A stretch of 64,000 nucleotides of DNA from Boothiomyces macroporosus. Taxonomy: Eukaryota; Chytridiomycota; Chytridiomycetes; Rhizophydiales; Terramycetaceae. Positions 1 through 64,000 of the stretch are shown piece by piece. Positions within the stretch are counted from its first letter, which is position 1; every line of letters begins with the position of its first letter. Made by a program: the position numbers and the translations under genes. Below the pieces are notes generated by a model, which saw only the letters and a program-made list of their open reading frames with translations, made no database searches and had not been told where the DNA came from. The DNA is taken from the NCBI GenBank assembly GCA_027604185.1, contig JADGKB010000014.1:143665-207664 (forward strand), given 5' to 3'.

Positions 1-2
1 AT

Positions 3-653
3 TGTGCTCTCTTCACTGGAATTGAATTAATTCAGTGCTACCAGCCGTTATTCCCATTCCTATCGAAAACAAGAGTAAATTACTTGCGAATTTGTGCAGG
101 GGGAGCTTACCTACTTACCAATGGCAGTACTGTTTCGCTAACTTTAGATCGCGCTTTTAAAGACTTGTTGTACACAAGTTCTCAGCAAACAAATTTTTTT
201 GCTCTATGGTATAAATACGGAAGCCCTATATTTTCTGTTATGGAAACTGTTCTGAATAGTGGTTTCCTCTTGTTCATGTTCTTTGGGATTTACCGGGTAT
301 CAAAGAGTAAATCAAACCAACAGCAACTGGATTTCATTTCCGCAAAATATAATTCAGCCATAGTTCTACTGATTATCTATGTAATCTTTAGTATTTACTT
401 TGGAGGGGTGACTGCGTTTATTGCTGCGATAGATACAGACGATCTTTTTGCACACACATTTGTATTGAAATTGGATGTGCTACTGATACAGCCAATGACA
501 TTTATGATTTGCATATATTTGAAACTATATTATATACTATTGGAGATATTTGCAAAGAAAGAGGTACATAATGGACTCAAGATATCCAATGTGAATAAAT
601 CCAAACAGGGAACCAGTACTAAAGTCTTGCCGAACGGGCTGGTAACTTCTTAG
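3..653 (+). CDS. seven-pass membrane protein, family 1, copy A (5' partial)
   Basis: The last 209 codons of a multi-pass membrane protein; its start lies before the window. The frame opens at base 3 and gives GIELIQCYQPLFP, matching the end of TM3 and the next loop in the four downstream paralogues. A 21-nt intron (127-147) is inferred: it begins GTA, holds CTAAC and ends TAG, and its removal restores the family junction LTNG-N-RAFKDLL. Left in, it adds seven codons and no stop. Three hydrophobic segments follow (about 225-300, 355-435, 465-545), then a short polar tail. The function is unknown. Four related copies follow on the same strand, so this is a tandem family. Confidence 0.85.
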   Translation, partial: CALFTGIELIQCYQPLFPFLSKTRVNYLRICAGGAYLLTNGSTVSLTLDRAFKDLLYTSSQQTNFFALWYKYGSPIFSVMETVLNSGFLLFMFFGIYRVSKSKSNQQQLDFISAKYNSAIVLLIIYVIFSIYFGGVTAFIAAIDTDDLFAHTFVLKLDVLLIQPMTFMICIYLKLYYILLEIFAKKEVHNGLKISNVNKSKQGTSTKVLPNGLVTS

Positions 654-989
654 CTTGTATATTGGACAAGCAAATAAATAGTATATTGAGGAAGAAGGAT
701 ATTCTGCATTAGTTGATTTTGCTATTTCTCGTTTTGATTCAAAGATGATCGTACTCGCACAAGAGTCGACTCCCAACTTTTTGAATTTCTGCATCTTGAT
801 TTTCGCTGTAAAAAGAGATAGGAAAAGGTACGAGTTTAAATTGGCCAGCGACGCGCAATATATCTAGCATCAAATAGAGAGATTCAATATCAAATACCGG
901 CTTGATTTCACTATCAGTGATGAATCCCAGCCTTCAGATTAAATCAAAAACATTGTGCGTCGATAAGTGACGTTTTTTTTGACATTTTC
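654..989. other. intergenic spacer between copies A and B
   Basis: 336 bp of AT-rich sequence. No ORF with family similarity or motif support was found; it should hold the 3' end of copy A and the promoter of copy B. Confidence 0.5.
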
Positions 990-1882
990 ATGTTTGAAAT
1001 CAATGAAACTACAGACAGTATGCTAAACAACTTGGTTTACGAAATCTGTTCGTTGGGCATTTTGGGATACGTGCTGATAATTTGGGCAATAGTTAGTCTG
1101 AATGGAAATCGCAAATTCCTAAAGATTCACTATATTATGACTGCTGTGCCAATTATACACATAGTTATCAACATTTTAAACATTATTTTAGTGTCTATTC
1201 ATCATACCATAGTTATGTGGTTGATCAATTTTATGATCTGGATGTTCAATCTATTTGCACTGTTGTTAGGCAGCGAATTGATTCACTGTTTCCAATCGCT
1301 CTTCCCTTATTTATCTGATACCAGAATGTTTATGTTAAAGTGTTTGATTGTCGCTGTATTCCTACTATCCAATGGCTGTAATAATACTTGATATTAGTTC
1401 GCGCAGTAAAAGACTTGCTATATACCAGTGCCCAACAAGACAACTTTTTTGCCATATGGTACCGATATGGAAGCCCGGTATTTTCATTCACTCAGTTGTT
1501 TCTAAACACCAGCTATTTGGTCATCATGTTTTATGGTGTATACAAAGTATCACTGCAACGATCGAACCAATCCCAACAGCAGTTTATCAAATCAAAATTC
1601 ACAGAAGCCAATGTGTATTTGGTCATATATGCCCTATTTGTTGTCTATTTTGGATGCGTAACAGTACTCATTGCCCACATTGACACGAATGACCCATTTG
1701 TACACCTCTTTGTTCTCAAATTGAATGTAGTGCTTCTGCAGCCATTTACAATTTTGGGATTAGTATACTTGAAGCTCTATTATTTGTTGTTGGAAATCTT
1801 TGCAAAGCGAAAAGTAATCAGCAGCTCAAACTCTAAATCCATAGCAAATGCGACAAATGATACCGTGATATTAGCAAAATAA
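990..1882 (+). CDS. seven-pass membrane protein, family 1, copy B
   Basis: 290 residues over two exons. The ATG at 990 opens MFEINETTDSMLNNLVY, which aligns with copies C and D, so the start is well supported. Four hydrophobic segments lie before the intron and three after it, giving a GPCR-like seven-pass layout with a very short N-terminus. The intron (1378-1397, 20 nt) falls in phase 1 between LLSNG and RAVKDLLYTSAQQ. Conserved family positions are CYQPLFP or its variants before TM4, RAVKDLL after it, and KLYYLLLEIFAK at the end of TM7. No DRY or NPxxY motif is evident, so it cannot be assigned to a known GPCR class. The function is unknown; a receptor or channel-like role is a guess. Confidence 0.88.
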
Positions 1883-1991
1883 CCCAGCTTTCACCAATAA
1901 ATTTCTTTAAAATTTTCTTGGTATAGTCCAGCTTTGATACCAATTTGGCATTCCCGTCAATGTGGAGAGGCAAGTTTTTGAGTTGACGTCA

Positions 1992-2907
1992 ATGCAATTG
2001 ATTATCGACAGCAACACAGACAGTACCCTAAATACACTCATATACATCTTTTGTACACTGGGATTCTTCTTTTTACTTGCGGATATTTTGCTGGTAATTC
2101 GTTTGAACGGTACTCGAAATTTCCTAATGATCCATATCTACATAATATTACTCGCGTTGTTACTCATGCTTGTAAATATTCTCACAATAGCGCTAGTATT
2201 TATTCCAAGCACTACCCTTATGTGGATGATCAATTTGGTTATCTGGATATTCACACTCGCTTCATTTATGGTTTCATGCGAACTGATTAATTGCTACAAA
2301 CCGCTATTTCCATGGTTGACAGATACTAAAATGAAAGGACTAAAAATAATCATTGTAATCCTTTATTTGCTTACAAACTGGGGTAACTTGTATTAACAAA
2401 GAACGTGCAGTAAAAGATCTCTTATTTGTTAGCGCCGACCAACCTGGGATATATGCAACTTGGTACAAGTATGGAAATCCTGTGTTGGCAATCTTGGAAA
2501 TTGCCTTTAATATCAGCTATTTAGTAATGATGTTTGTAGGTATATTCCGCTTATCAAAACGTAAATCAAACCAGCGACAACTTGATTTCATTAAGCAGCG
2601 GTACACAAAAGCTACAATTTATCTGGCAATCTATGCGTGTCTAGTAATCTACTTTGGTGTACTGACTTTTGTAATTTCAAGACTAGACAACGATGATCCA
2701 TTCACACATCGATTTGTGCTCAAGCTGGATATATTGATGATCCAACCATTTGCTTTAATGACTTTTGTCTATACCAAGTTGTACTATTTGCTGCTAGAAA
2801 TATTCGCAAAGAAAGACTTGAGGCAAAGTGTAATCAAAGCAAATCAGAGTCAGATTGACAAGGCCAATATTCCAATAGATACCAAGGATACTCTACCAGC
2901 AACATAG
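1992..2907 (+). CDS. seven-pass membrane protein, family 1, copy C
   Basis: 298 residues over two exons. The start is set at ATG 1992 (MQLIIDSNTDSTLN) because it aligns with the N-termini of copies B and D; a GTG at 1962 in the same frame is not a credible eukaryotic start. The 19-nt intron (2383-2401) sits at the same phase-1 position as in copies A, B and E, and its removal gives LTNW-E-RAVKDLLFVSADQ. The seven hydrophobic segments are retained. The stop of C is only 48 bp from the ATG of copy D on the same strand, which leaves little room for a separate terminator and promoter. Confidence 0.88.
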
Positions 2908-2955
2908 TCGCTGTCCTTGTGCGAGTATTGCCTTCTAAGGGTGACGTATTTTCCT

Positions 2956-3915
2956 ATGATTTTCAATGTCGACTCCGCTGCGGATGCAACTATCAATATA
3001 TTGGTATACATATCTTGTCCCACAGGAATTCTTGTATATCTTTACAACATTTACACCATTATCGTTCTTAATGGTTCGCGCAGAATGCTAACCATGCACT
3101 ACTACACATTTACTGCAATTATTTTGCAGATTCTCACCAATATTTTAACTATTATCTTTGTATCTGTGCAAAGCTCAACTATCATGTGGATAATTAATCT
3201 GTGTATATGGATTTTTGCATTATTGGGGTTACTGGTGGGTATTGATATGATAAAATGCTATCAGCCGCTATTCCCATCTTTCACCAGCACAAGACTTGAT
3301 ATTACCAAAAGTGTTGTAATCCTAGTATATGTAATTACGAACGGATGTAGAGCAGTAAAGGATTTACTGTATACTAGCATCCAACAAGACAATATTTTTG
3401 CGATTTGGAACCGCTATGGAAATCCGATATTGGCTGTCACTGAAATAATTTTTAATATTGGTTATTTTGGGGTAATGGTTGTTGGGATTTACAAAATTTC
3501 CAAAAGAAAGTGCAACCAAAGACAACTGGAATTCATCAAGACTAGATATTATAAAGCGGTTACTTGTTTGGTAGTATACGCTCTGTTGGTTGTTTATTTG
3601 GCTGCTGTTACTGTATTTGTTGCCCAAATAGACTCTGAAGATCCATTTGTTCATCAGTTGGTGCTTAAATTGGATATCATTCTATTGCAACCAATGGCAC
3701 TATACATTATAGTGTATGTAAAGCTATTTTATCTTGTTTTAGAAATATTTGCAAGGAAGGATATTTGGATATCAAATTTAGAGCAGAACACTGTTCAGTG
3801 CGCATGTGAGCCACCTACAGTTCAGTGCGAATGTAAACCACCTACAGTTCAGTGCGAATGTGAGCCACCTACAGTTCAGCTAGCTCATACACACAATGAA
3901 AAATATATGCATTAG
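2956..3915 (+). CDS. seven-pass membrane protein, family 1, copy D (intron lost)
   Basis: 319 residues in a single open frame. The start at 2956 (MIFNVDSAADATINILVY) is chosen by alignment with copy B. This copy reads straight through the site where A, B, C and E carry an intron (VITNGCRAVKDLLYT), so the intron was cleanly lost here or never gained. The seven-pass pattern is the same as in the other copies. The C-terminal tail differs: it holds three and a third copies of a nine-residue repeat of the type TVQCECEPP (3790-3879), giving six cysteines in CxC pairs. Such a tail could bind metal or be palmitoylated, but this is a guess. Confidence 0.88.
   Translation: MIFNVDSAADATINILVYISCPTGILVYLYNIYTIIVLNGSRRMLTMHYYTFTAIILQILTNILTIIFVSVQSSTIMWIINLCIWIFALLGLLVGIDMIKCYQPLFPSFTSTRLDITKSVVILVYVITNGCRAVKDLLYTSIQQDNIFAIWNRYGNPILAVTEIIFNIGYFGVMVVGIYKISKRKCNQRQLEFIKTRYYKAVTCLVVYALLVVYLAAVTVFVAQIDSEDPFVHQLVLKLDIILLQPMALYIIVYVKLFYLVLEIFARKDIWISNLEQNTVQCACEPPTVQCECKPPTVQCECEPPTVQLAHTHNEKYMH
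3790..3879 (+). repeat. 27-bp coding tandem repeat in copy D tail
   Basis: Three full 27-bp units (3790-3816, 3817-3843, 3844-3870) and a partial fourth encode TVQCACEPP, TVQCECKPP and TVQCECEPP. The units differ by a few bases, so the expansion is not brand new. The other copies of the family lack it. Confidence 0.9.
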
Positions 3916-4104
3916 GCGTTGCTCAATCGTAATCTGATTGAACACGAGTTTGCAATATAATCAAATTGCAACTTGAGTGACTCCATTCCGGCTACCTGAT
4001 TTCGCTCCTGGAATGTGATATAATCCCAAGCTTTTTATACCATCATTAGAATAAAAGATTCATTGTTTGACTTACAATCAAGAAAAACAGTTTCCATTAT
4101 TGGA

Positions 4105-5041
4105 ATGAATGAAGTGTTAATAGACAATCTCGTATATATCGTATGTTCAATCGGAATTGCTATACTGGGCATAGATATACTGGCGGTTATATACCTAAAT
4201 GGCACGAGAAAGTTTCACATCGTCCATTACTTTTTCATCATAGTGGTATCGCTGATTATAGTGATTGATATATTTACAATCATTTTAGTTTCGATTGACA
4301 GCACTGTACTGATGTGGTTAATCAATCTGTGCGTTTGGGTGTTTACACTGTTTGCTCTATTGATTGGATGTGAATTGATGCAATGCTATCAACCACTGTT
4401 CCCCATTCTTTCAGATAGTCGAATGATGGCACTAAAGATAGCTGTTGCCGTTATATACACGTTGAGCAGTGGAAGTAAACAGTTTTAATTTAGGCAGGGC
4501 ATTCAAAGATTTGCTGTTTACTAGCTCCCAAGAAAACGGGTTTCTATCAGTCTGGTACAGATATGGCACCGGAGTCGCGGTGACATTTGAAATAGTCTAC
4601 AACATTGGGTATGTGATGGTGATGTTTGTTGGAATCTACAAAGTATCAAAAAAGAAATCCAACAAGAAACAGTTAGAATACATCAATGCAAAGTGCAAAT
4701 CTGCCTTTATATATTTATTGGTGTATGTAGTTGGAGTACTCTACTTTGGATGGGTTGCTTCGTATATTTCTGGGATTGATAATGACAACCATCAAAGCCA
4801 TCTGTACATATTAAAGCTGGATGTTATTCTGTTCCAGCCAATGGCTATACATGCGCTGGTATTCCTTAAGCTCTATTACATCTTGCTTGAAATGTTTGCC
4901 AAAAAAGATGTGCTCCGATGCACTCAAAGCAAGGATGCCAAGAAAAGAAATGTCCAAGATGATACCCAGTTGCTCAAAGGATCAAAGCGCCCAAGCGATG
5001 AGCATCGTATGGTTCCAGACCATGCAGGCACCACTAATTAG
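4105..5041 (+). CDS. seven-pass membrane protein, family 1, copy E
   Basis: 305 residues over two exons. The ATG at 4105 (MNEVLIDNLVYIVCSIG) aligns with the start of the other copies; the upstream TTG at 4063 is rejected. The 19-nt intron (4475-4493) is at the shared phase-1 site, and splicing gives LSSG-S-RAFKDLLFTSSQ. The final hydrophobic segment ends KLYYILLEMFAKKDV, followed by a basic tail of about 45 residues. The stop at 5039-5041 lies inside the start of the next ORF (ATG 5022) in another frame. Function unknown. Confidence 0.87.
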
Positions 5042-5588
5042 CAATCAAAATAAACAGCTTTTTGCGCGTGTGTTTCATGTCGAGGCTCAACACAAGCCCA
5101 TTGTTAAACCTCAAACGCAGGTCAAAATCTTAATGAAATTGAATCATCAGATAGTCTTGTATACCATTTTTGCACTTGTTTCTATTACCTCAATCAGATC
5201 AATCCTGTCAAACTTGCACAACCCTCCATTACTAACACTTGCAGTTATTAAGCTCTGTGTTTGCATTTTCGGCATCGCTTCGACACTCATCAACAAACTG
5301 GCCATCAGTTCGTTTGCAATCATATTTGGCCTTGTCGCTAATGCAGGAATAGTGTTGGGCATCACATTTTCAAAGAGCTTCTCTGACCAAGAGGCAGTAT
5401 ACTTTAGGAACAATGTTTCCGATGCTAGCTTTCAAGACTTTTTCACTATCGAGAGGGTAATCATTATAATCATATTGATGGGACAGGAGGTGTTTGGAAT
5501 CTTTCTCGTTTACTATATCCAATGGGTCGATCGTGGGTTAAAAATGCGAGGACAGCGTCGAAGCTCAATTCAAAAGTTGATTCAATAA
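5022..5588 (+). CDS. four-pass membrane protein of unknown function
   Basis: 188 residues if translation starts at ATG 5022; a second in-frame ATG at 5133 would give 151. Four hydrophobic segments are clear (around IVLYTIFALVSITSI, LTLAVIKLCVCIFGIA, FAIIFGLVANAGIVLGI and VIIIIILMGQEVFGIF), and the tail is basic. It does not resemble the seven-pass family upstream. With the first ATG it overlaps copy E by 20 bp on the same strand. It could also be a further exon of copy E through an unrecognised intron, although copy E already ends where its paralogues do. Not recognised. Confidence 0.6.
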   Translation: MQAPLISNQNKQLFARVFHVEAQHKPIVKPQTQVKILMKLNHQIVLYTIFALVSITSIRSILSNLHNPPLLTLAVIKLCVCIFGIASTLINKLAISSFAIIFGLVANAGIVLGITFSKSFSDQEAVYFRNNVSDASFQDFFTIERVIIIIILMGQEVFGIFLVYYIQWVDRGLKMRGQRRSSIQKLIQ

Positions 5589-5736
5589 AGCTATTTCATT
5601 TACCTGCTCTAATCAAGTGTACACTGACTATGAGCTGATTGAGCCAAAGAACTACCCACTCCTACCCGCAGCCTGCAGCTGGCATCCAGCTAGTTGTATC
5701 TCTGGCGCCCATACCTTCAGTTTCATTTTTTCGCGC

Positions 5737-7161
5737 ATGCATCAAAGAACAAACTCTCTACAGCCCACCTCGCCAGCTAGACAACACTTTCGTTCATTCT
5801 CATACAACTCCAATACAGAAGAACTGGATATATTGGATTTGATTCAATTGGAGTGTGACAAAAAAACAACGAATTTTAACCTTGCGAACAGGAATATGGT
5901 GCATTTACCACCGGAAATAAATAAGCTAGTAACGCTGGAAAGGTAGGTTTGGTTTCATGTAGGTAACCGGACTCTAAGGAAAGGTTAGGACTCAACAACA
6001 ACAGACTGTTATCTCTCCCCATCGAATTAAAAGCGCTTGTGAATCTGAGATATTTGAACCTGCGGTCAAACTCGCTTCGAGAATTCCCGTCAGTGGTACT
6101 TTAATATTTACATAGCTCGGGGATTTACAGTCATTGGAAGTGCTGGATATTTCCAAAAACAAAATCAAAAAGTTTCCCAATGAATTTGGAAATTTGCTTA
6201 ATTTAAAAGTATTGTCGATATCAAGGAATAGGATACAGATGCTGCCCAAGTATCTTGCGAATATGCCCCAACTCAATGTCTTCAAGATAGGTATTTGCAT
6301 TTGACAACAGATTTTAATCCATTGACTTGGCCGCCGTTAGAGTATCTACAACCCGAACAGGAAAAGGATCAAGAAATATGGATACGGAAGCTGCAAACTT
6401 ATCTATCACAGAATGGTAACGGATTACTAACGAGATCCGCCTCCATCCAACTACCCGTTAATACCTGCTGAATTATCTCCTTCAATCAAAGAAAAAGAAT
6501 GTACAGAAATAGTATATACCCTCCTGTCAAATATAAAACCGCAAGATGGGGTCATTGAATCATTTCTCAATGTGCTCTTTGCTTCAGTAGAAATATATAG
6601 AGTATCTAGGTAGTATTTACTTTACAAGATATATGACTAGGCTATCGTTGATATCAAATGCAAAGATAAATTTTGATATTGGTAAAATAGAATCAAGTAC
6701 AAAGAACCTCAATTCTCAAATAATCACAACTAGCAAACTCATTAAAGAAAACAACATTAATAACATTATACAGCTACTTAGATGCACTAGGATTGTAGTC
6801 TTGAGCGTTTCAGAACTGGATGGTTTCCAGAGTATCCTCCAAGATGGCTTACTAAAGTACAATATACTAACATAGCGACTGGAACAAAGTCAATCAGTCT
6901 CTGCGACAAGCAATTTCAAATCTACAAGATAAATCCAAATTCGAAAATCTGGTTTCTTTGCTAAACAAGTTGAAGGAACACGTAACTGGAACTGACCTGC
7001 TTCTGATACAGAAATGCTTGCACTATAGTGAAAAGAAAGATCTCAAGTGTTTGCCTAGTGTGTACAAGTTGTTGCGCAACTGCCAGGGGTATAACATTAG
7101 TAGTGAGGGAGTGAGTATATGTGCAGAGCTGGCCAGTGAAGCCAAAAAGCTGGCGAAATAA
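5737..7161 (+). CDS. SOG2-like leucine-rich-repeat protein
   Basis: 428 residues over seven exons. After a Ser/Thr-rich N-terminus come about four LRRs (NLANRNMVHLPPEI; LGLNNNRLLSLPIEL; YLNLRSNSLREFP; VLDISKNKIKKFPNEF) and then an alpha-helical region without repeats. This layout fits fungal SOG2, an LRR protein of the RAM/NDR-kinase polarity pathway; that identity is inference from layout and short motifs. Introns: 5943-5983 (41 nt, divisible into 20 + 21), 6096-6115, 6291-6310, 6416-6434, 6610-6628, 6857-6875. Each splice restores the LRR spacing or an open frame, and the total coding length is divisible by three. The stop TAA lies inside AATAAA (7157-7162), and the reverse-strand Pumilio gene ends only 32 bp away. 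Confidence 0.82.
5943..5983 (+). other. double intron (20 + 21 nt) in the SOG2-like gene
   Basis: The LRR frame requires removal of exactly 41 nt (LER joins LGLNNN). The stretch divides at 5962/5963 into a 20-nt piece starting GTA and ending TAG, and a 21-nt piece starting GTA, holding CTAAG and ending AAG. Both match the intron type seen elsewhere. It could equally be one 41-nt intron. Confidence 0.6.
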
Positions 7162-7162
7162 A
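7157..7162 (+). terminator. AATAAA overlapping the stop codon
   Basis: The TAA stop at 7159-7161 of the SOG2-like gene is part of AATAAA. Poly(A)-signal use is inferred. Confidence 0.45.
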
Positions 7163-7193
7163 AATGTAACCTATGGATATAAAAACACTTTAT

Positions 7194-9768
7194 TTAATCA
7201 ATCTGGTATTGAACGATATACTTTTCAACTTCTAATGTTAGCAAATATTACTTGAAATTAAATGTTTACCATAGGTGTACTTTTTTAATGATGGTAATTG
7301 GGGTTTAATCTTTGTTACCAAAATTAGTTTTTGGCTTTCATTAGCAACGTCCAATAACTTTTGTACAACATAATTGGCAAATTGGTCCTTCATCATAGTG
7401 TAAAGAGGGGTTGTTCCATCCTGCTTTGTATGAATGACTTCGTCAATTATCTCTTGGCGGTCCTGTGGAGATCCATATGATACACATTTTTCTACAACAT
7501 TCGAGGCGAATTTGTGTTTAGACATGTTTAGCACATGTCCTTTTACTTTGGAGATTACAAATTGTTTGTCTTTTGGTTTTCCTTTTTCTAGTATATGCTG
7601 AATTACATAGTTTCCGTATTGATCTTGAATTAAACTAATCGCATAGCGGTGCAGCTCTTCTAGTAGTGGTTCCTAAAGTAAGATTGCATATTACAGTTTC
7701 TTCATCACTACAATGTTCAAAAATTCTTTGGATGACTCTGCATCCATATGGATGAGTAGCCAAAGCATAAACTTGACCATGGAAAGCATCAATAATGAAT
7801 CGAATATGGTCTGGATCAACTCTTTCAACGGCCTTCTGGATTACATGGTTGCCATTTTGGTCCTTTACACATTTCAAGACATTTCCTTCCAATTCCTTAA
7901 TTAGCAAGGATTGTTGTTCTGGAGAAACGTATTCAAAAGCCTAAATTTAAATCCTGATTACTTTTTGAACTACACGGCAGCCATACATTTGAAGGGATAA
8001 ATTAAGAATGTTTCCTTCCATTTTAGAAGCGAGTTCCTCCTTTTGTTGAGCATTGCCATGTTCAAAGAATTTTTGAATTACATAGTTTCCAAATACATCA
8101 GTGGTAAGCTGAAGAGCGTGTGGCAAAATCTCTTCAAAAACCATTTGCTTTTCTTCATTTGTGGCAGTCTCAAGTTTCTGTTGAATGAATCTCGACCCGT
8201 GTTGATCGCCACTGAATTCAACCACACTGCCGGCAATATCCTGAAGTTATAGTAGAAATACCTTTAACTCATACTTTTTGTTTTTGTTGTTTCGGAAATC
8301 TTCCAATAGTGCTGATCTGCTACTTGGCGAACTATCTTGATTTGAAGTTGGGCTAGCATCCATACGATTTCTGGTAGGGCTGGTAGCACTGTTGTTTTGA
8401 TAACCGTCCCTTCTCGAATGAGATTCTTGTCTGGGTGGCTGTTGGTGAGAGCTGGTTTTTTCCCACTGGTTCACATTGGCATTATTGTTATTGTTTTGAG
8501 TCAGTCTTAGCTGCATTTGGATTTGTTGAATTTGTAAAGGTGACAAATTACCGGCAGCACTTAAGGCAGCCAATGCCTGCGCCATCGCTGGATCTAACAG
8601 AACATCGTTTGCTTTATCTTTATCAACTAAACCAGGAGGAGCGCCTCTGGCTGGAGAATTTGGATTAGAAAATCGTCCTTGAGCACTAGCTGGGCGATTG
8701 GGGAAAAAGTTGCTGTCGTGGTCAAAGAGTCGGTTTGGCCCTTTTCTATCACCAATATCTAATATTTAGCAAGCAATTACTGGATGTGTAACCTGGGCTA
8801 AATGCATCCCCGAAATTTGCCTTGGTGGCACTGGCTGGACCATCTGGAAAGTGACGAGAAATAGGAGTTCTAGAACGATTTGGAATTACCGGCTCATCCT
8901 GAAATTAACCAAAGTCTACCTTAACATCCATATTCTGCATTCCATAAATAATTTCTTGTGCAGTTGGGTCTCTCTTTGAAGGTGCAAATTGCAATCGGGT
9001 AGGTGGCGTGGAAGCTGCTCTTGGAATTGGTGCGGCAAAAACATTATCTTGCGAATCAAGCGCGGCATTCAATAGCGCAGTCATTCTCATTTCGTCTTCT
9101 TGGGTGTCGTAATGGTCAATGAAATTTTGGTTTGACGACTTTGGTCGCGACAGTACTGAGGATGCTCTTGGGTACTGCTCACTATCTAAATCTGTCAAGT
9201 TATGTCGAAGCGGTGAATTCATCATCTCTTGATTTGGTAATCCTCGTAGTGGTGAATTTGTTCCCCAACTAGGGTTCATTTTCGAGGCAGAGTTGACCGC
9301 GTTAGGGGCAAACAGTGTAGGAGACTTTATCAAATTGTTGTTTACCTGATCCTTTTCATATCCAGAAAAATTCTCTCCTTTCGAGTTCATTCCAGGGGGC
9401 GCCCACAGCTGCCAACTTTGAGCTGGCGAGTAATTTGGTGGTTGCATACGTGGCTGAAGTCTAGAATTTTGATGGTAATATTTGGCATAGTCTGGGTTGT
9501 TGCGTAAATCCTCTTCGTCAAAATCCTATAGTCATTCAAAAAATTACAGCAAAATTCTAAAACAGTTAAAAATCACTTACGTTATCCTGCATGATTAGTT
9601 GCGATGGCGGAGCACTGGATGAGCGATTTATATCCTGTCCAGTAGATGAGAAATCATCCCACGCACCTTTAGATTGAAGCATTGCTGCTAACTGGCGTTA
9701 CAACAGATTACCTGTCCTTTTGGTTGTTGGTTTTTGGCTTTTGGGGTGTAAAATTGCTGTTGATCCAT
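7194..9768 (-). CDS. Pumilio/PUF-family RNA-binding protein
   Basis: 790 residues over nine exons. The N-terminal half is low-complexity (Q, N, S, P rich). The C-terminal third carries the eight PUF repeats, with motifs such as [72 protein letters not shown] and [13 protein letters not shown], closing with [14 protein letters not shown] proteins bind 3'-UTR motifs and repress or localise mRNAs in the cytoplasm. Start at ATG 9766-9768 ([12 protein letters not shown]). Introns in transcript order: 9692-9711, 9526-9580 (55 nt), 8899-8919, 8759-8780, 8241-8261, 7941-7961, 7673-7694, 7232-7251. Several split repeats that read perfectly once joined. The stop TAA abuts AATAAA. Confidence 0.95.
9526..9580 (-). 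other. 55-nt intron or two minimal introns around a 9-nt micro-exon
   Basis: This is the longest intron in the window. It can be removed whole, joining MQDN to DFDEED. It can also be read as a 24-nt intron (GTAAGT..TTAAC..TTTTAG), a 9-nt exon encoding NFA, and a 22-nt intron (GTAATT..GAC..TATAG). Both readings keep the frame. Confidence 0.5.
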
Positions 9769-10101
9769 GATTCAATTGAGTTGCTACTGTACAATTGCTG
9801 ATGATACAAATTGCAAAGAAGAAAAAATCCACATCAACAATAACGCCACGAGTGCGATTGTTGCCTGGGCTTTGACATGGATGAAAAAGACCACCAAAGT
9901 AGTGATAATGGATATTCGTGAATCATGGAGACGATCGTCAGTCCGCTTCGTTCCCAAATATTCACCTGCAATGTTGGTGTTTGAATTCAAAGCGGAAAAA
10001 TCTGAAACCGAATAACCCTTCGCACACACCAAATAAAGATGTATTCAAATTGAACTACTTTTTTATTTTTTATAAAACGCGACTTGTAAATATCACGACC
10101 A
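9769..10101. other. divergent promoter region, Pumilio and LKB1-like genes
   Basis: 333 bp between two divergent ATGs. Two overlapping 82-codon ORFs lie here on opposite strands (9767-10015 plus, 9784-10032 minus). Neither shows recognisable motifs, so I treat the stretch as a shared 5' region. Confidence 0.45.
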
Positions 10102-11985
10102 ATGGACATGAAAATAGAAACAGCAAAGTCGATGGATGCCCTGGGGGACAATTCTTCGAAAAAAAGCTCCAATTCATTGCAAAGCGACAAGAATGCAGGG
10201 GTTTTGAAGTCTCAACCAAACGTTAGTGCTGATGCTTCAAAACGCGGAAGTTTTAGGGTGAGGGATAGTATGCGATCGATAAGAGAGTCAAATACGTCGA
10301 TAGACAGACCAATAATTTCCCTGTATCCCAGGAAATCCGTGTCAATAGTTTCTAGAGAAAGCATGATGGCAAATCGAACTTCTCTCTTGCAGTTAGCAGA
10401 CAATGCAGTCGACAGAAATAATTCCAACAGCAAACCGTCGATTAACAACTTGAATAAGTCTGGGGAATCTTTTGGAAGGCCCGTTTCTTTGATATCACTC
10501 AAAAAGCTAAACCAGATAAGAGAGTCGACGCCAAATTTAGTCGTAGATGAAATACCACAGCCCGCGATGAACTCGGAGTATTTGGATTACTTGATGTTGC
10601 AGCAACGCCATTCATCGTGCAACTTTATCCAAAAGATAGATTCGAACGAAATAGTCTGGGAAACAAAACAAACGCAGATTAAAATGCTTGGGCCTCATCT
10701 CGTGGGTGGGAAAATAGGCAAAGGAGCATTTGGAAAAGTAAAAGAAGGAATCTGTGCCGATTCATTACAGCGAATCGCCATAAAGATACTAGCAAAGAAG
10801 AGGGTGAAAAAAATGGTGGATACTGTAATTAGAGAGATTAAGCTATTGCGTAGATTGAAACACAAAAACATTGTTACTCTTGTGGATGTTTTCGCCAAAG
10901 TTGAAGATAATGAAGGAAAAGCAGGGATATTTCCCTGGTTTCTAACTATTGAAGAGGAGCCCATAGTATGGATCTTTGAAGACGGAACTGAAGAAGAAAA
11001 AGACGTAAAGATTCTCAAATGGTACATCATCATGGAATTTTGTGCTTGTTCGTTGCAGACCCTAATTGATCATGCTCCGAATCACCAATTAAGCATTGCT
11101 GAATCTCATAGGTAAGCTTTAGCTAATGAGATATTTCACACAGACAATTGACGGATTGGAATATTTGCATTCCCAAAAAGTTATCCGTAAACTAAACTAA
11201 ACCTAGATCGCGATATCAAACCCGGAAATTTACTCATTACAACTGATGGTGTAATTAAATTGACTGATTTTGGAATAGCAGAGGTCAGTAGTATTAACGA
11301 TAGTGTTATAATTTCTATGATGATAAACCAATGTACTCGCAGACGTTTGCCGGCACCCACCAATTTGTTCCTCCAGAAGTGCTAAAAGATGAATCTGAAA
11401 CTGGCTTTGATGGAACCAAAGGTAATGAAAATTAATGCAAGTGGATATCTGGGCTGCAGGCGTGGTATTGTACTACATGGTCGCTGGAAAGCTACCATTT
11501 GAATTTGAAGATGAAGAAAATATTATAGATTTACATGAAAGGATAATTAAAGGAGTATACCAGATGCCAAAGGATATTCCGGCAGATTGTCAAGATTTGA
11601 TTGACAGTAAATGCTTTTAAAAGTAGAAATATTGCAAAAAGAACCCGAACAACGACTGACTATTGAGAAAATCCAAGTACACCCGTGGACTTTGTCTTAT
11701 GTACAACCTACTTTGAAATCCGGTGAAAGCAATATTAAAATCTACCAAGACACGTCCAACTCTGTTTCCACAAACAAAGACAACGATATTCCTTGCGATA
11801 CCACAATGACGCCGTTCTTGTCGCAGTTGTACCAAGAAGAATTGGAGCGCGATCTGGAAGACTCTGGGATTATTTCTCTATGGAGCAGTTCTGAAGACGA
11901 TGTAATTCTTTCTAAATTCTAGATTTCTGGAAGTAAAAAGAAGAAAATGATCAATTGGCTAAAGAATGCAATGAAGAAAGAATAA
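10102..11985 (+). CDS. STK11: LKB1/STK11-like serine-threonine kinase
   Basis: 587 residues over seven exons. After about 180 polar residues the kinase domain shows the glycine loop ([11 protein letters not shown]), the ATP lysine (AIKIL), HRDIKPGN and DFGIAE, a PPE in place of APE, and DIWAAGV. LKB1-specific stretches are [47 protein letters not shown] and [10 protein letters not shown]1 activates AMPK-family kinases. Introns: 11112-11130, 11187-11206 (inside the catalytic HRD), 11284-11303, 11422-11441, 11607-11626, 11902-11922. The last, 21 nt, ends in TAG, so an unspliced reading stops there; splicing adds a short basic tail ([19 protein letters not shown]). An insert of about 35 acidic residues lies between alphaC and the hinge. 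The TAA stop lies inside AATAAA. Confidence 0.9.
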
Positions 11986-11986
11986 A
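11981..11986 (+). terminator. AATAAA overlapping the stop codon
   Basis: The TAA at 11983-11985 of the LKB1-like gene is embedded in AATAAA. Confidence 0.45.
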
Positions 11987-12038
11987 ACCAGGATGCCTCA
12001 TTTTGTGTAACAATGAACACTGATAATTTTTTCTGGTA

Positions 12039-12320
12039 ATGGATTCGCAACCAGCAGCTCCTGACAAAGATATAAGTGGAAGCTGGGTTGTTCATTTGCT
12101 TAATGTAAAGAATGGCCCATGTGAAAATATGGGTTTAGAGGAAATTAAAGAAACAGAATACCACTAACAGTTGTGTGTTGAGGGTGGAAAGGCGAAACAT
12201 TACCTGATACTATTAGACAAGCCCCCATTGAGAGTTGGACAGCGCATTTTGCTTGAAATCAAGTTTACCATGTATTTGTGCTTGAACACGGCTTCTCTCT
12301 CATGGCTTCCTTAGCCTCTA
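12039..12320 (+). pseudogene. possible decayed or unresolved gene fragment
   Basis: An ATG at 12039 opens 42 codons (MDSQPAAPDKDISGSWVVH...) ending in a stop near 12167. A second open stretch in another frame (12171-12320) reads CVEGGKAKHYLILLDKPPL then RVGQRILLEIKFT, which looks like the edge of a beta-rich domain. An acceptor-like CCACTAACAG precedes it, but no donor at the usual 19-23 nt restores the frame. It may be a remnant, or a gene whose intron I cannot place. The remainder up to 12587 shows no gene. Confidence 0.25.
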
Positions 12321-12587
12321 ATATTCGCCAATTATCTTTGTGTTTTACTTTCATAATGATGACGTTCATAGATAGGCTAATTTTCAGTCCCGCTTCACGA
12401 TCAAATTTAAAATTAAAGAATTCGGATAGCAAACAGCTACACCGCTATCAGTAATAGAGTATTGGCTGGTACCCAGTTTCCCTTTTGTTCCTATTGCTTC
12501 GTCCCTGTAGCTTCATGATTGCTTGGCTCAGCCAGCGCCACTTGAAGTTTTCCAAAAAGCGCTCAGTAAATTTGTCTTGACAAGATA

Positions 12588-15500
12588 ATGTCTGGATATC
12601 CCAATAATAACCAATCGAGCGGACAGAGACCACCAAATCAAGCGAAATTTGCGCCTAGACAGTCGTCTTTATTTCGGGTTCCACCAGAAGTGGTATCAGG
12701 TACTTGCCAGCTAATTAGATTATCGCCAGAAAACAAAGTCATTATATCAAAACGAACAGAACGATAGCTCCTCCTCTGTTAATTATGCGCAGCAGAACGG
12801 ACCGCAGTTTAAGCAACCAGGACAGGGGCAATATAATCAAGTTGAACAAAGCAGGAAACCCCAGCAATACAATAATACATCTCAACAACAGTATAATGGT
12901 ATATCGCAACAACAGTATAATGGTAATCCTCAACCACAATACAATCCTCCATCACAGCCTCAACCACAACCACCCGCTTCTAGAGAACCTAAACTGCAAC
13001 AACGACCATCATTAGACCCTGGATACAGTTTAACTTCTGCTGAAATTCCTATAAAAGCTTCGCCAATAGTCCTAGATTATCAACAAAAATCTTTAGACCC
13101 AGGAAGGAAAAACTCTTCTCCAAAATCACCTACAATTGATAGTGCAGGCCAAGTATCAATTAGGAGTGGGACAGATTACAAACAAGGGCAGTCTAGCGAT
13201 GACAAGGCGAATGGCGCGTCTCAAGAAGAAAGACTACCTAGAAATGGCTCCAAGATTTCAAACGGGTCAGACCAAATGCTGGATGAAAAGAAAACTGGAT
13301 CTACCGTTTTAAAAGGATTGGAGAATAAAACAAAACCTGAGCTGTTGGTGATTACAAAGAAAATGCTTGCAGAAATTAATATAAAAAACAGAATCATCAG
13401 CGAAGCTAATCACAATACCAACTGGCTGACTGCAGAATTATCCGCAATTAGAGATGGGAAGAAGAATATTCAGGACCCAATCAGCGATTTCCAAAAATCA
13501 GTGGCGAATTCCTCGCCTTCCGAGGAGGATAAGCTTATGCTGGAATCGTTACTGAAACTCAAAGGACAACTTGAAGAGGCTAAATCAGATATTGAAAAAG
13601 TAATTTCGAATTAATTTAGCATGAAGCGTCCTTGCTAGTCCTGGAGAAAAAGAGAACTGTGGCAGAAGAAGAAGCTGCATACCTAAGAACACTGACTGAC
13701 AGAAACGCTGATGTAAAAACGTTGGAAGGAGAGCGGATTAAAGAATTGGAGGTGCAGCTGAAAAAAACTGTAGAAGATTACACCGTTCTGCAGTCTAAGG
13801 TTTCGCAGTGGGCTAGGGCTTCTAAAAGGAACCAAGAAGGTCGTATTGCTGCAGAAGCTGCCCAAAAGACTTTGGAGGAAGACATCAGAGCTTTAAAGTC
13901 AGAGCTTAAAAAGAAAGGAAGCGGGGACAAGAGCCACGAAAAGCAAATCGTTGCACTTCAGCAGACTCTTTCCGATACGAGAAATCAGCTACAAGTAATG
14001 GAAGACAACCTTAATGACGCCTACACTACAATTGATCAGTTGGAAACGGAAAGCATTTCAATGCAGGAAAAGCTTACTGCCGAATATGCAAGATTGGATG
14101 AGCTGAATGAAACTGCAGAGAATTACAGAATAAAGTGCGAAGAACTGCAAAGCGAGCTTGCTGCTCAAAGTGAATATGCAGAAATCATCAAGAAACGCTC
14201 TTCAAATGCATCGACAATCTTGGACGGTCCATCGAGAAGCGAGGTTGATGAGTTGATGGAAAAGAATGCATTCTTGGAGGGACAACTAAAGAAAATGACA
14301 CTTGAGCATGAAGAGGTACAGGAAAATCATCGCAAGTTACAAATAGCACACCAAGAGTTGCAGTACAATTTTGAAACAGCAGCAAAGAAAAATGAGAAAC
14401 TCACACAGAAACTTGGACCCGAGGCGATTGCTCAGGAGGAGGAATACATGAAGAGAATGGCAGAATTAGAAGCTGCTAATAATTTTGCAATCGAACGTCA
14501 GCAGCAGGCGGAAGTTGATATTATCAACTTGAAGAGGGCACTAGCCCTAACAAAAAGCCAGACTCCATCATTCCAGGAATTGAAAGAAAAACTTCAAGAA
14601 GAAGGAAGTGTTAGACAGGAGCTTCAGGAAAAACTAGATAAAGCATTAGCAGAAAAGGAAGAATTGATCAAGAAATTGGAAGAAAATGCAAAGGCATCTG
14701 ATTCCAAAAATGTCGGGAATGGTAATACCCGCGAAATAACTTCTGGCGGAAAGAGCGAACTAGAAAATCAAATTGAACTACTGAATATTGCTCTTCAGGA
14801 AGAGAAAGATTATGCCGCTGATATTGCAGAAAAACTGCAAGCCCTTCAGGGAGACAAGGAGGATGCATTAGCACAAGTGGATGAACTTAGCCATGCTTTG
14901 GCCGAAGAAAGAAATACCAGTGAAACTCTATATCAGCAAATTCAAGATATTGAAGCCGAACAGGACAGTTTAATGAATAAAATGGATAGCATGGTCGCTC
15001 AACTCAAACAAGAAAGGGCCACGAATGAAGCTCATCAGAACACTATCTTGCAATTGCGACAAAATGCTGGCAGCAACCCCCAACCCTCGGAACTTGACAA
15101 GCAGTTTATTGAATTAAAGGAAACGCTTAGCCAGGAAAGAGAAGCTTACGATGAATTGAATGAAAAGCTTCAAATTTTAGGAAATGAGAAAACGCTGCTC
15201 ATGAATAAAGTACAAGAGCTCAATGAAACAGTAAGCAACCTAACAAAGAGCAGCAATGCAGATTTGGAAAAAGAAATCCTTGAACTGAACGAAACCCTTG
15301 CTGCCGAAAGGGATGCGTATGATGAAGTGAATGAAAAGCTTTTACGAGCAGAAGAAGAGAAAACACATCTTTTCAATCAAATACAGCAATTGCAACAAGA
15401 CCTTGAAAGTATGAAGAGTGGAACAGGTGGAGATATGGAAGCTAAAATCCAAGAATTAACCGAAACCCTCGAGGCCGAACGAGAGGCATATGACGAACTG

Positions 15501-17638
15501 GCTGAAAAAATGCAAATCCTGTCTGAAGAGCGAAATCAAATGTCGAGCCAAATTCAAAAGAACGACAAAGAACTTAACGAACTCAACGAATCGCTTTTGG
15601 CGGAAAGAGATGCATATGATGACCTCACAGATAAGATGCAAGCAGTTGAAGAGGAAAAGTTTTCCTTGCTTGACAAGATCCAACAATTATCTGAAAAATT
15701 AGAAACAGTTGGAAACAATGATCTGGCGCAGACAAGATCGATACCTCCAGAGGGTGATACGAGCAATGATTTTAAAGAACAAATCCAAAGGCTATCGGAT
15801 GAAAAGACACAACTGATTGGACAAGTGGAAAAACTTCAATTGCATATTCAATCAGTAAACCAAACGAATGGTGGTGAAACTGAACAACAGCTTCAGGAAT
15901 TGAACGATACACTAAATGCAGAGAGAGAGCATCGCAAAAGTCTAGAAGAAAAGGTGGAAGTTTTATCAAGAGAAAGAGAAAGATTGATTGAGCAAGTGCA
16001 TGTACTCGAATCACAATTGAACCCTGCCGCTGGTGATAATCATAATGCAGAAATACAAGATCTGACTGAAACTCTCAATGCTGAAAGAGACGCATACGAC
16101 GAGCTAAACGAAAAGATGTTGCTGGTGACTGCAGAAAAGGAGCAGTTACTCTCTCAAATTCAACAACTGCAGGAACAGATTGCATCGAACTCATCATCTG
16201 GGCCAGAGGCAGAAAATGAAATTAGGGAACTCAACGAAACCTTAAACGCAGAAAGGGATGCCTACAATGAATTGGATGAAAAGCTACAAGCCCTTCTTAA
16301 TGAAAAAGAAGAACTATTAAAGGAAATCCAAGTATTGGAAGATAAAGTAGGGTCACACTCACTTGACGGAGATAAGCAAATCGAGGTGCTAACTCAAAGC
16401 CTCATGGCGGAAAAGGCAGCGTATGAAGAGCTCTCTGAACAAATGATTGCTATTTCGGATGAAAAGAATCGTTTGCAGGTTGAATTGGAGCAAGTAATAG
16501 AAAGGCTGCGTGCAGCTACTGACAACAGTCAATCAGAAACACAACTTGCTGAATTGAATCAACTATTAACTGCTGAAAAGGAAGCTTGCAGTGGATTAAA
16601 TCAAAAGCTCAATAGTCTTGGAGAACAAAAATCTGATTTAGAGGCAAAGCTTGCTGAATTGAACCAATTATTGATACAATCTAAAACTGAAAAGCAAGAG
16701 TTGGCCGAGCAGATTGAAGACTTGAAGAAGGAAATTGATTTAAGGAATGATGAACAGTCTTCTGTCGAAGACTTGAGCAATTCGTTGCAAGAAGAAAAAT
16801 CTGCATTTGAAGATTTGACCCACAAGATGCAGAAGCTTTCGAGTGAAAAAGCTGAGTTGCTAAATCAAGTAGAGGAGGCAAATGATCTTTTAGCAGAAGA
16901 AAGAAATGCCTACACTTCTTTGGCTCAAAAAATGCAGAGCATTCAAATTGAAAAATCTGAATTATACCAACAAGTTGAAGAATTGGAAGTTAGACTCTCC
17001 ACAGTTGGCGCAAATGTAAATTTTAACTAACTTAGACAAATGGCGTGGATTATGCAGGCGAAATTGGAAAGCTACAGCAGCAGTTATCTGAAGCGCAAGA
17101 CAATATAGAAATGCTACAGCTTCAATTAGAAGAACGAACGCAAGATGTGGAACTCTTGGAAGAGAGGCTTGCAAAATCTGGTCCTAGTGCAGATGTTGGA
17201 AAGCTTAATGCAGAGCTGACTGCAGCAAAATCGGCATTGGAAAATCAAGCTACAGTCATTCAAGAACAATTGGCTACAATCGCCAAGCTGGATGAACAAA
17301 TCGGCTCAGAAGAAGACAAGATCCATACTTTAGAGTCAGAGCTGGCAAATCTCTATGAAAAAGTAATGATGATGAACAATCTAGAATCCGAGATTGAAGA
17401 AAAAGATCACGAGATTCAACGAAACAAGCATATTATGAACGAGCTGAAATCGCAAGTATTAGACCTGGAGGATACAAAGGCTCAGATTGAGCAATTAAAA
17501 GGTGATTTGGACAAGAAAATTAAGGAAATTGAAGAATTGCACGCTAAAATCAAAGGTCTTGAACAAGTAAACGCGGAATTGAAATCACAGAAACAGGCGC
17601 TTGATCTTCAACTTGAGAATTTAAAGGAAGGAGCTTAG
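12588..17638 (+). CDS. giant coiled-coil protein with internal repeats
   Basis: 1663 residues over four exons. The ATG at 12588 gives MSGYPNNNQSSGQRPPNQAK; the first 200 residues are Q/N/P-rich with repeated QQQYNG, and the rest is almost continuous heptad coiled coil. At least seven related modules of about 55-70 residues recur, with cores such as LNETLNAERDAYDELNEK followed by EKEELLxxIQxLE. Introns: 12700-12718, 13600-13619, 17016-17035; with them removed the coding length divides exactly by three. The composition (E, L, Q, K) suggests a long rod such as a golgin, tether or cytoskeletal scaffold, but no domain decides this. No signal peptide or membrane segment is visible. Not recognised as a named family. 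Confidence 0.88.
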
Positions 17639-17770
17639 TTTGCAAATACTATACGTTTAAAATAAATAATCACTATTAAACTATTGTGGTTTTCTATGGT
17701 GTCACCACAATGGGCCCTACCCCATTGTTTTCAAATTAAAATTTGAAAATTACCTCATCACATACTATAG

Positions 17771-18632
17771 ATGGATAATATTGCCTTTAAAGTATCTTCA
17801 GTAATCCTGCTTTCAATTTCACTAATTCTCAGCCTCGTGATTGGACTGTATTTCCTGATAACACAAAAAAAGTCTTCATTCTTTCAACTGATAGTGGTAT
17901 TTCAAATTATAAATGCGCTATACATGATATACAGGATGGCATTGTATTCAGCGACAGAAGATTGCCTCAGTTTAAATGCCATTCCATTGACATTAGTTAG
18001 CAACATAATCTTGTACGGGATCGATTTGATAAATCTCCAAACATTAGGCTTGTTTTGTGTACTGGATAGTAGAATTACACCATCGTTAATCATGGGATTG
18101 AGGATCTTGCATACAGCCCTGTTTGTTTGGTGCGAGGTCGTGTACATTGTGAATTGGGTAATGTACGGAAAAGCCATCGCGACATCGGTTGTATATCTAG
18201 TAATTTAATCTAAAGTTAGTGTTACTTTTACCCTTACATGTTTTGGGTGATTTTATCGATATTTTACGATACCACGCAAGGGCTTTTCCTGGCCAAGCTA
18301 CTCTACAAGAGGTTTCTGAGGAGCAGCATTCCAGATTTAACCAAGGACTCTGACAGCTTTACCACAAAGCAGATCATTGGTACAATATTGTTCTTCTTGC
18401 TGTCCCTGAGTTTGCTGGATTGGATCGGAGCAGCAATCTACTTTGTTGGGAATTTGAATACCTCATGTAGCTGTAACTAACAATAGTGGTTGAGCAGCTA
18501 TTTTACAACAATTTCGGATCCTCAATTCAAGGCTTGCATATTTTCGGCATTTCTGTGATTTTCAAGCATTTTACGGATTCGATACATAAGCGCACGTCAA
18601 ACAGGAAGCAAGAGCGATTCGAAATCAGTTGA
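17771..18632 (+). CDS. seven-pass membrane protein, family 2, copy 1
   Basis: 273 residues over three exons. Family landmarks are a FFQLIVVFQIINALYMIYR segment, SLNAIPLTLVSNIILYGI, LINLQTLGLFCVLDSRIT, YPYMFWVILSIFYDTTQG, LLDWIGAAIYFVGNLN and GLHIFGISVIFKHFTD. About seven hydrophobic stretches are visible. Intron 1 (18200-18219) is phase 0 before CYFYPYMFW. Intron 2 (18467-18486) is phase 1 after GNLNTS and shifts into VEQLFYNNFGSSIQGLHIF, which matches copies 2-4. A frame closed at 18480 would lose the last membrane segment. The function is unknown; the family is unrelated in sequence to family 1. Confidence 0.87.
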
Positions 18633-18873
18633 AAATAGTGTACAGAATAACAGTGTCAAATTGCACGTAAACTTGGCCGGGACAAGAGGAATACCAAAAA
18701 GAGAATTTAGGCGGTAATTTAATCATATTAGCGGCATCTGCGGCAGCTATTCTAATACTTTTTATAATCCGTCAGGTCTTTTGCAATTTTTTTTATTTCA
18801 TCATCACAGCCTCTAGGGTTAGGGCTACGAAAATTTTTGGGTCCTTTTGGACCACTAAACTTTTTTCAAGCCA

Positions 18874-19703
18874 ATGCAGGAAATATTTCGGAAGTTTGCA
18901 ATGGTCCTTATGGGGGTTTCCGTATTCTGCAGCCTGTCAGCGGCAATATATTTCCTTGGATCTTCTTGCAGACAAAAGATCTTTTACAAAATCATTATTA
19001 CACTTCAAATGATCAACGCACTGTACATGATATACCGGATGCTACTGTTCGATTCGACTACAGATATCCTCAGCTTGAATGCCATTCCGCTTACTCTGGT
19101 TAGTAATATAATCCTCTTTGGCATCAACATCATCAACCTTCAAACACTGGGCATTTTTTCGATTTTGGATAGCAGAATTACAAATAGAAAGATTAGAGGT
19201 CTTACAGTGGTACTGACCCTTTTGTTCCTATGGAGCGAAGTGATTTACATTGTTCATTGGGCAGAGAATAATGGAGAGAATGTTGACTCTCCAATTTACA
19301 AAGTAAGCATTGGTTAACGTAGATGTACTACTATCCTTACATGTGCTGGGTGGTGATCTCCATTTTGTATGATACTTCGCAGGGCATCTTTCTGGCAAAG
19401 TTGCTCTACAAGAAATTCTTGGCCAAATCTGTTGTAAATACCCAGTCAACCAAAAGTAGAAATGTGATCGGCTCGTTGTTATTTGCACTGTTGGGTTTAA
19501 GTTTTCTGGACTGGGTTGCAGCTGCAATTTACTCGGTAGGAAATTTGAACTCGGATCGTAATTGCTTTTTAATTCTAGTACAAGTTCAGTATGTATTCAA
19601 TAATGTCGCATCGGCGATCCAGGGCCTTCATATTTTCGGTATCACTCTAATATTCAAACACTTTACGGACCTAATCAAAAAACGAACTGGAAACAAGAAG
19701 TAG
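18874..19703 (+). CDS. seven-pass membrane protein, family 2, copy 2
   Basis: 262 residues over three exons, beginning MQEIFRKFAMVLMGVSVFCS. Intron 1 (19303-19322, 20 nt, phase 0) joins PIYK to MYYYPYMCW. Intron 2 (19558-19578, 21 nt, phase 1) has no in-frame stop. Comparison with copy 1 shows that the seven residues RNCFLIL (or the equivalent) are intron, and splicing gives NLNSDLQVQYVFNNVAS, aligned to NLNTSLVEQLFYNNFGS. The topology is as in copy 1. A telomere-like AGGGTTAGGG lies about 60 bp upstream, probably by chance. Confidence 0.86.
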
Positions 19704-19941
19704 CTCAATAGTAAGTATAATTATAATAAACCTTGATACCATAATATTATTGCTATCAAGCTTGCCGATTGCTGGTGTGGTATGCCCTTTTCAATCAGGC
19801 TAGTCTCCTCTGTTGAGAATGGTGATGGTCCAGTAACTAATTTTCCCAAGAATTTGCTTCAATGCAATACGTGGGCTTATTATCGAGTGTCATTGTCTAG
19901 ATTAGTCTTTCAACAATGGAATTCTTTTCTACTTACGCGCC

Positions 19942-20861
19942 ATGCAAGACCTATTTCAAAAATTCACAATGATACTCTTGGGAATATCGCTCTCATGCAG
20001 TCTCGCAATTGCTCTATACTTGCTGGCTACAAAGCATCGAAAAAAAGGATTCTTTCAGTTGATTATTATTTTCCAGATTGTGAATATTGGATACATGTCC
20101 TACAGAATGGCTCTTTACAATTCTAATGAAGATACCCTCAGCCTCAATGCCATTCCATTAACACTAGTTAGTAATATAATATTATATGGAATAGATTTAA
20201 TCAATTTACAGACACTAAACTTATTCTCGGTGCTAGATAGTAGAATCACTAGGTTAAAAATCCTAGTTATCACTTCCACATTCACAATTTTATTCATTTG
20301 GAGCGAAGTGATTTACATTGTGAATTGGGCAGTATACAATGGAGAAAATGTAGCTTCTGTATTGTATCTGGTAATTAGTAGTTGATATAGATGTACTATT
20401 ATCCATACATGTTTTGGGTAGTGACCTCTATTCTCTATGACACCTGTCAGGGAATATTTCTCGCGATTTTGCTGTACAAACGATTCCTAGTTAAAGGCGG
20501 AACAATTAATCGACAGAATGTAAATACAAGTAAAAACACTATCGGATCTCTACTCGGCACACTGCTGTTTCTCAGTTTCTTGGACTGGGTTGCGGCTGGA
20601 GTATTCTCTGTGGGGAACCTAAACCCAAGTTGTAAGATTATGCTAAGACTAGTAATTGTGCAGCTTTATTTTAACAATATTGCTTCTTCTATACAAGGAC
20701 TGCATATATTTGGAATCACGCTGATTTTTAAGCACTTTACAGATTTGATTAAGCAGAAAGCATCCAACAAGAATGCACCAAGAAGGCAGCCTTTACCATC
20801 TAGTTATAAGCGAGAAACAATTGATCCATCCATAAAAGGAAGCTTTACCAGGCCAATGTAG
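19942..20861 (+). CDS. seven-pass membrane protein, family 2, copy 3
   Basis: 292 residues over three exons, beginning MQDLFQKFTMILLGISLSCS, very close to copy 2. Intron 1 is 20371-20390. Intron 2 (20632-20652, 21 nt) again lacks a stop; splicing restores NLNPSLIVQLYFNNIASSIQ, in register with copies 1, 2 and 4. The C-terminal tail is longer and basic (NAPRRQPLPSSYKRETID). An AATAAA occurs about 25 bp after the stop. Confidence 0.87.
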
Positions 20862-20985
20862 TTAAACGGAATCGTAAATGTGCAATAAAGCTAGTTTCAT
20901 TTTCTTTCATTGTGGAAATGGTTGTCGCGGAAATTGGTATACGTAATACATTAAAGCGACCGATGGAAACGTCAGATGTTATTTC

Positions 20986-21860
20986 ATGTCTCTAAACGAT
21001 CCAATTCTAATTATTGCTACGATTTGTGGTCCAGTAGCTACAGTAGCAAATATCGCATTATCCATGTATTTCATTTGCAAACCAAACTATAGAAAAAGTT
21101 GGTATTTCAAATTCATCATTTTTATTAATCTGCTCAATGCAGCTTACTTGATTTTTAGGACAGTTGTACCATTCTTGGATACCAGCATTCTATACGCCGA
21201 TGAAAGGGCATTGATTTACCTCACAAACACAATAGTGTATGGTATTGCTCTAATTGATGTTCAAACGCTTCACGTTTTCGCGATACTGGATGTCAATATT
21301 ACCAAATTCAAAATAATACTGCTTCTCGTAATACACACTGGATTCTATATTTCTTGTCAAATATATTATTCAATTGCCAGCGCATCAAGCCCATTCCTTG
21401 TAGCTTCAGTAACTTTATATTTGATATAGCCCTACCTTGTGCTTTTTACAACCTGGGTGTGTCTGTACATTGTTCAGGATTGTATTCAAGGTGTCTACAT
21501 TTCGAGGCTACTGTACAAAAAGTATCTGGCGAAAATTACTCCGCTAGACAGCGAATATCCAGATTTGGGTGTGAAAAAACTGATTGGCTTGATTCTATTT
21601 CTAAATCTATTGGATGTGTTTGCTGTTGTACTATATTTGATTGCCCAGAACGACAGCTCCGGTACTTTTTTAACTAACAAGTTTTACAAACATTTATTAC
21701 GGACAATATCAGTACTTCAATCCAAGGCATACATGTTGCCGGATTGTCTTTTACATTTAAAAGCTTTACAGACATTTTTCAGCAAAAGTTTACATTCCGG
21801 CGCGTAATGATTGACACTGACAGCTCGGAATCAAACAATTCAGTTTTTCAAATTTCTTAG
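20986..21860 (+). CDS. seven-pass membrane protein, family 2, copy 4 (divergent)
   Basis: 277 residues over three exons, start MSLNDPILIIATICGPVATV. It keeps the family pattern (IDVQTLHVFAILDVNITKF; QDCIQGVYISRLLYKKYL) but is the most diverged of the array. Intron 1 (21409-21429) is phase 0. Intron 2 (21662-21681) shifts the frame so that the end reads NISTSIQGIHVAGLSF and FKSFTDIFQQKF, matching the last membrane segment of copies 1-3. An unspliced reading would end at 21807 with an unrelated tail. The true stop is 21858-21860. Confidence 0.84.
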
Positions 21861-22619
21861 TGCTTTTATAAATCAGTTTTGTAAAGAAATTGACCAATGA
21901 ATAAAATCTTGACGTGTATGCAATTTTGGTTCATGGATTATTCAAAAAAGGTTTGTTGCTTCAGAATTCCATAAAGTGGTGTGGGTCGCAACAAGTATAG
22001 CGTGGGCTATCTGTAAGATTTAAATCACTGGTCCCTTCAACATACGTGAGTCTTGTGACATTTGGGGATTTCTCAATCCTAATACAAGATCTGGTTCAGA
22101 CAATATACCCCATGCCAGCTTAGAAACTACAGGTCCGCCTAGAATTTCATTTAATCTTTTGGGAATGTGCTGACTTTAATGATCTTCCTTTCCAATGAGC
22201 GTTCGTATTATTGTGGTAAACAATGCAAAAACGATTTAATGTGGATCACACGCAATATCTGATCAATGGAATATCGCAGTCGGTGAATCGAATTCATTTT
22301 TTGGTCAATAATTGAAATAATTCATTTCTCCAAAATATGCAAAGAACTTGACAGCAAGGGTCCCAAAGACTGCAACCTCTATTCTAATACTCATTCAAGA
22401 CATTGCTGAAGATGATTAATGGAACACGGATTGAAGCAGCTACCATTTGATTAGCGTAGGAATTCAAATACTAAACGATGAAGGGCATGAGAGACTACAA
22501 CCTGTAACCAAATTTTCCTCTCTATTTGTCAACTTAATATATATAAACAATGTGAATTTTACTGTTGTATATTGTCTATTGTTTTTTATAAGAACACGAA
22601 TTTGCTAAACTTTTTTAAT
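21861..22619. other. 759-bp intergenic region
   Basis: AT-rich sequence between the family 2 array and the guanylyl cyclase gene. No ORF with motif support, tRNA or repeat was seen. It should hold the cyclase promoter. Confidence 0.4.
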
Positions 22620-25552
22620 ATGGAAGTGCCAAAGAATGAAGATTTGAATTCTGGAGGATGCCCAATCAAGAAACTAAATTTGCCAGAGTACAATAAGGAC
22701 AGTTCGGGGATATCTCCAACAAGCGCGACGACAGTCACTGCTGAATCTCCAGACACTTTAGCATCGAAATATCCAGGGGGTTGTCCAATAAAAAAGATCG
22801 GAATTGTTTCTGAAGCCGCAATTCAGGAAGACGATGGCACTACCCCAGTAAATCCTGACTCAAAGACCGTCAATCCGCGAGCATCAACCACGATGGTAAA
22901 GGAAGTCAGTATAAACCAATATGAAGCAAATAGCTCTTCAGATAAAATGTCAGCTGAACGTGAATATCACAATTACACTGCCAGACAAACAAAAGAGTTA
23001 TTTGACCATTTGCGCGGAGAAACTGAAGAAATCGAGAATTATATCGCAGTTGGGGAGAAAGAAGTACTATTGAAAGATGAAATTGCCTTTTTAATGAGAC
23101 GACATGAAATGGCACTTGCAAATTTGGCACAGGCACAGGTACATGGTTTTTTGATCAAAGGCTGTTGATTACGAGAAACGAAAGGAATCGCTCGATTCCA
23201 TATTAGTTGCTAGAGCAGAGCGGAAAAAGGCAAAGAAGGAAGCTCGAAAGTCGATCAGAGCGTCCAAGAAGAGAGATCTAGTGATTCAGCAACAAGAAAA
23301 TGCAGCACAAGCCGCTGCAAGAATTCGAGAAACCATCAATGAAAAAAGATTGGCATTTGATGCAATGACAATCCATATGAATGAAATCCACGACAAGCAG
23401 AGAAAGAATCTGATTCATGGACAAGAACGAAGAGCTGCAAACGAAAAGATTCTTATCGACTTGGAAACGCGTCATTTAAAGGTTAAACAATAGTAACATT
23501 AGGATGAAGTTCGAAGTACAATTTTAAAAAAGTTTCAAGTACGCCAAAACCACCAAGGGCACTTGAATAAAAGGGTTAATGACAACCTCAGAGAATTTCA
23601 GCTATTGGAATTGCGACACTCAAAAGAAAAGTTTGAATTGGAAATGGTTTCATTTGAAGAAATTGGAAACAAAAAGATTGCGCATGAGACGCAAATGGCG
23701 GAATTAAAGCTTAAACAAATGAATGAGATGCATACTGAAAAGGAGAATGTGATTTCCAAGAAGGAGTCTGCCAAAGAGGCATATCTACAGGTTCTTCATC
23801 AGAGGGAATTAAGAGAACTAGCTCATGAACAAAAGATTGCTTTACGGCAGCTAAGGATTAAACAAGATGAAAAGTAAAGTTTAGCTGACGCAGGATTCAA
23901 TCCAAAAAGGGGTTTAATTCAAAAAATTCTAGCGGTCAAGGCTCCAAAGGCGGATCTAAAGGCGGTTCTAGCGTGCATTCCAGAGTTGCTTCAAATACGT
24001 CTATAGGATCATCTGCTGAATACGATGGGAAAAAGTCGACATTCAATTCTGGAGTAAAGAAACTGGAAGAGGAATTGAATGAAGACGACAGTGGTGATAA
24101 CGGTTTATTTGACAAATCGAAAATGGCCCAATCGTTGATAAATTTGGCAGCCAAACATCGAGAGGAGACGGCTACAGTAGAAGCAATGATGAAACAAGAA
24201 ATCAACGACTGTATATTGGCATTTGAAGCAAAAGTGGCAGAAATGGAGGAAGCACATCTGGCTGCTGCTTCCAAACTATTACAGGATCAGGAACGTGATA
24301 TCAACAACCTCAAAGCGGTGCAAGATAAAGAAATTAAGATGGAAGAGTCCATGCACGATAGTGAAATGAAGATGCTGGTTGAAAGAAGAATCTTGAACAG
24401 TGTCCTTGAAACTGTTGCTGACGGGATAATTAATATAAAGCCTGATGGAAAAATCACGAGATTTAACCATGCTGCTGAACGAATGTTTGGTAACGGTACT
24501 TTAACATTAGGATATAGTGCAAGCGAGGTAATCGGCCTGAACATTACTCATCTTATGCCTGCCAGGTTTGCAGAGCACCACCACCAGTATCTGGACAACT
24601 ATTTGACTACTGGTTTAAAGAAAATAATTGGGATTGGAAGAAGAGTTTATGGCCTCAAAAAAGATGGCTCAGAGTTTCCAGTTCACCTATCTGTAAGTGA
24701 AATAAAGGATGATGGCGAGCATCTATTCACAGGGATAGCAAGAGACCTCACTGAAGAAGTCGCTGAAGAAGAACGAATGAAAGCACTTGATCTTGAAAAG
24801 AAGAGGGAGCTGGAAAATATGGTGTCAAAATTAGACGTTACCAAACGGAAAGCTAATGGATTGATTAGTCAAATGCTGCCACAATCGGTCTCTACGCAGC
24901 TGCTAAACGGTCAAAAAGTAAAGCCACAGTCATTTGAATCTGCAACTATATTCTTCCTAGATGTCGTTGGATTTACCTACATTACATCAAAAATTGAGCC
25001 ATTAGACACAGTTGTCCTTCTTAATTCACTTTATAGTGTAATAGACGCTGTAATTGAAAAGTATGATGTGTATAAAGTTGAAACAGTGGGTAAAACTTGA
25101 ATTAATTTCCAGGTGATACATACTTGGTTGTATCAGGAATTCCAGAGGTCAATAAATACCATGCAGAAGAAATTGCAACAATGTCCTTGCATTTGTTGTA
25201 TGCCATTGACAGATATGTATTCCCCAACAATCCTGAAGTGAAAATCAGAGTTAGGATTGGATTAAATAGTGGGCCAGTGGTTGCGGGTGTAATCGGCAGT
25301 AAAATGCCAAGATATTGCGTCTTTGTAATTGATGATTTATTTTAGGGTGATACAGTAAATACTGGATCGCGAATGGAGTCCAACGGACAGCCCTCAAAGA
25401 TACACCTATCAGAGAGCACATTTAAACTATTAAGCCGCAGTGGCGAGTATGTAATGTCCAACAGAGGTGAAATCGAAGTCAAAGGCAAAGGCAAAATGAA
25501 TACCTACTGGTTAGAATCAAAGAAAGGAATGGATTTCAATCAATTTAAATAA
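22620..25552 (+). CDS. PAS-domain guanylyl cyclase
   Basis: 934 residues over seven exons. The N-terminus repeats GGCPIKK twice (near residues 12 and 55), followed by long charged coiled coils. A PAS domain follows ([40 protein letters not shown]), then a signalling helix and a class III cyclase domain. The cyclase keeps both metal aspartates ([17 protein letters not shown]) and the NTGSRME transition-state residues. The base-selecting positions are Glu (VETVGD) and Cys (RYCVFGD), as in guanylyl rather than adenylyl cyclases. Introns: 23139-23160, 23482-23502, 23874-23893, 24490-24510, 25090-25112, 25325-25345. The fourth lacks a stop and is recognised only because its removal restores the PAS motif [14 protein letters not shown] 22620; stop inside AATAAA. 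Confidence 0.92.
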
Positions 25553-25553
25553 A
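25548..25553 (+). terminator. AATAAA overlapping the stop codon
   Basis: The TAA at 25550-25552 of the guanylyl cyclase gene is embedded in AATAAA. Confidence 0.45.
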
Positions 25554-25837
25554 TGATTTTGAGCAAGACTGTAGGTGTACGACTTGAATTGATATTTGGC
25601 ACTGCATTTCAGGAGAAACTAGTTCAATCTGAAAGTTCAGCATTGTTTAATATGCAGATAGGGTTCTCCGTCGAGTCTTATAGATCAGATTATAATATTC
25701 TGTTCTGTTTACTGAATGGAATAAACCTGGTGGCTAGCGCCAAATTAAAATCAGCCAGTAGGTTTATATTCTATGAAAGCAAGTACGGCTAAGGCAAAGT
25801 GACTACAGACATTATCAAACACAAATTGATTTATTAT

Positions 25838-26443
25838 TTATGCTTGCTTTACACCAAGGTATTGGATTACACTTGACATTCCGTTGTGACCACCTCCTTC
25901 GTGAATATCTCGTTCAAGCTCTTCCATTTTGACAGTTTTCAGTCCAGTGAGCTCGTCAGGAAGAATATCCGCTGTAAGTACTCTATCTGCATCCTGAGGG
26001 CCTCCAGTCCCTCTTCCAATATTCTTTGGAGTATAGGCTTCTAGAATAAAGTAACCTCCAATTGCGAGACTCTTTACGACTTTAGCATGCACTTTAACTC
26101 GGACGCTAGAAGGCATATGGCACCAAATGCTGATAATGGCATCATACCCTGGCTTCATTTCGTATGCTTCTAAATCCGCAACAAATGCTTTCACTTTGTC
26201 TTGCAACCCTTCTTGTTTTGCCCATTCGTTGAGTTTCTTGACTCCCTCAATTGAAAGATCCACACAGTCTACTTGAAATCCCAGCTTTGCCAGATGAATG
26301 GCGTTGCGACCTTCCCCTTCTCCCAGACTCAATACTTTTCCGCCGGGTTTGATGTGCTGCACAACTTGGCATAGATAATCGTTTGGCTGGGTTCCAAAGA
26401 CGAATTCTTTGGTGTTGTATCGTTCGTCCCATCGATTTGCCAT
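25838..26443 (-). CDS. class I SAM-dependent methyltransferase, bacterial TehB-like
   Basis: 201 residues, intronless. It starts MANRWDERYNTKEFVFGTQP, and the WDERY..FGTxPN opening is typical of small bacterial methyltransferases. Motif I is VLSLGEGEGRNAIHLA, followed by the acidic ribose-binding end of beta2 (VDCVDLS) and DAIISIWCHMP. The substrate is not predictable; relatives act on tellurite, thiopurines or small thiols. The lack of introns and the bacterial-like sequence suggest acquisition by transfer. It diverges from the CoA-disulfide reductase gene across a 351-bp spacer. Confidence 0.9.
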   Translation of the reverse strand: MANRWDERYNTKEFVFGTQPNDYLCQVVQHIKPGGKVLSLGEGEGRNAIHLAKLGFQVDCVDLSIEGVKKLNEWAKQEGLQDKVKAFVADLEAYEMKPGYDAIISIWCHMPSSVRVKVHAKVVKSLAIGGYFILEAYTPKNIGRGTGGPQDADRVLTADILPDELTGLKTVKMEELERDIHEGGGHNGMSSVIQYLGVKQA

Positions 26444-26794
26444 TTTTAATCAAAAATTCTTTTGAAAGCGGGAATTCATCATCGATTACCAACTCGACAA
26501 ACTAGTGTAGCTCCGTGAACTGTGAGGAAATGGCCAGATGTAGAGATACACTCTTGTAGGACTGAGCTAGACAGACAGACGGCGGTGCAGTAAAACTTAA
26601 TGATTCAATAGCATAGACTCTCATCAATCCCCATTAGTTTTTCCGCCAATGAATATTAATTGTGATATGTTACTGATCAGTGGAAAACACTGACCAACTT
26701 TTTGTCATTTGCGACGTGTCTCATTATTACTCATACTGCACGTGACTTATGAGGTATTTAAAATTGACTGGAAAATATCAATTCCTTCATCAAA
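26444..26794. other. divergent promoter region (methyltransferase / CoADR)
   Basis: 351 bp between divergent ATGs. A TATTTAAA at 26755-26762 lies 40 bp before the CoADR start. No gene seen. Confidence 0.45.
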
Positions 26795-28471
26795 ATGTCG
26801 AAATCAATCAAAATTGTCATTGTAGGAGGTGTAGCAGGTGGCGCGACTGCTGCTGCTCGATTACGCCGAATGAATGAACTTGCAAACATCAAAGTATTTG
26901 AAAAAGGAGAGCATGTCTCCTATGCCAACTGCGGGTTGCCTTACTATATTGGAAATACCATCACTAATCAAAAAGATTTGCTGCTTGCTTCCCCAGAGCT
27001 ATTTCGCAATCGATTCAATGTCACTGTGAAAACGAAACACGAAGTGAAGGAAATCAAGCGCGATTCCAAGTTCGTGGTCGTCAAAGACCTTGAAAAAGGA
27101 ACTGAAATCAAAGAAGACTATGATTATTTGGTCCTCGCTACTGGAGCTCATCCAATTAAACCAGATCTTCATGGCATCAACAGCGAAGGTATTTTTACTC
27201 TTCGTAACGTGAAGGATAGTGACATAATCAAAACTTATGTTGCGGAACACCAAGTTAAAAAAGTAGCTATTGTTGGTGGTGGCTTTATTGGGCTCGAATT
27301 AGCTGAAAGCTTGGTTCATCGTGGTATTGGCGTCGAAATTATAGAGCGCTTAGATCAAGTGATGGCTCCATTTGATGCAGAAATGGTTGAAGAAATTCAC
27401 AAGGAATTGAGCAGGAATGGCGTTAAAGTAAATTTCAAGACTTCTGTAACTGCCTTTGAAAAGCAAAGTGATGGCTCATTGGACGTCAAAACAGATAGTA
27501 ACAGCAAAATCAATGCAGACATGGTTATTTTGGCTATCGGTGTCAGGCCAGACATTGATATGATTAAAGCCGCTGGTATCGAGCTAGGATCCTTGGGTGG
27601 AATTAAAACGAACGAACGAATGCAGACTAGCGATCCTTACATTTATGCAGTCGGAGACAGTGTCGAAACTAAAGATTTTGTTACTGGAAAGAATGTCATT
27701 ATCCCGCTAGCTAATCCTGCAAACAGACAAGCTAGGGTGGCTGCTGATAACATTGCCAACCCTAAAACCAGTACCAAATATCGCGGAGTCCAAGGTACTG
27801 CCATCTGCAAGGTATTTGACTACACAGTTGCAATGACTGGAAATAGCGAAAAAGCGCTGAAAAGAAACAATATCCAGTACGAAAAGGTATACCTTCATCC
27901 TTTCAACCATGTTTCTTACTACCCTGGCGCTCACAAAATCTCTTTGAAAGTACTATTTGATCCAAAGTCTGGTAAAATCTTTGGGGCTCAGGCTTGCGGA
28001 GTCGATGGGGTTGACAAGCGTATCGATGTAATTTCTATGGCTATCCAAGGTGGAATGACTATGGGGGATTTAGAAGAAGTTGAGTTGTGCTACTCTCCAC
28101 AATACGGCAGTGCAAAAGATCCAATCAACGTGGCAGGAATGATTGCTTCAAATATGCTACGAGGAGATCAACCTTTAACTCATTGGTCTGCAGATGAGAA
28201 GCGTGAACAACTCATAGATGTCCGAAGCCCTGAAGAACACAGCGCATTCCACGTTCCAAACTCAAAGAATATCCCACTTCCTGAATTGCGAAATCGATTA
28301 AGCGAAATCCGAAAGGATCTGCCAGTTTATGTATACTGCGCTGTTGGCCAAAGAGGTTACTATGCCACCAGAATCTTGCGCCTGAACGGATACGATGCAA
28401 GAAACATTTCTGGCGGAGTCACTACATACAAATCTGTGAATCCAGTTGCAGATTTAAAGAATAAATTCTGA
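26795..28471 (+). CDS. CoA-disulfide reductase fused to rhodanese
   Basis: 558 residues, intronless. FAD site VIVGGVAGGATAAARLRR at the N-terminus; redox Cys46 in SYANCGLPYYIG; NAD(P)H site IVGGGFIGLELAESL; second FAD motif YAVGDSVE; then the dimerisation domain and a C-terminal rhodanese domain with Cys515 in VYCAVGQRGYYA. Bacterial enzymes of this fusion type reduce CoA-disulfide or CoA-persulfide with NAD(P)H, linking redox balance and sulfur handling. The absence of introns next to intron-bearing neighbours, and the bacterial domain order, suggest horizontal transfer. The adjacent methionine-pathway gene makes a sulfur-metabolism context plausible. Confidence 0.94.
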   Translation: MSKSIKIVIVGGVAGGATAAARLRRMNELANIKVFEKGEHVSYANCGLPYYIGNTITNQKDLLLASPELFRNRFNVTVKTKHEVKEIKRDSKFVVVKDLEKGTEIKEDYDYLVLATGAHPIKPDLHGINSEGIFTLRNVKDSDIIKTYVAEHQVKKVAIVGGGFIGLELAESLVHRGIGVEIIERLDQVMAPFDAEMVEEIHKELSRNGVKVNFKTSVTAFEKQSDGSLDVKTDSNSKINADMVILAIGVRPDIDMIKAAGIELGSLGGIKTNERMQTSDPYIYAVGDSVETKDFVTGKNVIIPLANPANRQARVAADNIANPKTSTKYRGVQGTAICKVFDYTVAMTGNSEKALKRNNIQYEKVYLHPFNHVSYYPGAHKISLKVLFDPKSGKIFGAQACGVDGVDKRIDVISMAIQGGMTMGDLEEVELCYSPQYGSAKDPINVAGMIASNMLRGDQPLTHWSADEKREQLIDVRSPEEHSAFHVPNSKNIPLPELRNRLSEIRKDLPVYVYCAVGQRGYYATRILRLNGYDARNISGGVTTYKSVNPVADLKNKF

Positions 28472-28564
28472 TTTTGTAAAGAACTCGTGCAACTAGGATA
28501 GCGTAGCATCCAATCACCATTTAATCTTTCCTTGAGTTACGTAAACCAGCCGCAATGTCGCTCA

Positions 28565-30426
28565 ATGATTGGCCCGTTGTTGTGGGGTCAAAGTATCGGC
28601 TCCGAAAAAAGAAACTTTTTCAAATCAGAAATGCTGCCAGTTGGTGAAACTATACCGGAAACCCCACATGGTACTAATCATTTAATATAGCTGTGTCAGT
28701 ATCGCTTCCAACATGGCAAGATAATGTCGGGTACGAAGAAGGAGATCCAGCAGTGGTGTCTAAAATGAAAGGAGGTTACCCTAGATTTGTATTTCATCCC
28801 TTGATTAAACAGGTATTTGAATTATAATATAGCTATTTCAGTATTGCCTGGATAGATTTGGAAAGGAAAATGAATCCCTATTGGTCTTAAACTCCCGACA
28901 GGCAACAGCAGAATGCCGAGCATTCATGAAATGCAGGATTAAAGAACCCGCATATATTCATCTAGTCGAACTTGTCGCAACATCGAATGTGCAGTCCGTA
29001 TATAGCTTTTCAACTCCAAAAATTTACATTATTTTGTTTCCCTCAGTTTATGCCAAAGTCGCAAAGGAATTTTGGCAGCATACCGGAACTGGAATCACAT
29101 CAAGATTTGCAGAGTATTGTCTGATACAGCTCGATGTGTTTTACGTCCTCCCAAAACAGCTTGAGCCAGCAACAGGGAGTAAAAGCCAGTCATTTAAAAA
29201 GGAAGAAAGATCACAAAATCTGAGCAGGCAGCATTTAGAAAGTAGCAAAGTGGCCTCGATTTTTGTTGAGGAAAGATTTGGCAGAAACCTTGATATGAAA
29301 ACAGAAGTTGAGCATGTAAAGACTGCTTTGAAAAGACGAATTGCTGGTGTGCTTGGTGATGCAGAAGATTCTACAGATGTTGTCGATGATGGAAATGACA
29401 ATGAGTCTCTAAGAGATGAAAAGGTGAATCAAGATCATGTTTTCTTGTTTCCATCTGGGATGCAAGCCATATATTTTAGCCACAAAGTAGCCGTAGCCCT
29501 CTATCCTGGCCTTAAAAGTGTTCAATATGGGTAATTAATCCCTGATTTAGATTTCCATACACCGATACCTTGAAAATACAAGAAAAATTTGGTTCTGGAG
29601 CTCATTTCTTTGGACATGGATCCCTTAAAGATTTGAAAAGTCTTGAAAAGCTACTGGAAACAGAGAAAATTTCCAGTCTTTACTGTGAATTTCCAAGTAA
29701 TCCGCTTTTGGAATCGCCTCCACTCGAAAGGCTCTGGGAACTTTCTCAGCTGTACAAATTCATCCTAGTTGTTGATGAAACAATTGGGAATATTGTCAAC
29801 ATCAATATTTTAAACTATTGCCACCTGGTTGTTTCGTCCTTGACCAAAGTATTTTCCGGTGATTCCAATGTAATGGGAGGATCGCTGGTGGTAAACCCAA
29901 ATAGCAATTTAGCAAACATACTTTTCGAAAAGATTCAAGAATTATACCAGGATGACTTGTGGCATGAAGATGTCCTCTTTCTGGAGAGAAATTCGAGACA
30001 CTTCAAGTATAGAATTGGAGTTATCAACAACAATGCTGAACAGCTTTGCGATATTTTAGTGAAGCATCCAAAAGGTTCGCTCTTGCTAACGTAGTCAAGC
30101 AGCTATATTACCCAAAATACACAAGTAGAGAACTTTACGAACGCTTTGCAAATGGAGACAAGAAGGGATATGGGGGCTTGTTTTCTGTTGTATTACATTC
30201 TCCAGAGCAAGCTAAAAAGTTTTATGATCTATTACCGATTTACAAAGGGCCATCTCTAGGAACAAACTTTACGCTTGCATGTCCATACACTATACTAGCC
30301 CATTATACTGAGCTGGAATGGGCAGAAAAGTATGGAGTTTCCCCTTGGCTGATTAGAATTTCAATTGGGATGGAAGATGCAGAGTGGTTGATTAATTCAT
30401 TTATAACTGCACTTGATAATATATAG
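28565..30426 (+). CDS. STR2: cystathionine gamma-synthase, fungal STR2 type
   Basis: 593 residues over five exons. The start [14 protein letters not shown] is chosen because this frame joins the first splice; the fungal hallmark [20 protein letters not shown] follows. The PLP fold is seen in [28 protein letters not shown], and the lysine in SSLTKVFSG with GGSLVVNP. The enzyme makes cystathionine from a homoserine ester and cysteine in the methionine pathway. Introns: 28671-28690, 28813-28832, 29531-29550, 30075-30094, all 20 nt; each repairs a recognisable motif. It is the only intron-bearing gene in this block, consistent with vertical descent among acquired genes. Confidence 0.92.
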
Positions 30427-30551
30427 TTTATGTTGACCATATTCCCGGTATATTGATTACTCATTGCTGCTCCTATAATCCATACCCGTCGGGTACACAC
30501 AATTTGTAAATTGCCGAAATTTTCCCCAAGTTTTACCGATTACCAAAATAC

Positions 30552-30559
30552 TATAAAAA
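30552..30559 (+). promoter_or_regulatory. TATA box of first TetX-like gene
   Basis: TATAAAAA begins 33 bp before the ATG at 30585. Confidence 0.55.
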
Positions 30560-30584
30560 CAAAGCTTGGAAGAGACAAATCAAA

Positions 30585-31784
30585 ATGCATCAATCAGTTG
30601 AACCAAAATCAAGAGTAATCGCAATTGTTGGCGGTGGGCCAGGTGGACTTTTGCTTGCCAGCTTGCTAAACAAATTCAAATTCACCAGTGTCAAACTTTA
30701 CGAAAGTGATCCTAGCCCTAGCTATCGCAATCAAGGTGGGTCTTTGGACTTGCGTCAAGAATCAGGGCAGTACGCAATGAAACTGGCTGGCCTACACGAA
30801 AAATTCATGGCCAAAGCAAGGATGGAGGGTGACGCTTTAAGACTGGTCGATAAAACTGGAAAGATACTTGTTAACCACGAATCTTCTGGCAATGACACTT
30901 ACAATCCTGAAATTGACCGGGCAGATTTGCGTCAAATTCTTTTGGATTCTGTTCCACCAGAAATGATTGAATGGAATCACAAATTGATCAAAGTTACAAA
31001 GGAAGAGGGAAGCCATAGCCTCTATTTCGAAAATGGCAAGCAAGTGAGATGTGATGTAGTTATTGGAGCCGATGGGGCTTGGTCAAGAGTCAGAAAGTAT
31101 ATCACCTCTCAAAAACCTGAATACTCTGGTATCTCTATGGTAGACATGATTATCAAGGATTTCGACAGTACTCTGCTCACTAAATCGTATAAAGATGGGT
31201 TAATGTTTTGTGCACACCAAAACCAAGTGATGGTTATTCAAAGAAATGGAAACGGAGTAGTGCGCGTTTATGCTGGGATGCGAATTGAAGAATCTTGGCA
31301 ACATGAAACTCCAATTGCAAAAGGAATCAACGCTAAACAAAATACCCTTGCTTGCTATGAAGGCTGGGATGAATCCATGCTTGATTTTATTAGATACGCT
31401 GAAGAGGACAGCATGGTTGTACGAGCTATTTATCAAATGCCAACAGATTTGAATTACAAGTTTCAAGATGGCGTTGCTTTAATTGGCGATGCTGCACACT
31501 TGATGTCACCATTTGCTGGTGAAGGTGTCAACATGGCATTGATGGATGCAGCTAGGCTGGCAGAAGAGTTGTGTAAAGATGCTGAAATACCCATTGTGTT
31601 TGAAAGATACTACCGGGATATGAAACACCGAGCGGTTCCAGCAATGACTGAATCCCTGTATAACCTCAACAAAATCCTATGTGAAGACTCGCCGAAATCC
31701 GCGATGGAAGTATTTAATCCATCATGGAATCAAATGCTCCAAAGGGTCATTGTTGGGCTGCTAGGAAGAGTAAGAATATTCTAA
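30585..31784 (+). CDS. FAD-dependent monooxygenase, TetX-like, copy 1
   Basis: 399 residues, intronless. FAD motif IAIVGGGPGGLLLASLL; conserved YRNQGGSLDLRQESGQYAMK; DG motif GADGAWSRVRKYI; second FAD motif LIGDAAHLMSPFAGEGVNMA. Members of this aromatic-hydroxylase group oxidise small aromatic or polyketide compounds; bacterial TetX acts on tetracyclines. The substrate here is unknown and resistance should not be assumed. A tandem paralogue follows after 114 bp. Intronless structure and closeness to bacterial enzymes suggest transfer followed by duplication. The stop is followed directly by AATAAA (TAAATAAAG). Confidence 0.92.
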   Translation: MHQSVEPKSRVIAIVGGGPGGLLLASLLNKFKFTSVKLYESDPSPSYRNQGGSLDLRQESGQYAMKLAGLHEKFMAKARMEGDALRLVDKTGKILVNHESSGNDTYNPEIDRADLRQILLDSVPPEMIEWNHKLIKVTKEEGSHSLYFENGKQVRCDVVIGADGAWSRVRKYITSQKPEYSGISMVDMIIKDFDSTLLTKSYKDGLMFCAHQNQVMVIQRNGNGVVRVYAGMRIEESWQHETPIAKGINAKQNTLACYEGWDESMLDFIRYAEEDSMVVRAIYQMPTDLNYKFQDGVALIGDAAHLMSPFAGEGVNMALMDAARLAEELCKDAEIPIVFERYYRDMKHRAVPAMTESLYNLNKILCEDSPKSAMEVFNPSWNQMLQRVIVGLLGRVRIF

Positions 31785-31866
31785 ATAAAGAACATCAATT
31801 GCAGTTTTTTCTGGGTTATTTTCCTTCGGGCGAGGATTCGCCCTAACTGGACCCGAACCATACAAA

Positions 31867-31874
31867 TATAAAAA
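31867..31874 (+). promoter_or_regulatory. TATA box of second TetX-like gene
   Basis: TATAAAAA begins 32 bp before the ATG at 31899. Confidence 0.55.
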
Positions 31875-31898
31875 GACTCTACCATTTCTTTCAGGCAA

Positions 31899-33047
31899 AT
31901 GGCAAGTGAAATGGCTGAAAAAGAAATCGCAATCATCGGGTGCGGCCCAGGAGGATTAATGTGTGCAAAACTATTGACTCAATTTGGTTTCAAGAATGTT
32001 AAGGTTTATGAGGCAGAACCATCACCGGAATATCGTAACCAAGGTGGCTCTCTGGACTTGAAAGAAGATTCTGGCCAATATGCAATGAAGCTAGCTGGAT
32101 TACATGAAAAATTCTTGGCTCTTTCAAGACCTGAAGGACAGCATTTGAAATTAGCAGACAGGGATGGATCTGTACTCTTCAACTATGAAGGGTCTTCTGA
32201 AACAGAAATGTATAATCCTGAAATTGACCGCAATGATTTAAGAAAGATATTATTGGATGCTGTCAACCCAAATTTAATTCACTGGAATCACAAACTGATG
32301 AAAGTTGAACAGCAAGATGGAAAGAACATTCTCACATTCGAATCTGGAAAGGAACTGGTCTGCGATTTAGTGATTGGAGCAGATGGAGCGTGGTCCAAAG
32401 TGCGCAAACTTTTAACACCAATCATCCCAGAGTACTCTGGCTTATCGATGGTAGACATGGTTATCAAAGATTACGACAGTACTCATCTGACTAATATCTT
32501 TTCTAAAGGCTTACTCTTTGCATTATCAAAAAACAAGGGAATCCTAGTTCAAAGGAATGGTTATGGGATTGTCCGGATTTATGCTACTATGCGAGTTGAC
32601 GAATCGTGGCAAAAGCAAACTCCTATCGCCAGTGGAATCGATGCAAAGAAACTAACTCTTGAGCAATTTGAAGGTTGGGATGGATCGTTGTTGGATTTTA
32701 TCAGACTAGCGGATGAACAAAGTATGGTTGTGCGTGGAATATATCAAATGCCTGTTGATATAGATTATAGCTTGAAGCCTGGTGTGGTGCTTATTGGTGA
32801 TGCTGCACACGTAATGTCTCCATTTGCTGGTGAGGGTGTCAATATGGCTTTGATGGATGCGGCTATGATTGCTGAAGAGCTGTGTAAACAAAACAAAGTT
32901 GATACTGCCACACAGGTTTATTATGAAAACATGAAGGAAAGGGCAAGACCGTCAATGGAAAGATCTGCTGCAAACTTGAATCGCTTTTTCAACGACGAGG
33001 CTCCATCAACTGCCTTACCAGTATTTAAAAGAGCAGCTGGACAATAA
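31899..33047 (+). CDS. FAD-dependent monooxygenase, TetX-like, copy 2
   Basis: 382 residues, intronless. A clear paralogue of the upstream gene: IAIIGCGPGGLMCAKLL, YRNQGGSLDLKEDSGQYAMK, GADGAWSKVRKLL, LIGDAAHVMSPFAGEGVN. It ends about 17 residues earlier. The start could be ATG 31899 or the second ATG at 31911; the first fits the TATA spacing. Sequence divergence is spread along the whole gene, so the duplication is not recent. Confidence 0.92.
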   Translation: MASEMAEKEIAIIGCGPGGLMCAKLLTQFGFKNVKVYEAEPSPEYRNQGGSLDLKEDSGQYAMKLAGLHEKFLALSRPEGQHLKLADRDGSVLFNYEGSSETEMYNPEIDRNDLRKILLDAVNPNLIHWNHKLMKVEQQDGKNILTFESGKELVCDLVIGADGAWSKVRKLLTPIIPEYSGLSMVDMVIKDYDSTHLTNIFSKGLLFALSKNKGILVQRNGYGIVRIYATMRVDESWQKQTPIASGIDAKKLTLEQFEGWDGSLLDFIRLADEQSMVVRGIYQMPVDIDYSLKPGVVLIGDAAHVMSPFAGEGVNMALMDAAMIAEELCKQNKVDTATQVYYENMKERARPSMERSAANLNRFFNDEAPSTALPVFKRAAGQ

Positions 33048-33325
33048 GAAAAGCCCAGGATAATAAAGCAAAGCCAAATTTCACCTTTGTCTTGTTATCT
33101 GAGCAGTAACCCTAACCCAATCTAGATAGACATCATTATCAGTCATTTTCAATCGTCTATCCTGAGGAACTTGATCGATGGTAAGCACATTGTATGGATG
33201 TAAAAATGCTTTCAAACGATTGGCGGCGGATCAAAGATCGTAGCAGAAATTATGAGACTACCCGTTGTCAATCAGGATACATCTGCGGAATTGAAATAAT
33301 TAAAAACTTTATTCTATGATAATTA

Positions 33326-35792
33326 TTATGCTGCAAGAAAACTTGAATGTCTTGGAGTTGCATCTCCATCTAATGTCTTACTTCTTTGTCTCACCCGAAG
33401 TCCTCCTTGGTCGTAGTAGAGCAGGGTATTATCCAGCTCAAATGACTGGCCTGCACTTTGACCGATAGATGTAGGGGACGGCAGTACAGAATCTGAATCA
33501 TTTGCTGAATTTAAAGTTTGGAAACCGGATGATATCGATGGATGATGAGATCGACGTTTGGAAGAAATTGAATTTACTTCACTGGCTGGAGCACTTGTGG
33601 ATATTTCCAATCCCAAGACACTCCAAGTGGTGGATGACTTTGGGCGAAGAGTTCTTGTGGTTGTGCTCACATTGTCGGAAGCAACTGATTCTGCAGAAGA
33701 ATAAGGTGGAGGGGATATCGGTTCCTTATCGGGAGCTAGGCCCAACTTTTCAATTGCCGATAATCCTACAATAGTGGCCTGCTGCTGTACAATTTGTTTG
33801 TATGATTCTGTTTGCTTTTGCGCAAAACTTACAGCTGGTTGCGCATATTCCGCTACAGAGTTTGCCACTGATTTCGCTTTAACATCCAAGCCATACTGTC
33901 GAGACAATTGCCCAAGAGAAAATGCAGCATTGCCCAAGGCATCCGTGTATGTGAATGGTTTCTCCGAAGTCTGTGAAGAAGTTTCTGATACATTAAACAA
34001 GTCGTCCTGACTAACTTCATCTATATTTGCCAGTTTTGATTGCTGTTTATAGTTTGCAACTGAGGAAGAACTCATCCAGTCTTCGTTTGGTGATTTGTAC
34101 TGCTGCATGTGCTTTTCAACATTTTCAATGTATTTAGAAATAGACCTAGTCCTTCTGGCTTGTGTTTGGAATTGCGACTCGAGTGCCTCGCCCACTATAG
34201 ATGCATTTACCATTGATTCTTGTTCATCATCTTCGATTTCCTCATGCGTAATTGAGTCTAGAGCATTAATAACATTTGGGATTGGGCTTTTCAAAGTTAC
34301 ATTACTATGCATTTCAACTTCACCATCAGAAAGGTCGTCACTCTTGAAAGGAGATCCATTCAAATCTTCAAAATCCCAGAAAGACAAATCATCCATATTT
34401 GGTAACATGACATATGCCTCCAATGACTGCTTGATTCTCCTTTCTATTACTTGATTGACCATTTGAATCTTAATAAGCTTGTTTGAAATAATCGGCTCAA
34501 CTTCCAACTCCAACTTTAGCTCTGGCTGGCGATAAAATCCAAACCAAATCCTGTTTGATTCCCAGAATGGTTTAATCTTAAACAACACTCTAGCTGAAAA
34601 TTTGTTTATCTTTACCGCAACAACAATAGGTACTGTAATTGGTTTCATATAGGCGTCCCAAGCCGGTACAGATAAAGATGCCTGCGTCGCAGCTTCCACA
34701 CGCACTCCTCCCGTGTAATCAATATCCATTTCAATCAACATATCTCCATCTACAGAAATATTTACCAGCTTTGGATTAGAAAGAACAGGCAAGGAATTAC
34801 CAACATCAACTTCTCGGATCACTATATCACCCAAAAAGCTGGCATTTTCATCACCGTCTACATTAATTAAAATTACCTTCTTCATACGAATGCCTAGAGA
34901 GACGTTTGGTCACCCAGTCTTTAACATTTTGATTGGCATGAATTGCAACAAACCTTGATTAGCATAACATTACATTCTACCAACGAGAGCATTCAGCCAC
35001 GCAGTAGCCAACAGTTCCTCTGAATCTGAAGTGGTATTTGCGACTAATTTTTTCATTGCTTCAACATGCTGTCTTACTGGATCTACCTCTTGGTAAAACA
35101 TTGATAGAGCAGCAGAATCTGCAAACGCAGGTAACTTTGAAGCTCTGCGGAGCATTATAAACCAATCCTCTTTTTCCGATGATGTTGGAGTGTAAATGTA
35201 CAATTCCCGGTCCATATTCAGCATGGCTTCGTCATACGCCATCAATACAATAGGATTATGTCTGATAAACAGTTCATGATCGGTTAGGGTATCTGGATGC
35301 AATAGTATCTTGTATTGCGGTATCAGTATGACTTTGGCACATTCCACTTGCTTCTCGTCAGTATACAAAAACAAAGTCTTGTGCTTTAACACCCCGAAAC
35401 AGTCCTTGTACTTTACTTTTGGTGCAGCTGTTTCCTCCACTTCGTTTCCCATGAATCTCTGTGCTAAAAAGTATGAGAGAGATTTTGATTTTGAGTATAG
35501 TGAAGAGAATGTCGACAGCCAGGTCGTTTGTTCTTGTTAGTTTAAGAATACCTTGCACAGGCTCATCAACTACCTTTTCCAAGACATCGCTCATCGAAAG
35601 CGGTTCTTTCGATATCCTTATCCATCCTGTCCAAGTCAATTGCTTGTCTCCGGTAATTTTGATGTTGAGTGGAGTGGTTGATACGATAGCCGTTGTGCGG
35701 TAAAAGTAAAATATAATGATAAATGTGAGGATAGCTAAAGTGAAGATGATCCCCGAAACAAATGCGACGATGATCGGTAGCTCCACCATCAT
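33326..35792 (-). CDS. NVJ2: TEX2/NVJ2-like PH-SMP lipid-transfer protein
   Basis: 802 residues over four exons. An N-terminal membrane anchor (ELPIIVAFVSGIIFTLAILT), a split PH-like domain (CFGVLKHKTLFLYTD ... LYIYTPTSSEKEDWFIMLRR), then an SMP domain starting AWLNALVGRMFVAIHANQNV and holding SFLGDIVIREVDVGNSLPVL and VNISVDGDMLIEMDIDYTGG. A long disordered tail follows. TEX2/NVJ2 proteins sit in the ER at contact sites and move ceramide or other lipids. Introns: 35533-35551, 34954-34973, 34858-34876. The apparent starts at 35452 and 34885 are exon-internal: splicing carries the frame through both. Real ATG 35790-35792 (the TTG at 35801 is rejected). Confidence 0.92.
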
Positions 35793-36104
35793 TTTGGTCA
35801 AAACAAAAAAGAATCAACTTTCTGACATGTGAAAAAGTCACGTGAAATTAATCAAAAGGATAGATAACTGGCTAGCATAAACATCACGCAGCTCTCTAGG
35901 AATGCTGCTATGGTGGTGGAGGCACCTGTTTGTGAGTTGGCGCCAAAAGCCGGATTATTTTAGTACTTTACTGAGTTGAATTTAGCCAAGTAATTTGTTC
36001 AACTTTGAAACCCCCAGTTGAAGGATATATCAAGCAGTGGGTAGATTAATCTGCAGTAATCAAATAAAAAATACTCTGCTAAACTAACAAAACACTTTAT
36101 AATA
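35793..36104. other. intergenic, 312 bp
   Basis: Upstream of the TEX2-like gene and downstream of the next reverse gene. No motif-supported ORF. Confidence 0.4.
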
Positions 36105-38170
36105 TTAAATCGAATAACACGATGCCTGGTCTTCATCGTCAGAATGGCACGATGGACTTTCATCTTCTTCCTTGCACCAAATCTCTTCATACTCGTACTT
36201 GTCAAACACAGTCATCTCTTCTCCAGTTTCAATATGCGCTCCTTTTCCAGATGTAAACATGTAATTAATCAATTTTTTAAACTCTTTATGTCCATTCTGA
36301 TTACCGGCAATAAAATCCCATGATTTTTCTTGGATGGAATCTGGTTCTATGCAATCTTGATTTGAGAGGAAATTATTGATTGAAGAGATTGACTTTTTAC
36401 GCGGATGGAATGGATTATGACTATTTGTTGAAAATGGAGTTGATAGAGCCCTGCTTAGCGGTTTCCAATATGATTTATCCTGTTCTTTTTCTAGAACAGA
36501 GTTCAACTGTCGCAGTTGACGTTCACCTTTGGATTCATGGGTGACACTCATACTACGAGATGAACGCTGATGTAAGTTTTCGTTTGGTGCATATTTTGAT
36601 TTTCCTGATTTCTTCTTTTCTCTGGTTTCTTGATCCAAAATCTGATTCAACCTTTTCAACTGCCGTTCTCCAACAGATTCTCGAGATTGCTCATCCAACA
36701 CTTTGTTCAACATTTTCATTTGTTTCTCTCCTTTAGATTCAGTTTCTATTTCGATGGGTTTATTCAACTGTCTTTTGATTCTATTCAGCTTCCTGTGTTT
36801 CTCAAACAGCATCTCTAATTCCGCCAAATCACAAAACTCGCTGTTCTCTCTTTGCAGAGGATGTTCTGGTTCAAAGTCCTCATCATGCGATTCCAACCTG
36901 AAATGAGATAAATGCGACCAGTTGAATGTAGGGCCAATGGTTTGTGTACCAAAAGAGTGAATTGAACTAGCATCATCCGGTTTATCATTCGAAATTGAGC
37001 CCTCCACATCTGAAGCATCACCAAATAGTTCTGGGTATACTTCTTGGTTGGGAAGTTGCCCCACCATTATCGATCTTTTAAATTCATTATCTGTAAATAT
37101 ACGTTCTAAAATCTTGTCCATATCAACCCCTCGACTAGGTTTTTCCTCTTCCACTTGCTCGTCCTCCTGTATCTGCGGTCGCTCTGCGACTGTTCTTTCA
37201 CTTGCTGTGCTCATCCGACGAATATAATGCGGATCAAACTTTATACCCTCGTCTATTTCTGTTGAGCTATGACTTGAGAATAGATTTGGCCACTCTTCGT
37301 TTGGCGTTCGAATGATATCAATCATTTTGACAGGCGAGTCCTCAACAAAAAACGTCTCTCCAAAAAACGATTTGATATTGTCACTAATGAACTGAACACT
37401 GATTAAAGAATGAGTTTGTTTTTCCAATTCCCTTTTTTGAGCTTGCAAAGATAGTCTGCGCTCTACACTTTCGAGTTCGGATTCCACTTCTGGATGTTGA
37501 CGCTGTACGTTTATTTTTTTAACTGCGCGTTTTAGCTTTTGCTTTGCAGATTCAACGAGATTCTTTAAAACCTTTTTGCCAGTTACTTCTTGCTCTTGTT
37601 TTTCCTTGATGTAGTTGGATATAATTTTCAGGGCTTCTTGGTGGTCATGCGAATCGTCATGAAATTCTTTTGGAGGTCCCAATATCTTTGTGAGGTCTTT
37701 TGATTTGTGGATGATTTCTTCAGAGCCACTAATGTCGGACAAATCGGATTTTACTTTGATTACCACTTTTTTCTTTGACTTCTTTTCTACTATTAGTTAT
37801 TTGTACTAGATTCGTCAAGATCTTCTGGAGGCAGCTCAGGACTGCCCAATATTTTAGTCAGGTCTTTTCTCTTTGCTTTTTCGTTGACTTTCTTTTCCCT
37901 GACAATAATCGAGCGTCTCTCTTTCTTTTCCTTTGGGACATCAATCAGAGTTTCATCCTTTGCAATTCGCTTGACCTTACTAGGTCGACCCTTCTTGGTA
38001 CTTGGTATTAATGGTCTCCCCAGAATTTTTGTCAAATCTTTATGTTTAAAGTCTTTGTTCTCTTCAGTGACCGTAACGACAGACAATCTGTTATCATCCA
38101 TTTTACTATCCAATACTCCTCCCTTCTTTCTTGAGAATAAAGTAAACTTTTTTAAAAATGGAGGTGACAT
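36105..38170 (-). CDS. unknown protein with DLTKILG repeats
   Basis: 681 residues over two exons, highly charged and mostly disordered. Two sets of internal repeats stand out. KDLTKILG followed by xP occurs three times in the first 170 residues (RP, SP, PP). Near residues 350-450 a 15-residue motif of the form GERQLKRLNQILDQE occurs three times. Start ATG at 38168-38170 (MSPPFLKKFTLFSRKKGG). The 20-nt intron (37787-37806) has a TAGTAG end, so a 17-nt form using the first TAG would also keep the frame and change one Lys to Ile-Glu. Neither repeat is a domain I recognise; they look like short linear docking motifs. Confidence 0.8.
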
Positions 38171-38723
38171 CACAATATCTAATTTTAGTTAAAAGCAACA
38201 GCGCGTCAGATGGACTTTTAAGAATTCTACCATAGAAATAGTTTAACCACTTTGGAGTTTTTATTTTCAAGGTGTTGTGACAGGTCTACAAAGTATTTGG
38301 CTTTCTCTCTTACAGTTTATCTATGATAGTGTCGCTATGCAATTGGGTTATGTATTTGGTTTGGCCATGATATATTACGTTTAAGACCACTATCTTTAAA
38401 ACAAGTCATTCATTCATCGATATTAAACTGGGATCCTTTCAACCGATTTAATTTATTGATTATATTGAAAGGATCTAATTGTGCAACTATAGAAAATGGT
38501 TAAATTCAACAACTTTGAAATCTCTCGGTTTAGGAAGCAATGAACATTATTTATTTCGGGACATTAGTGGTGTTTGTACCATATAATGGATTCAGTGAGC
38601 ATGAAAACGGGATGCGAGGCTGTTCCCGATTCTCAACGCGTGTAAACGCTTTTTAATCAAAACCCAAGGCACTTGACAAGGGTCCATCCATTTAAATGAA
38701 AAGAGAAGCAGGCGAAGTTCAAA
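38171..38723. other. intergenic, 553 bp, divergent
   Basis: Lies between the reverse DLTKILG gene and the first eight-cysteine gene. AT-rich, no ORF support; contains the AT-rich box at 38690-38697. Confidence 0.4.
38690..38697 (+). promoter_or_regulatory. TATA-like box of eight-Cys gene 1
   Basis: ATTTAAAT begins 34 bp before the ATG at 38724, the same spacing as the cleaner boxes of genes 2 and 3. Confidence 0.4.
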
Positions 38724-38936
38724 ATGCAAACTGTATTCTTGTTGATTGCCTCCATCGCCGCAGCTCCAATGATTGAATGTCCAATGATGATTCCACAATG
38801 TTTCCCATGTCCAACTGGCCAAACTTGTGCTTTTGTTAGAGAAGGATGCTTGGTTGCCAAATGCTTACCAGCAGATATAAACGGGAATCCAATTTGTCCA
38901 AAGAGTGGTTGTGAACAAAACCCATATGTTCAATAA
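38724..38936 (+). CDS. small secreted eight-cysteine protein 1
   Basis: 70 residues, intronless. The N-terminus MQTVFLLIASIAAAPM is a short signal peptide. The mature part has eight cysteines spaced C-x6-C-x2-C-x5-C-x6-C-x4-C-x10-C-x4-C, nearly the same as its two neighbours. Conserved non-Cys positions include a hydrophobic stretch with P before Cys2 and a DxNGNP or DTNGNY turn before Cys7. It is probably disulfide-rich and extracellular; a role in the wall, matrix or host interaction is a guess. The TAA stop is embedded in AATAAA. Confidence 0.85.
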   Translation: MQTVFLLIASIAAAPMIECPMMIPQCFPCPTGQTCAFVREGCLVAKCLPADINGNPICPKSGCEQNPYVQ

Positions 38937-38937
38937 A
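38932..38937 (+). terminator. AATAAA overlapping the stop codon
   Basis: The TAA at 38934-38936 lies inside AATAAA; a second AATAAA follows within 10 bp. Confidence 0.5.
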
Positions 38938-39375
38938 GGAATAAAATCCAATTGAATCCCAATGTACAGATTCTTTTATTGGTCAAATTTGATTTCAAAA
39001 TTTAGTCTACTTTTATACTTTGGTTCTAGTTGATTGAGATAGATTTAGTCTGCTCAATTATTATACAGATGGCTACTCTTATGACCCACTTGGGATAGTT
39101 TCACAACGTACCTGACAGTTTTGTACGCTAATCTGTTTCCCACAACCTTTGTCTTGTTCACCAAAAGGGAAAACAGTTAATAAGGCAATGTTGCTACCGC
39201 ATTACCATCTAGTAACTATTATGAAATTTAGAATATTAATATGCAGTGACTTTTTTCGAATTACCCTTTTGAATTGACCGTTGAACCCTTAGCTTTGAAG
39301 TAATGCTTTTAACAAGTCCCGATCTCGGAAATGGTCATGAATGTATAAATACTATAGAAGTTAACAGAGTTTTCA
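38937..39375. other. intergenic, 439 bp
   Basis: Between eight-Cys genes 1 and 2. Nothing gene-like was seen except the TATA box near its end. Confidence 0.4.
39344..39351 (+). promoter_or_regulatory. TATA box of eight-Cys gene 2
   Basis: TATAAATA begins 32 bp before the ATG at 39376. Confidence 0.6.
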
Positions 39376-39597
39376 ATGTACTCTCTCGTTACTGTCTTGA
39401 TTGCTCTTGTCTCTTCCCGCGCTATCTGCCCAGAAGTTGTCCCATCTTGCTCTAACGTTCGTTGCTCTACTGGTGCTTGCGCTATCATTTCTCCTTTGGG
39501 AGGATGTACCTATGCTGGATGTGTTGCTGTTGACACCAATGGCAACTATGTCTGCCCACCAAACTCTTCCTGCCGCCCAGATGGAGCTTTAGAATAA
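39376..39597 (+). CDS. small secreted eight-cysteine protein 2
   Basis: 73 residues, intronless. Signal peptide MYSLVTVLIALVSSRA, then cysteines spaced C-x6-C-x4-C-x4-C-x8-C-x4-C-x10-C-x5-C. Local similarity to protein 1 (CPEVVPSC against CPMMIPQC; DTNGNYVCP against DINGNPICP). The codons look GC-richer than in neighbouring genes, which may reflect strong expression. TAA inside AATAAA. Confidence 0.86.
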   Translation: MYSLVTVLIALVSSRAICPEVVPSCSNVRCSTGACAIISPLGGCTYAGCVAVDTNGNYVCPPNSSCRPDGALE

Positions 39598-39598
39598 A
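39593..39598 (+). terminator. AATAAA overlapping the stop codon
   Basis: The TAA at 39595-39597 lies inside AATAAA. Confidence 0.5.
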
Positions 39599-40176
39599 GA
39601 GAGCTTATTTACAATTATACACGACTATTCCAAGACTGATTTTATTTTCAAATGTAATTGGAAGCTGTATTCTTATTATATTTCTGTTAAACTGTTAATT
39701 GTACATCTATGCAGTACAGATGTCATATTTGTTCATTGATCTAATAACCAGGTTCATCAAGACTGGACGTGATAAATCTAAAGGTGTGAACCACTAGATT
39801 TTTGCATTATGGTATTAGCAATGAAGTGAAAAAGAAACTTTGCATACGGTAAACTGGAATATTTATTTACTGCAGGTAAGAATCGCAGTCTTTAATCATC
39901 CTAATTTGTCCACGAAATGAACCAAATTTACTGTTTTTCAGGGTGCAGTTGTCTTTAGCCTTGAAATCAATATTAATTCAGTATATTAAAAAATGTAATA
40001 ACAAACAATTATCTCTTCAGAGCCACATTGAGGACGATTCTAATTGAGCTTGATGGTGTACTACATTTACGCAAATTGTCAAAAACATCCACTACAAAAA
40101 TCACCTGCGTACCAATTTTGGCAAGTATTATATTCGCAAAACTATAAATAGACCAACGTAATACCTCTTTCTTCAA
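39598..40176. other. intergenic, 579 bp
   Basis: Between eight-Cys genes 2 and 3. AT-rich, nothing gene-like was seen apart from the TATA box at 40143. Confidence 0.4.
40143..40150 (+). promoter_or_regulatory. TATA box of eight-Cys gene 3
   Basis: TATAAATA begins 34 bp before the ATG at 40177. Confidence 0.6.
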
Positions 40177-40386
40177 ATGTTTGGAATCATCGCAATTGCA
40201 ACTTATGCTGTCTCTACAAGCCCAATTTGTACCATGGTTATGCCTTCTTGTGCCTCAGTTAATTGTTCCGAAACTCAAAACTGCATGATTGTCACTCCAT
40301 TTAACGGATGCCCTAAAGCACAGTGTGTTGATTACATTGATGGTGAGTACCAATGCCCAGCAAAAGCACATTGCTCAAGCCCTTAA
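40177..40386 (+). CDS. small secreted eight-cysteine protein 3
   Basis: 69 residues, intronless. Short hydrophobic leader MFGIIAIATYAVSTSP, then cysteines C-x6-C-x4-C-x5-C-x8-C-x4-C-x9-C-x5-C. Closest to protein 2 (MPSCASVNC against VPSCSNVRC; TPFNGCPKAQCVD against SPLGGCTYAGCVA). It ends 68 bp before the end of the convergent squalene synthase gene. Confidence 0.85.
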   Translation: MFGIIAIATYAVSTSPICTMVMPSCASVNCSETQNCMIVTPFNGCPKAQCVDYIDGEYQCPAKAHCSSP

Positions 40387-40453
40387 CTTAAAGAGTATTT
40401 CAGTTTCATCAATGTTTATAGTAACCAATCAATAGTTTAAATGCACTGTAATG

Positions 40454-40459
40454 TTTATT
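40454..40459 (-). terminator. AATAAA overlapping the stop codon
   Basis: On the reverse strand the TAA stop of squalene synthase (40455-40457) is inside AATAAA. Confidence 0.45.
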
Positions 40460-41693
40460 GGCTAATGAAAACCACTGCCAATACCATAAACAAGAGAATA
40501 TAGTAAACATAACCAGTAGTCTTTCTAGTAACCTGTTTTCTTTGATCATCAGCCCTAATCCATCTAACAATCTACATTAACAATACTTACATTAGCACAA
40601 GCCTCAGTAACCCGACCTATATTATATTCGCCATCAACATTCCTAGCTTTCTCGTTAATTTCAAGTGCATAATCGTAATAAAGTTGCTTCATCTTTTCAA
40701 AATCAGTTATTTCCGTAATCAATTTCACTGCCAACCCTCTTCTAATTTTGACACTCTTTTCAAATACTGAATAGTTGTTGAAAAATAAGACTAGTGTAGC
40801 GATAGCCATTACTTGGGGAATGGCACAGAAATGAAATACGGATTTGTTTTCTAGTTTTGACATGTACGATAAACATGAAGGAACTAGCTCAAGAGCATCT
40901 GCCACCAAGTCATTCAAACAACTCAATGCCTTTTCCCTGTTTTCTGGCAAAACGAAGTCCTTTGGATCACTACATTAACAGTACTTACTTTACATACTGT
41001 TCCCATACTTGCTTGGGCCAGAACAACCGTCCTTCTTCAAGATCAGTCACAAAATCTTTCAATATATTCGTCTTTTGTAAAAACAATCCCATTTCATTAG
41101 CTTGATCCAAATCCAACTCTTTTTCCAAATTAGATTCTTTAAACAGTTCCGTCAACCCAATACCAACTAATCCAGCTACATAATGCGTATACAAATTATA
41201 ATCTTGCATAGTTTCTACTTTTTTAGTAATGAAATCCGCCATCCCGTTTCCCATTCTCTTTGTAATATCAGCAATTACTTTTTGATATTTCGGTTTCAGT
41301 TTTAGGAATTCTTCAATAACGTGATCAAATGAATGTAGCAAGACAGCGTCTTTTTCGTTTGGTCCGTTACCATAATAGCAGTATCCCTTTTCATAAATCT
41401 TTTCATGGAATACTCTTAAAAGCGGAATCTTTTCTTCTTTAGGAATGGTCATATCATCTTCAACGGTATCCAAGCCTCTGAGGACAACTAGGTTAATTGA
41501 TAGTACGATAAAAGATGCACACTGCTTGTCTGATTTCAGGATCTAGGGATTGAATCACACGCGCAAATGATCTTGAAGTTATGTTTAGTAGATGGTTTAA
41601 TCTTGTTTTTTCTGGTTTTTCATCTAGCAACTTGTATTTTACAAGCGAGTAGATTTCAGAAGGGTGGAGGATCGACTGGTAGATTGCAGACAT
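40455..41693 (-). CDS. ERG9: squalene synthase
   Basis: 393 residues over four exons. First aspartate-rich motif GLDTVEDDM and second KTNILKDFVTDLEEGRLFWP are intact, with FARVIQSLDPEIRQAVCIFY, GNGMADFI and LPENREKALSCLNDLV. A C-terminal membrane anchor (YVYYILLFMVLAVVFISQ) appears only after the last splice. The enzyme condenses two farnesyl diphosphates to squalene at the ER, the entry to sterols. Introns (each 19 nt): 41488-41506, 40970-40988, 40572-40590; the last two differ at a single base. Start MSAIYQSILHPSEIYSLVKY (ATG 41691-41693) matches the family start; the GTG at 41720 is rejected. Confidence 0.96.
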
Positions 41694-42110
41694 TTGAGTT
41701 AAATTATTTTCACAAGCCACATCAATTTTAGCTTAATTTAATTTCAGTTTTGGTTTAAGAAATCTTTTGTATTATATTTAATTCTAGTATTATATTATTG
41801 GTATATCAGTTTGTTATCGTGCTGTTGAAATCAACTGAACTCTAGACCTTATCAACTTTCAAGAGTCTTCCAAAACCAAAGTAAATTCAACGTCAGGGAA
41901 CATGAATGTACCGAATCGGATAGTCTATACCGAATGGCTCTACTCTCATTCAACCGGTTTAATGTAACAAATTATACCGAATTAAACTTGGAGAAATCTC
42001 TACTGGAAATTTTAAAGAATACCGTAGCTTTTTAGAGCCATATAGCATACTAATACCTTGCACTGTTTGGTACAGGATAAGCTTTGGAAAGAGTAATTAA
42101 ACAAATCTCT
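41694..42110. other. intergenic, 417 bp
   Basis: AT-rich upstream region of squalene synthase. No gene or RNA recognised. Confidence 0.4.
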
Positions 42111-42787
42111 TTATTGTTGGTATATAGTAGAAAACACATTGTAGTCCATATCTACTTTACCCAACTCTACTTGAGTATAGCAATTCAACAGTATCTTTTT
42201 GCCACCAAGGTCATATTCTTCTGGTAAAAGATTGGTCTGGCTTCCTTGAAAAGATTGCTCTCCAACTTCCTGGTAATAAGTGCATGTGCGATCAGTTTCA
42301 TTATAAGGCGGTCCAATAATATCCATAAAAATAGCTTCATCCGAAATGCAATAAAACGAATGTAAATTATTCTTTTGCGAGTCCAATTTCAATCCAGAAT
42401 ATAAAGACTTTGGTGTTATTACTCTAGATATTTTCTTTGCTATTATCGGATCATTTGATCTATATTAAATCTGGCTTACATTACTTCATAGGAATTTACA
42501 AGCATTTCGCCTTTTATAAGTTTGAAAAATACAGTCATGTTGGGATGATCATGTAGCGGCATAAAGTGTCCTTTTCGCATTAGAAAAAAGGACATTGTAA
42601 ATGTGGGTTCATGGTAAAGAGTGTAGCATTCACATTCATGGTACTCCAACTGTTTGGGGATTTTCAACATCTCTGGTGTGATTTTTGATAGTAATCGTAG
42701 TATTGAAACCGCTAATGTGATGTACATTGGATCGTCCTTTGATAATGAATAGTATTTGTGAGCAAAAGAACCTAGAGCTACCAACAT
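42111..42787 (-). CDS. ADO: cysteamine dioxygenase / N-terminal-cysteine oxidase (PCO_ADO family)
   Basis: 218 residues over two exons. The cupin shows two iron-ligand histidines in PLHDHPNMTVF and the third in NLHSFYC, followed by DIIGPPYN, typical of the ADO/plant cysteine oxidase family. These enzymes use oxygen to oxidise cysteamine or N-terminal cysteines, the latter feeding oxygen-dependent protein turnover. The single 20-nt intron (42460-42479) sits after VNSYEV and restores ISNDPIIAKK. Start ATG 42785-42787. It lies next to the Gag-p25-alpha gene on the same strand. Confidence 0.9.
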
Positions 42788-43189
42788 TTTCTGGAAAAAA
42801 GTAAAAGGTTTGAAATTTGTTATTTATTATGAGTCATCATTACTCATCCAAATGGAAAAAATTCAATTGGTCGAGATTGTTCCTACTGGTAATTGATCAA
42901 CTTTGCAGCAATTAATTCGATTTTTTATATTCCATCTTAACTAGTGATATGAATATCCTTTAATTGCTTTGGTACTCTATTTGACTCAAAATTGCCGTAT
43001 TAGAAATACTTTCAATTTTTGGACCGTGACTGTTTACACAGCCAAGCATTATTTGGATTTTTAAGATTACATAGATTATTATGGTTGACTTGCTACTTGA
43101 AATGATTATTACTGTGGTTGACAAATAAATAGTAAAAGAGTAGAATGCCACGAGAGGAATACTCAAAACAAAAATAGTAGGAAATAAGT
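42788..43189. other. intergenic, 402 bp
   Basis: Between two reverse-strand genes. A 68-codon reverse ORF at 42960-43166 begins with TTG and has no motif; nothing else seen. Confidence 0.4.
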
Positions 43190-44243
43190 TTACTTCAAGT
43201 CAACTGATAGTTTAGGAGTTCCACCGCTTTCAAAGATATCCATAAACAACTGATAAAAAGCAAACTCTCCCATTTCGGGATACTTTAAATCAGCAATCAT
43301 CACCAACCCATCAATAAATTGCTAAATTAACATCACTTACTTTTTGATTAATTCTTCTTTCTTTAGGTAACTTGATCTTGTTGAAAATGATATCAATTTG
43401 GTGTTGTTTTAGCTTGTCATTTGTTATTGAACAGTCTTTACAAAACTTTGCGAATCTTGTTCCGTCCATTGTGTTTAAATCTTTACCACTGCCAAACTTG
43501 CAGAAAGATTCAAAAGTCTCCTTGATTGCAATCATTTGGAATCTTGCTAGTTTTGGCTGTGCTTTTGTTGCAGTTTGTTGATTAATTCTTGCTAACGGAG
43601 TATTTCTATTGATTATCTTTGGTGCTGGGCTGTTTCTACCAGTAGTGTTTCTACTAGGAGTGTTTCTTCCAGATGGAGTGTTTCTGCCTGAAGTAGGTGT
43701 CTCTGGTCTAGTCACGCTAGGAACATAGGAAAAGATTTCCTTTCCCAATACTTGCTCTGCATTGCTCCATTGCAAACAAACACTCTCCAAATCCAGGCTT
43801 TCCAATGTATCAATTTCATTTCTAAATGTTGGTGGCAAAGAAGAAAGCGCCAGTGCAATCCCCAATTCATTCAAATTAAACGAATACTCTTTTTCATTTT
43901 GAATCATTTCATTCAATCCATTCATATAATCAATAATATTATCTGATTTGAACAAACAAAGCTTTTTAATAATTTCTAACTTCTCTTTATCTGCTGATGG
44001 TTTGGAAGGCTGAAAGTAGTCCAACAGGAATTGCCAGACCAAATCCCCAGTCTCCAGTTCTTGCGTTAGTTGTTGGAATTCAGGTGAAAAGTGCAGAGAC
44101 AAGACCTGCTTTGCTTCTGTAGTTTTTACGACTGATTGGGTATTGTAGTCCCATAGCTTCTCTGCTTTCAACATTATCAAGATTCGGAATTTCCATAGTG
44201 ACCAATTAGTCTTTTCCAAGGGCTGAATATCGCTTTGAGTCAT
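43190..44243 (-). CDS. retrotransposon Gag-like (UBN2) domain fused to p25-alpha/TPPP domain
   Basis: 344 residues over two exons. Residues 10-155 read as a Copia-type Gag capsid (PF14223/UBN2-like): EKTNWSLWKFRILIMLKAEK, LWDYN, VWQFLLDYF, IIDYMNGLNEMI, LALSSLPPTFRNEIDTLES. No zinc knuckle, protease or polymerase follows. Instead there is a linker of repeated GRNTPS units, then a p25-alpha domain: FCKFGSGKDLNTMDGTRFAK, FCKDCSI, DIIFNKIKLPKERRINQKQF. The p25-alpha end appears only after removing the 19-nt intron 43322-43340. p25-alpha proteins bind tubulin and are common in ciliated cells. A domesticated Gag tied to a microtubule protein is inferred. ATG at 44241-44243. Confidence 0.85.
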
Positions 44244-44581
44244 GAAAAAGTTTTGCGTTTTGGCTTTTTTATGTGGCAATAAGGTTTTTAAAGCTTCTAC
44301 TCTGAAATTCTTTCCAGTTTTCCAGGAGTCTGATCAAAGACTTTATCAAGAGTGTCAGATATCTATACTGCGTATACGATTTGATCGTTTGTTTTGGTGG
44401 GTTGGACCAGAAATGGATATTCTGGAGTAGATGTTTGAAAAGACATATGAGAAATTATGTAGTATTAAACCAAATAGAACTTCTCATAACACCAGTAAAT
44501 TTATCCGCTTTGGTATAGAAATCTAAAACAAAGGGTAACAAAGTCAGAGTGTTCAGCGACAATGATGAAATAAATTTGGTA
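44244..44581. other. intergenic, 338 bp
   Basis: Upstream of the Gag-p25-alpha gene. A 62-codon plus-strand ORF (44242-44430) overlaps that gene's start and lacks support. Confidence 0.4.
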
Positions 44582-46488
44582 TTAATTTATTTCAAATTCT
44601 AGTACTTTACGTCTTTGTTTTGTGGTTTTTAGTGCACCGTACACTTTGAGTGGAACCACACAATCGAATGGCTCAACATCAACCCTTGGTATGGCCCTAC
44701 TATGCACATACCCATCAACTATATTACTTGTGTTCTGAATTCGCTTGCCAGCACCAGTGATGAACTCAAAACGAACACTCCACTGCAAAGATACTAGATT
44801 AGAAAAGAATCACCAGCAGAAGTTTGGAAATCGGGAGTGCATTTGGATGGTATATTAAGTGAAACAACAACTCTCCGCGAGTTTAGTGTAGTTTGATGAA
44901 ATTCTCCATAGCAGATCCTGGTGTGATTTTGAATTTGATTCTTTGGTTTGTTGGCAAATGCCGGATCTGCTGTTTCTTGTGTTTCTAAAAATACAGATAC
45001 ATGAAAACAAGGTAATGAACTTTGTGAAAAATTAAGCAAGCACGTTAGCGACTCTCCTAATCTGTAACCCAGTCTTGGTAATATTAGTTGACAAACGTGC
45101 TCATTATTTTTACTGATATCGTATGATACTGTGATTAGAATATCTTTACCTTTCCCACTCATTTGCAAAAGTCCCAAAATATTATCAATCGTCGAAGTTT
45201 CCATTTCTGCACCGCTGGTGTTTGGACTAAGAGCAGTTTTTAATGCCGGTGAAGGCGGTTTCAATGTGACTGGAGAAGGTAATCCAGGCGAAGTTGTGCT
45301 TTGTACCCTACTCTCATCCTTGTTTGATATTACAGGGTTCAAGATTTCAAACACTGGTCTAGAGCCGTCGTTGTTTGTTCTATTGAAAAATCGGAATGGA
45401 ATTGTAACCACTTGCGTTACTCGAGAAACTGCACTTTTTTGGATTCCGATGATCAGTTTATATGTAAATCTAATTAGCTTTCCTCTGTGAGATGGAGGTA
45501 AAACACTGGGCAGTTGAATTTCGTAAGTGTACGACCGCGACTCTCCAACTGGTATTTCCTGATCACAAAATAGGATGGTTGGTGGGGTATTATACAATGG
45601 AAGTCCATTTTGAACTTTGTTAAATGTACGAATACCTGTCCTGGATAGATGCTTTTCATTTGTTGACAATGTACCTCCTCCATACGAATTTGCTGAGGTT
45701 GTTCCTGGAGTTTTGTACATGATTTTGCTTTTCAATAGCTCCAGAGTGGATTCTTTGATATAGTTGGGGTCTACTGTGAACTGTCCCGTAATCTTGTTAA
45801 ACACTCAATACCTGTGCAAATGCCCAGGCGATAGTCTCTTTTTTCAGCTCTCCCCTCGGATTCTTGTTGAATACCGCTGGTTGCTCAACTTCCTTTTGTC
45901 CCGAAAATATTGTTGATTGCCGTTTATTTACTGATTTTTCTCGAACCTTTTCCAACTCAAGTTTTCCACCCTCTTCTGGTAGCAACTGGAAAGATGCCTC
46001 CAAAGGGTCCTATACTAAGTGATATTATACGTTATGCAAAACTCCGTTGGTTTTTGAATCTAAACGAGATGGATATCTTGGAGGAACTTCCGCTTCTTCA
46101 GGAATGCTTTCTATTTTTTTGCCCAATACTTCCACAACTGGTTGTAGCTCTCCGCTCATTGATTTTGTACGAGTGAGATGATCAAATACTCGTGGTTTTA
46201 ATGTATCTGCAGATAGAGGTTCTTGTTGGGAACTCCCGGTAAATGATTCAACTAGCGATCCTGCAAACGACCGTAGTGTGTCAATTGATAGCGTTGATCG
46301 TAGTTTGGGCTGAGATGGTTCTTGAACAATTTCTGGTTCCGGTTCCGCTATTTTTTGATTTGTAAATGTAATTGTACAACTGAACATTTCGCCTATTGTT
46401 AGCTAGCACCGCACCTAAATTACCTATGATTATTACCTGCAAAAAATACTCCGTCATTGGGTACAGAGGCTGTCAACGTTATACCCAT
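44582..46488 (-). CDS. RGP1: RGP1 subunit of the RIC1-RGP1 Rab6/Ypt6 exchange factor
   Basis: 600 residues over five exons. The arrestin-like N-terminus VPNDGVFFAGEMFSCTITF is restored by splicing; the middle keeps ETIAWAFAQITGQFTVDPNY and STPPTILF-like NTPPTILFCDQEIPVGESRS; then LPPSHRGKLIRFTYKLIIG and, near the end, LQWSVRFEFITG. RGP1 with RIC1 activates Rab6/Ypt6 at the Golgi. Introns: 46393-46436 (44 nt, divisible into 22 + 22), 46010-46030, 45793-45811, 44794-44813. Total coding length divides by three. Start ATG 46486-46488. It shares a 145-bp divergent promoter with the next gene. Confidence 0.93.
46393..46436 (-). other. double intron (22 + 22 nt) in RGP1
   Basis: The frame from VFFAG to EMFSCTITF demands removal of 44 nt. 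The stretch splits at its midpoint (46414/46415) into GTAATAATC..AATTTAG and GTGCGG..CTAAC..ATAG, each a plausible 22-nt intron. A single 44-nt intron is the alternative. Confidence 0.55.
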
Positions 46489-46633
46489 CTCGAAATTACA
46501 AAAATAAAAAGGAGAAAAAAATATCGCATAAATCTGATATAATCCATAGGGTATGAAGGATGAGATTTTCCGCCAATCTTGTGTAAATAAAGAGCACATG
46601 CTATTTGTGGAATCCACGGTAAAATTATTTTGA

Positions 46634-47674
46634 ATGAAATCGATTAAACTATCGCCCATTGATAGTATTCCGAAAAGCAAGAGTTTCAGCGCTCAAGGCA
46701 CCCAACCTGAGACGATCGAAAGCAGGAATATTTCAGATTCTGGCCTCGATAAGTGCAACAAAATAGTTTTGGAGCCATTATCTATAAAATCGGATAAAAT
46801 CGGCTCTACAAACAGCAATATTCAAAAAAATGATCGAGAAGGCCCTCTACTGATGGATAGCGGACATCAACGGCACGGGCTCCTGTCTAGTATACAGTCT
46901 GTAGAAAAACCTGCGCTAAAAATCCTAGGAAGTGAAGAAATGCTTCACCAGCGAAGTGCACAAGTGGAAAGACCTTCTGATACTACTGCAGCAGCAAATA
47001 TTGATAACACAATTTTCAAGAGTGAAGAGATGCTGAATCACAGACGTGCTACCGTTCAAAGGACCAATCTGAATATTATAGAAGACCCAGAACCTCTTCC
47101 TACCTATCCAGAATTAACTACAATTGATATCCGCGCATTGGTTGATACTATTGAACCAATTATCTCACACCATAAAAGAGCTTACACCCCTCTCATTATA
47201 GACCCTACCCGAAGAGTAGATATATTCTTTGAATATTCAGCAGATTACAGCGGTGTATTTTTAGATGCTAAAAAGTACATGATTGAAGCATTTGTCAAAA
47301 AATCAAAAACAATCAACCAATGCTTGCTGGAAATGAAAGAGCTTCTTTTGGATGCAATGAAGTTTGGAAAGACTTTGGTGTTTAACATGGGCGACGCTGC
47401 AACTAATTTCGTTACAAAGTTCAATCATCCGGATGTATTCCCCAGTATGGATATCTTGGTTGAAGCAGGGCGTAAAATGAAATTGGAAGAAAACTACAGG
47501 AAACTAACTGACGATCCTTTATTTGTCTGTCGAAATGAATTTTGTGTTGTAGTCACATCTGCGTTCCAAGTTGACGACTATCGAGAATTCTTGTGCAATA
47601 GTTTGCCTCTACATGAACTGGTAGCAATTTACATTACACCCCCTACTGCAGCAGCAAAAACCTTTGCTCCTTAG
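46634..47674 (+). CDS. IQANK1-like protein (tentative)
   Basis: 346 residues, no intron found. The first 130 residues are disordered and contain repeated SEEMLxxR motifs (GSEEMLHQRSAQVER; KSEEMLNHRRATVQR). The second half is folded: TPLIIDPTRRVDIFFEYSAD, MKELLLDAMKFGKTLVFNMG and NEFCVVVTSAFQVDDYREFL. This pattern resembles the C-terminal P-loop-like region of IQANK1 and relatives in flagellated eukaryotes; the identity is tentative. The ATG at 46634 is the first in frame. The TAG stop is followed at once by AATAAA, and the gene ends 27 bp from the convergent CCDC40 gene. Confidence 0.7.
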   Translation: MKSIKLSPIDSIPKSKSFSAQGTQPETIESRNISDSGLDKCNKIVLEPLSIKSDKIGSTNSNIQKNDREGPLLMDSGHQRHGLLSSIQSVEKPALKILGSEEMLHQRSAQVERPSDTTAAANIDNTIFKSEEMLNHRRATVQRTNLNIIEDPEPLPTYPELTTIDIRALVDTIEPIISHHKRAYTPLIIDPTRRVDIFFEYSADYSGVFLDAKKYMIEAFVKKSKTINQCLLEMKELLLDAMKFGKTLVFNMGDAATNFVTKFNHPDVFPSMDILVEAGRKMKLEENYRKLTDDPLFVCRNEFCVVVTSAFQVDDYREFLCNSLPLHELVAIYITPPTAAAKTFAP

Positions 47675-47701
47675 AATAAACTTACTTGTCAAAATAATAT
47701 A

Positions 47702-50700
47702 TTATAATGCCATCATTTCGCTCATTGTATTCTCTACAAACCAGCCCATTTGATCCGCTACATTCTTGACTTTGTATGGGGCTTCAACTTGTATATCTCG
47801 AAGGAGTTGTTGTATTTTTAGACAACGAGATTGATATCGGCCAGTATCTGGAATTCTACTTTCTATATCTGGCTGGAAAAACACGTATTTACCATCTTTT
47901 AGGTCTTGATATCGACGTTGGGCTTTTTGGAATACAAATGTAGAGTTGGTAACCATTTGTTTTTTGGCTGCTAGTTTATCATATTCAATGTCCAAATCGG
48001 TCTTTTTTCTTTCTAGAGCTTTGAAAGAAGCGATCGACTCTTCAATTTGCTCTTTGAGAATATCATGCGACTGTTCCAAGTCAACTTTGTCTACATAAGC
48101 AGTAATTACCTTGCTCGCACTCTTTTACATCTTTTACGGCTTGCTGCACCTTCTTTTGCAAATCAATAATTGCTTTTTGGAGAGTGATTTGACTACTTCC
48201 TTTTGGTTTAGACGTACCCCTTTGTTAGAATCACTTACTTTGAGGAAATGCTTTCTCTTCGGTACACGCTTTTTTCCATTTCAGCAATCATCTTTTCTTG
48301 CAGTTTCAACATGCTAGCATACCGCAAAGTCATTCGGTGGATTTCTAAAGACATTTCTTTGATTTCGGTTGCACCAACATTTGGGTCCAAAGCCGATTGT
48401 GTTTCTTTTGCAAGTTGAATTTTCTTTTCCCAAAGCATCATTTGGCGTCTACAATCAATGAAGGCTTACTCTGCTTCAATTAATCCTACCAGAGCTTCTT
48501 CTTTTTCTTGCTTTATTTTCTCCAGCTGAGCCTCTAGCTGGATAGATTCTAACTCTGCGTCTTTAAGCTTTCCTCTGAACTTTTGCTCAATTTCCAAATT
48601 GGACTCTTCGATTTTTTCATACACACTCGATTGTTTGGAGAGGAGGGCGTTTACTTTAACCATATCGATTTGCAACTGTTTGATGTTTCTGTTGCTTTCC
48701 TTTATTTGCTTTTCTTCAGTGTCAAAGGCATCTACATTAATTTGTATTACTGTTGACCACCATTTTCTTTCTGTTCAATACTGTCAGTCGCATTCTCAAG
48801 TTTTGGATTTCGTCTGTTATGTCCAAGCTGTTCTTTCCGATAGTGACCATTTCATTTTGGGCTTTTAACCAGTATTGCTGCAGCTCTAATATCTCACTTT
48901 CTTTCTGTTGAATAGCTTTTGTGAGATTGTAAATCGTGGCTTCAAGAGGTCCCATATGTGCATCCTGGCTGCCACTGGTCATTTGATCATATTTCTTGTT
49001 TAAACTATCCATTTCCGAAGCTTTTTTGCTCAGTAAATCATTGTTTTGCCTGATTTCTTGTTCGTACTTTCCAATTAATTGGTTTTTTTCAGCCATTTCA
49101 GCATCTACAGCCTTCAGCTGTTCCTTGATTGTCTTTATTCTTTCTTCGGCATTTAGAGCTTCCAAGTTGATTAAACTCAATTCATTATGGAAGTTTGCTG
49201 CCGCTGCTTCCTTTTCGTGAATAATTTGTCGCAATTTAGCCCCGTCTTTCAGCGAGCCCTGTGCTCCCTTTTGGAAACTAAGTTGGAGCTTTAATTTTTC
49301 AGCAATTTCCTTGTCCAACTTTTGCGTTTTTACAGCGTTCAGCGCAGTCAATTTTTGTACCTGGTTGACTTCCATTTGAACAGCTACTCTTTCTTGCTGA
49401 CTTGCTTGTAACTCCTGCTCTATCTGATTCAAACTTTTCATGTATACAGAATAGGACTCTGATACCTTTTCACGCTGTTCCTTCACAAGTGTAATTTGCC
49501 TCTTGATGTATTCAATTTCTCCTTCCAGCTTACTCAGTAAACTTTGAAGACTTTCACCTTCATTCTGGCACTGTCTCAGCGTCCTTTTAAATCCATATAT
49601 CTCGGTATTCATTATATTCAGCGCGGTTTCATTTTTAATAATTGCCGATTCAATTTCTTGGAGCATTTCTTCTCGCTTTTTTAGTCCAATCAAGCTGCTC
49701 TTCCATTGATTTAAGAGTTGTCTCTTTTCAAACTGGATAGCCTAAAATCAACAGTAGTTTACCTGCATTTCTACACTGGCTTCATGTAAGGTTTGAATCG
49801 CGGCTTGAGTTTCTTTTTGCTGAACAAGAATTTGTGAATCATAAGTCATTCTCTTTTCCTGGAGTTTTTTAAGATGTTCTGTTAAGTGATCAATGTAAAA
49901 ATCTTGTCTTTTCTTTTCAATTTCTTGTTTAATGATATCCTTTTCTGCCTTTAATGTGGTGCGTTTGGCAACTAGAATCTTTGACCTTAATTCCTCCCCA
50001 AAAAGGTCTACCTGTTTCAGAGTACGCGATATTTTCTCCAATTCAGCTTGGTGTTGCTCCACTAGGTTAATAAAAGATACTATTTTTAGTGTGCTGCTTT
50101 AGTTTATCCTGTTCTTTCTGATAATCGGATTTGGTGTGCTTTAACAGCCTTTCTGCGTCGGTTCTCAATCCTTTGATGATTCCGTAATTTTCCTCTGCCC
50201 CTTCGTACATTGCTTGTAATCTGGCTAGTTGCTGTTGAAGTGTATATAATTCAACACCGGCGTCTTCTCTTTTCTTTATTTCCTTGTTCCTTTGCTCTTC
50301 CTTTTCGCGTACATCCAAAACCAACTTTTGTTCGTATTTACTCAGTTGATTATATATCGCTTGTTGAACTCTTTGAAGCAGCGGCTATTGTTATCCAAGT
50401 TTTACGTGGTCAGAGGGCATGATTTCATCCTCGTCATCATCCAAGTCATCCACATTGCTTGGATTTACCTCTGCCGGGAGTTCAAATTTAACTGTAGGCT
50501 TTTCTTTTTCAGCGGAATTTGCTTCGTCGTCAGCCTGAATAGGAAGTGAATTCACATTCTCTTCTGGTGGAACAAGTGGGTTCTCAAGAACATAATGCTC
50601 TGAAGGAACAAATGGGTTTTCAAGAACATAATGCTCTAAATTTTCTCTCTCACTGTGCATCTTTTGAGTATCAGAATTTGGAAGTGGAGGGAGTTGCGCT

Positions 50701-50968
50701 ATGGGAATGTCAACAGATTGCTGCTCAGTTGAAATTTGAGGTTCAATGACTGCAGGCTGCTCTTGCTCCATATTTTCTACATCATTCTACATTAAAATTA
50801 ATTACTGTTGGTGCTATGGTTGCCCTGTCAGTAACCAGATCCTCTGTGGTTGCATCCGTTTGGCCAAAATCTGATTCTGTCATTAAATAGAGTTTTACGT
50901 TCTTGAACAATATCTTGCGCTTCCTCTAAGCGATTCTCTGCGCTGTTCATATCCTCTTGCGAATCCAT
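47702..50968 (-). CDS. CCDC40: CCDC40, axonemal coiled-coil protein
   Basis: 1028 residues over ten exons. An acidic N-terminus is followed by continuous coiled coil. Family-specific stretches include QAIYNQLSKYEQKLVLDVRE, AIQFEKRQLLNQWKSSLIGL, KESEILELQQYWLKAQNEMV and ERQMMLWEKKIQLAKETQ. With CCDC39 it forms the 96-nm axonemal ruler that positions radial spokes and inner dynein arms. Introns: 50877-50898, 50787-50805, 50385-50405, 50062-50080, 49742-49762, 48732-48750, 48449-48469, 48220-48238, 48091-48109 (19-22 nt). The start MDSQEDMNSAENRLEEAQ (ATG 50966-50968) is upstream of an exon-internal ATG at 50771. Its presence implies a motile 9+2 flagellum. Confidence 0.93.
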
Positions 50969-51071
50969 TTTTTAGTTGAAGAACTTGTAGCGCGAGTTTT
51001 GTTGTATTGTGACGTAATCCCAAAAGAACGTCAGCCTCAAGATTTAGCTTTTCACATTCAGTTTGAATACC

Positions 51072-53854
51072 ATGGATTATTCGCTGGGTAATTCGTTTGC
51101 AGATTTAGCAAAAATCAATTCCACGCTCTACGAGACGCTGGAAAGCGCGGACACTCCAAGGAAAGTAGGATCTGGAGATCATCAAATCAATCTGATAGTT
51201 TCTGACAACGAAAAGTTAGTATACGGAACAGTTATTTGTGATTATGCAGCAAAAGACCCGGGAGAATTGAGTTTAGAAGAAATGGATGTAATTGGTATAT
51301 ATCCAAATAAAACTAAAAACGGAAGAATGTATGGAATAAGCAACGGCATCAAAGGTTGGTTTCCAGAATCAGTTGTGAAACTACTGTCTGAAGAAGAAGC
51401 ACTAGAAGAGGAAAATCGAAACAAAAATGCGATGGACATTTCGCCTACTTCTGCGACTTCTGAGCTTCCTCCTGACTCCAACTCTACCTCTCAAGTTCGC
51501 AGTTGGTACAATAAATACATTCGTATGAGCAGCGATAATGGAAAGCTAGGAGATAAAATAGCAGAAAAGTTGGCTGCTGACAAACCACCTCAAAAGCAAG
51601 ACACGAAATCAAAGAGTTCTGGTAGTTTGACGCCTCCAGCATCCGCAAAGCTGTCTGTTCCGGCAAAGCCTGGGAGTCTACCTAGAGGGCCTGGCCAGAG
51701 AATTCTCTGGGTTGACTTTATGGGTGGTGCGGACGAAGTCGCAAAACTTGGCATGTCAAAAAATGAAATCAAAAGACAGGAGGTTATATTTGAAATAATT
51801 ACGACCGAGGCCGACTATATTCAAGATCTTGAAACCATTTGCGAAGTAATTCTTTCATAACGTAGTTATACATACGCCCATTACAGAAATCAAAGCTAAT
51901 TCGTCCAAAAGACATGTCCATTATATTTTCAAATATTGAACAAGTACTGCCTGTGAATTTGGTTTATATCGTTTGACCGTAGGAGCTTTTACATTCTTTA
52001 GAGAAAAGACAAACAGAAAATCCAGTAATCAACTTGGTTGGGGAAATATTCATCAGAGTGGTAATAGGTTGTTTATTGCTAGAGCGACTATCTCAAAATG
52101 TATACCATGTACTGCAGCAACCATCCATACGCGCTAATGAAGCTGCAAACAGTTCGTCAAAACAAATCCGTGGCAAAATTCTTGGATGTACTAGCTTTTT
52201 GACATTTAGAGCGCACATCAGCATCCAGATTCCAGAAATTTAGATTTAGCAAACTTTTTGTAATATGAATTTTATGCTAGGCTGAAACCAATTCAGAGAG
52301 TGTGCAAATATCCACTGTTAGTCAGGGAACTGATTCGAGCAACAGATCCATCTCACCCAGATATGGAGAATTTGAACAAGGCTTTATTAAAGATTGAAAC
52401 TGTGGTAACTACCATCAACGAAGGCGCTAGGCACACTGAAAATATTCAAAAGATTTTAGAATTGCAATCAAAGTTCTTGACAGTAAGCACTCTTAATGGT
52501 AGAAAGTGAGTTTGGTCGCTCCTTCCAGAAGTTTAGTAAAATCAGGTTCTGTTGATGCAAATAACGCACACGCAGAGCGAAAGAAACGAGAAGTCTATCT
52601 GTTTAATGATATGCTTGTAATAGCAAAACCTGATGGTGACAAGTACAAGCTACTCAACATGGTTTCATTTGATGCTCTCTCAGTGAGTTTGGTAGATGCG
52701 CCAGAGGATGGTATTTCAGATTTAATCCAGCTGAAACATTCTGTCTAGATATAAATCATCAAGGCCATTCCAAGATTGTTTTATTATTCGACTCGTTCAA
52801 TGCGAGGGAAACTTGGATGAAAGCTATTGAAAATGCGCTTAACGAATACAAATCCCAAAAGAATAGAATTAATCAGGCAAATATCAAAGCTTTATCACAA
52901 ACTGACCTCAATGCAACAGGAGATAAAGAGATGCGTGAATGTATTCCGTTAGAAAAACGAAAATCTCACCAATTTGGAGAAGGCTCTAATCCTGGTGTAA
53001 TTATTCCAAAGAGGGGTTCAGTTCAAGAATTAGTAGAGTTGCGCAACGAAGGAGGAAAGTCGCAGAGCACCATCGGCCCTAGTTTAGTTCCTCTGTTGGC
53101 ACCTAAGCCTTTGAATGCTGCTAAACTAAAGCCATTCAGTGCTTCGCAGGAGTTGAGGAATACCGAAACAGCACAATCCACCAGACCAGCAACTAGCTAT
53201 GGAGAAAGTGGAGAATCTAAAAAGATTCTCGTACCAAAGCATATCCAAAGCACCCCATCTGGATCGGGAACGTCAACACCCCCACTAGCAAACTTGACTG
53301 CAGAAATTAAAGCAATGCGAATTGAGTCAGAAAGCTTGAAGAAGCAGGATGGCAAGAAAGCTGATACTTTACCACCGTCCCTGGTACATTCTAGGGCAAG
53401 CTCCAATGTTGCAGTAGACAGGTTTGAAACAATTAATGTAGAACAAAGAAAACCCCAACTTCAGTTAACCGCCCAGTAAAAAGAGCTACAGTTTTGGAAG
53501 TACTAAAGAATAACGGAACTCACCAATACACATACAAAATCCAAATAACGTATATTTCACAAGGTGACCCTACAATCGTATACCACACGTTTGACGACTT
53601 TTTTGATCTGCATTTACAACTAATTGGTCATTTTCCAGATGCAGCGGGAATTAAAACCGCTGATAATGTCTCCACCCAAAGAATCTTGCCAGAGCTACCT
53701 GCACAGATGATGTTTGTTAGTGAAGCAGTAGCTCAAGCACGTATACTACAATTGCAAGTTTATATCGATGTAAATATTATTAACGTAGACGTTGATTTCG
53801 TTACCTCCAAAAATATCTCGTTCTCCAACTGTACTAAAGTTCTTTAGAGAATAA
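51072..53854 (+). CDS. Rho-family guanine nucleotide exchange factor, SH3-DH-PH-PX
   Basis: 865 residues over ten exons. SH3 near residues 50-110 (YGTVICDYAAKDPGELSLEE ... GWFPESVVKLL), a DH domain (RQEVIFEIITTEADYIQDLE; IFSNIEQVLP; NLDLANFLLKPIQRVCKYPL), a PH domain (KREVYLFNDMLVIAKPDGDK; LLFDSFNARETWMKAI), a disordered stretch and a C-terminal PX domain (FDDFFDLHLQLIGHFP; LPPKISRSPTVLKFFRE). It should activate Rho/Rac/Cdc42 GTPases at membranes; SH3 and PX recall polarity and NADPH-oxidase scaffolds. Introns: 51846-51865, 51962-51982, 52061-52082, 52188-52209, 52260-52280, 52483-52502, 52711-52730, 53422-53441, 53770-53788. ATG 51072. Divergent from CCDC40 by 103 bp. Confidence 0.92.
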
Positions 53855-53908
53855 TAATTGTTTAATCGTGTTGAATAAAAAATGTATATTATTCTTTAAA
53901 TAGTTATA

Positions 53909-55139
53909 TTACAATCCAATGTAGTCGAGCAGTTGTGGTATTAAATCAACAGCCAAAAGACCTAATCCAAAGTAAACTATGAATTTGGTAATCATTTCTG
54001 CTGAATATCGGCCAATTGGATCTTGATTATAGTAGTATGGATGACCAACGGGTAGTACTCTATATTCATACCTAAATCAATTCTTGGTTACCCTATCGGA
54101 AGTGAATAGGTTACAAGCGGTATTATTTTAAGCAGAATGGCTTTCATAAAATACCGGTACCCAAAGAGGATCAGTGTCCCAAAGAACAACCGAGAAGGCC
54201 ATGAGAATATGTCTATTTGTCTATGATGTATAATTGAATATGATAAGCATCTATGCCATATGCCTACTGCTCCCCCAGCCCAAGCAGCCATAGCAGAAAC
54301 AGAATCTTGGTAACAAGGACATGGATCTAATGGTTGCGGGTGAGATAACAGAGCCACAATACAAGTTAGTACTATAATAATTGGGGCTGCGTTAGAATAT
54401 ATATACCAAGATTAGAGCTAGTAACTATTTGCTCGAAAAATACTATAATTGCAAAATATAAAGTAGAGATAAGTGATCCCAGAATAAATCCGCAACCAAC
54501 GTCAATAAAAGAATGCATGCCAAAGATAATTCTTCCAAATGCGACTGATAATACGTACACCAATGAAATAATTACAAGTAAAACTGAATATATAGTCAAT
54601 CCTTGATGCTGAACATAAAACAAGAGTGTAAATAGAGCAAATGAGCTCGCATTAGTAACATGAGTTGACGGCATTCCGTATTCCTTTGCAGCTGTTGAAG
54701 ATGTGTCCATTTGTTCTGCTGGAAAAGAGGGTCGAGGCAACATGAAAAAATCCTACTGTTACATCCCAACTACTTTAACTGCACCGCATATCCAAGTGCT
54801 CCAACCTAGACAAGTCAATAGCCCAAGGGAATATATTCTATATACACTGGTTGATGGATTTTCACTTTGAAACCAAAATAAACAAGGAAATATTAGCAAA
54901 AAGGCAGAGTGAGTTCCCATCCAGCTCGTTATATAAGCAATCGTAAACGTAGTGCTGTTGGAATACTTTTGTTGCAGCTCTGCTATCAGGTGTGATTCAT
55001 GAAGAATTTGTTTTTTTAAAGTTTCAACCAGCGATTCGAATCCAGTTACTATCGGTTCGATATTCTTTTGCTGTAGCTTTTTCAGCTGATTCTCTTTGTA
55101 TTTCCTGGCGGTTTCTCTGGGTATTGAACTCCTCACCAT
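53909..55139 (-). CDS. sphingosine/long-chain-base phosphate phosphatase (PAP2 family)
   Basis: 389 residues over four exons, with about eight membrane segments. The three PAP2 phosphatase motifs are KDFFMLPRPSFPA (KxxxxxxRP), GMPSTHVTNASSF (PSxH type) and GRIIFGMHSFIDVGCG (SRxxxxxHxxxD type, with Gly for Ser). HPQPLDPCPCYQDS matches SGPP/LCB3 enzymes, which dephosphorylate sphingoid-base phosphates in the ER. Introns: 54753-54773, 54387-54406, 54072-54091; the last brings in a C-terminal segment (YEYRVLPVGHPYYYNQDPIG). Start ATG 55137-55139, in place of the TTG at 55187. It ends 54 bp from the convergent RhoGEF gene. Confidence 0.9.
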
Positions 55140-55496
55140 CCACAAAAAAATGAAAAAAAGACAACTCGAACTGCTGGTTATAAACAAGTTTGCTCAAGTC
55201 ATGTTTATTCGGCCAAGAGTAGATTGGCTCTAAGGCTTAGGAAGGTATTGCGGCTAGGGGAATTTGATGGAATAGTAAAATATCTGACTGAGAACACAAT
55301 TACGGGATCACTTTGTACAAGAGACTGTTTTCACAGGCGATACATCTTTGACAGATATTAGTATCTTTATCTGTCAAAGATGTATCTGACATATTAGTAT
55401 CTCTAAAGAAATTGAAACTGGGGCTGGTACAAAGAGGTTTACGTGGCAAAGTCAAGCCCCACAGAGTTAAATTGGCGCAATATACCCAAAGTCCAT
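55140..55496. other. divergent intergenic region with hairpin
   Basis: 357 bp between the phosphatase and ankyrin genes. Its main feature is the perfect inverted repeat at 55339-55386. Confidence 0.5.
55339..55386. repeat. perfect 19-bp inverted repeat, 10-nt loop
   Basis: Left arm 55339-55357 (GATACATCTTTGACAGATA) and right arm 55368-55386 are exact reverse complements around a 10-nt loop. A partial direct repeat (ATATTAGTATCT) follows after the right arm. It lies 110 bp before the ankyrin gene ATG. It could be a cruciform or RNA hairpin, a dimeric binding site, or a tiny mobile-element footprint; no protein partner can be named. Confidence 0.85.
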
Positions 55497-56411
55497 ATGG
55501 AACTATTTGAAGCTTGCAAGAATGGCGACGTGGCAAGACTGGAATCGCTGCTAGACGCAAAGTCACTCTCTAGATACCAAACAAGGCTGAATTTCCTGAC
55601 TGTTTGTTTTACTTATTCGGCATTCATAATATCTACTCCGATAATCGCGAATGTAGTCGTGATATGTGTGATCTTTGGATTATACTATTACCTGAACCAA
55701 GATATTGTAAACAAGGCTACTCCGACTGGAGACACACTCCTGCACTTTGCTTGCTCAAGAGGCCATTTGGCTTGTTGTAAACTATTAGTCGAAAGAGGAG
55801 CCAAATTGGATGCAGTTTCAAAGACAGGGTTTTCTCCATTGGCACTTGCTATTACCACACAAAACAACATTGCGATAATCGAGTATCTAATTGAAAAGGG
55901 AAGTGATGTGAATTATCAATGTATGGGGCTATCTCCACTAGCGATAGCTGTGCTGTCAAAGAAGCCGGCGTTGGTTGATTTGCTGTTAAAGAAAGGAGGA
56001 GATATTGATGCAACAAATGTTGATGGCTACTCTATTCTCCATTTTGCGATCATCAGGGAAAACTATGACTTGGCTTTGCATTTGATATCCAGAGGTGCAA
56101 ATATTGATACATGCAACAAGTATGGTACCTGGGCAATGGACGATGTGTTGACTGAAAAGATTGATTTGATAGATAAAGCAGTAGCAAAGCAGAAACTAAA
56201 GAAAAAGCAGTGCCAAAATCTTGTGCTAGCAAGACAGACCGTTAGAATGCTGGGGCTACCAACGGAGTTGCAAATATTGGTACTTGAAAAAATGTGCAGT
56301 GAATTGGACCGAAACGAAATGGAAGCAGTAACGAAATCTATAGGCAAACCGCTAAAGTTCTCTAAAAAATTCACATCTGCGGAGTTTTTAAGATCCTTGG
56401 CATGGGAATAA
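55497..56411 (+). CDS. ankyrin-repeat membrane protein with F-box-like tail
   Basis: 304 residues, intronless. MELFEACKNGDVARLESLLD opens a first ankyrin-like unit, then a hydrophobic stretch (FIISTPIIANVVVICVIFGL), then four ankyrin repeats (GDTLLHFACSRGHLACCKLL; GFSPLALAITTQNNIAIIEY; LSPLAIAVLSKKPALVDLLL; GYSILHFAIIRENYDLALHL). The end reads LGLPTELQILVLEKMCSELD, an F-box-like helix pair as in ASB or F-box adaptors. The upstream GTG at 55443 is rejected in favour of ATG 55497. A role in protein turnover is possible but not shown. Confidence 0.85.
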   Translation: MELFEACKNGDVARLESLLDAKSLSRYQTRLNFLTVCFTYSAFIISTPIIANVVVICVIFGLYYYLNQDIVNKATPTGDTLLHFACSRGHLACCKLLVERGAKLDAVSKTGFSPLALAITTQNNIAIIEYLIEKGSDVNYQCMGLSPLAIAVLSKKPALVDLLLKKGGDIDATNVDGYSILHFAIIRENYDLALHLISRGANIDTCNKYGTWAMDDVLTEKIDLIDKAVAKQKLKKKQCQNLVLARQTVRMLGLPTELQILVLEKMCSELDRNEMEAVTKSIGKPLKFSKKFTSAEFLRSLAWE

Positions 56412-56652
56412 AGAATATCTGCGGCTTTTGTGTTATTCATTATGCATGAAATGTGCTTTTCAGGGCACCCAAAATAGAATATCACACTCACTGCGAGTCT
56501 GTAATCTAAAGGCAGCAGGCAGACAGTTTTTTGCTCTTGCGGGGTAATAATGCTAGAAACTGACCGGAGTTTCGTCGGGCAACCTGAAACATGTGCCGTT
56601 GATCTCAAAAAGGTAAACGAAAAAGGTTCCTTTCCAAATAAAAGCAGCAAGT

Positions 56653-57522
56653 ATGAAGGCCTCCAGCATGAAGTTTCACAACCCAAACGTAAGTTGGAAA
56701 TCCATTTTCCGCAACAGGAAAATCAAGGATCACCCAGCTACCCAGGTTTCAATCCACTACCCTCGACTGTTTTTCTACTCCTTGTTGCTCTCTATACCAC
56801 TCATAGTATCTATTTGCTTAGTATTTCTTCAAGATATTTACCATACGAATGGACAAAGGAACATTGCTTCTCAAGGTGCAGCATTTGATTACACATTCGG
56901 AGCTTTCTGGTTCTCTTACCGATTTGTTGATATTGACAGCACAGAAATTATTTATGAATACGGCACTGATTGGCACACTTTTTCCTATATTGATTACTGC
57001 AAATCAGTTAGTTTTGCTAGCTCAATGACTGCGGGCCCTATAATTGATACCAACTTCTTTTGCGACAGCAAGATTTGGAAGATTGTTCAAGTGCTACAAG
57101 GCCTGGCATGTTTCTTTGGCATCGTGTTCCTCATTGTACTGTTGGATAACATCAAAGTATGGTCCGGGTACTCTTGGCTGTTTAGAAAACTGGATTTGTC
57201 AAACAGCAAAGTCAGAATTGTCCGCCGACTGTTTAAATTCTTTATCATTGTAAATGTGATTGGGCATCTGGTATCGCAAGCAATTTCACTGTACCTGATA
57301 TTCCAAATCAAACAGCAAAACATGATTGCCTTTCCAGCGATCCAAAGTTTCTATTTTGGAACATATTTTGCTGGGCTAACTGTGGTTGTTGATTTGGTAT
57401 TCATTCTACTGTTTAGCATGTTTGATCAGCTGCTATTCTTTCACCAACCGTATCCTGATGACCATGAAATCCATCAAGCGCCATGGCCAAAACACACTCT
57501 CGATACAAAAAACGTTGCGTAA
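56653..57522 (+). CDS. claudin/SUR7-like four-pass membrane protein, copy 1
   Basis: 289 residues, intronless. A basic cytoplasmic N-terminus, TM1 (LFFYSLLLSIPLIVSICLVF), a long outer loop and three further membrane segments. The loop shares with the next gene the pattern FDYxxxxxxFxYRxV, TDWxTF, a Cys and IIDxNFFC; two conserved cysteines could form the loop disulfide seen in claudin-like proteins. The start may be 56653 or the second ATG at 56668. The family is not recognised beyond topology. An overlapping ORF (56550-56888) in another frame is a shadow. Confidence 0.75.
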   Translation: MKASSMKFHNPNVSWKSIFRNRKIKDHPATQVSIHYPRLFFYSLLLSIPLIVSICLVFLQDIYHTNGQRNIASQGAAFDYTFGAFWFSYRFVDIDSTEIIYEYGTDWHTFSYIDYCKSVSFASSMTAGPIIDTNFFCDSKIWKIVQVLQGLACFFGIVFLIVLLDNIKVWSGYSWLFRKLDLSNSKVRIVRRLFKFFIIVNVIGHLVSQAISLYLIFQIKQQNMIAFPAIQSFYFGTYFAGLTVVVDLVFILLFSMFDQLLFFHQPYPDDHEIHQAPWPKHTLDTKNVA

Positions 57523-57867
57523 TATATTTTAGATTATCCGCTTTTTAATATGTCATGTATAATAGTAGTCAAATAAGGATATCGATAAAAATGTAATACC
57601 CCGTCATTTAATGTCAAGCAAATTATTTCTGTATTTTCACATGTCAATATTTTCTACCCGAAAGAACACTCTTTGTTTACAAAAGAGAGAAAACCCAAGC
57701 TACGGCGGCAGAGTGTGTAAATAACATGAACCTAAATCATCACGCAAACCCGCCGGCTATCTCCCAGCTACTTTTCGTAATAATGATAATTTGATGAAAC
57801 GTTCTGACGGTGAACGGTCCACGATAAGATTTTTGTTATTTAAACCGCCAAAACCGTTTTTTCCATC
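57523..57867. other. intergenic, 345 bp
   Basis: Between the two claudin-like genes. Only the TATA-like box at 57837 stands out. Confidence 0.4.
57837..57844 (+). promoter_or_regulatory. TATA-like box of claudin-like copy 2
   Basis: TATTTAAA begins 31 bp before the ATG at 57868, the spacing seen at other genes here. Confidence 0.45.
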
Positions 57868-58572
57868 ATGACAAGATCTACTGATATCCCTCGAGTACTG
57901 TTTTACTTTGCGCTGCTATTCATACCAACACTTGTATCTACCATTGTATATCTCACGCCATTTGTTCTTGAAGCTTCTAATGTATCTGCCATCCAATACA
58001 ATGACGCTTCCTTTGATTATCAATTATCGTTCATGTATTTTAGGTACAAGATGGTCTCTACTCCAGACCCAGTCAATTATGTTTACCCCACTGATTGGCA
58101 GACTTTGACATTTGATCAGACGTGTCAAACCATTCAATTTGGCACTGATACTTCCCCTGGTGAAATCATTGATGCAAACTTTTTCTGTAGCAAAACTGTA
58201 TGGCAAACTAGCTCTTTCTTGTATTTGATTGGCTTATGTTTTGCCTGGGTTTCTGTTGTTTTGTATGGGGTAATGTTTGCAATGTGGAAAAACCATCCGT
58301 TGAAACTCAAGTATGCGATTATTACGTTCGCTTTATTCCATTTGCTTTTTCAAAACATTTCTATTTGGACCATTTTCTATGTAGTCACTGCCAGCATCAT
58401 CCAATGGCCCAACCATGTATCGTTTGGCTACGGATACTTGCTGTCAGCGGGAATTCTAGTCTTGGAATTCCTTTTCCTGATCCTGTACGCTATTTTTGAA
58501 AGGCAGATATTTTTGGAATATTCATCGAGCTTGGAAAACTTGAAACCCCCCAATATATTTTTTCCCACTTGA
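57868..58572 (+). CDS. claudin/SUR7-like four-pass membrane protein, copy 2
   Basis: 234 residues, intronless. Paralogue of the preceding gene: TM1 (VLFYFALLFIPTLVSTIVYL), outer loop with FDYQLSFMYFRYKMV, PTDWQTLTFDQTC and EIIDANFFC, then three membrane segments. Shorter N- and C-termini than copy 1. Its stop is only 16 bp before the ATG of the SDHAF4 gene on the same strand, so the two may share one transcript. Confidence 0.78.
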   Translation: MTRSTDIPRVLFYFALLFIPTLVSTIVYLTPFVLEASNVSAIQYNDASFDYQLSFMYFRYKMVSTPDPVNYVYPTDWQTLTFDQTCQTIQFGTDTSPGEIIDANFFCSKTVWQTSSFLYLIGLCFAWVSVVLYGVMFAMWKNHPLKLKYAIITFALFHLLFQNISIWTIFYVVTASIIQWPNHVSFGYGYLLSAGILVLEFLFLILYAIFERQIFLEYSSSLENLKPPNIFFPT

Positions 58573-58588
58573 ATTTTTCCCAAAGATA

Positions 58589-58885
58589 ATGCTCAAGCGA
58601 TTTGCAAGACAGTTACATTCAGCCAGATTTGTATTATACCAACCAAAGGAAGGACCAATTCCACTAGGAAACAAGAAGGAACAACAAGAATTTATGGACT
58701 TGCTAAAGAATAATCAAAAACGGATTGAAGAAGAGAGCAACCAAAAACATCCAGATCACCTTGAACAAAAACCGCTTTTTGAAGGCGACCAGAATCCTAT
58801 CACTGGGGAAGTAAATGGACCCAAAGGTGCTGAACCAACCAGGTATGGGGACTGGGAAAAGAATGGAAGAGTATATGACTTTTAA
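58589..58885 (+). CDS. SDHAF4: succinate dehydrogenase assembly factor 4
   Basis: 98 residues, intronless. The start MLKRFARQLHSARFVLYQPK is a good mitochondrial presequence. The C-terminal signature NPITGEVNGPKGAEPTRYGD followed by WEKNGRVYDF is the SDHAF4/Sdh8 (DUF1674) motif. The factor binds the flavinylated Sdh1 subunit in the mitochondrial matrix and aids complex II assembly. The length is normal for the family. Confidence 0.95.
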   Translation: MLKRFARQLHSARFVLYQPKEGPIPLGNKKEQQEFMDLLKNNQKRIEEESNQKHPDHLEQKPLFEGDQNPITGEVNGPKGAEPTRYGDWEKNGRVYDF

Positions 58886-59123
58886 TATAACGAATAAACT
58901 GATTGACAATTACTACTATCCCGCTTTATTGATATACTTTTCGCAAAGTTCAACGTGTCAAACTAAAAGCGTTCATAATCACTCTTAAAGCAAAGCGCTC
59001 CGGGTTCTATCCAGCAAATGTGAATTTGAAAACTTAATCCGACGTTGGGAGATTTCTTGAGTTTTTTGAGCAACCCAATTTGAAGGTGACATCAGCGTAT
59101 AATTTTATCAAGAATTTCTTTAT

Positions 59124-59976
59124 ATGGCGACAGCATTAAATCTCGCATCTGTTACTGGCAAGATTTCCATAGTATCCACAGTGGGCACTTTGCTAGTAAA
59201 CGCCTATGTCCTGTACGTTATCATCAGAAACGATGTTGGAGCCAGTTATAAACTCAAAACTAAACTCTTGATTTTCCAGTTGCTAACTATCCCACACATG
59301 ACTGCTTACTTGCTCTACTATTTCGTATTGAACGATGTGCTCTGGTTTCATATCGGGGGATTCATGTCTTCAGTGATTTTCTACACAATCAACAGTCTTA
59401 ACCTAGAGGTATTCTTTAATTAACTAGATTTTGAGTCTGTTTAAAATTGTTAATGAAAAAATATCAGACAAGCGGATCCTGTATGCTCAAATTGCACTTG
59501 TTGTGATTTTTGTCGTTTGTTCTATTGGGCTGGTACTGCAGATTATCTGGTCTTACAGTGTACCGCATGCAGTAACATTGGTAATGTCTATTAATAGTAG
59601 TATGTACAGTATGGTGTCTTGGCCTTTTCCCTTATCACAGTGGGTTATGACAGTAACCATGATTAACATAGATGCCCAAACCTTTTACCTTACCTATGTA
59701 GTCTACAATTTCAAAAAGGTTACGGCAAAGATATCCATTTCAAAACAACTGCGAAAATCCATCTTGATGTGCTTTATACTGGTGCTTTGCGATTGGGTTG
59801 GGATTGGTTTGTATACCTACAACATCATTGGAAACCCGGTTGATTCTACGTTTTTGCTGTCTGCATGTGTCGCTAATCTTCATGCGTCAATTATGGTGAT
59901 TGTGTTTATCCATCTCAAGGATTTGTTGTTCCTTGGGAGGAATGAAAAAACCAGTTCTCAAGCAAACATGATTTGA
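59124..59976 (+). CDS. seven-pass membrane protein, distant member of family 2
   Basis: 277 residues over two exons. Start MATALNLASVTGKISIVSTV. The single 19-nt intron (59409-59427, phase 0) joins SLNLE to ILSLFKIVNEKIS. That junction resembles LINLQTLGLFCVLDSRIT of family 2, and the length and hydrophobic pattern agree, so I place it as an outlying member. Its intron is at a different position from the array copies at 17.8-21.9 kb. Function unknown. Confidence 0.8.
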
Positions 59977-60053
59977 ACAAAATTAGGTTACATTGTTCAT
60001 TGGTATTTCTGCAAACGCGTAAATAAAAGGGATATTTCAAACACAATATATTT

Positions 60054-62944
60054 TTATAGGCCATAAACTTCTTTCATTCCTCTTTGCATATTTTCAGGGA
60101 AACTAGACACCATGACTGCCCATTGTTCGCCCATAGCATCTTTAAACATTACAAAAATCTGCGTTAATAACAATTACTTGATGGAAAGTAGCGTGCAGTT
60201 GTGGGTGACTGCGAATATTTGACCATTTCAGTACGCTATCCGTGTAAGTCTGGAAGTGTGGTAAAAGCGCATTTGGATTTTGTTGAATCACTTGACAAAT
60301 TCCCATAAAGGCGCTGGCTTTTTCTTGGTTATCGTGAACCAAAGCCAACTGCATACACCTAATATTAATTGAGATTACCATCTGCCGACAAATGTTTCTA
60401 AATGTGGGGCAACTAATTGCGGACAGCTGTACCCCAGACGGCCAACAGTTATCGCAGCGTTTTCTGTAAGTGATCTATGAGTATTAGCAGTCAGCAGAAA
60501 AGGAATCAATTTTGAAAGTAGCGGGTTTACAAATGGCTCCATGTGATTTCCATATTTGATAGAGATTTCACCGGCAGACCATGCTGCGTTATTCATCGCA
60601 GAGAGAACTGTACCGTCAACTGGCAAATACAAGGATTGTCCAATGATTTCAAAAATTTCTGGTAAATGGGGCACGAGTGTTTGGAAGCACGCAGAACACA
60701 AGTCACCAATGAGGGCAAAGGTACTAGAACGGACATCAGGGGTTTCGTCTTTACCAGTGATCTTTAGTATTGGAATCAATGTTGGCTCTTGACCTCCAAC
60801 AACAAATTGCTCGCACTCTGGCCCCAATCCTTGTACTATTCCAGAAATCAAATCTAATGAAACAATAATGAAATCCTTGTCTGGGATTTCCAACTGTGGG
60901 TTTTGCTTGTAATTCTAAAATTAAGAAACTAGTACTTGAATAGCCATCAAGTTGTGCTTGATCATATTCAGACATCTTTCCCACACCGGACCAGCATATG
61001 GCAAAAAGGCTGGTCCAAGTGCGTTGGCAATGGAGGACAAGCATTCAAAAAGTGGGAAAATGTCATAATTGTCATCAGCTAAATGCTGCCATTTTGCAAT
61101 CAATAGTGGCATAAATCTGTCCATGTATGGAACCAATTCTTCACCGACAAACTCTGCTAAAATTCCAAACGCATCATACAATACCAGTAAATTCTTTTTT
61201 TGATATACTTGAAAGCATTTTACAATGGTATCTATAATTGGATTGAGGTATGGTGCCAAGGATTCACGAGCTTCTTCTTCCAGAGTAGCTAATGCGCTAC
61301 ATCCAGCCTTTTGTACTTCCTTGTTGTTGTCCAGACACATTTGTAAAAATCCTTGCAACACAGGCAACATATATTTGTGGTGATGTTCTTGCAAGCTGGT
61401 ATTGTTTTCAATTGGATTATTTGGATTGGCCATCCATGCAGCGTATCTCCCCAAAGTCCAGCAAGTAATAGAGCGAACCAGTGGTTTTTCGTGGGTAATA
61501 AAAGACACTAAATGAGGGATTAACATTGGCAAATGCGGCTCCATTCCTCTTTCACATCCTTGAGCTATAGCTCCAAGAGCCAGTATCCCAGCTTCCAATG
61601 TTTCCCATTCTTGGGACTGCAACATTTGGTTTATTCCTGGCAACAAATCAGGAAGCAAATCATCATTAAACACGGTAGATAATACATCAAGTGCAGCAGC
61701 AGAACATTTTCGCAGGTTCCAATCCTCACCAAAGTCATCATCGAAATCGCTGTCGTCGTCATCATCGTCATCTTCTTCAGGTTCATGATCTCCTTCTAGT
61801 TCATGGTTCTTTTGTTTGTGGAATCTAGGTTTAATGTCTTCATCTCTATCCGCAACTCTTGCATCAATTTGCTTCAATTCAAGCATTTCAATTTCATCCT
61901 CAGAGTAAACCATACCCTTTAGCAAAACTGGCAATATTCTTGGCAAGAATGGTTGAATATGGACATGCAATACTTTTTGTTCAGAAAGGACAAGCCAAAA
62001 GTCAGCAGCTTCAATTGCCAGATCCTGGTCTTCATCTTGACTGGCAAACAAAACAAAAGAAATGATTCCTAAAATGAATTAAACTTACCATCAATAACAG
62101 GAACAAGCAAATTTGGCTCGATTTCAACAATGTTGTTGAACGCATGACAAACGTGTTTTTTAACTTCTGGATCAGGGTCGTTTGTCAGTTTGCACAGCAT
62201 ATCCATAAACATTTGAATATTTTCCCACACTGCGTTTGAGCGAATAATGAGAAACTGATTCACACACTTTAAAGCAGAGGATCTTACTCTTCCGTTTGGA
62301 TTTTCCAGCTGCGGCATGATACCTGAATGAAACATGAATTACCTGTAAGTATCAAATGCACCAAAGCAACACCGCGGTTTTCAATTTTGTCTGCAGCGTC
62401 TTCACAAATCTTTTCCAGAGCGTCTAAATTAACTAGGAAATACCTAGATTAAGAATTTCAAATACTGAAACTTCCATGAATCGTTTGTGGATTTTTCAAG
62501 AGTTCCAACAGCAAGGGAATGATTTCAGGCCACCGTTCAATTTCAACACACAAAACGGTTGAAATAATACTACCCGCAATGTTTTGGATTTGCTTGGAAG
62601 GGTCCGAAAGGGCATTCACAATCGCCGCCTATTAAATATAAACAGAAAAAAGTACCTTTGCGTAATCGAGAATCGAATTGTCTAAGCGCAACCAAGTCGA
62701 TTTGAGGGAATTTTTCAGATTGATTCCAGCAATAAATCTAATAGTTTCTGGAACTTCTTTGTTTGAGAGAATAAATGAGAGATAATTGTTATATTCCGGG
62801 ATTTGCTGGTATTGTTCTAATTGCTTTGGTCAAATAATTTGTTACTTTGAGCAACTGCTGTTGCGTCGATGAATTGCCCGTGGTTGCAGAGTGGAGCAGT
62901 TGAATGAGGGTCTGTAATTCTGTTTGGTTTGGTTGCCACGACAT
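60054..62944 (-). CDS. TNPO1: transportin (importin beta-2, Kap104)
   Basis: 899 residues over nine exons, the normal length for transportin. HEAT repeats run throughout; an acidic loop (residues with DDDDDDSDFDDDFGEDWNLR) followed by CSAAALDVLS is diagnostic, as is the C-terminal FKDAMGEQWAVMVSSFPENM. It carries PY-NLS cargoes such as hnRNPs into the nucleus and is released by Ran-GTP. Introns in transcript order: 62824-62845, 62629-62655 (27 nt), 62424-62465 (42 nt, divisible into 22 + 20), 62324-62343, 62069-62088, 60915-60935, 60359-60378, 60159-60177. All splices restore transportin-like sequence and the coding length divides by three. ATG at 62942-62944. Confidence 0.95.
62424..62465 (-). 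other. double intron (22 + 20 nt) in transportin
   Basis: IHGSF must join NALEKICEDAADKIEN, which removes 42 nt. The stretch is a 22-nt unit (62444-62465: GTATTT..CTTAATCTAG) directly followed by a 20-nt unit (62424-62443: GTATTTCCTAGTTAATTTAG). Both halves carry full donor, branch-like and acceptor signals. Confidence 0.75.
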
Positions 62945-63653
62945 TGGCGATTTGTTTTTTTAATTTTTTTTAAAAAATGCTCGACTTTTTTTGTGCGTGA
63001 TTGCCTTGTTCAAAGAGGATCAAACCGTTGTTGACTGAGAATTTTTCATTCTCAATTCTTCGCTTTTAGTGGATTCAATTGCCTATCTTTTTTGTGAAAT
63101 TTAAAGGAGATTCCACAATGGAGAATACGAATCGCCTCTTGGGTGAATTTACTCAAAGATGTTTAATGTTGGATATGGTAGATTGAAGATGCGACTGGAA
63201 GCACGAAATCATGACGGAATCAACTGACTGAACGCAAAGATTGTTGTCAATTCTGCTTTAGGTACCACTATAATTTCTGCTTTTGGTACCATTATAAATT
63301 CTGCTTTAGGTACCGTTATAAATTCTGCTTTAGGTACCACTATAATTTCTGCCTTAGGTTACACCGTTGTTTACAAGACTTGGCTGCTTTCTTTCAAGCC
63401 TCTGAATATTTTGCAAAACAGTCAATGTAATCTTTCTAGCAGAACTTGAATCAACACTCCAATCATTCTCCTATTAATAATGTTTAAATAGATTCTTGGA
63501 CGAATATGGAATTATTAAATAAATATAGTGCGAGCTTGCTGCTATCAGTGTTTCATATTTGTTTCAATTGGGCTGGCTCGCATAGCTAAGCTGGTACCCA
63601 GGTATGGGGCGTGCAGGACAAGGTACTTGGTAGTGCTTTTTCTTTTTAACAGG
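62945..63653. other. intergenic, 709 bp, divergent, with 24-bp array
   Basis: Between transportin and the last gene. Its notable content is the tandem array at 63251-63364; no RNA gene or motif-supported ORF was seen. Confidence 0.45.
63251..63364. repeat. 24-bp tandem repeat, about 4.7 copies
   Basis: Units start at 63251, 63275, 63299 and 63323, with a partial one at 63347. The core is TTCTGCTTTAGGTACC plus an ACTATAAT-like end, with a few substitutions. Each unit holds a GGTACC palindrome and a TATAA-like core. Read from GTA to TAG, most units look like a 24-nt intron. Confidence 0.85.
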
Positions 63654-64000
63654 ATGCTTACTAGTAACCATAAAGTATTAAGATTCACAGTGACAGCATT
63701 GATAATACTGTACTTGATTTATATACTGGATTGGACTAACCTAAAGAGTGATACACAGATAGTCGAACAGGTGCAGAGCTATTCATACCCTACACCCAAT
63801 GTTGAAATTGTGCAAAGTGACAACTTTCCAGTGCTGGATGCTGACTATGTTAATCAGAATGGGCAAGTGATGATCGAGCGGACCTTGCAAGCAAATATGA
63901 CTCTGGTAAAAATTGCAGTAGATAAATCGTTGGAAAGGGAACTCAGTTTTGTTAAAGAAGCGCAGTGTGCTGCTGGCTGCCAGTTTTACTTTTCGAGTGA
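63654..64000 (+). CDS. type II membrane-anchored protein (3' partial)
   Basis: An ATG at 63654 opens a frame that runs 115 codons to the end of the window without a stop. A short basic tail (MLTSNHKVLRF) precedes one membrane segment (TVTALIILYLIYILDWTNL), then a polar lumenal-like region with two close cysteines (CAAGC). This is the layout of Golgi glycosyltransferases and other type II proteins, but no catalytic motif lies within the window. An internal GTA..CAG stretch near 63904 could be an intron; not decidable here. Confidence 0.6.
   Translation, partial: MLTSNHKVLRFTVTALIILYLIYILDWTNLKSDTQIVEQVQSYSYPTPNVEIVQSDNFPVLDADYVNQNGQVMIERTLQANMTLVKIAVDKSLERELSFVKEAQCAAGCQFYFSS

Follow-up and report, generated by a model that had tools for sequence, protein, structure and literature searches.

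Probable U2-type spliceosomal introns of about 20 nucleotides, some apparently joined in tandem arrays, in the nuclear genome of a chytrid

Results

Genes of the window and their short introns

The window analyzed here is a stretch of 64,000 nucleotides from the chytrid Boothiomyces macroporosus (contig JADGKB010000014.1, positions 143,665 to 207,664). An earlier note on this DNA had described 88 introns in 25 genes, nearly all of 19–23 nt. A separate gene finder returned 28 gene models for the window, 19 of them with introns, and a total of 76 introns, of which 75 measure 19–23 nt (19 nt, n = 20; 20 nt, n = 28; 21 nt, n = 19; 22 nt, n = 7; 23 nt, n = 1). The larger count is plausible because the finder missed an LRR gene at ~5.8–7.1 kb and the 5' exons of a transportin gene.

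The following placements are those of the gene models. On the plus strand, a gene with multiple membrane spans (model w1) carries a 19-nt intron at 2383..2401, and model w3 has one at 4475-4493. A Pumilio gene with ten introns occupies 7194..9768 on the minus strand (9692-9711; 9557-9580, 24 nt; 9526-9547; 9325-9345; 8899-8919; 8759-8780; 8241-8261; 7941-7961; 7673-7694; 7232-7251), and its spliced protein scores 305 bits against PUF. The six introns of an LKB1/STK11-like kinase gene (plus strand, 10102..11985; introns 11112-11130, 11187-11206, 11284-11303, 11422-11441, 11607-11626 and 11902-11922) interrupt a protein that reaches 216 bits against Pkinase and has STK11 (8vsu) as its top PDB match. 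Also on the plus strand lie a coiled-coil gene (12588..17638; introns 12700-12718, 13600-13619 and 17016-17035), the membrane-protein models w8 (19303-19322, 20 nt, and 19558-19578) and w9 (20371-20390 and 20632-20652), and a PAS-guanylate cyclase gene (22620..25552; Guanylate_cyc, 214 bits) with introns at 23139-23160, 23482-23502, 23874-23893, 24490-24510, 25090-25112 and 25325-25345. In a Cys/Met-metabolism PLP enzyme gene on the same strand (28631..30426; Cys_Met_Meta_PP, 103 bits), introns were placed at 28671-28690, 28813-28832, 29531-29550 and 30075-30094, and the exon before 28813 was aligned to a solved homologue. The minus strand carries a PH/SMP-domain gene (33326..35594; introns 35533-35551, 34954-34973 and 34858-34876), a PCO_ADO gene (42111-42787) with a 20-nt intron at 42460..42479, an Rgp1 gene (44582..46387; introns 46010-46030, 45793-45811, 45615-45635, 45129-45149 and 44794-44813), and a coiled-coil gene with nine introns (47702..50968; introns 50877-50898, 50787-50805, 50385-50405, 50062-50080, 49742-49762, 48732-48750, 48449-48469, 48220-48238 and 48091-48109). 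A neighbor of the PH/SMP-domain gene (model 36105-38170) has an intron at 37787-37806, a p25-alpha gene (43190-44243) has one at 43322-43340, and a plus-strand membrane-protein gene (59124-59976) has three, at 59409..59427 (19 nt), 59581-59600 and 59653-59671.

Splice boundaries in conserved genes

Boundaries were ranked in three conserved genes (squalene synthase, RhoGEF and transportin) using HMMs built without Terramycetaceae, with 4–21 candidates per site and the intron-retained form included. The short intron was top-ranked in 17 of 18 tests, one of them a tie. Squalene synthase (minus strand, 40455-41693) has three 19-nt introns: 41488..41506 (rank 1/21), inside CIFY|LVLRGLDTVEDD; 40970..40988 (1/19), after LFWPKQVWEQYV, a motif mostly or wholly dropped in the public models of three relatives; and 40572..40590 (1/15), at ACAN|IVRW, where the proteins of Boothiomyces sp. 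JEL0866 and Gorgonomyces read as if a 19-nt intron had been retained. The public models score 521, 509 and 469 on the family HMM, compared with 581 for the reading with short introns.

Nine introns were placed in the RhoGEF gene (plus strand, 51072-53854). The first five are 51846..51865 (20 nt, rank 1/7), 51962..51982 (21 nt, 1/18; read as 30 nt in Globomyces JEL0801), 52061..52082 (22 nt, 1/13; 87 nt in Polyrhizophydium), 52188..52209 (22 nt, 1/10) and 52260..52280 (21 nt, 1/4). Three 20-nt introns, 52483..52502 (1/11), 52711..52730 (1/21) and 53422..53441, are identical in the public model; the last ranks 5/14 by HMM, yet that model uses it too. The ninth, 53770..53788 (19 nt, 1/16), is a 31-nt intron at 53758-53788 in the public model. 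In the same model, five introns are fused with four exons and a portion of one more into a single 451-nt 'intron', with the loss of 115 residues, and it scores 643 on the family HMM against 966 with the short introns. The expectation that standard gene finders would fragment such genes is thus only partly borne out, since this model keeps three 20-nt introns yet fuses five others.

For transportin (minus strand, ATG at 62944), the joined reading across a 22-nt first intron at 62824..62845 matches Terramyces orthologue P0122. Introns further along the gene are 62323..62342 (20 nt, rank 1/18), 62069..62088 (20 nt, 1/14), 60915..60935 (21 nt, 1/17), 60359..60378 (20 nt, 1/18) and 60159..60177 (19 nt, 1/9); at the site of 62069..62088, a 21-nt intron reads as retained in the JEL0866 protein.

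Length and signals of the introns

Introns were also sought by gene finding that used a flat prior on length and dispensed with splice motifs, in a sample of 264 kb (the 10-kb stretches being chosen by the analyst) out of the 15.2-Mb nuclear genome; unlike the trained gene finder, which is partly circular, such flat, motif-free runs are not. Introns of 19–23 nt numbered 70 with GT..AG, compared with 6–19 for each of 17 decoy dinucleotide pairs, and a peak at these lengths was unique to GT..AG among the 18 pairs tried. Under the flat length prior, 219 of 293 introns measured 19–23 nt. In genes called with no motif in use, GTA..YTRAY..YAG at 19–22 nt occurred 92 times in sense and 4 times in antisense, whereas at 24–60 nt the counts were 80 and 84. 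Over background, motif-bearing introns amounted to +149 at 19–23 nt and −15 summed across 24–150 nt, so that no excess of longer single introns with the motif was detected in that range; GCA donors were not in excess either. YTRA with 3–9 nt after the A was found in 260 of 310 introns, compared with 24% when intron middles were shuffled. Among these 260, the branch-point A lies at position 14 (n = 115), 15 (n = 119) or 16 (n = 21), with 5–6 nt between it and the end of YAG.

Ultrashort introns were present in all 20 of the 10-kb stretches, taken from 15 other contigs, with 2–30 per stretch and a density of ~1.7 per kb of coding sequence; as in ultrashort-intron genomes, the length range is narrow and most introns are shorter than 25 nt. 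The decoy-pair control, the sense and antisense counts and the homology ranking confirm the description of genes packed with 19–23-nt introns, and together with their wide distribution they support its account of nuclear, spliceosomal introns of ultrashort and uniform length. Target-site duplications, the mark of introners, were not above expectation at k = 2, 4 or 5 when exon end was compared with intron end in 310 introns, and at k = 3 there was a mild excess (22 observed, 15.1 expected); in this comparison the introner signature was not seen. In Paramecium, 3n introns are under selection to contain in-frame stops, whereas no sign of this was seen here among 63 21-nt introns (45 with an in-frame stop, 41.7 expected for random phase).

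Longer introns and tandem arrays

Five longer introns (27, 41, 42, 44 and 55 nt) had been proposed for the window. The 27-nt intron in transportin (62629..62655, DYAK|AAIVNAL) stands, by the orthologue reading, as the longest orthologue-supported single intron in the window, and because of it a ~20-nt ruler is not absolute. The 42-nt intron of the same gene (62424..62465, HGSF|NALEKICED) is read from the orthologue as a tandem pair of 22 and 20 nt with AG|GT between, and was also matched by a genome-wide array pattern (C14:206092-206116). Its second unit alone (62424-62443) tied at rank 1/8 with an 11-nt alternative, in an incomplete model that lacks the 5' exons. The 41-nt intron of the LRR gene (plus strand, 5943..5983) likewise appears to be a pair (20 + 21 nt, AG|GT between): removal of both units gives ...LVTLERLGLNNNRLLSLP..., while stops remain if neither or only one is removed. 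Its unit scores are weak (2.7 and 2.1), and LRR matches cross the junction but fall under their cut-offs. The 44-nt intron at 28789-28832 was rejected, because an ungapped alignment with a solved homologue places its first 24 nt in the exon, and the 55-nt intron was not found in the window. A second 44-nt candidate lies at 46393-46436.

In the sample and in the genome-wide search, some of the longer introns consist of complete ~20-nt introns set in tandem with AG|GT at each joint, a new observation. Seven intron pairs had a gap of 0, compared with a mean of 0.70 for gaps of 1–30 (highest count at any other gap, 3); of the six gap-0 loci sampled, two turned out to be false, one half being exon. 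The genome-wide pattern, which itself picks motif-bearing junctions, gave 20 matches against 3 for its control; a stricter pattern gave 1 against ~3.4 expected. Fifteen of 18 pattern loci chain into at least two units, and 14 were accepted as arrays of 2–5 units (L042, L043, L044 and L048 were not). At all 13 accepted loci fetched, the frame is open only after removal of all units. Of 13 arrays submitted to family searches, seven have matches that cross the junction, and the three alignments inspected are ungapped. Most units score within the range seen for single introns (single median 6.8), the weakest units being at 1.5, 2.1, 2.7, 3.2 and 3.6. Clear similarity between neighboring units is seen in only 3 of the 27 pairs (L037 units 3-4, L037 units 4-5, and L053); in the remaining 24 it does not significantly exceed that between random introns, and the median p over the full set of 27 is 0.41. 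Of 16 called introns longer than 23 nt, two (L012 and L014) resolve as arrays, and the other 14 (24–112 nt), outside the array testing, may hold real single introns.

Splicing machinery

Most splicing factors looked for were present. U2, U4 and U6 snRNAs score over their cut-offs, U2 carrying GTAGTA, and U1 was found with ACTTACCTG at 68.8 bits (cut-off 69.5). U2AF65 was recovered exon by exon (230.7 bits, under its cut-off of 310.3). Yju2 and Cwc25 were also found, the latter with an N-terminal plug, MGGGDLNLKKSWHP, that matches human. Genome searches for U5 and RED_N, with uninformative controls, did not find them.

Discussion

The sequence evidence leads us to read these segments as U2-type spliceosomal introns, near-minimal and held to a ruler, some of which would have grown into arrays excised unit by unit by the ordinary spliceosome; we put the probability of this reading at about 0.88. 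The ruler would consist of a 5' GTA, a YTRAY branch-point A at position 14–15, and 5–6 nt from there to the end of YAG. Removal would proceed by intron definition, through a lariat whose loop measures only ~14–15 nt, and some introns would grow by whole added units to give 2–5 complete introns joined AG|GT per gene. The units of an array would leave one after another, because once one is removed, its neighbor lies complete against the exon.

One long excision would yield the same mRNA, and it is less likely, but plausible, that arrays leave as single long introns, from the first 5' site with the last branch point and 3' site, the inner sites being relics of recent tandem duplication. The three similar unit pairs are what recent duplication predicts, and some longer introns were called, 14 of the 16 lying outside the array testing. 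However, unused units should decay, and most units keep single-intron scores even though 24 of the 27 pairs are no more alike than random; this argument loses some force because good junctions are what the pattern search picks out. Nor is there an excess of motif-bearing single introns at 24–150 nt. Much less probable is the idea that the true introns have normal fungal lengths (50–100 nt) and that the short ones are mis-drawn boundaries. Public models of relatives do cut longer stretches in squalene synthase, and the public RhoGEF model has introns of 451 and 31 nt, but these models delete conserved residues (LFWPKxxW; 115 in RhoGEF) and score lower on family HMMs. Chance or assembly error, with indels breaking frames that GT..AG pairs happen to bridge, might be entertained because GT and AG are common (164–241 bridges arise per decoy pair), but is refuted by controls in which only GT..AG peaks, the motif is nearly confined to sense, and the branch point sits at a fixed distance. 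Ribosomal bypassing, or removal as DNA like ciliate internal eliminated sequences, would suit segments so short and uniform but is hardly credible. The segments end in GT-AG and share the branch-point consensus of U2-type introns, and the snRNAs bear their usual recognition sequences, all of which splicing predicts; end repeats exceed expectation only mildly, at k = 3.

The reading as near-minimal U2-type introns can be taken further, tentatively and at somewhat less than even odds, to one in which intron length is quantised. The spliceosome would handle only a loop of ~14–15 nt, growth would therefore in practice be possible only by whole ~20-nt introns, and arrays would be removed stepwise, all with ordinary-type snRNAs, U2AF65 and Cwc25 plug; stepwise removal may then be recursive splicing on a micro scale. 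For human systems, ~50 nt are described as needed between 5' splice site and branch point (PMC6692369).

At ~20 nt, these introns belong with the shortest on record. Ultrashort introns had already been described in nucleomorphs, ciliates, mikrocytids and a small number of further protists. The earlier note sets them apart from fungus-like genomes; the host here is a true fungus, and no fungal report was among the matches listed in the open-licence PMC literature. A chytrid with such introns makes the minimum-intron problem testable: it can be asked how 14–15 nt accommodate both U6 on the 5' site and U2 on the branch point, how U2AF65, which in human needs ~eight pyrimidines (PMC8363638), operates within the 5–6 nt that separate the branch point from the exon, and whether the altered Cwc25 of Stentor is a requirement. 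Stepwise splicing, and the growth of introns by whole units, would have a clear example in the arrays. In the examples examined, such introns leave public protein models with pieces missing or added, which bears on orthology and completeness figures for chytrids of this kind.

In recursive splicing, ratchet points juxtapose AG|GT around a zero-length exon, the downstream 5' site remaining usable after the first excision, and they divide very long introns. The same juxtaposed 3' and 5' sites and zero-length exon are found at 14 of the 18 pattern loci, but the units here are ~20 nt. Fungal stwintrons are also complex intervening sequences made of more than one U2 intron; they are described as nested, one intron interrupting a splice element of another (PMC8469720), whereas the units here are complete and in series, with AG|GT between.

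The introns of Stentor coeruleus (15–16 nt) share with those described here a near-fixed length, GT-AG ends, a GTA start and a short distance after the branch-point A (5 nt there, 5–6 here), and its five snRNAs are reported as conventional (PMC9505925). According to the same source, however, the branch-point A lies at position 10–11 rather than 14–15, YTRAY is weak rather than a strong consensus, Cwc25 lacks the N-terminal GGG plug that is present here as in human, and introns occur in 18% of the genes of this ciliate, compared with ~1.7 per kb of coding sequence in the chytrid. Chlorarachniophyte nucleomorphs (18–21 nt) and mikrocytids (16–17 nt) likewise have many ultrashort introns of narrow range, but the former are relict nuclei and the latter parasites, described with reduced spliceosomes (PMC10245619), while this is a fungal nuclear genome of 15.2 Mb with most factors sought. 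Very short introns are also the rule in Paramecium and Nyctotherus, at ~25 nt (PMC5014332). Among fungi, Cryptococcus is likewise intron-rich with short introns, but these average 63 bp, three times the length seen here (PMC8476143).

Intron length in the absence of a length assumption

The window (G000:C14:143665-207664) belongs to an assembly of 15.2 Mb in 216 contigs, and most statistics were drawn from 264 kb (1.7% of the genome) made up of the window and 20 chosen 10-kb stretches on 15 other contigs. Raw counts of the spacing from GTA to YAG rose to 276, 296 and 241 at 19, 20 and 21 nt, compared with roughly 200 at most other spacings, and decoy dinucleotide pairs produced no such peak at 19–21 nt. 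Genes were called with a motif-free finder of our own making, which used a dicodon model, admitted introns of 10–120 nt at equal cost and left the splice motif unused. Across the 264 kb, it returned 70 introns of 19–23 nt with GT..AG ends and 6–19 with each of 17 other dinucleotide pairs. In a second run with donor, branch-point and acceptor profiles trained on the first-run introns and a flat length prior of 10–200 nt, 219 of 293 introns measured 19–23 nt (65, 93, 43, 16 and 2 at successive lengths), with the remainder scattered. Adding a learned length prior gave 310 of 326, a proportion that is circular as to length.

The strand control used genes from the motif-free run. The motif GTA..YTRAY N1-3 YAG at 19–22 nt occurred 92 times in sense and 4 times in antisense orientation, and the same motif at 24–60 nt occurred 80 and 84 times, respectively. 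Its excess over background was 149 at 19–23 nt and −15 summed across 24–150 nt, indicating that longer single introns carrying the motif are too scarce to detect. Sixteen introns longer than 23 nt (24–112 nt) were called in the 264 kb, two of which resolve as tandem arrays, that is, complete units of about 20 nt in series with AG|GT between them and no intervening exon.

Conserved genes and the public annotation

Three window proteins, squalene synthase, transportin and a RhoGEF, were compared with a large protein set. HMMs built from relatives outside Terramycetaceae were used to score in-frame GT-AG alternatives up to 75 nt from each junction. The short intron ranked first in all nine cases in squalene synthase (3) and transportin (6) and in 8 of 9 in RhoGEF, or 17 of 18 overall; at transportin 62424-62443 the first rank was a tie, and the 5' exons were missing from the model used. 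When the 5' part of transportin was read against orthologues, further introns of 22 and 27 nt emerged, and 62424-62443 became the downstream unit of a tandem of 42 nt. The short, uniform introns described in an earlier note on this DNA are thus borne out by the decoy-pair, flat-prior, strand and homology-HMM controls. Pfam and PDB matches of the spliced models point the same way: PUF, guanylate cyclase, squalene synthase, RhoGEF and a kinase for which STK11 is the best match.

The RhoGEF also has a public Boothiomyces macroporosus protein, which is 99% identical to ours over 57% of the length of the latter. Mapped on the window DNA, it uses three 20-nt introns identical to those in our model and one 31-nt intron where ours has 19 nt. 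A further intron, of 451 nt, takes in five short introns and four exons and runs 16 nt into the exon after them. The 115 residues lost in this way have counterparts in Globomyces, and the HMM score was 966 for our model and 643 for the public one. In this one gene, therefore, the public annotation holds short introns and mishandles them where they are crowded. The earlier expectation that standard gene finders would fragment most genes here needs qualifying, since this public model uses three of the 20-nt introns.

Intron anatomy and density

A YTRA followed by 3–9 nt after its A was present in 260 of 310 introns, compared with 24% after the intron middles were shuffled. The branch-point A of these 260 lies at position 14 (115 introns), 15 (119) or 16 (21), and is most often followed by 5 (144) or 6 nt (89). 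The donor is GTA, with A at +3 in 282 and at +4 in 194 of the 310. No preference for G was seen at +5 (51 of 310), despite a U1 with the usual ACTTACCTG. Introns are 71% A+T and fall in phases 0, 1 and 2 in 145, 109 and 56 cases. Target-site duplications gave no clear signal at the intron ends, and neither selection for in-frame stops nor selection against 3n lengths was seen. Predicted coding sequence contains 1.73 introns per kb, with at least one intron in 101 of 136 models, and simple scaling from the sample gives about 17,900 in the genome.

Clusters of similar genes with multiple membrane spans lie at 1-5600, 18900-21400 and 59124-59976, and most of their models have introns of 19–21 nt. 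Two such models, w1 and w27, matched no Pfam family. Inspection by eye of 3780-3890, toward the 3' end of one such gene, showed a coding repeat of 27 bases, cagttcagtgcgaatgtgagccaccta, in about three copies. At 25838-33047, four of five neighboring genes have no called intron: a TehB-like methyltransferase, a pyridine-nucleotide disulphide reductase that carries a rhodanese domain, and a tandem pair of FAD monooxygenases. Bacterial transfer of these genes is possible.

Introns joined end to end

A scan for two intron-like segments of 18–24 nt (profile score at least 2) separated by 0–30 nt found 7 pairs at gap 0; gaps of 1–30 nt averaged 0.70 pairs each, with at most 3 pairs at any one of them. 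The seven pairs represent six loci: window 5943-5983, 62424-62465 and 28789, and L012, L014 and L020 elsewhere in the genome. L012 is a three-unit array of 19+19+19 nt, and L014, in an MCM7 gene, has units of 21+22 nt. Two candidates were rejected: the second half of L020 2276-2314 aligns ungapped as exon with DEAH helicases, and the first half of window 28789-28832 aligns as exon with a solved homologue. Window 28789-28812 and L020:2276-2294 are conserved exon stretches that resemble introns and directly adjoin a real one. Also in L020, at 9110-9155, introns of 21 and 22 nt surround a 3-nt exon, ATG, and the intron pair is itself flanked by ATG on both sides; this is either a microexon or a unit duplicated with its flank.

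A genome-wide junction pattern gave 20 matches, and its backwards control 3. The matches form 18 loci including one in the window, and the other 17 sequences were fetched. Fifteen loci chain into at least two units, and 14 were accepted as arrays with an open frame after unit removal: the window locus, L037–L041, L045–L047 and L049–L053. L043 chains two units and has no open reading frame; L042, L044 and L048 are not arrays. In all 13 fetched accepted loci, the frame is open solely after every unit is removed. The weakest are L047 (one unit scoring 1.5) and L053 (only 8 open codons upstream). The longest chains are L037, with five units (20+19+21+21+20 = 101 nt), and L038, with four (82 nt); L041, L051 and L052 have three each. 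The junction pattern recovers 8.8% of random unit pairs, and correction for this sensitivity suggests, as a rough figure, about 190 array junctions in the genome. A stricter array pattern, for which that number predicts about 3.4 matches, gave one (control 0).

Joined peptides of 13 arrays, excluding L043, L047 and the transportin pair in the window, were run against Pfam or PDB, and in seven a family match crosses the junction. The alignment is ungapped there in RPT1, a cytochrome c/catalase peroxidase (RLAW|HASGTY) and PP1 regulatory subunit 7. By match range, the junction is also crossed by PEX-1N (a three-unit array, 6–7 residues before the junction), GH63N, ING over the five-unit array (23.5 bits, cut-off 23.9) and BRE over a three-unit array (21 bits, cut-off 25.8). 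For L038, L012, L046, L052, L039 and L053 no Pfam or PDB family crossed the junction, so the reading frame is the evidence for these six, as it is for L014, because MCM_N begins just past its junction. L012, L038 and the rejected L042 presumably resemble METTL2, the USP7 MATH domain and ARPC1, respectively; in NCBIfam, L012 matched only general methyltransferase models.

How might such arrays arise? Three of 27 adjacent unit pairs, two in L037 and one in L053, are far more alike than random introns and point to tandem duplication. The remaining pairs are diverged or were never alike, mostly with donor, branch point and acceptor intact; this would suggest selection for use, and hence stepwise removal, an argument weakened by a pattern search that itself favors good junctions. 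At the transportin site, the Terramyces protein contains SKSLLII, which looks like a single retained intron of 21 nt; Boothiomyces has two units at this position. Intron length may be quantised, growing by whole units of about 20 nt with arrays excised step by step. We give this reading a probability of about 0.42, a value held down by the small share of the called long introns (2 of 16) that resolve as arrays.

Relatives, spliceosome and known systems

Boothiomyces is placed in Chytridiomycota, Rhizophydiales, Terramycetaceae. Aphelids and sanchytrids were rejected as the source of the DNA on the strength of protein matches to Boothiomyces and Terramyces. Public proteins of relatives were searched by reverse translation for introns left unspliced at our junctions (1,449 protein-junction pairs, three settings). 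Apparent retained introns were of 19 nt in Boothiomyces sp. JEL0866 and, only with a looser anchor, Gorgonomyces haynaldii; 21 nt in Boothiomyces sp. JEL0866; 87 nt in Polyrhizophydium stewartii; and, solely when the downstream match was relaxed, 30 nt in Globomyces JEL0801. At pseudo-junctions, used as controls, the counts were 0, 2 and 0 of 8,790, with none at 19–22 nt. From these few lengths, intron shortening may predate the genus and be absent from part of the order. In one assembly of Rhizophydium megarrhizum, of the same order, PMC13391722 reports BUSCO values of 76.9% at the genome and 40.5% at the protein level and points to fragmented models. Our guess is that unseen tiny introns could contribute to this gap.

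Among spliceosomal RNAs, U6 with ACAGAGA, two U2 genes with GTAGTA and U4 were found, U1 scored slightly under its cut-off, and U5 was not found in a genome search run without a positive control. For U2AF65 the match covers the RRMs and the UHM; scored exon by exon, it reaches 230.7 bits, short of the whole-protein cut-off of 310.3. Yju2 matches at 223 bits. Isy1 is present, its start tentatively read by hand with a 22-nt intron in place of the 49-nt one initially modeled; its residues 1–42 gave no alignment with human. A genome search for RED_N, also lacking a positive control, gave no candidate. The N-terminus of Cwc25, MGGGDLNLKKSWHP, is the same as in human. The Cwc25 locus occurs twice (G000:C49:3542-3652 and C100:5137-5247) with identical match and neighboring model, which would reflect either a duplicated locus or an assembly that includes two haplotypes.

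In human, about 50 nt are required from the 5' site to the branch site, with 52 nt estimated from the B complex, according to PMC6692369. Beside this, a distance of 13–14 nt is a real structural puzzle. No report of such short introns in chytrids or fungi appeared among the matches listed from the open-licence PMC literature. Ultrashort introns are known elsewhere, in Stentor, mikrocytids, the nucleomorph and Trichomonas, the last with introns of 23 nt according to PMC12316389. In Stentor the Cwc25 plug is described as absent in PMC9505925, whereas it is present in Boothiomyces Cwc25.
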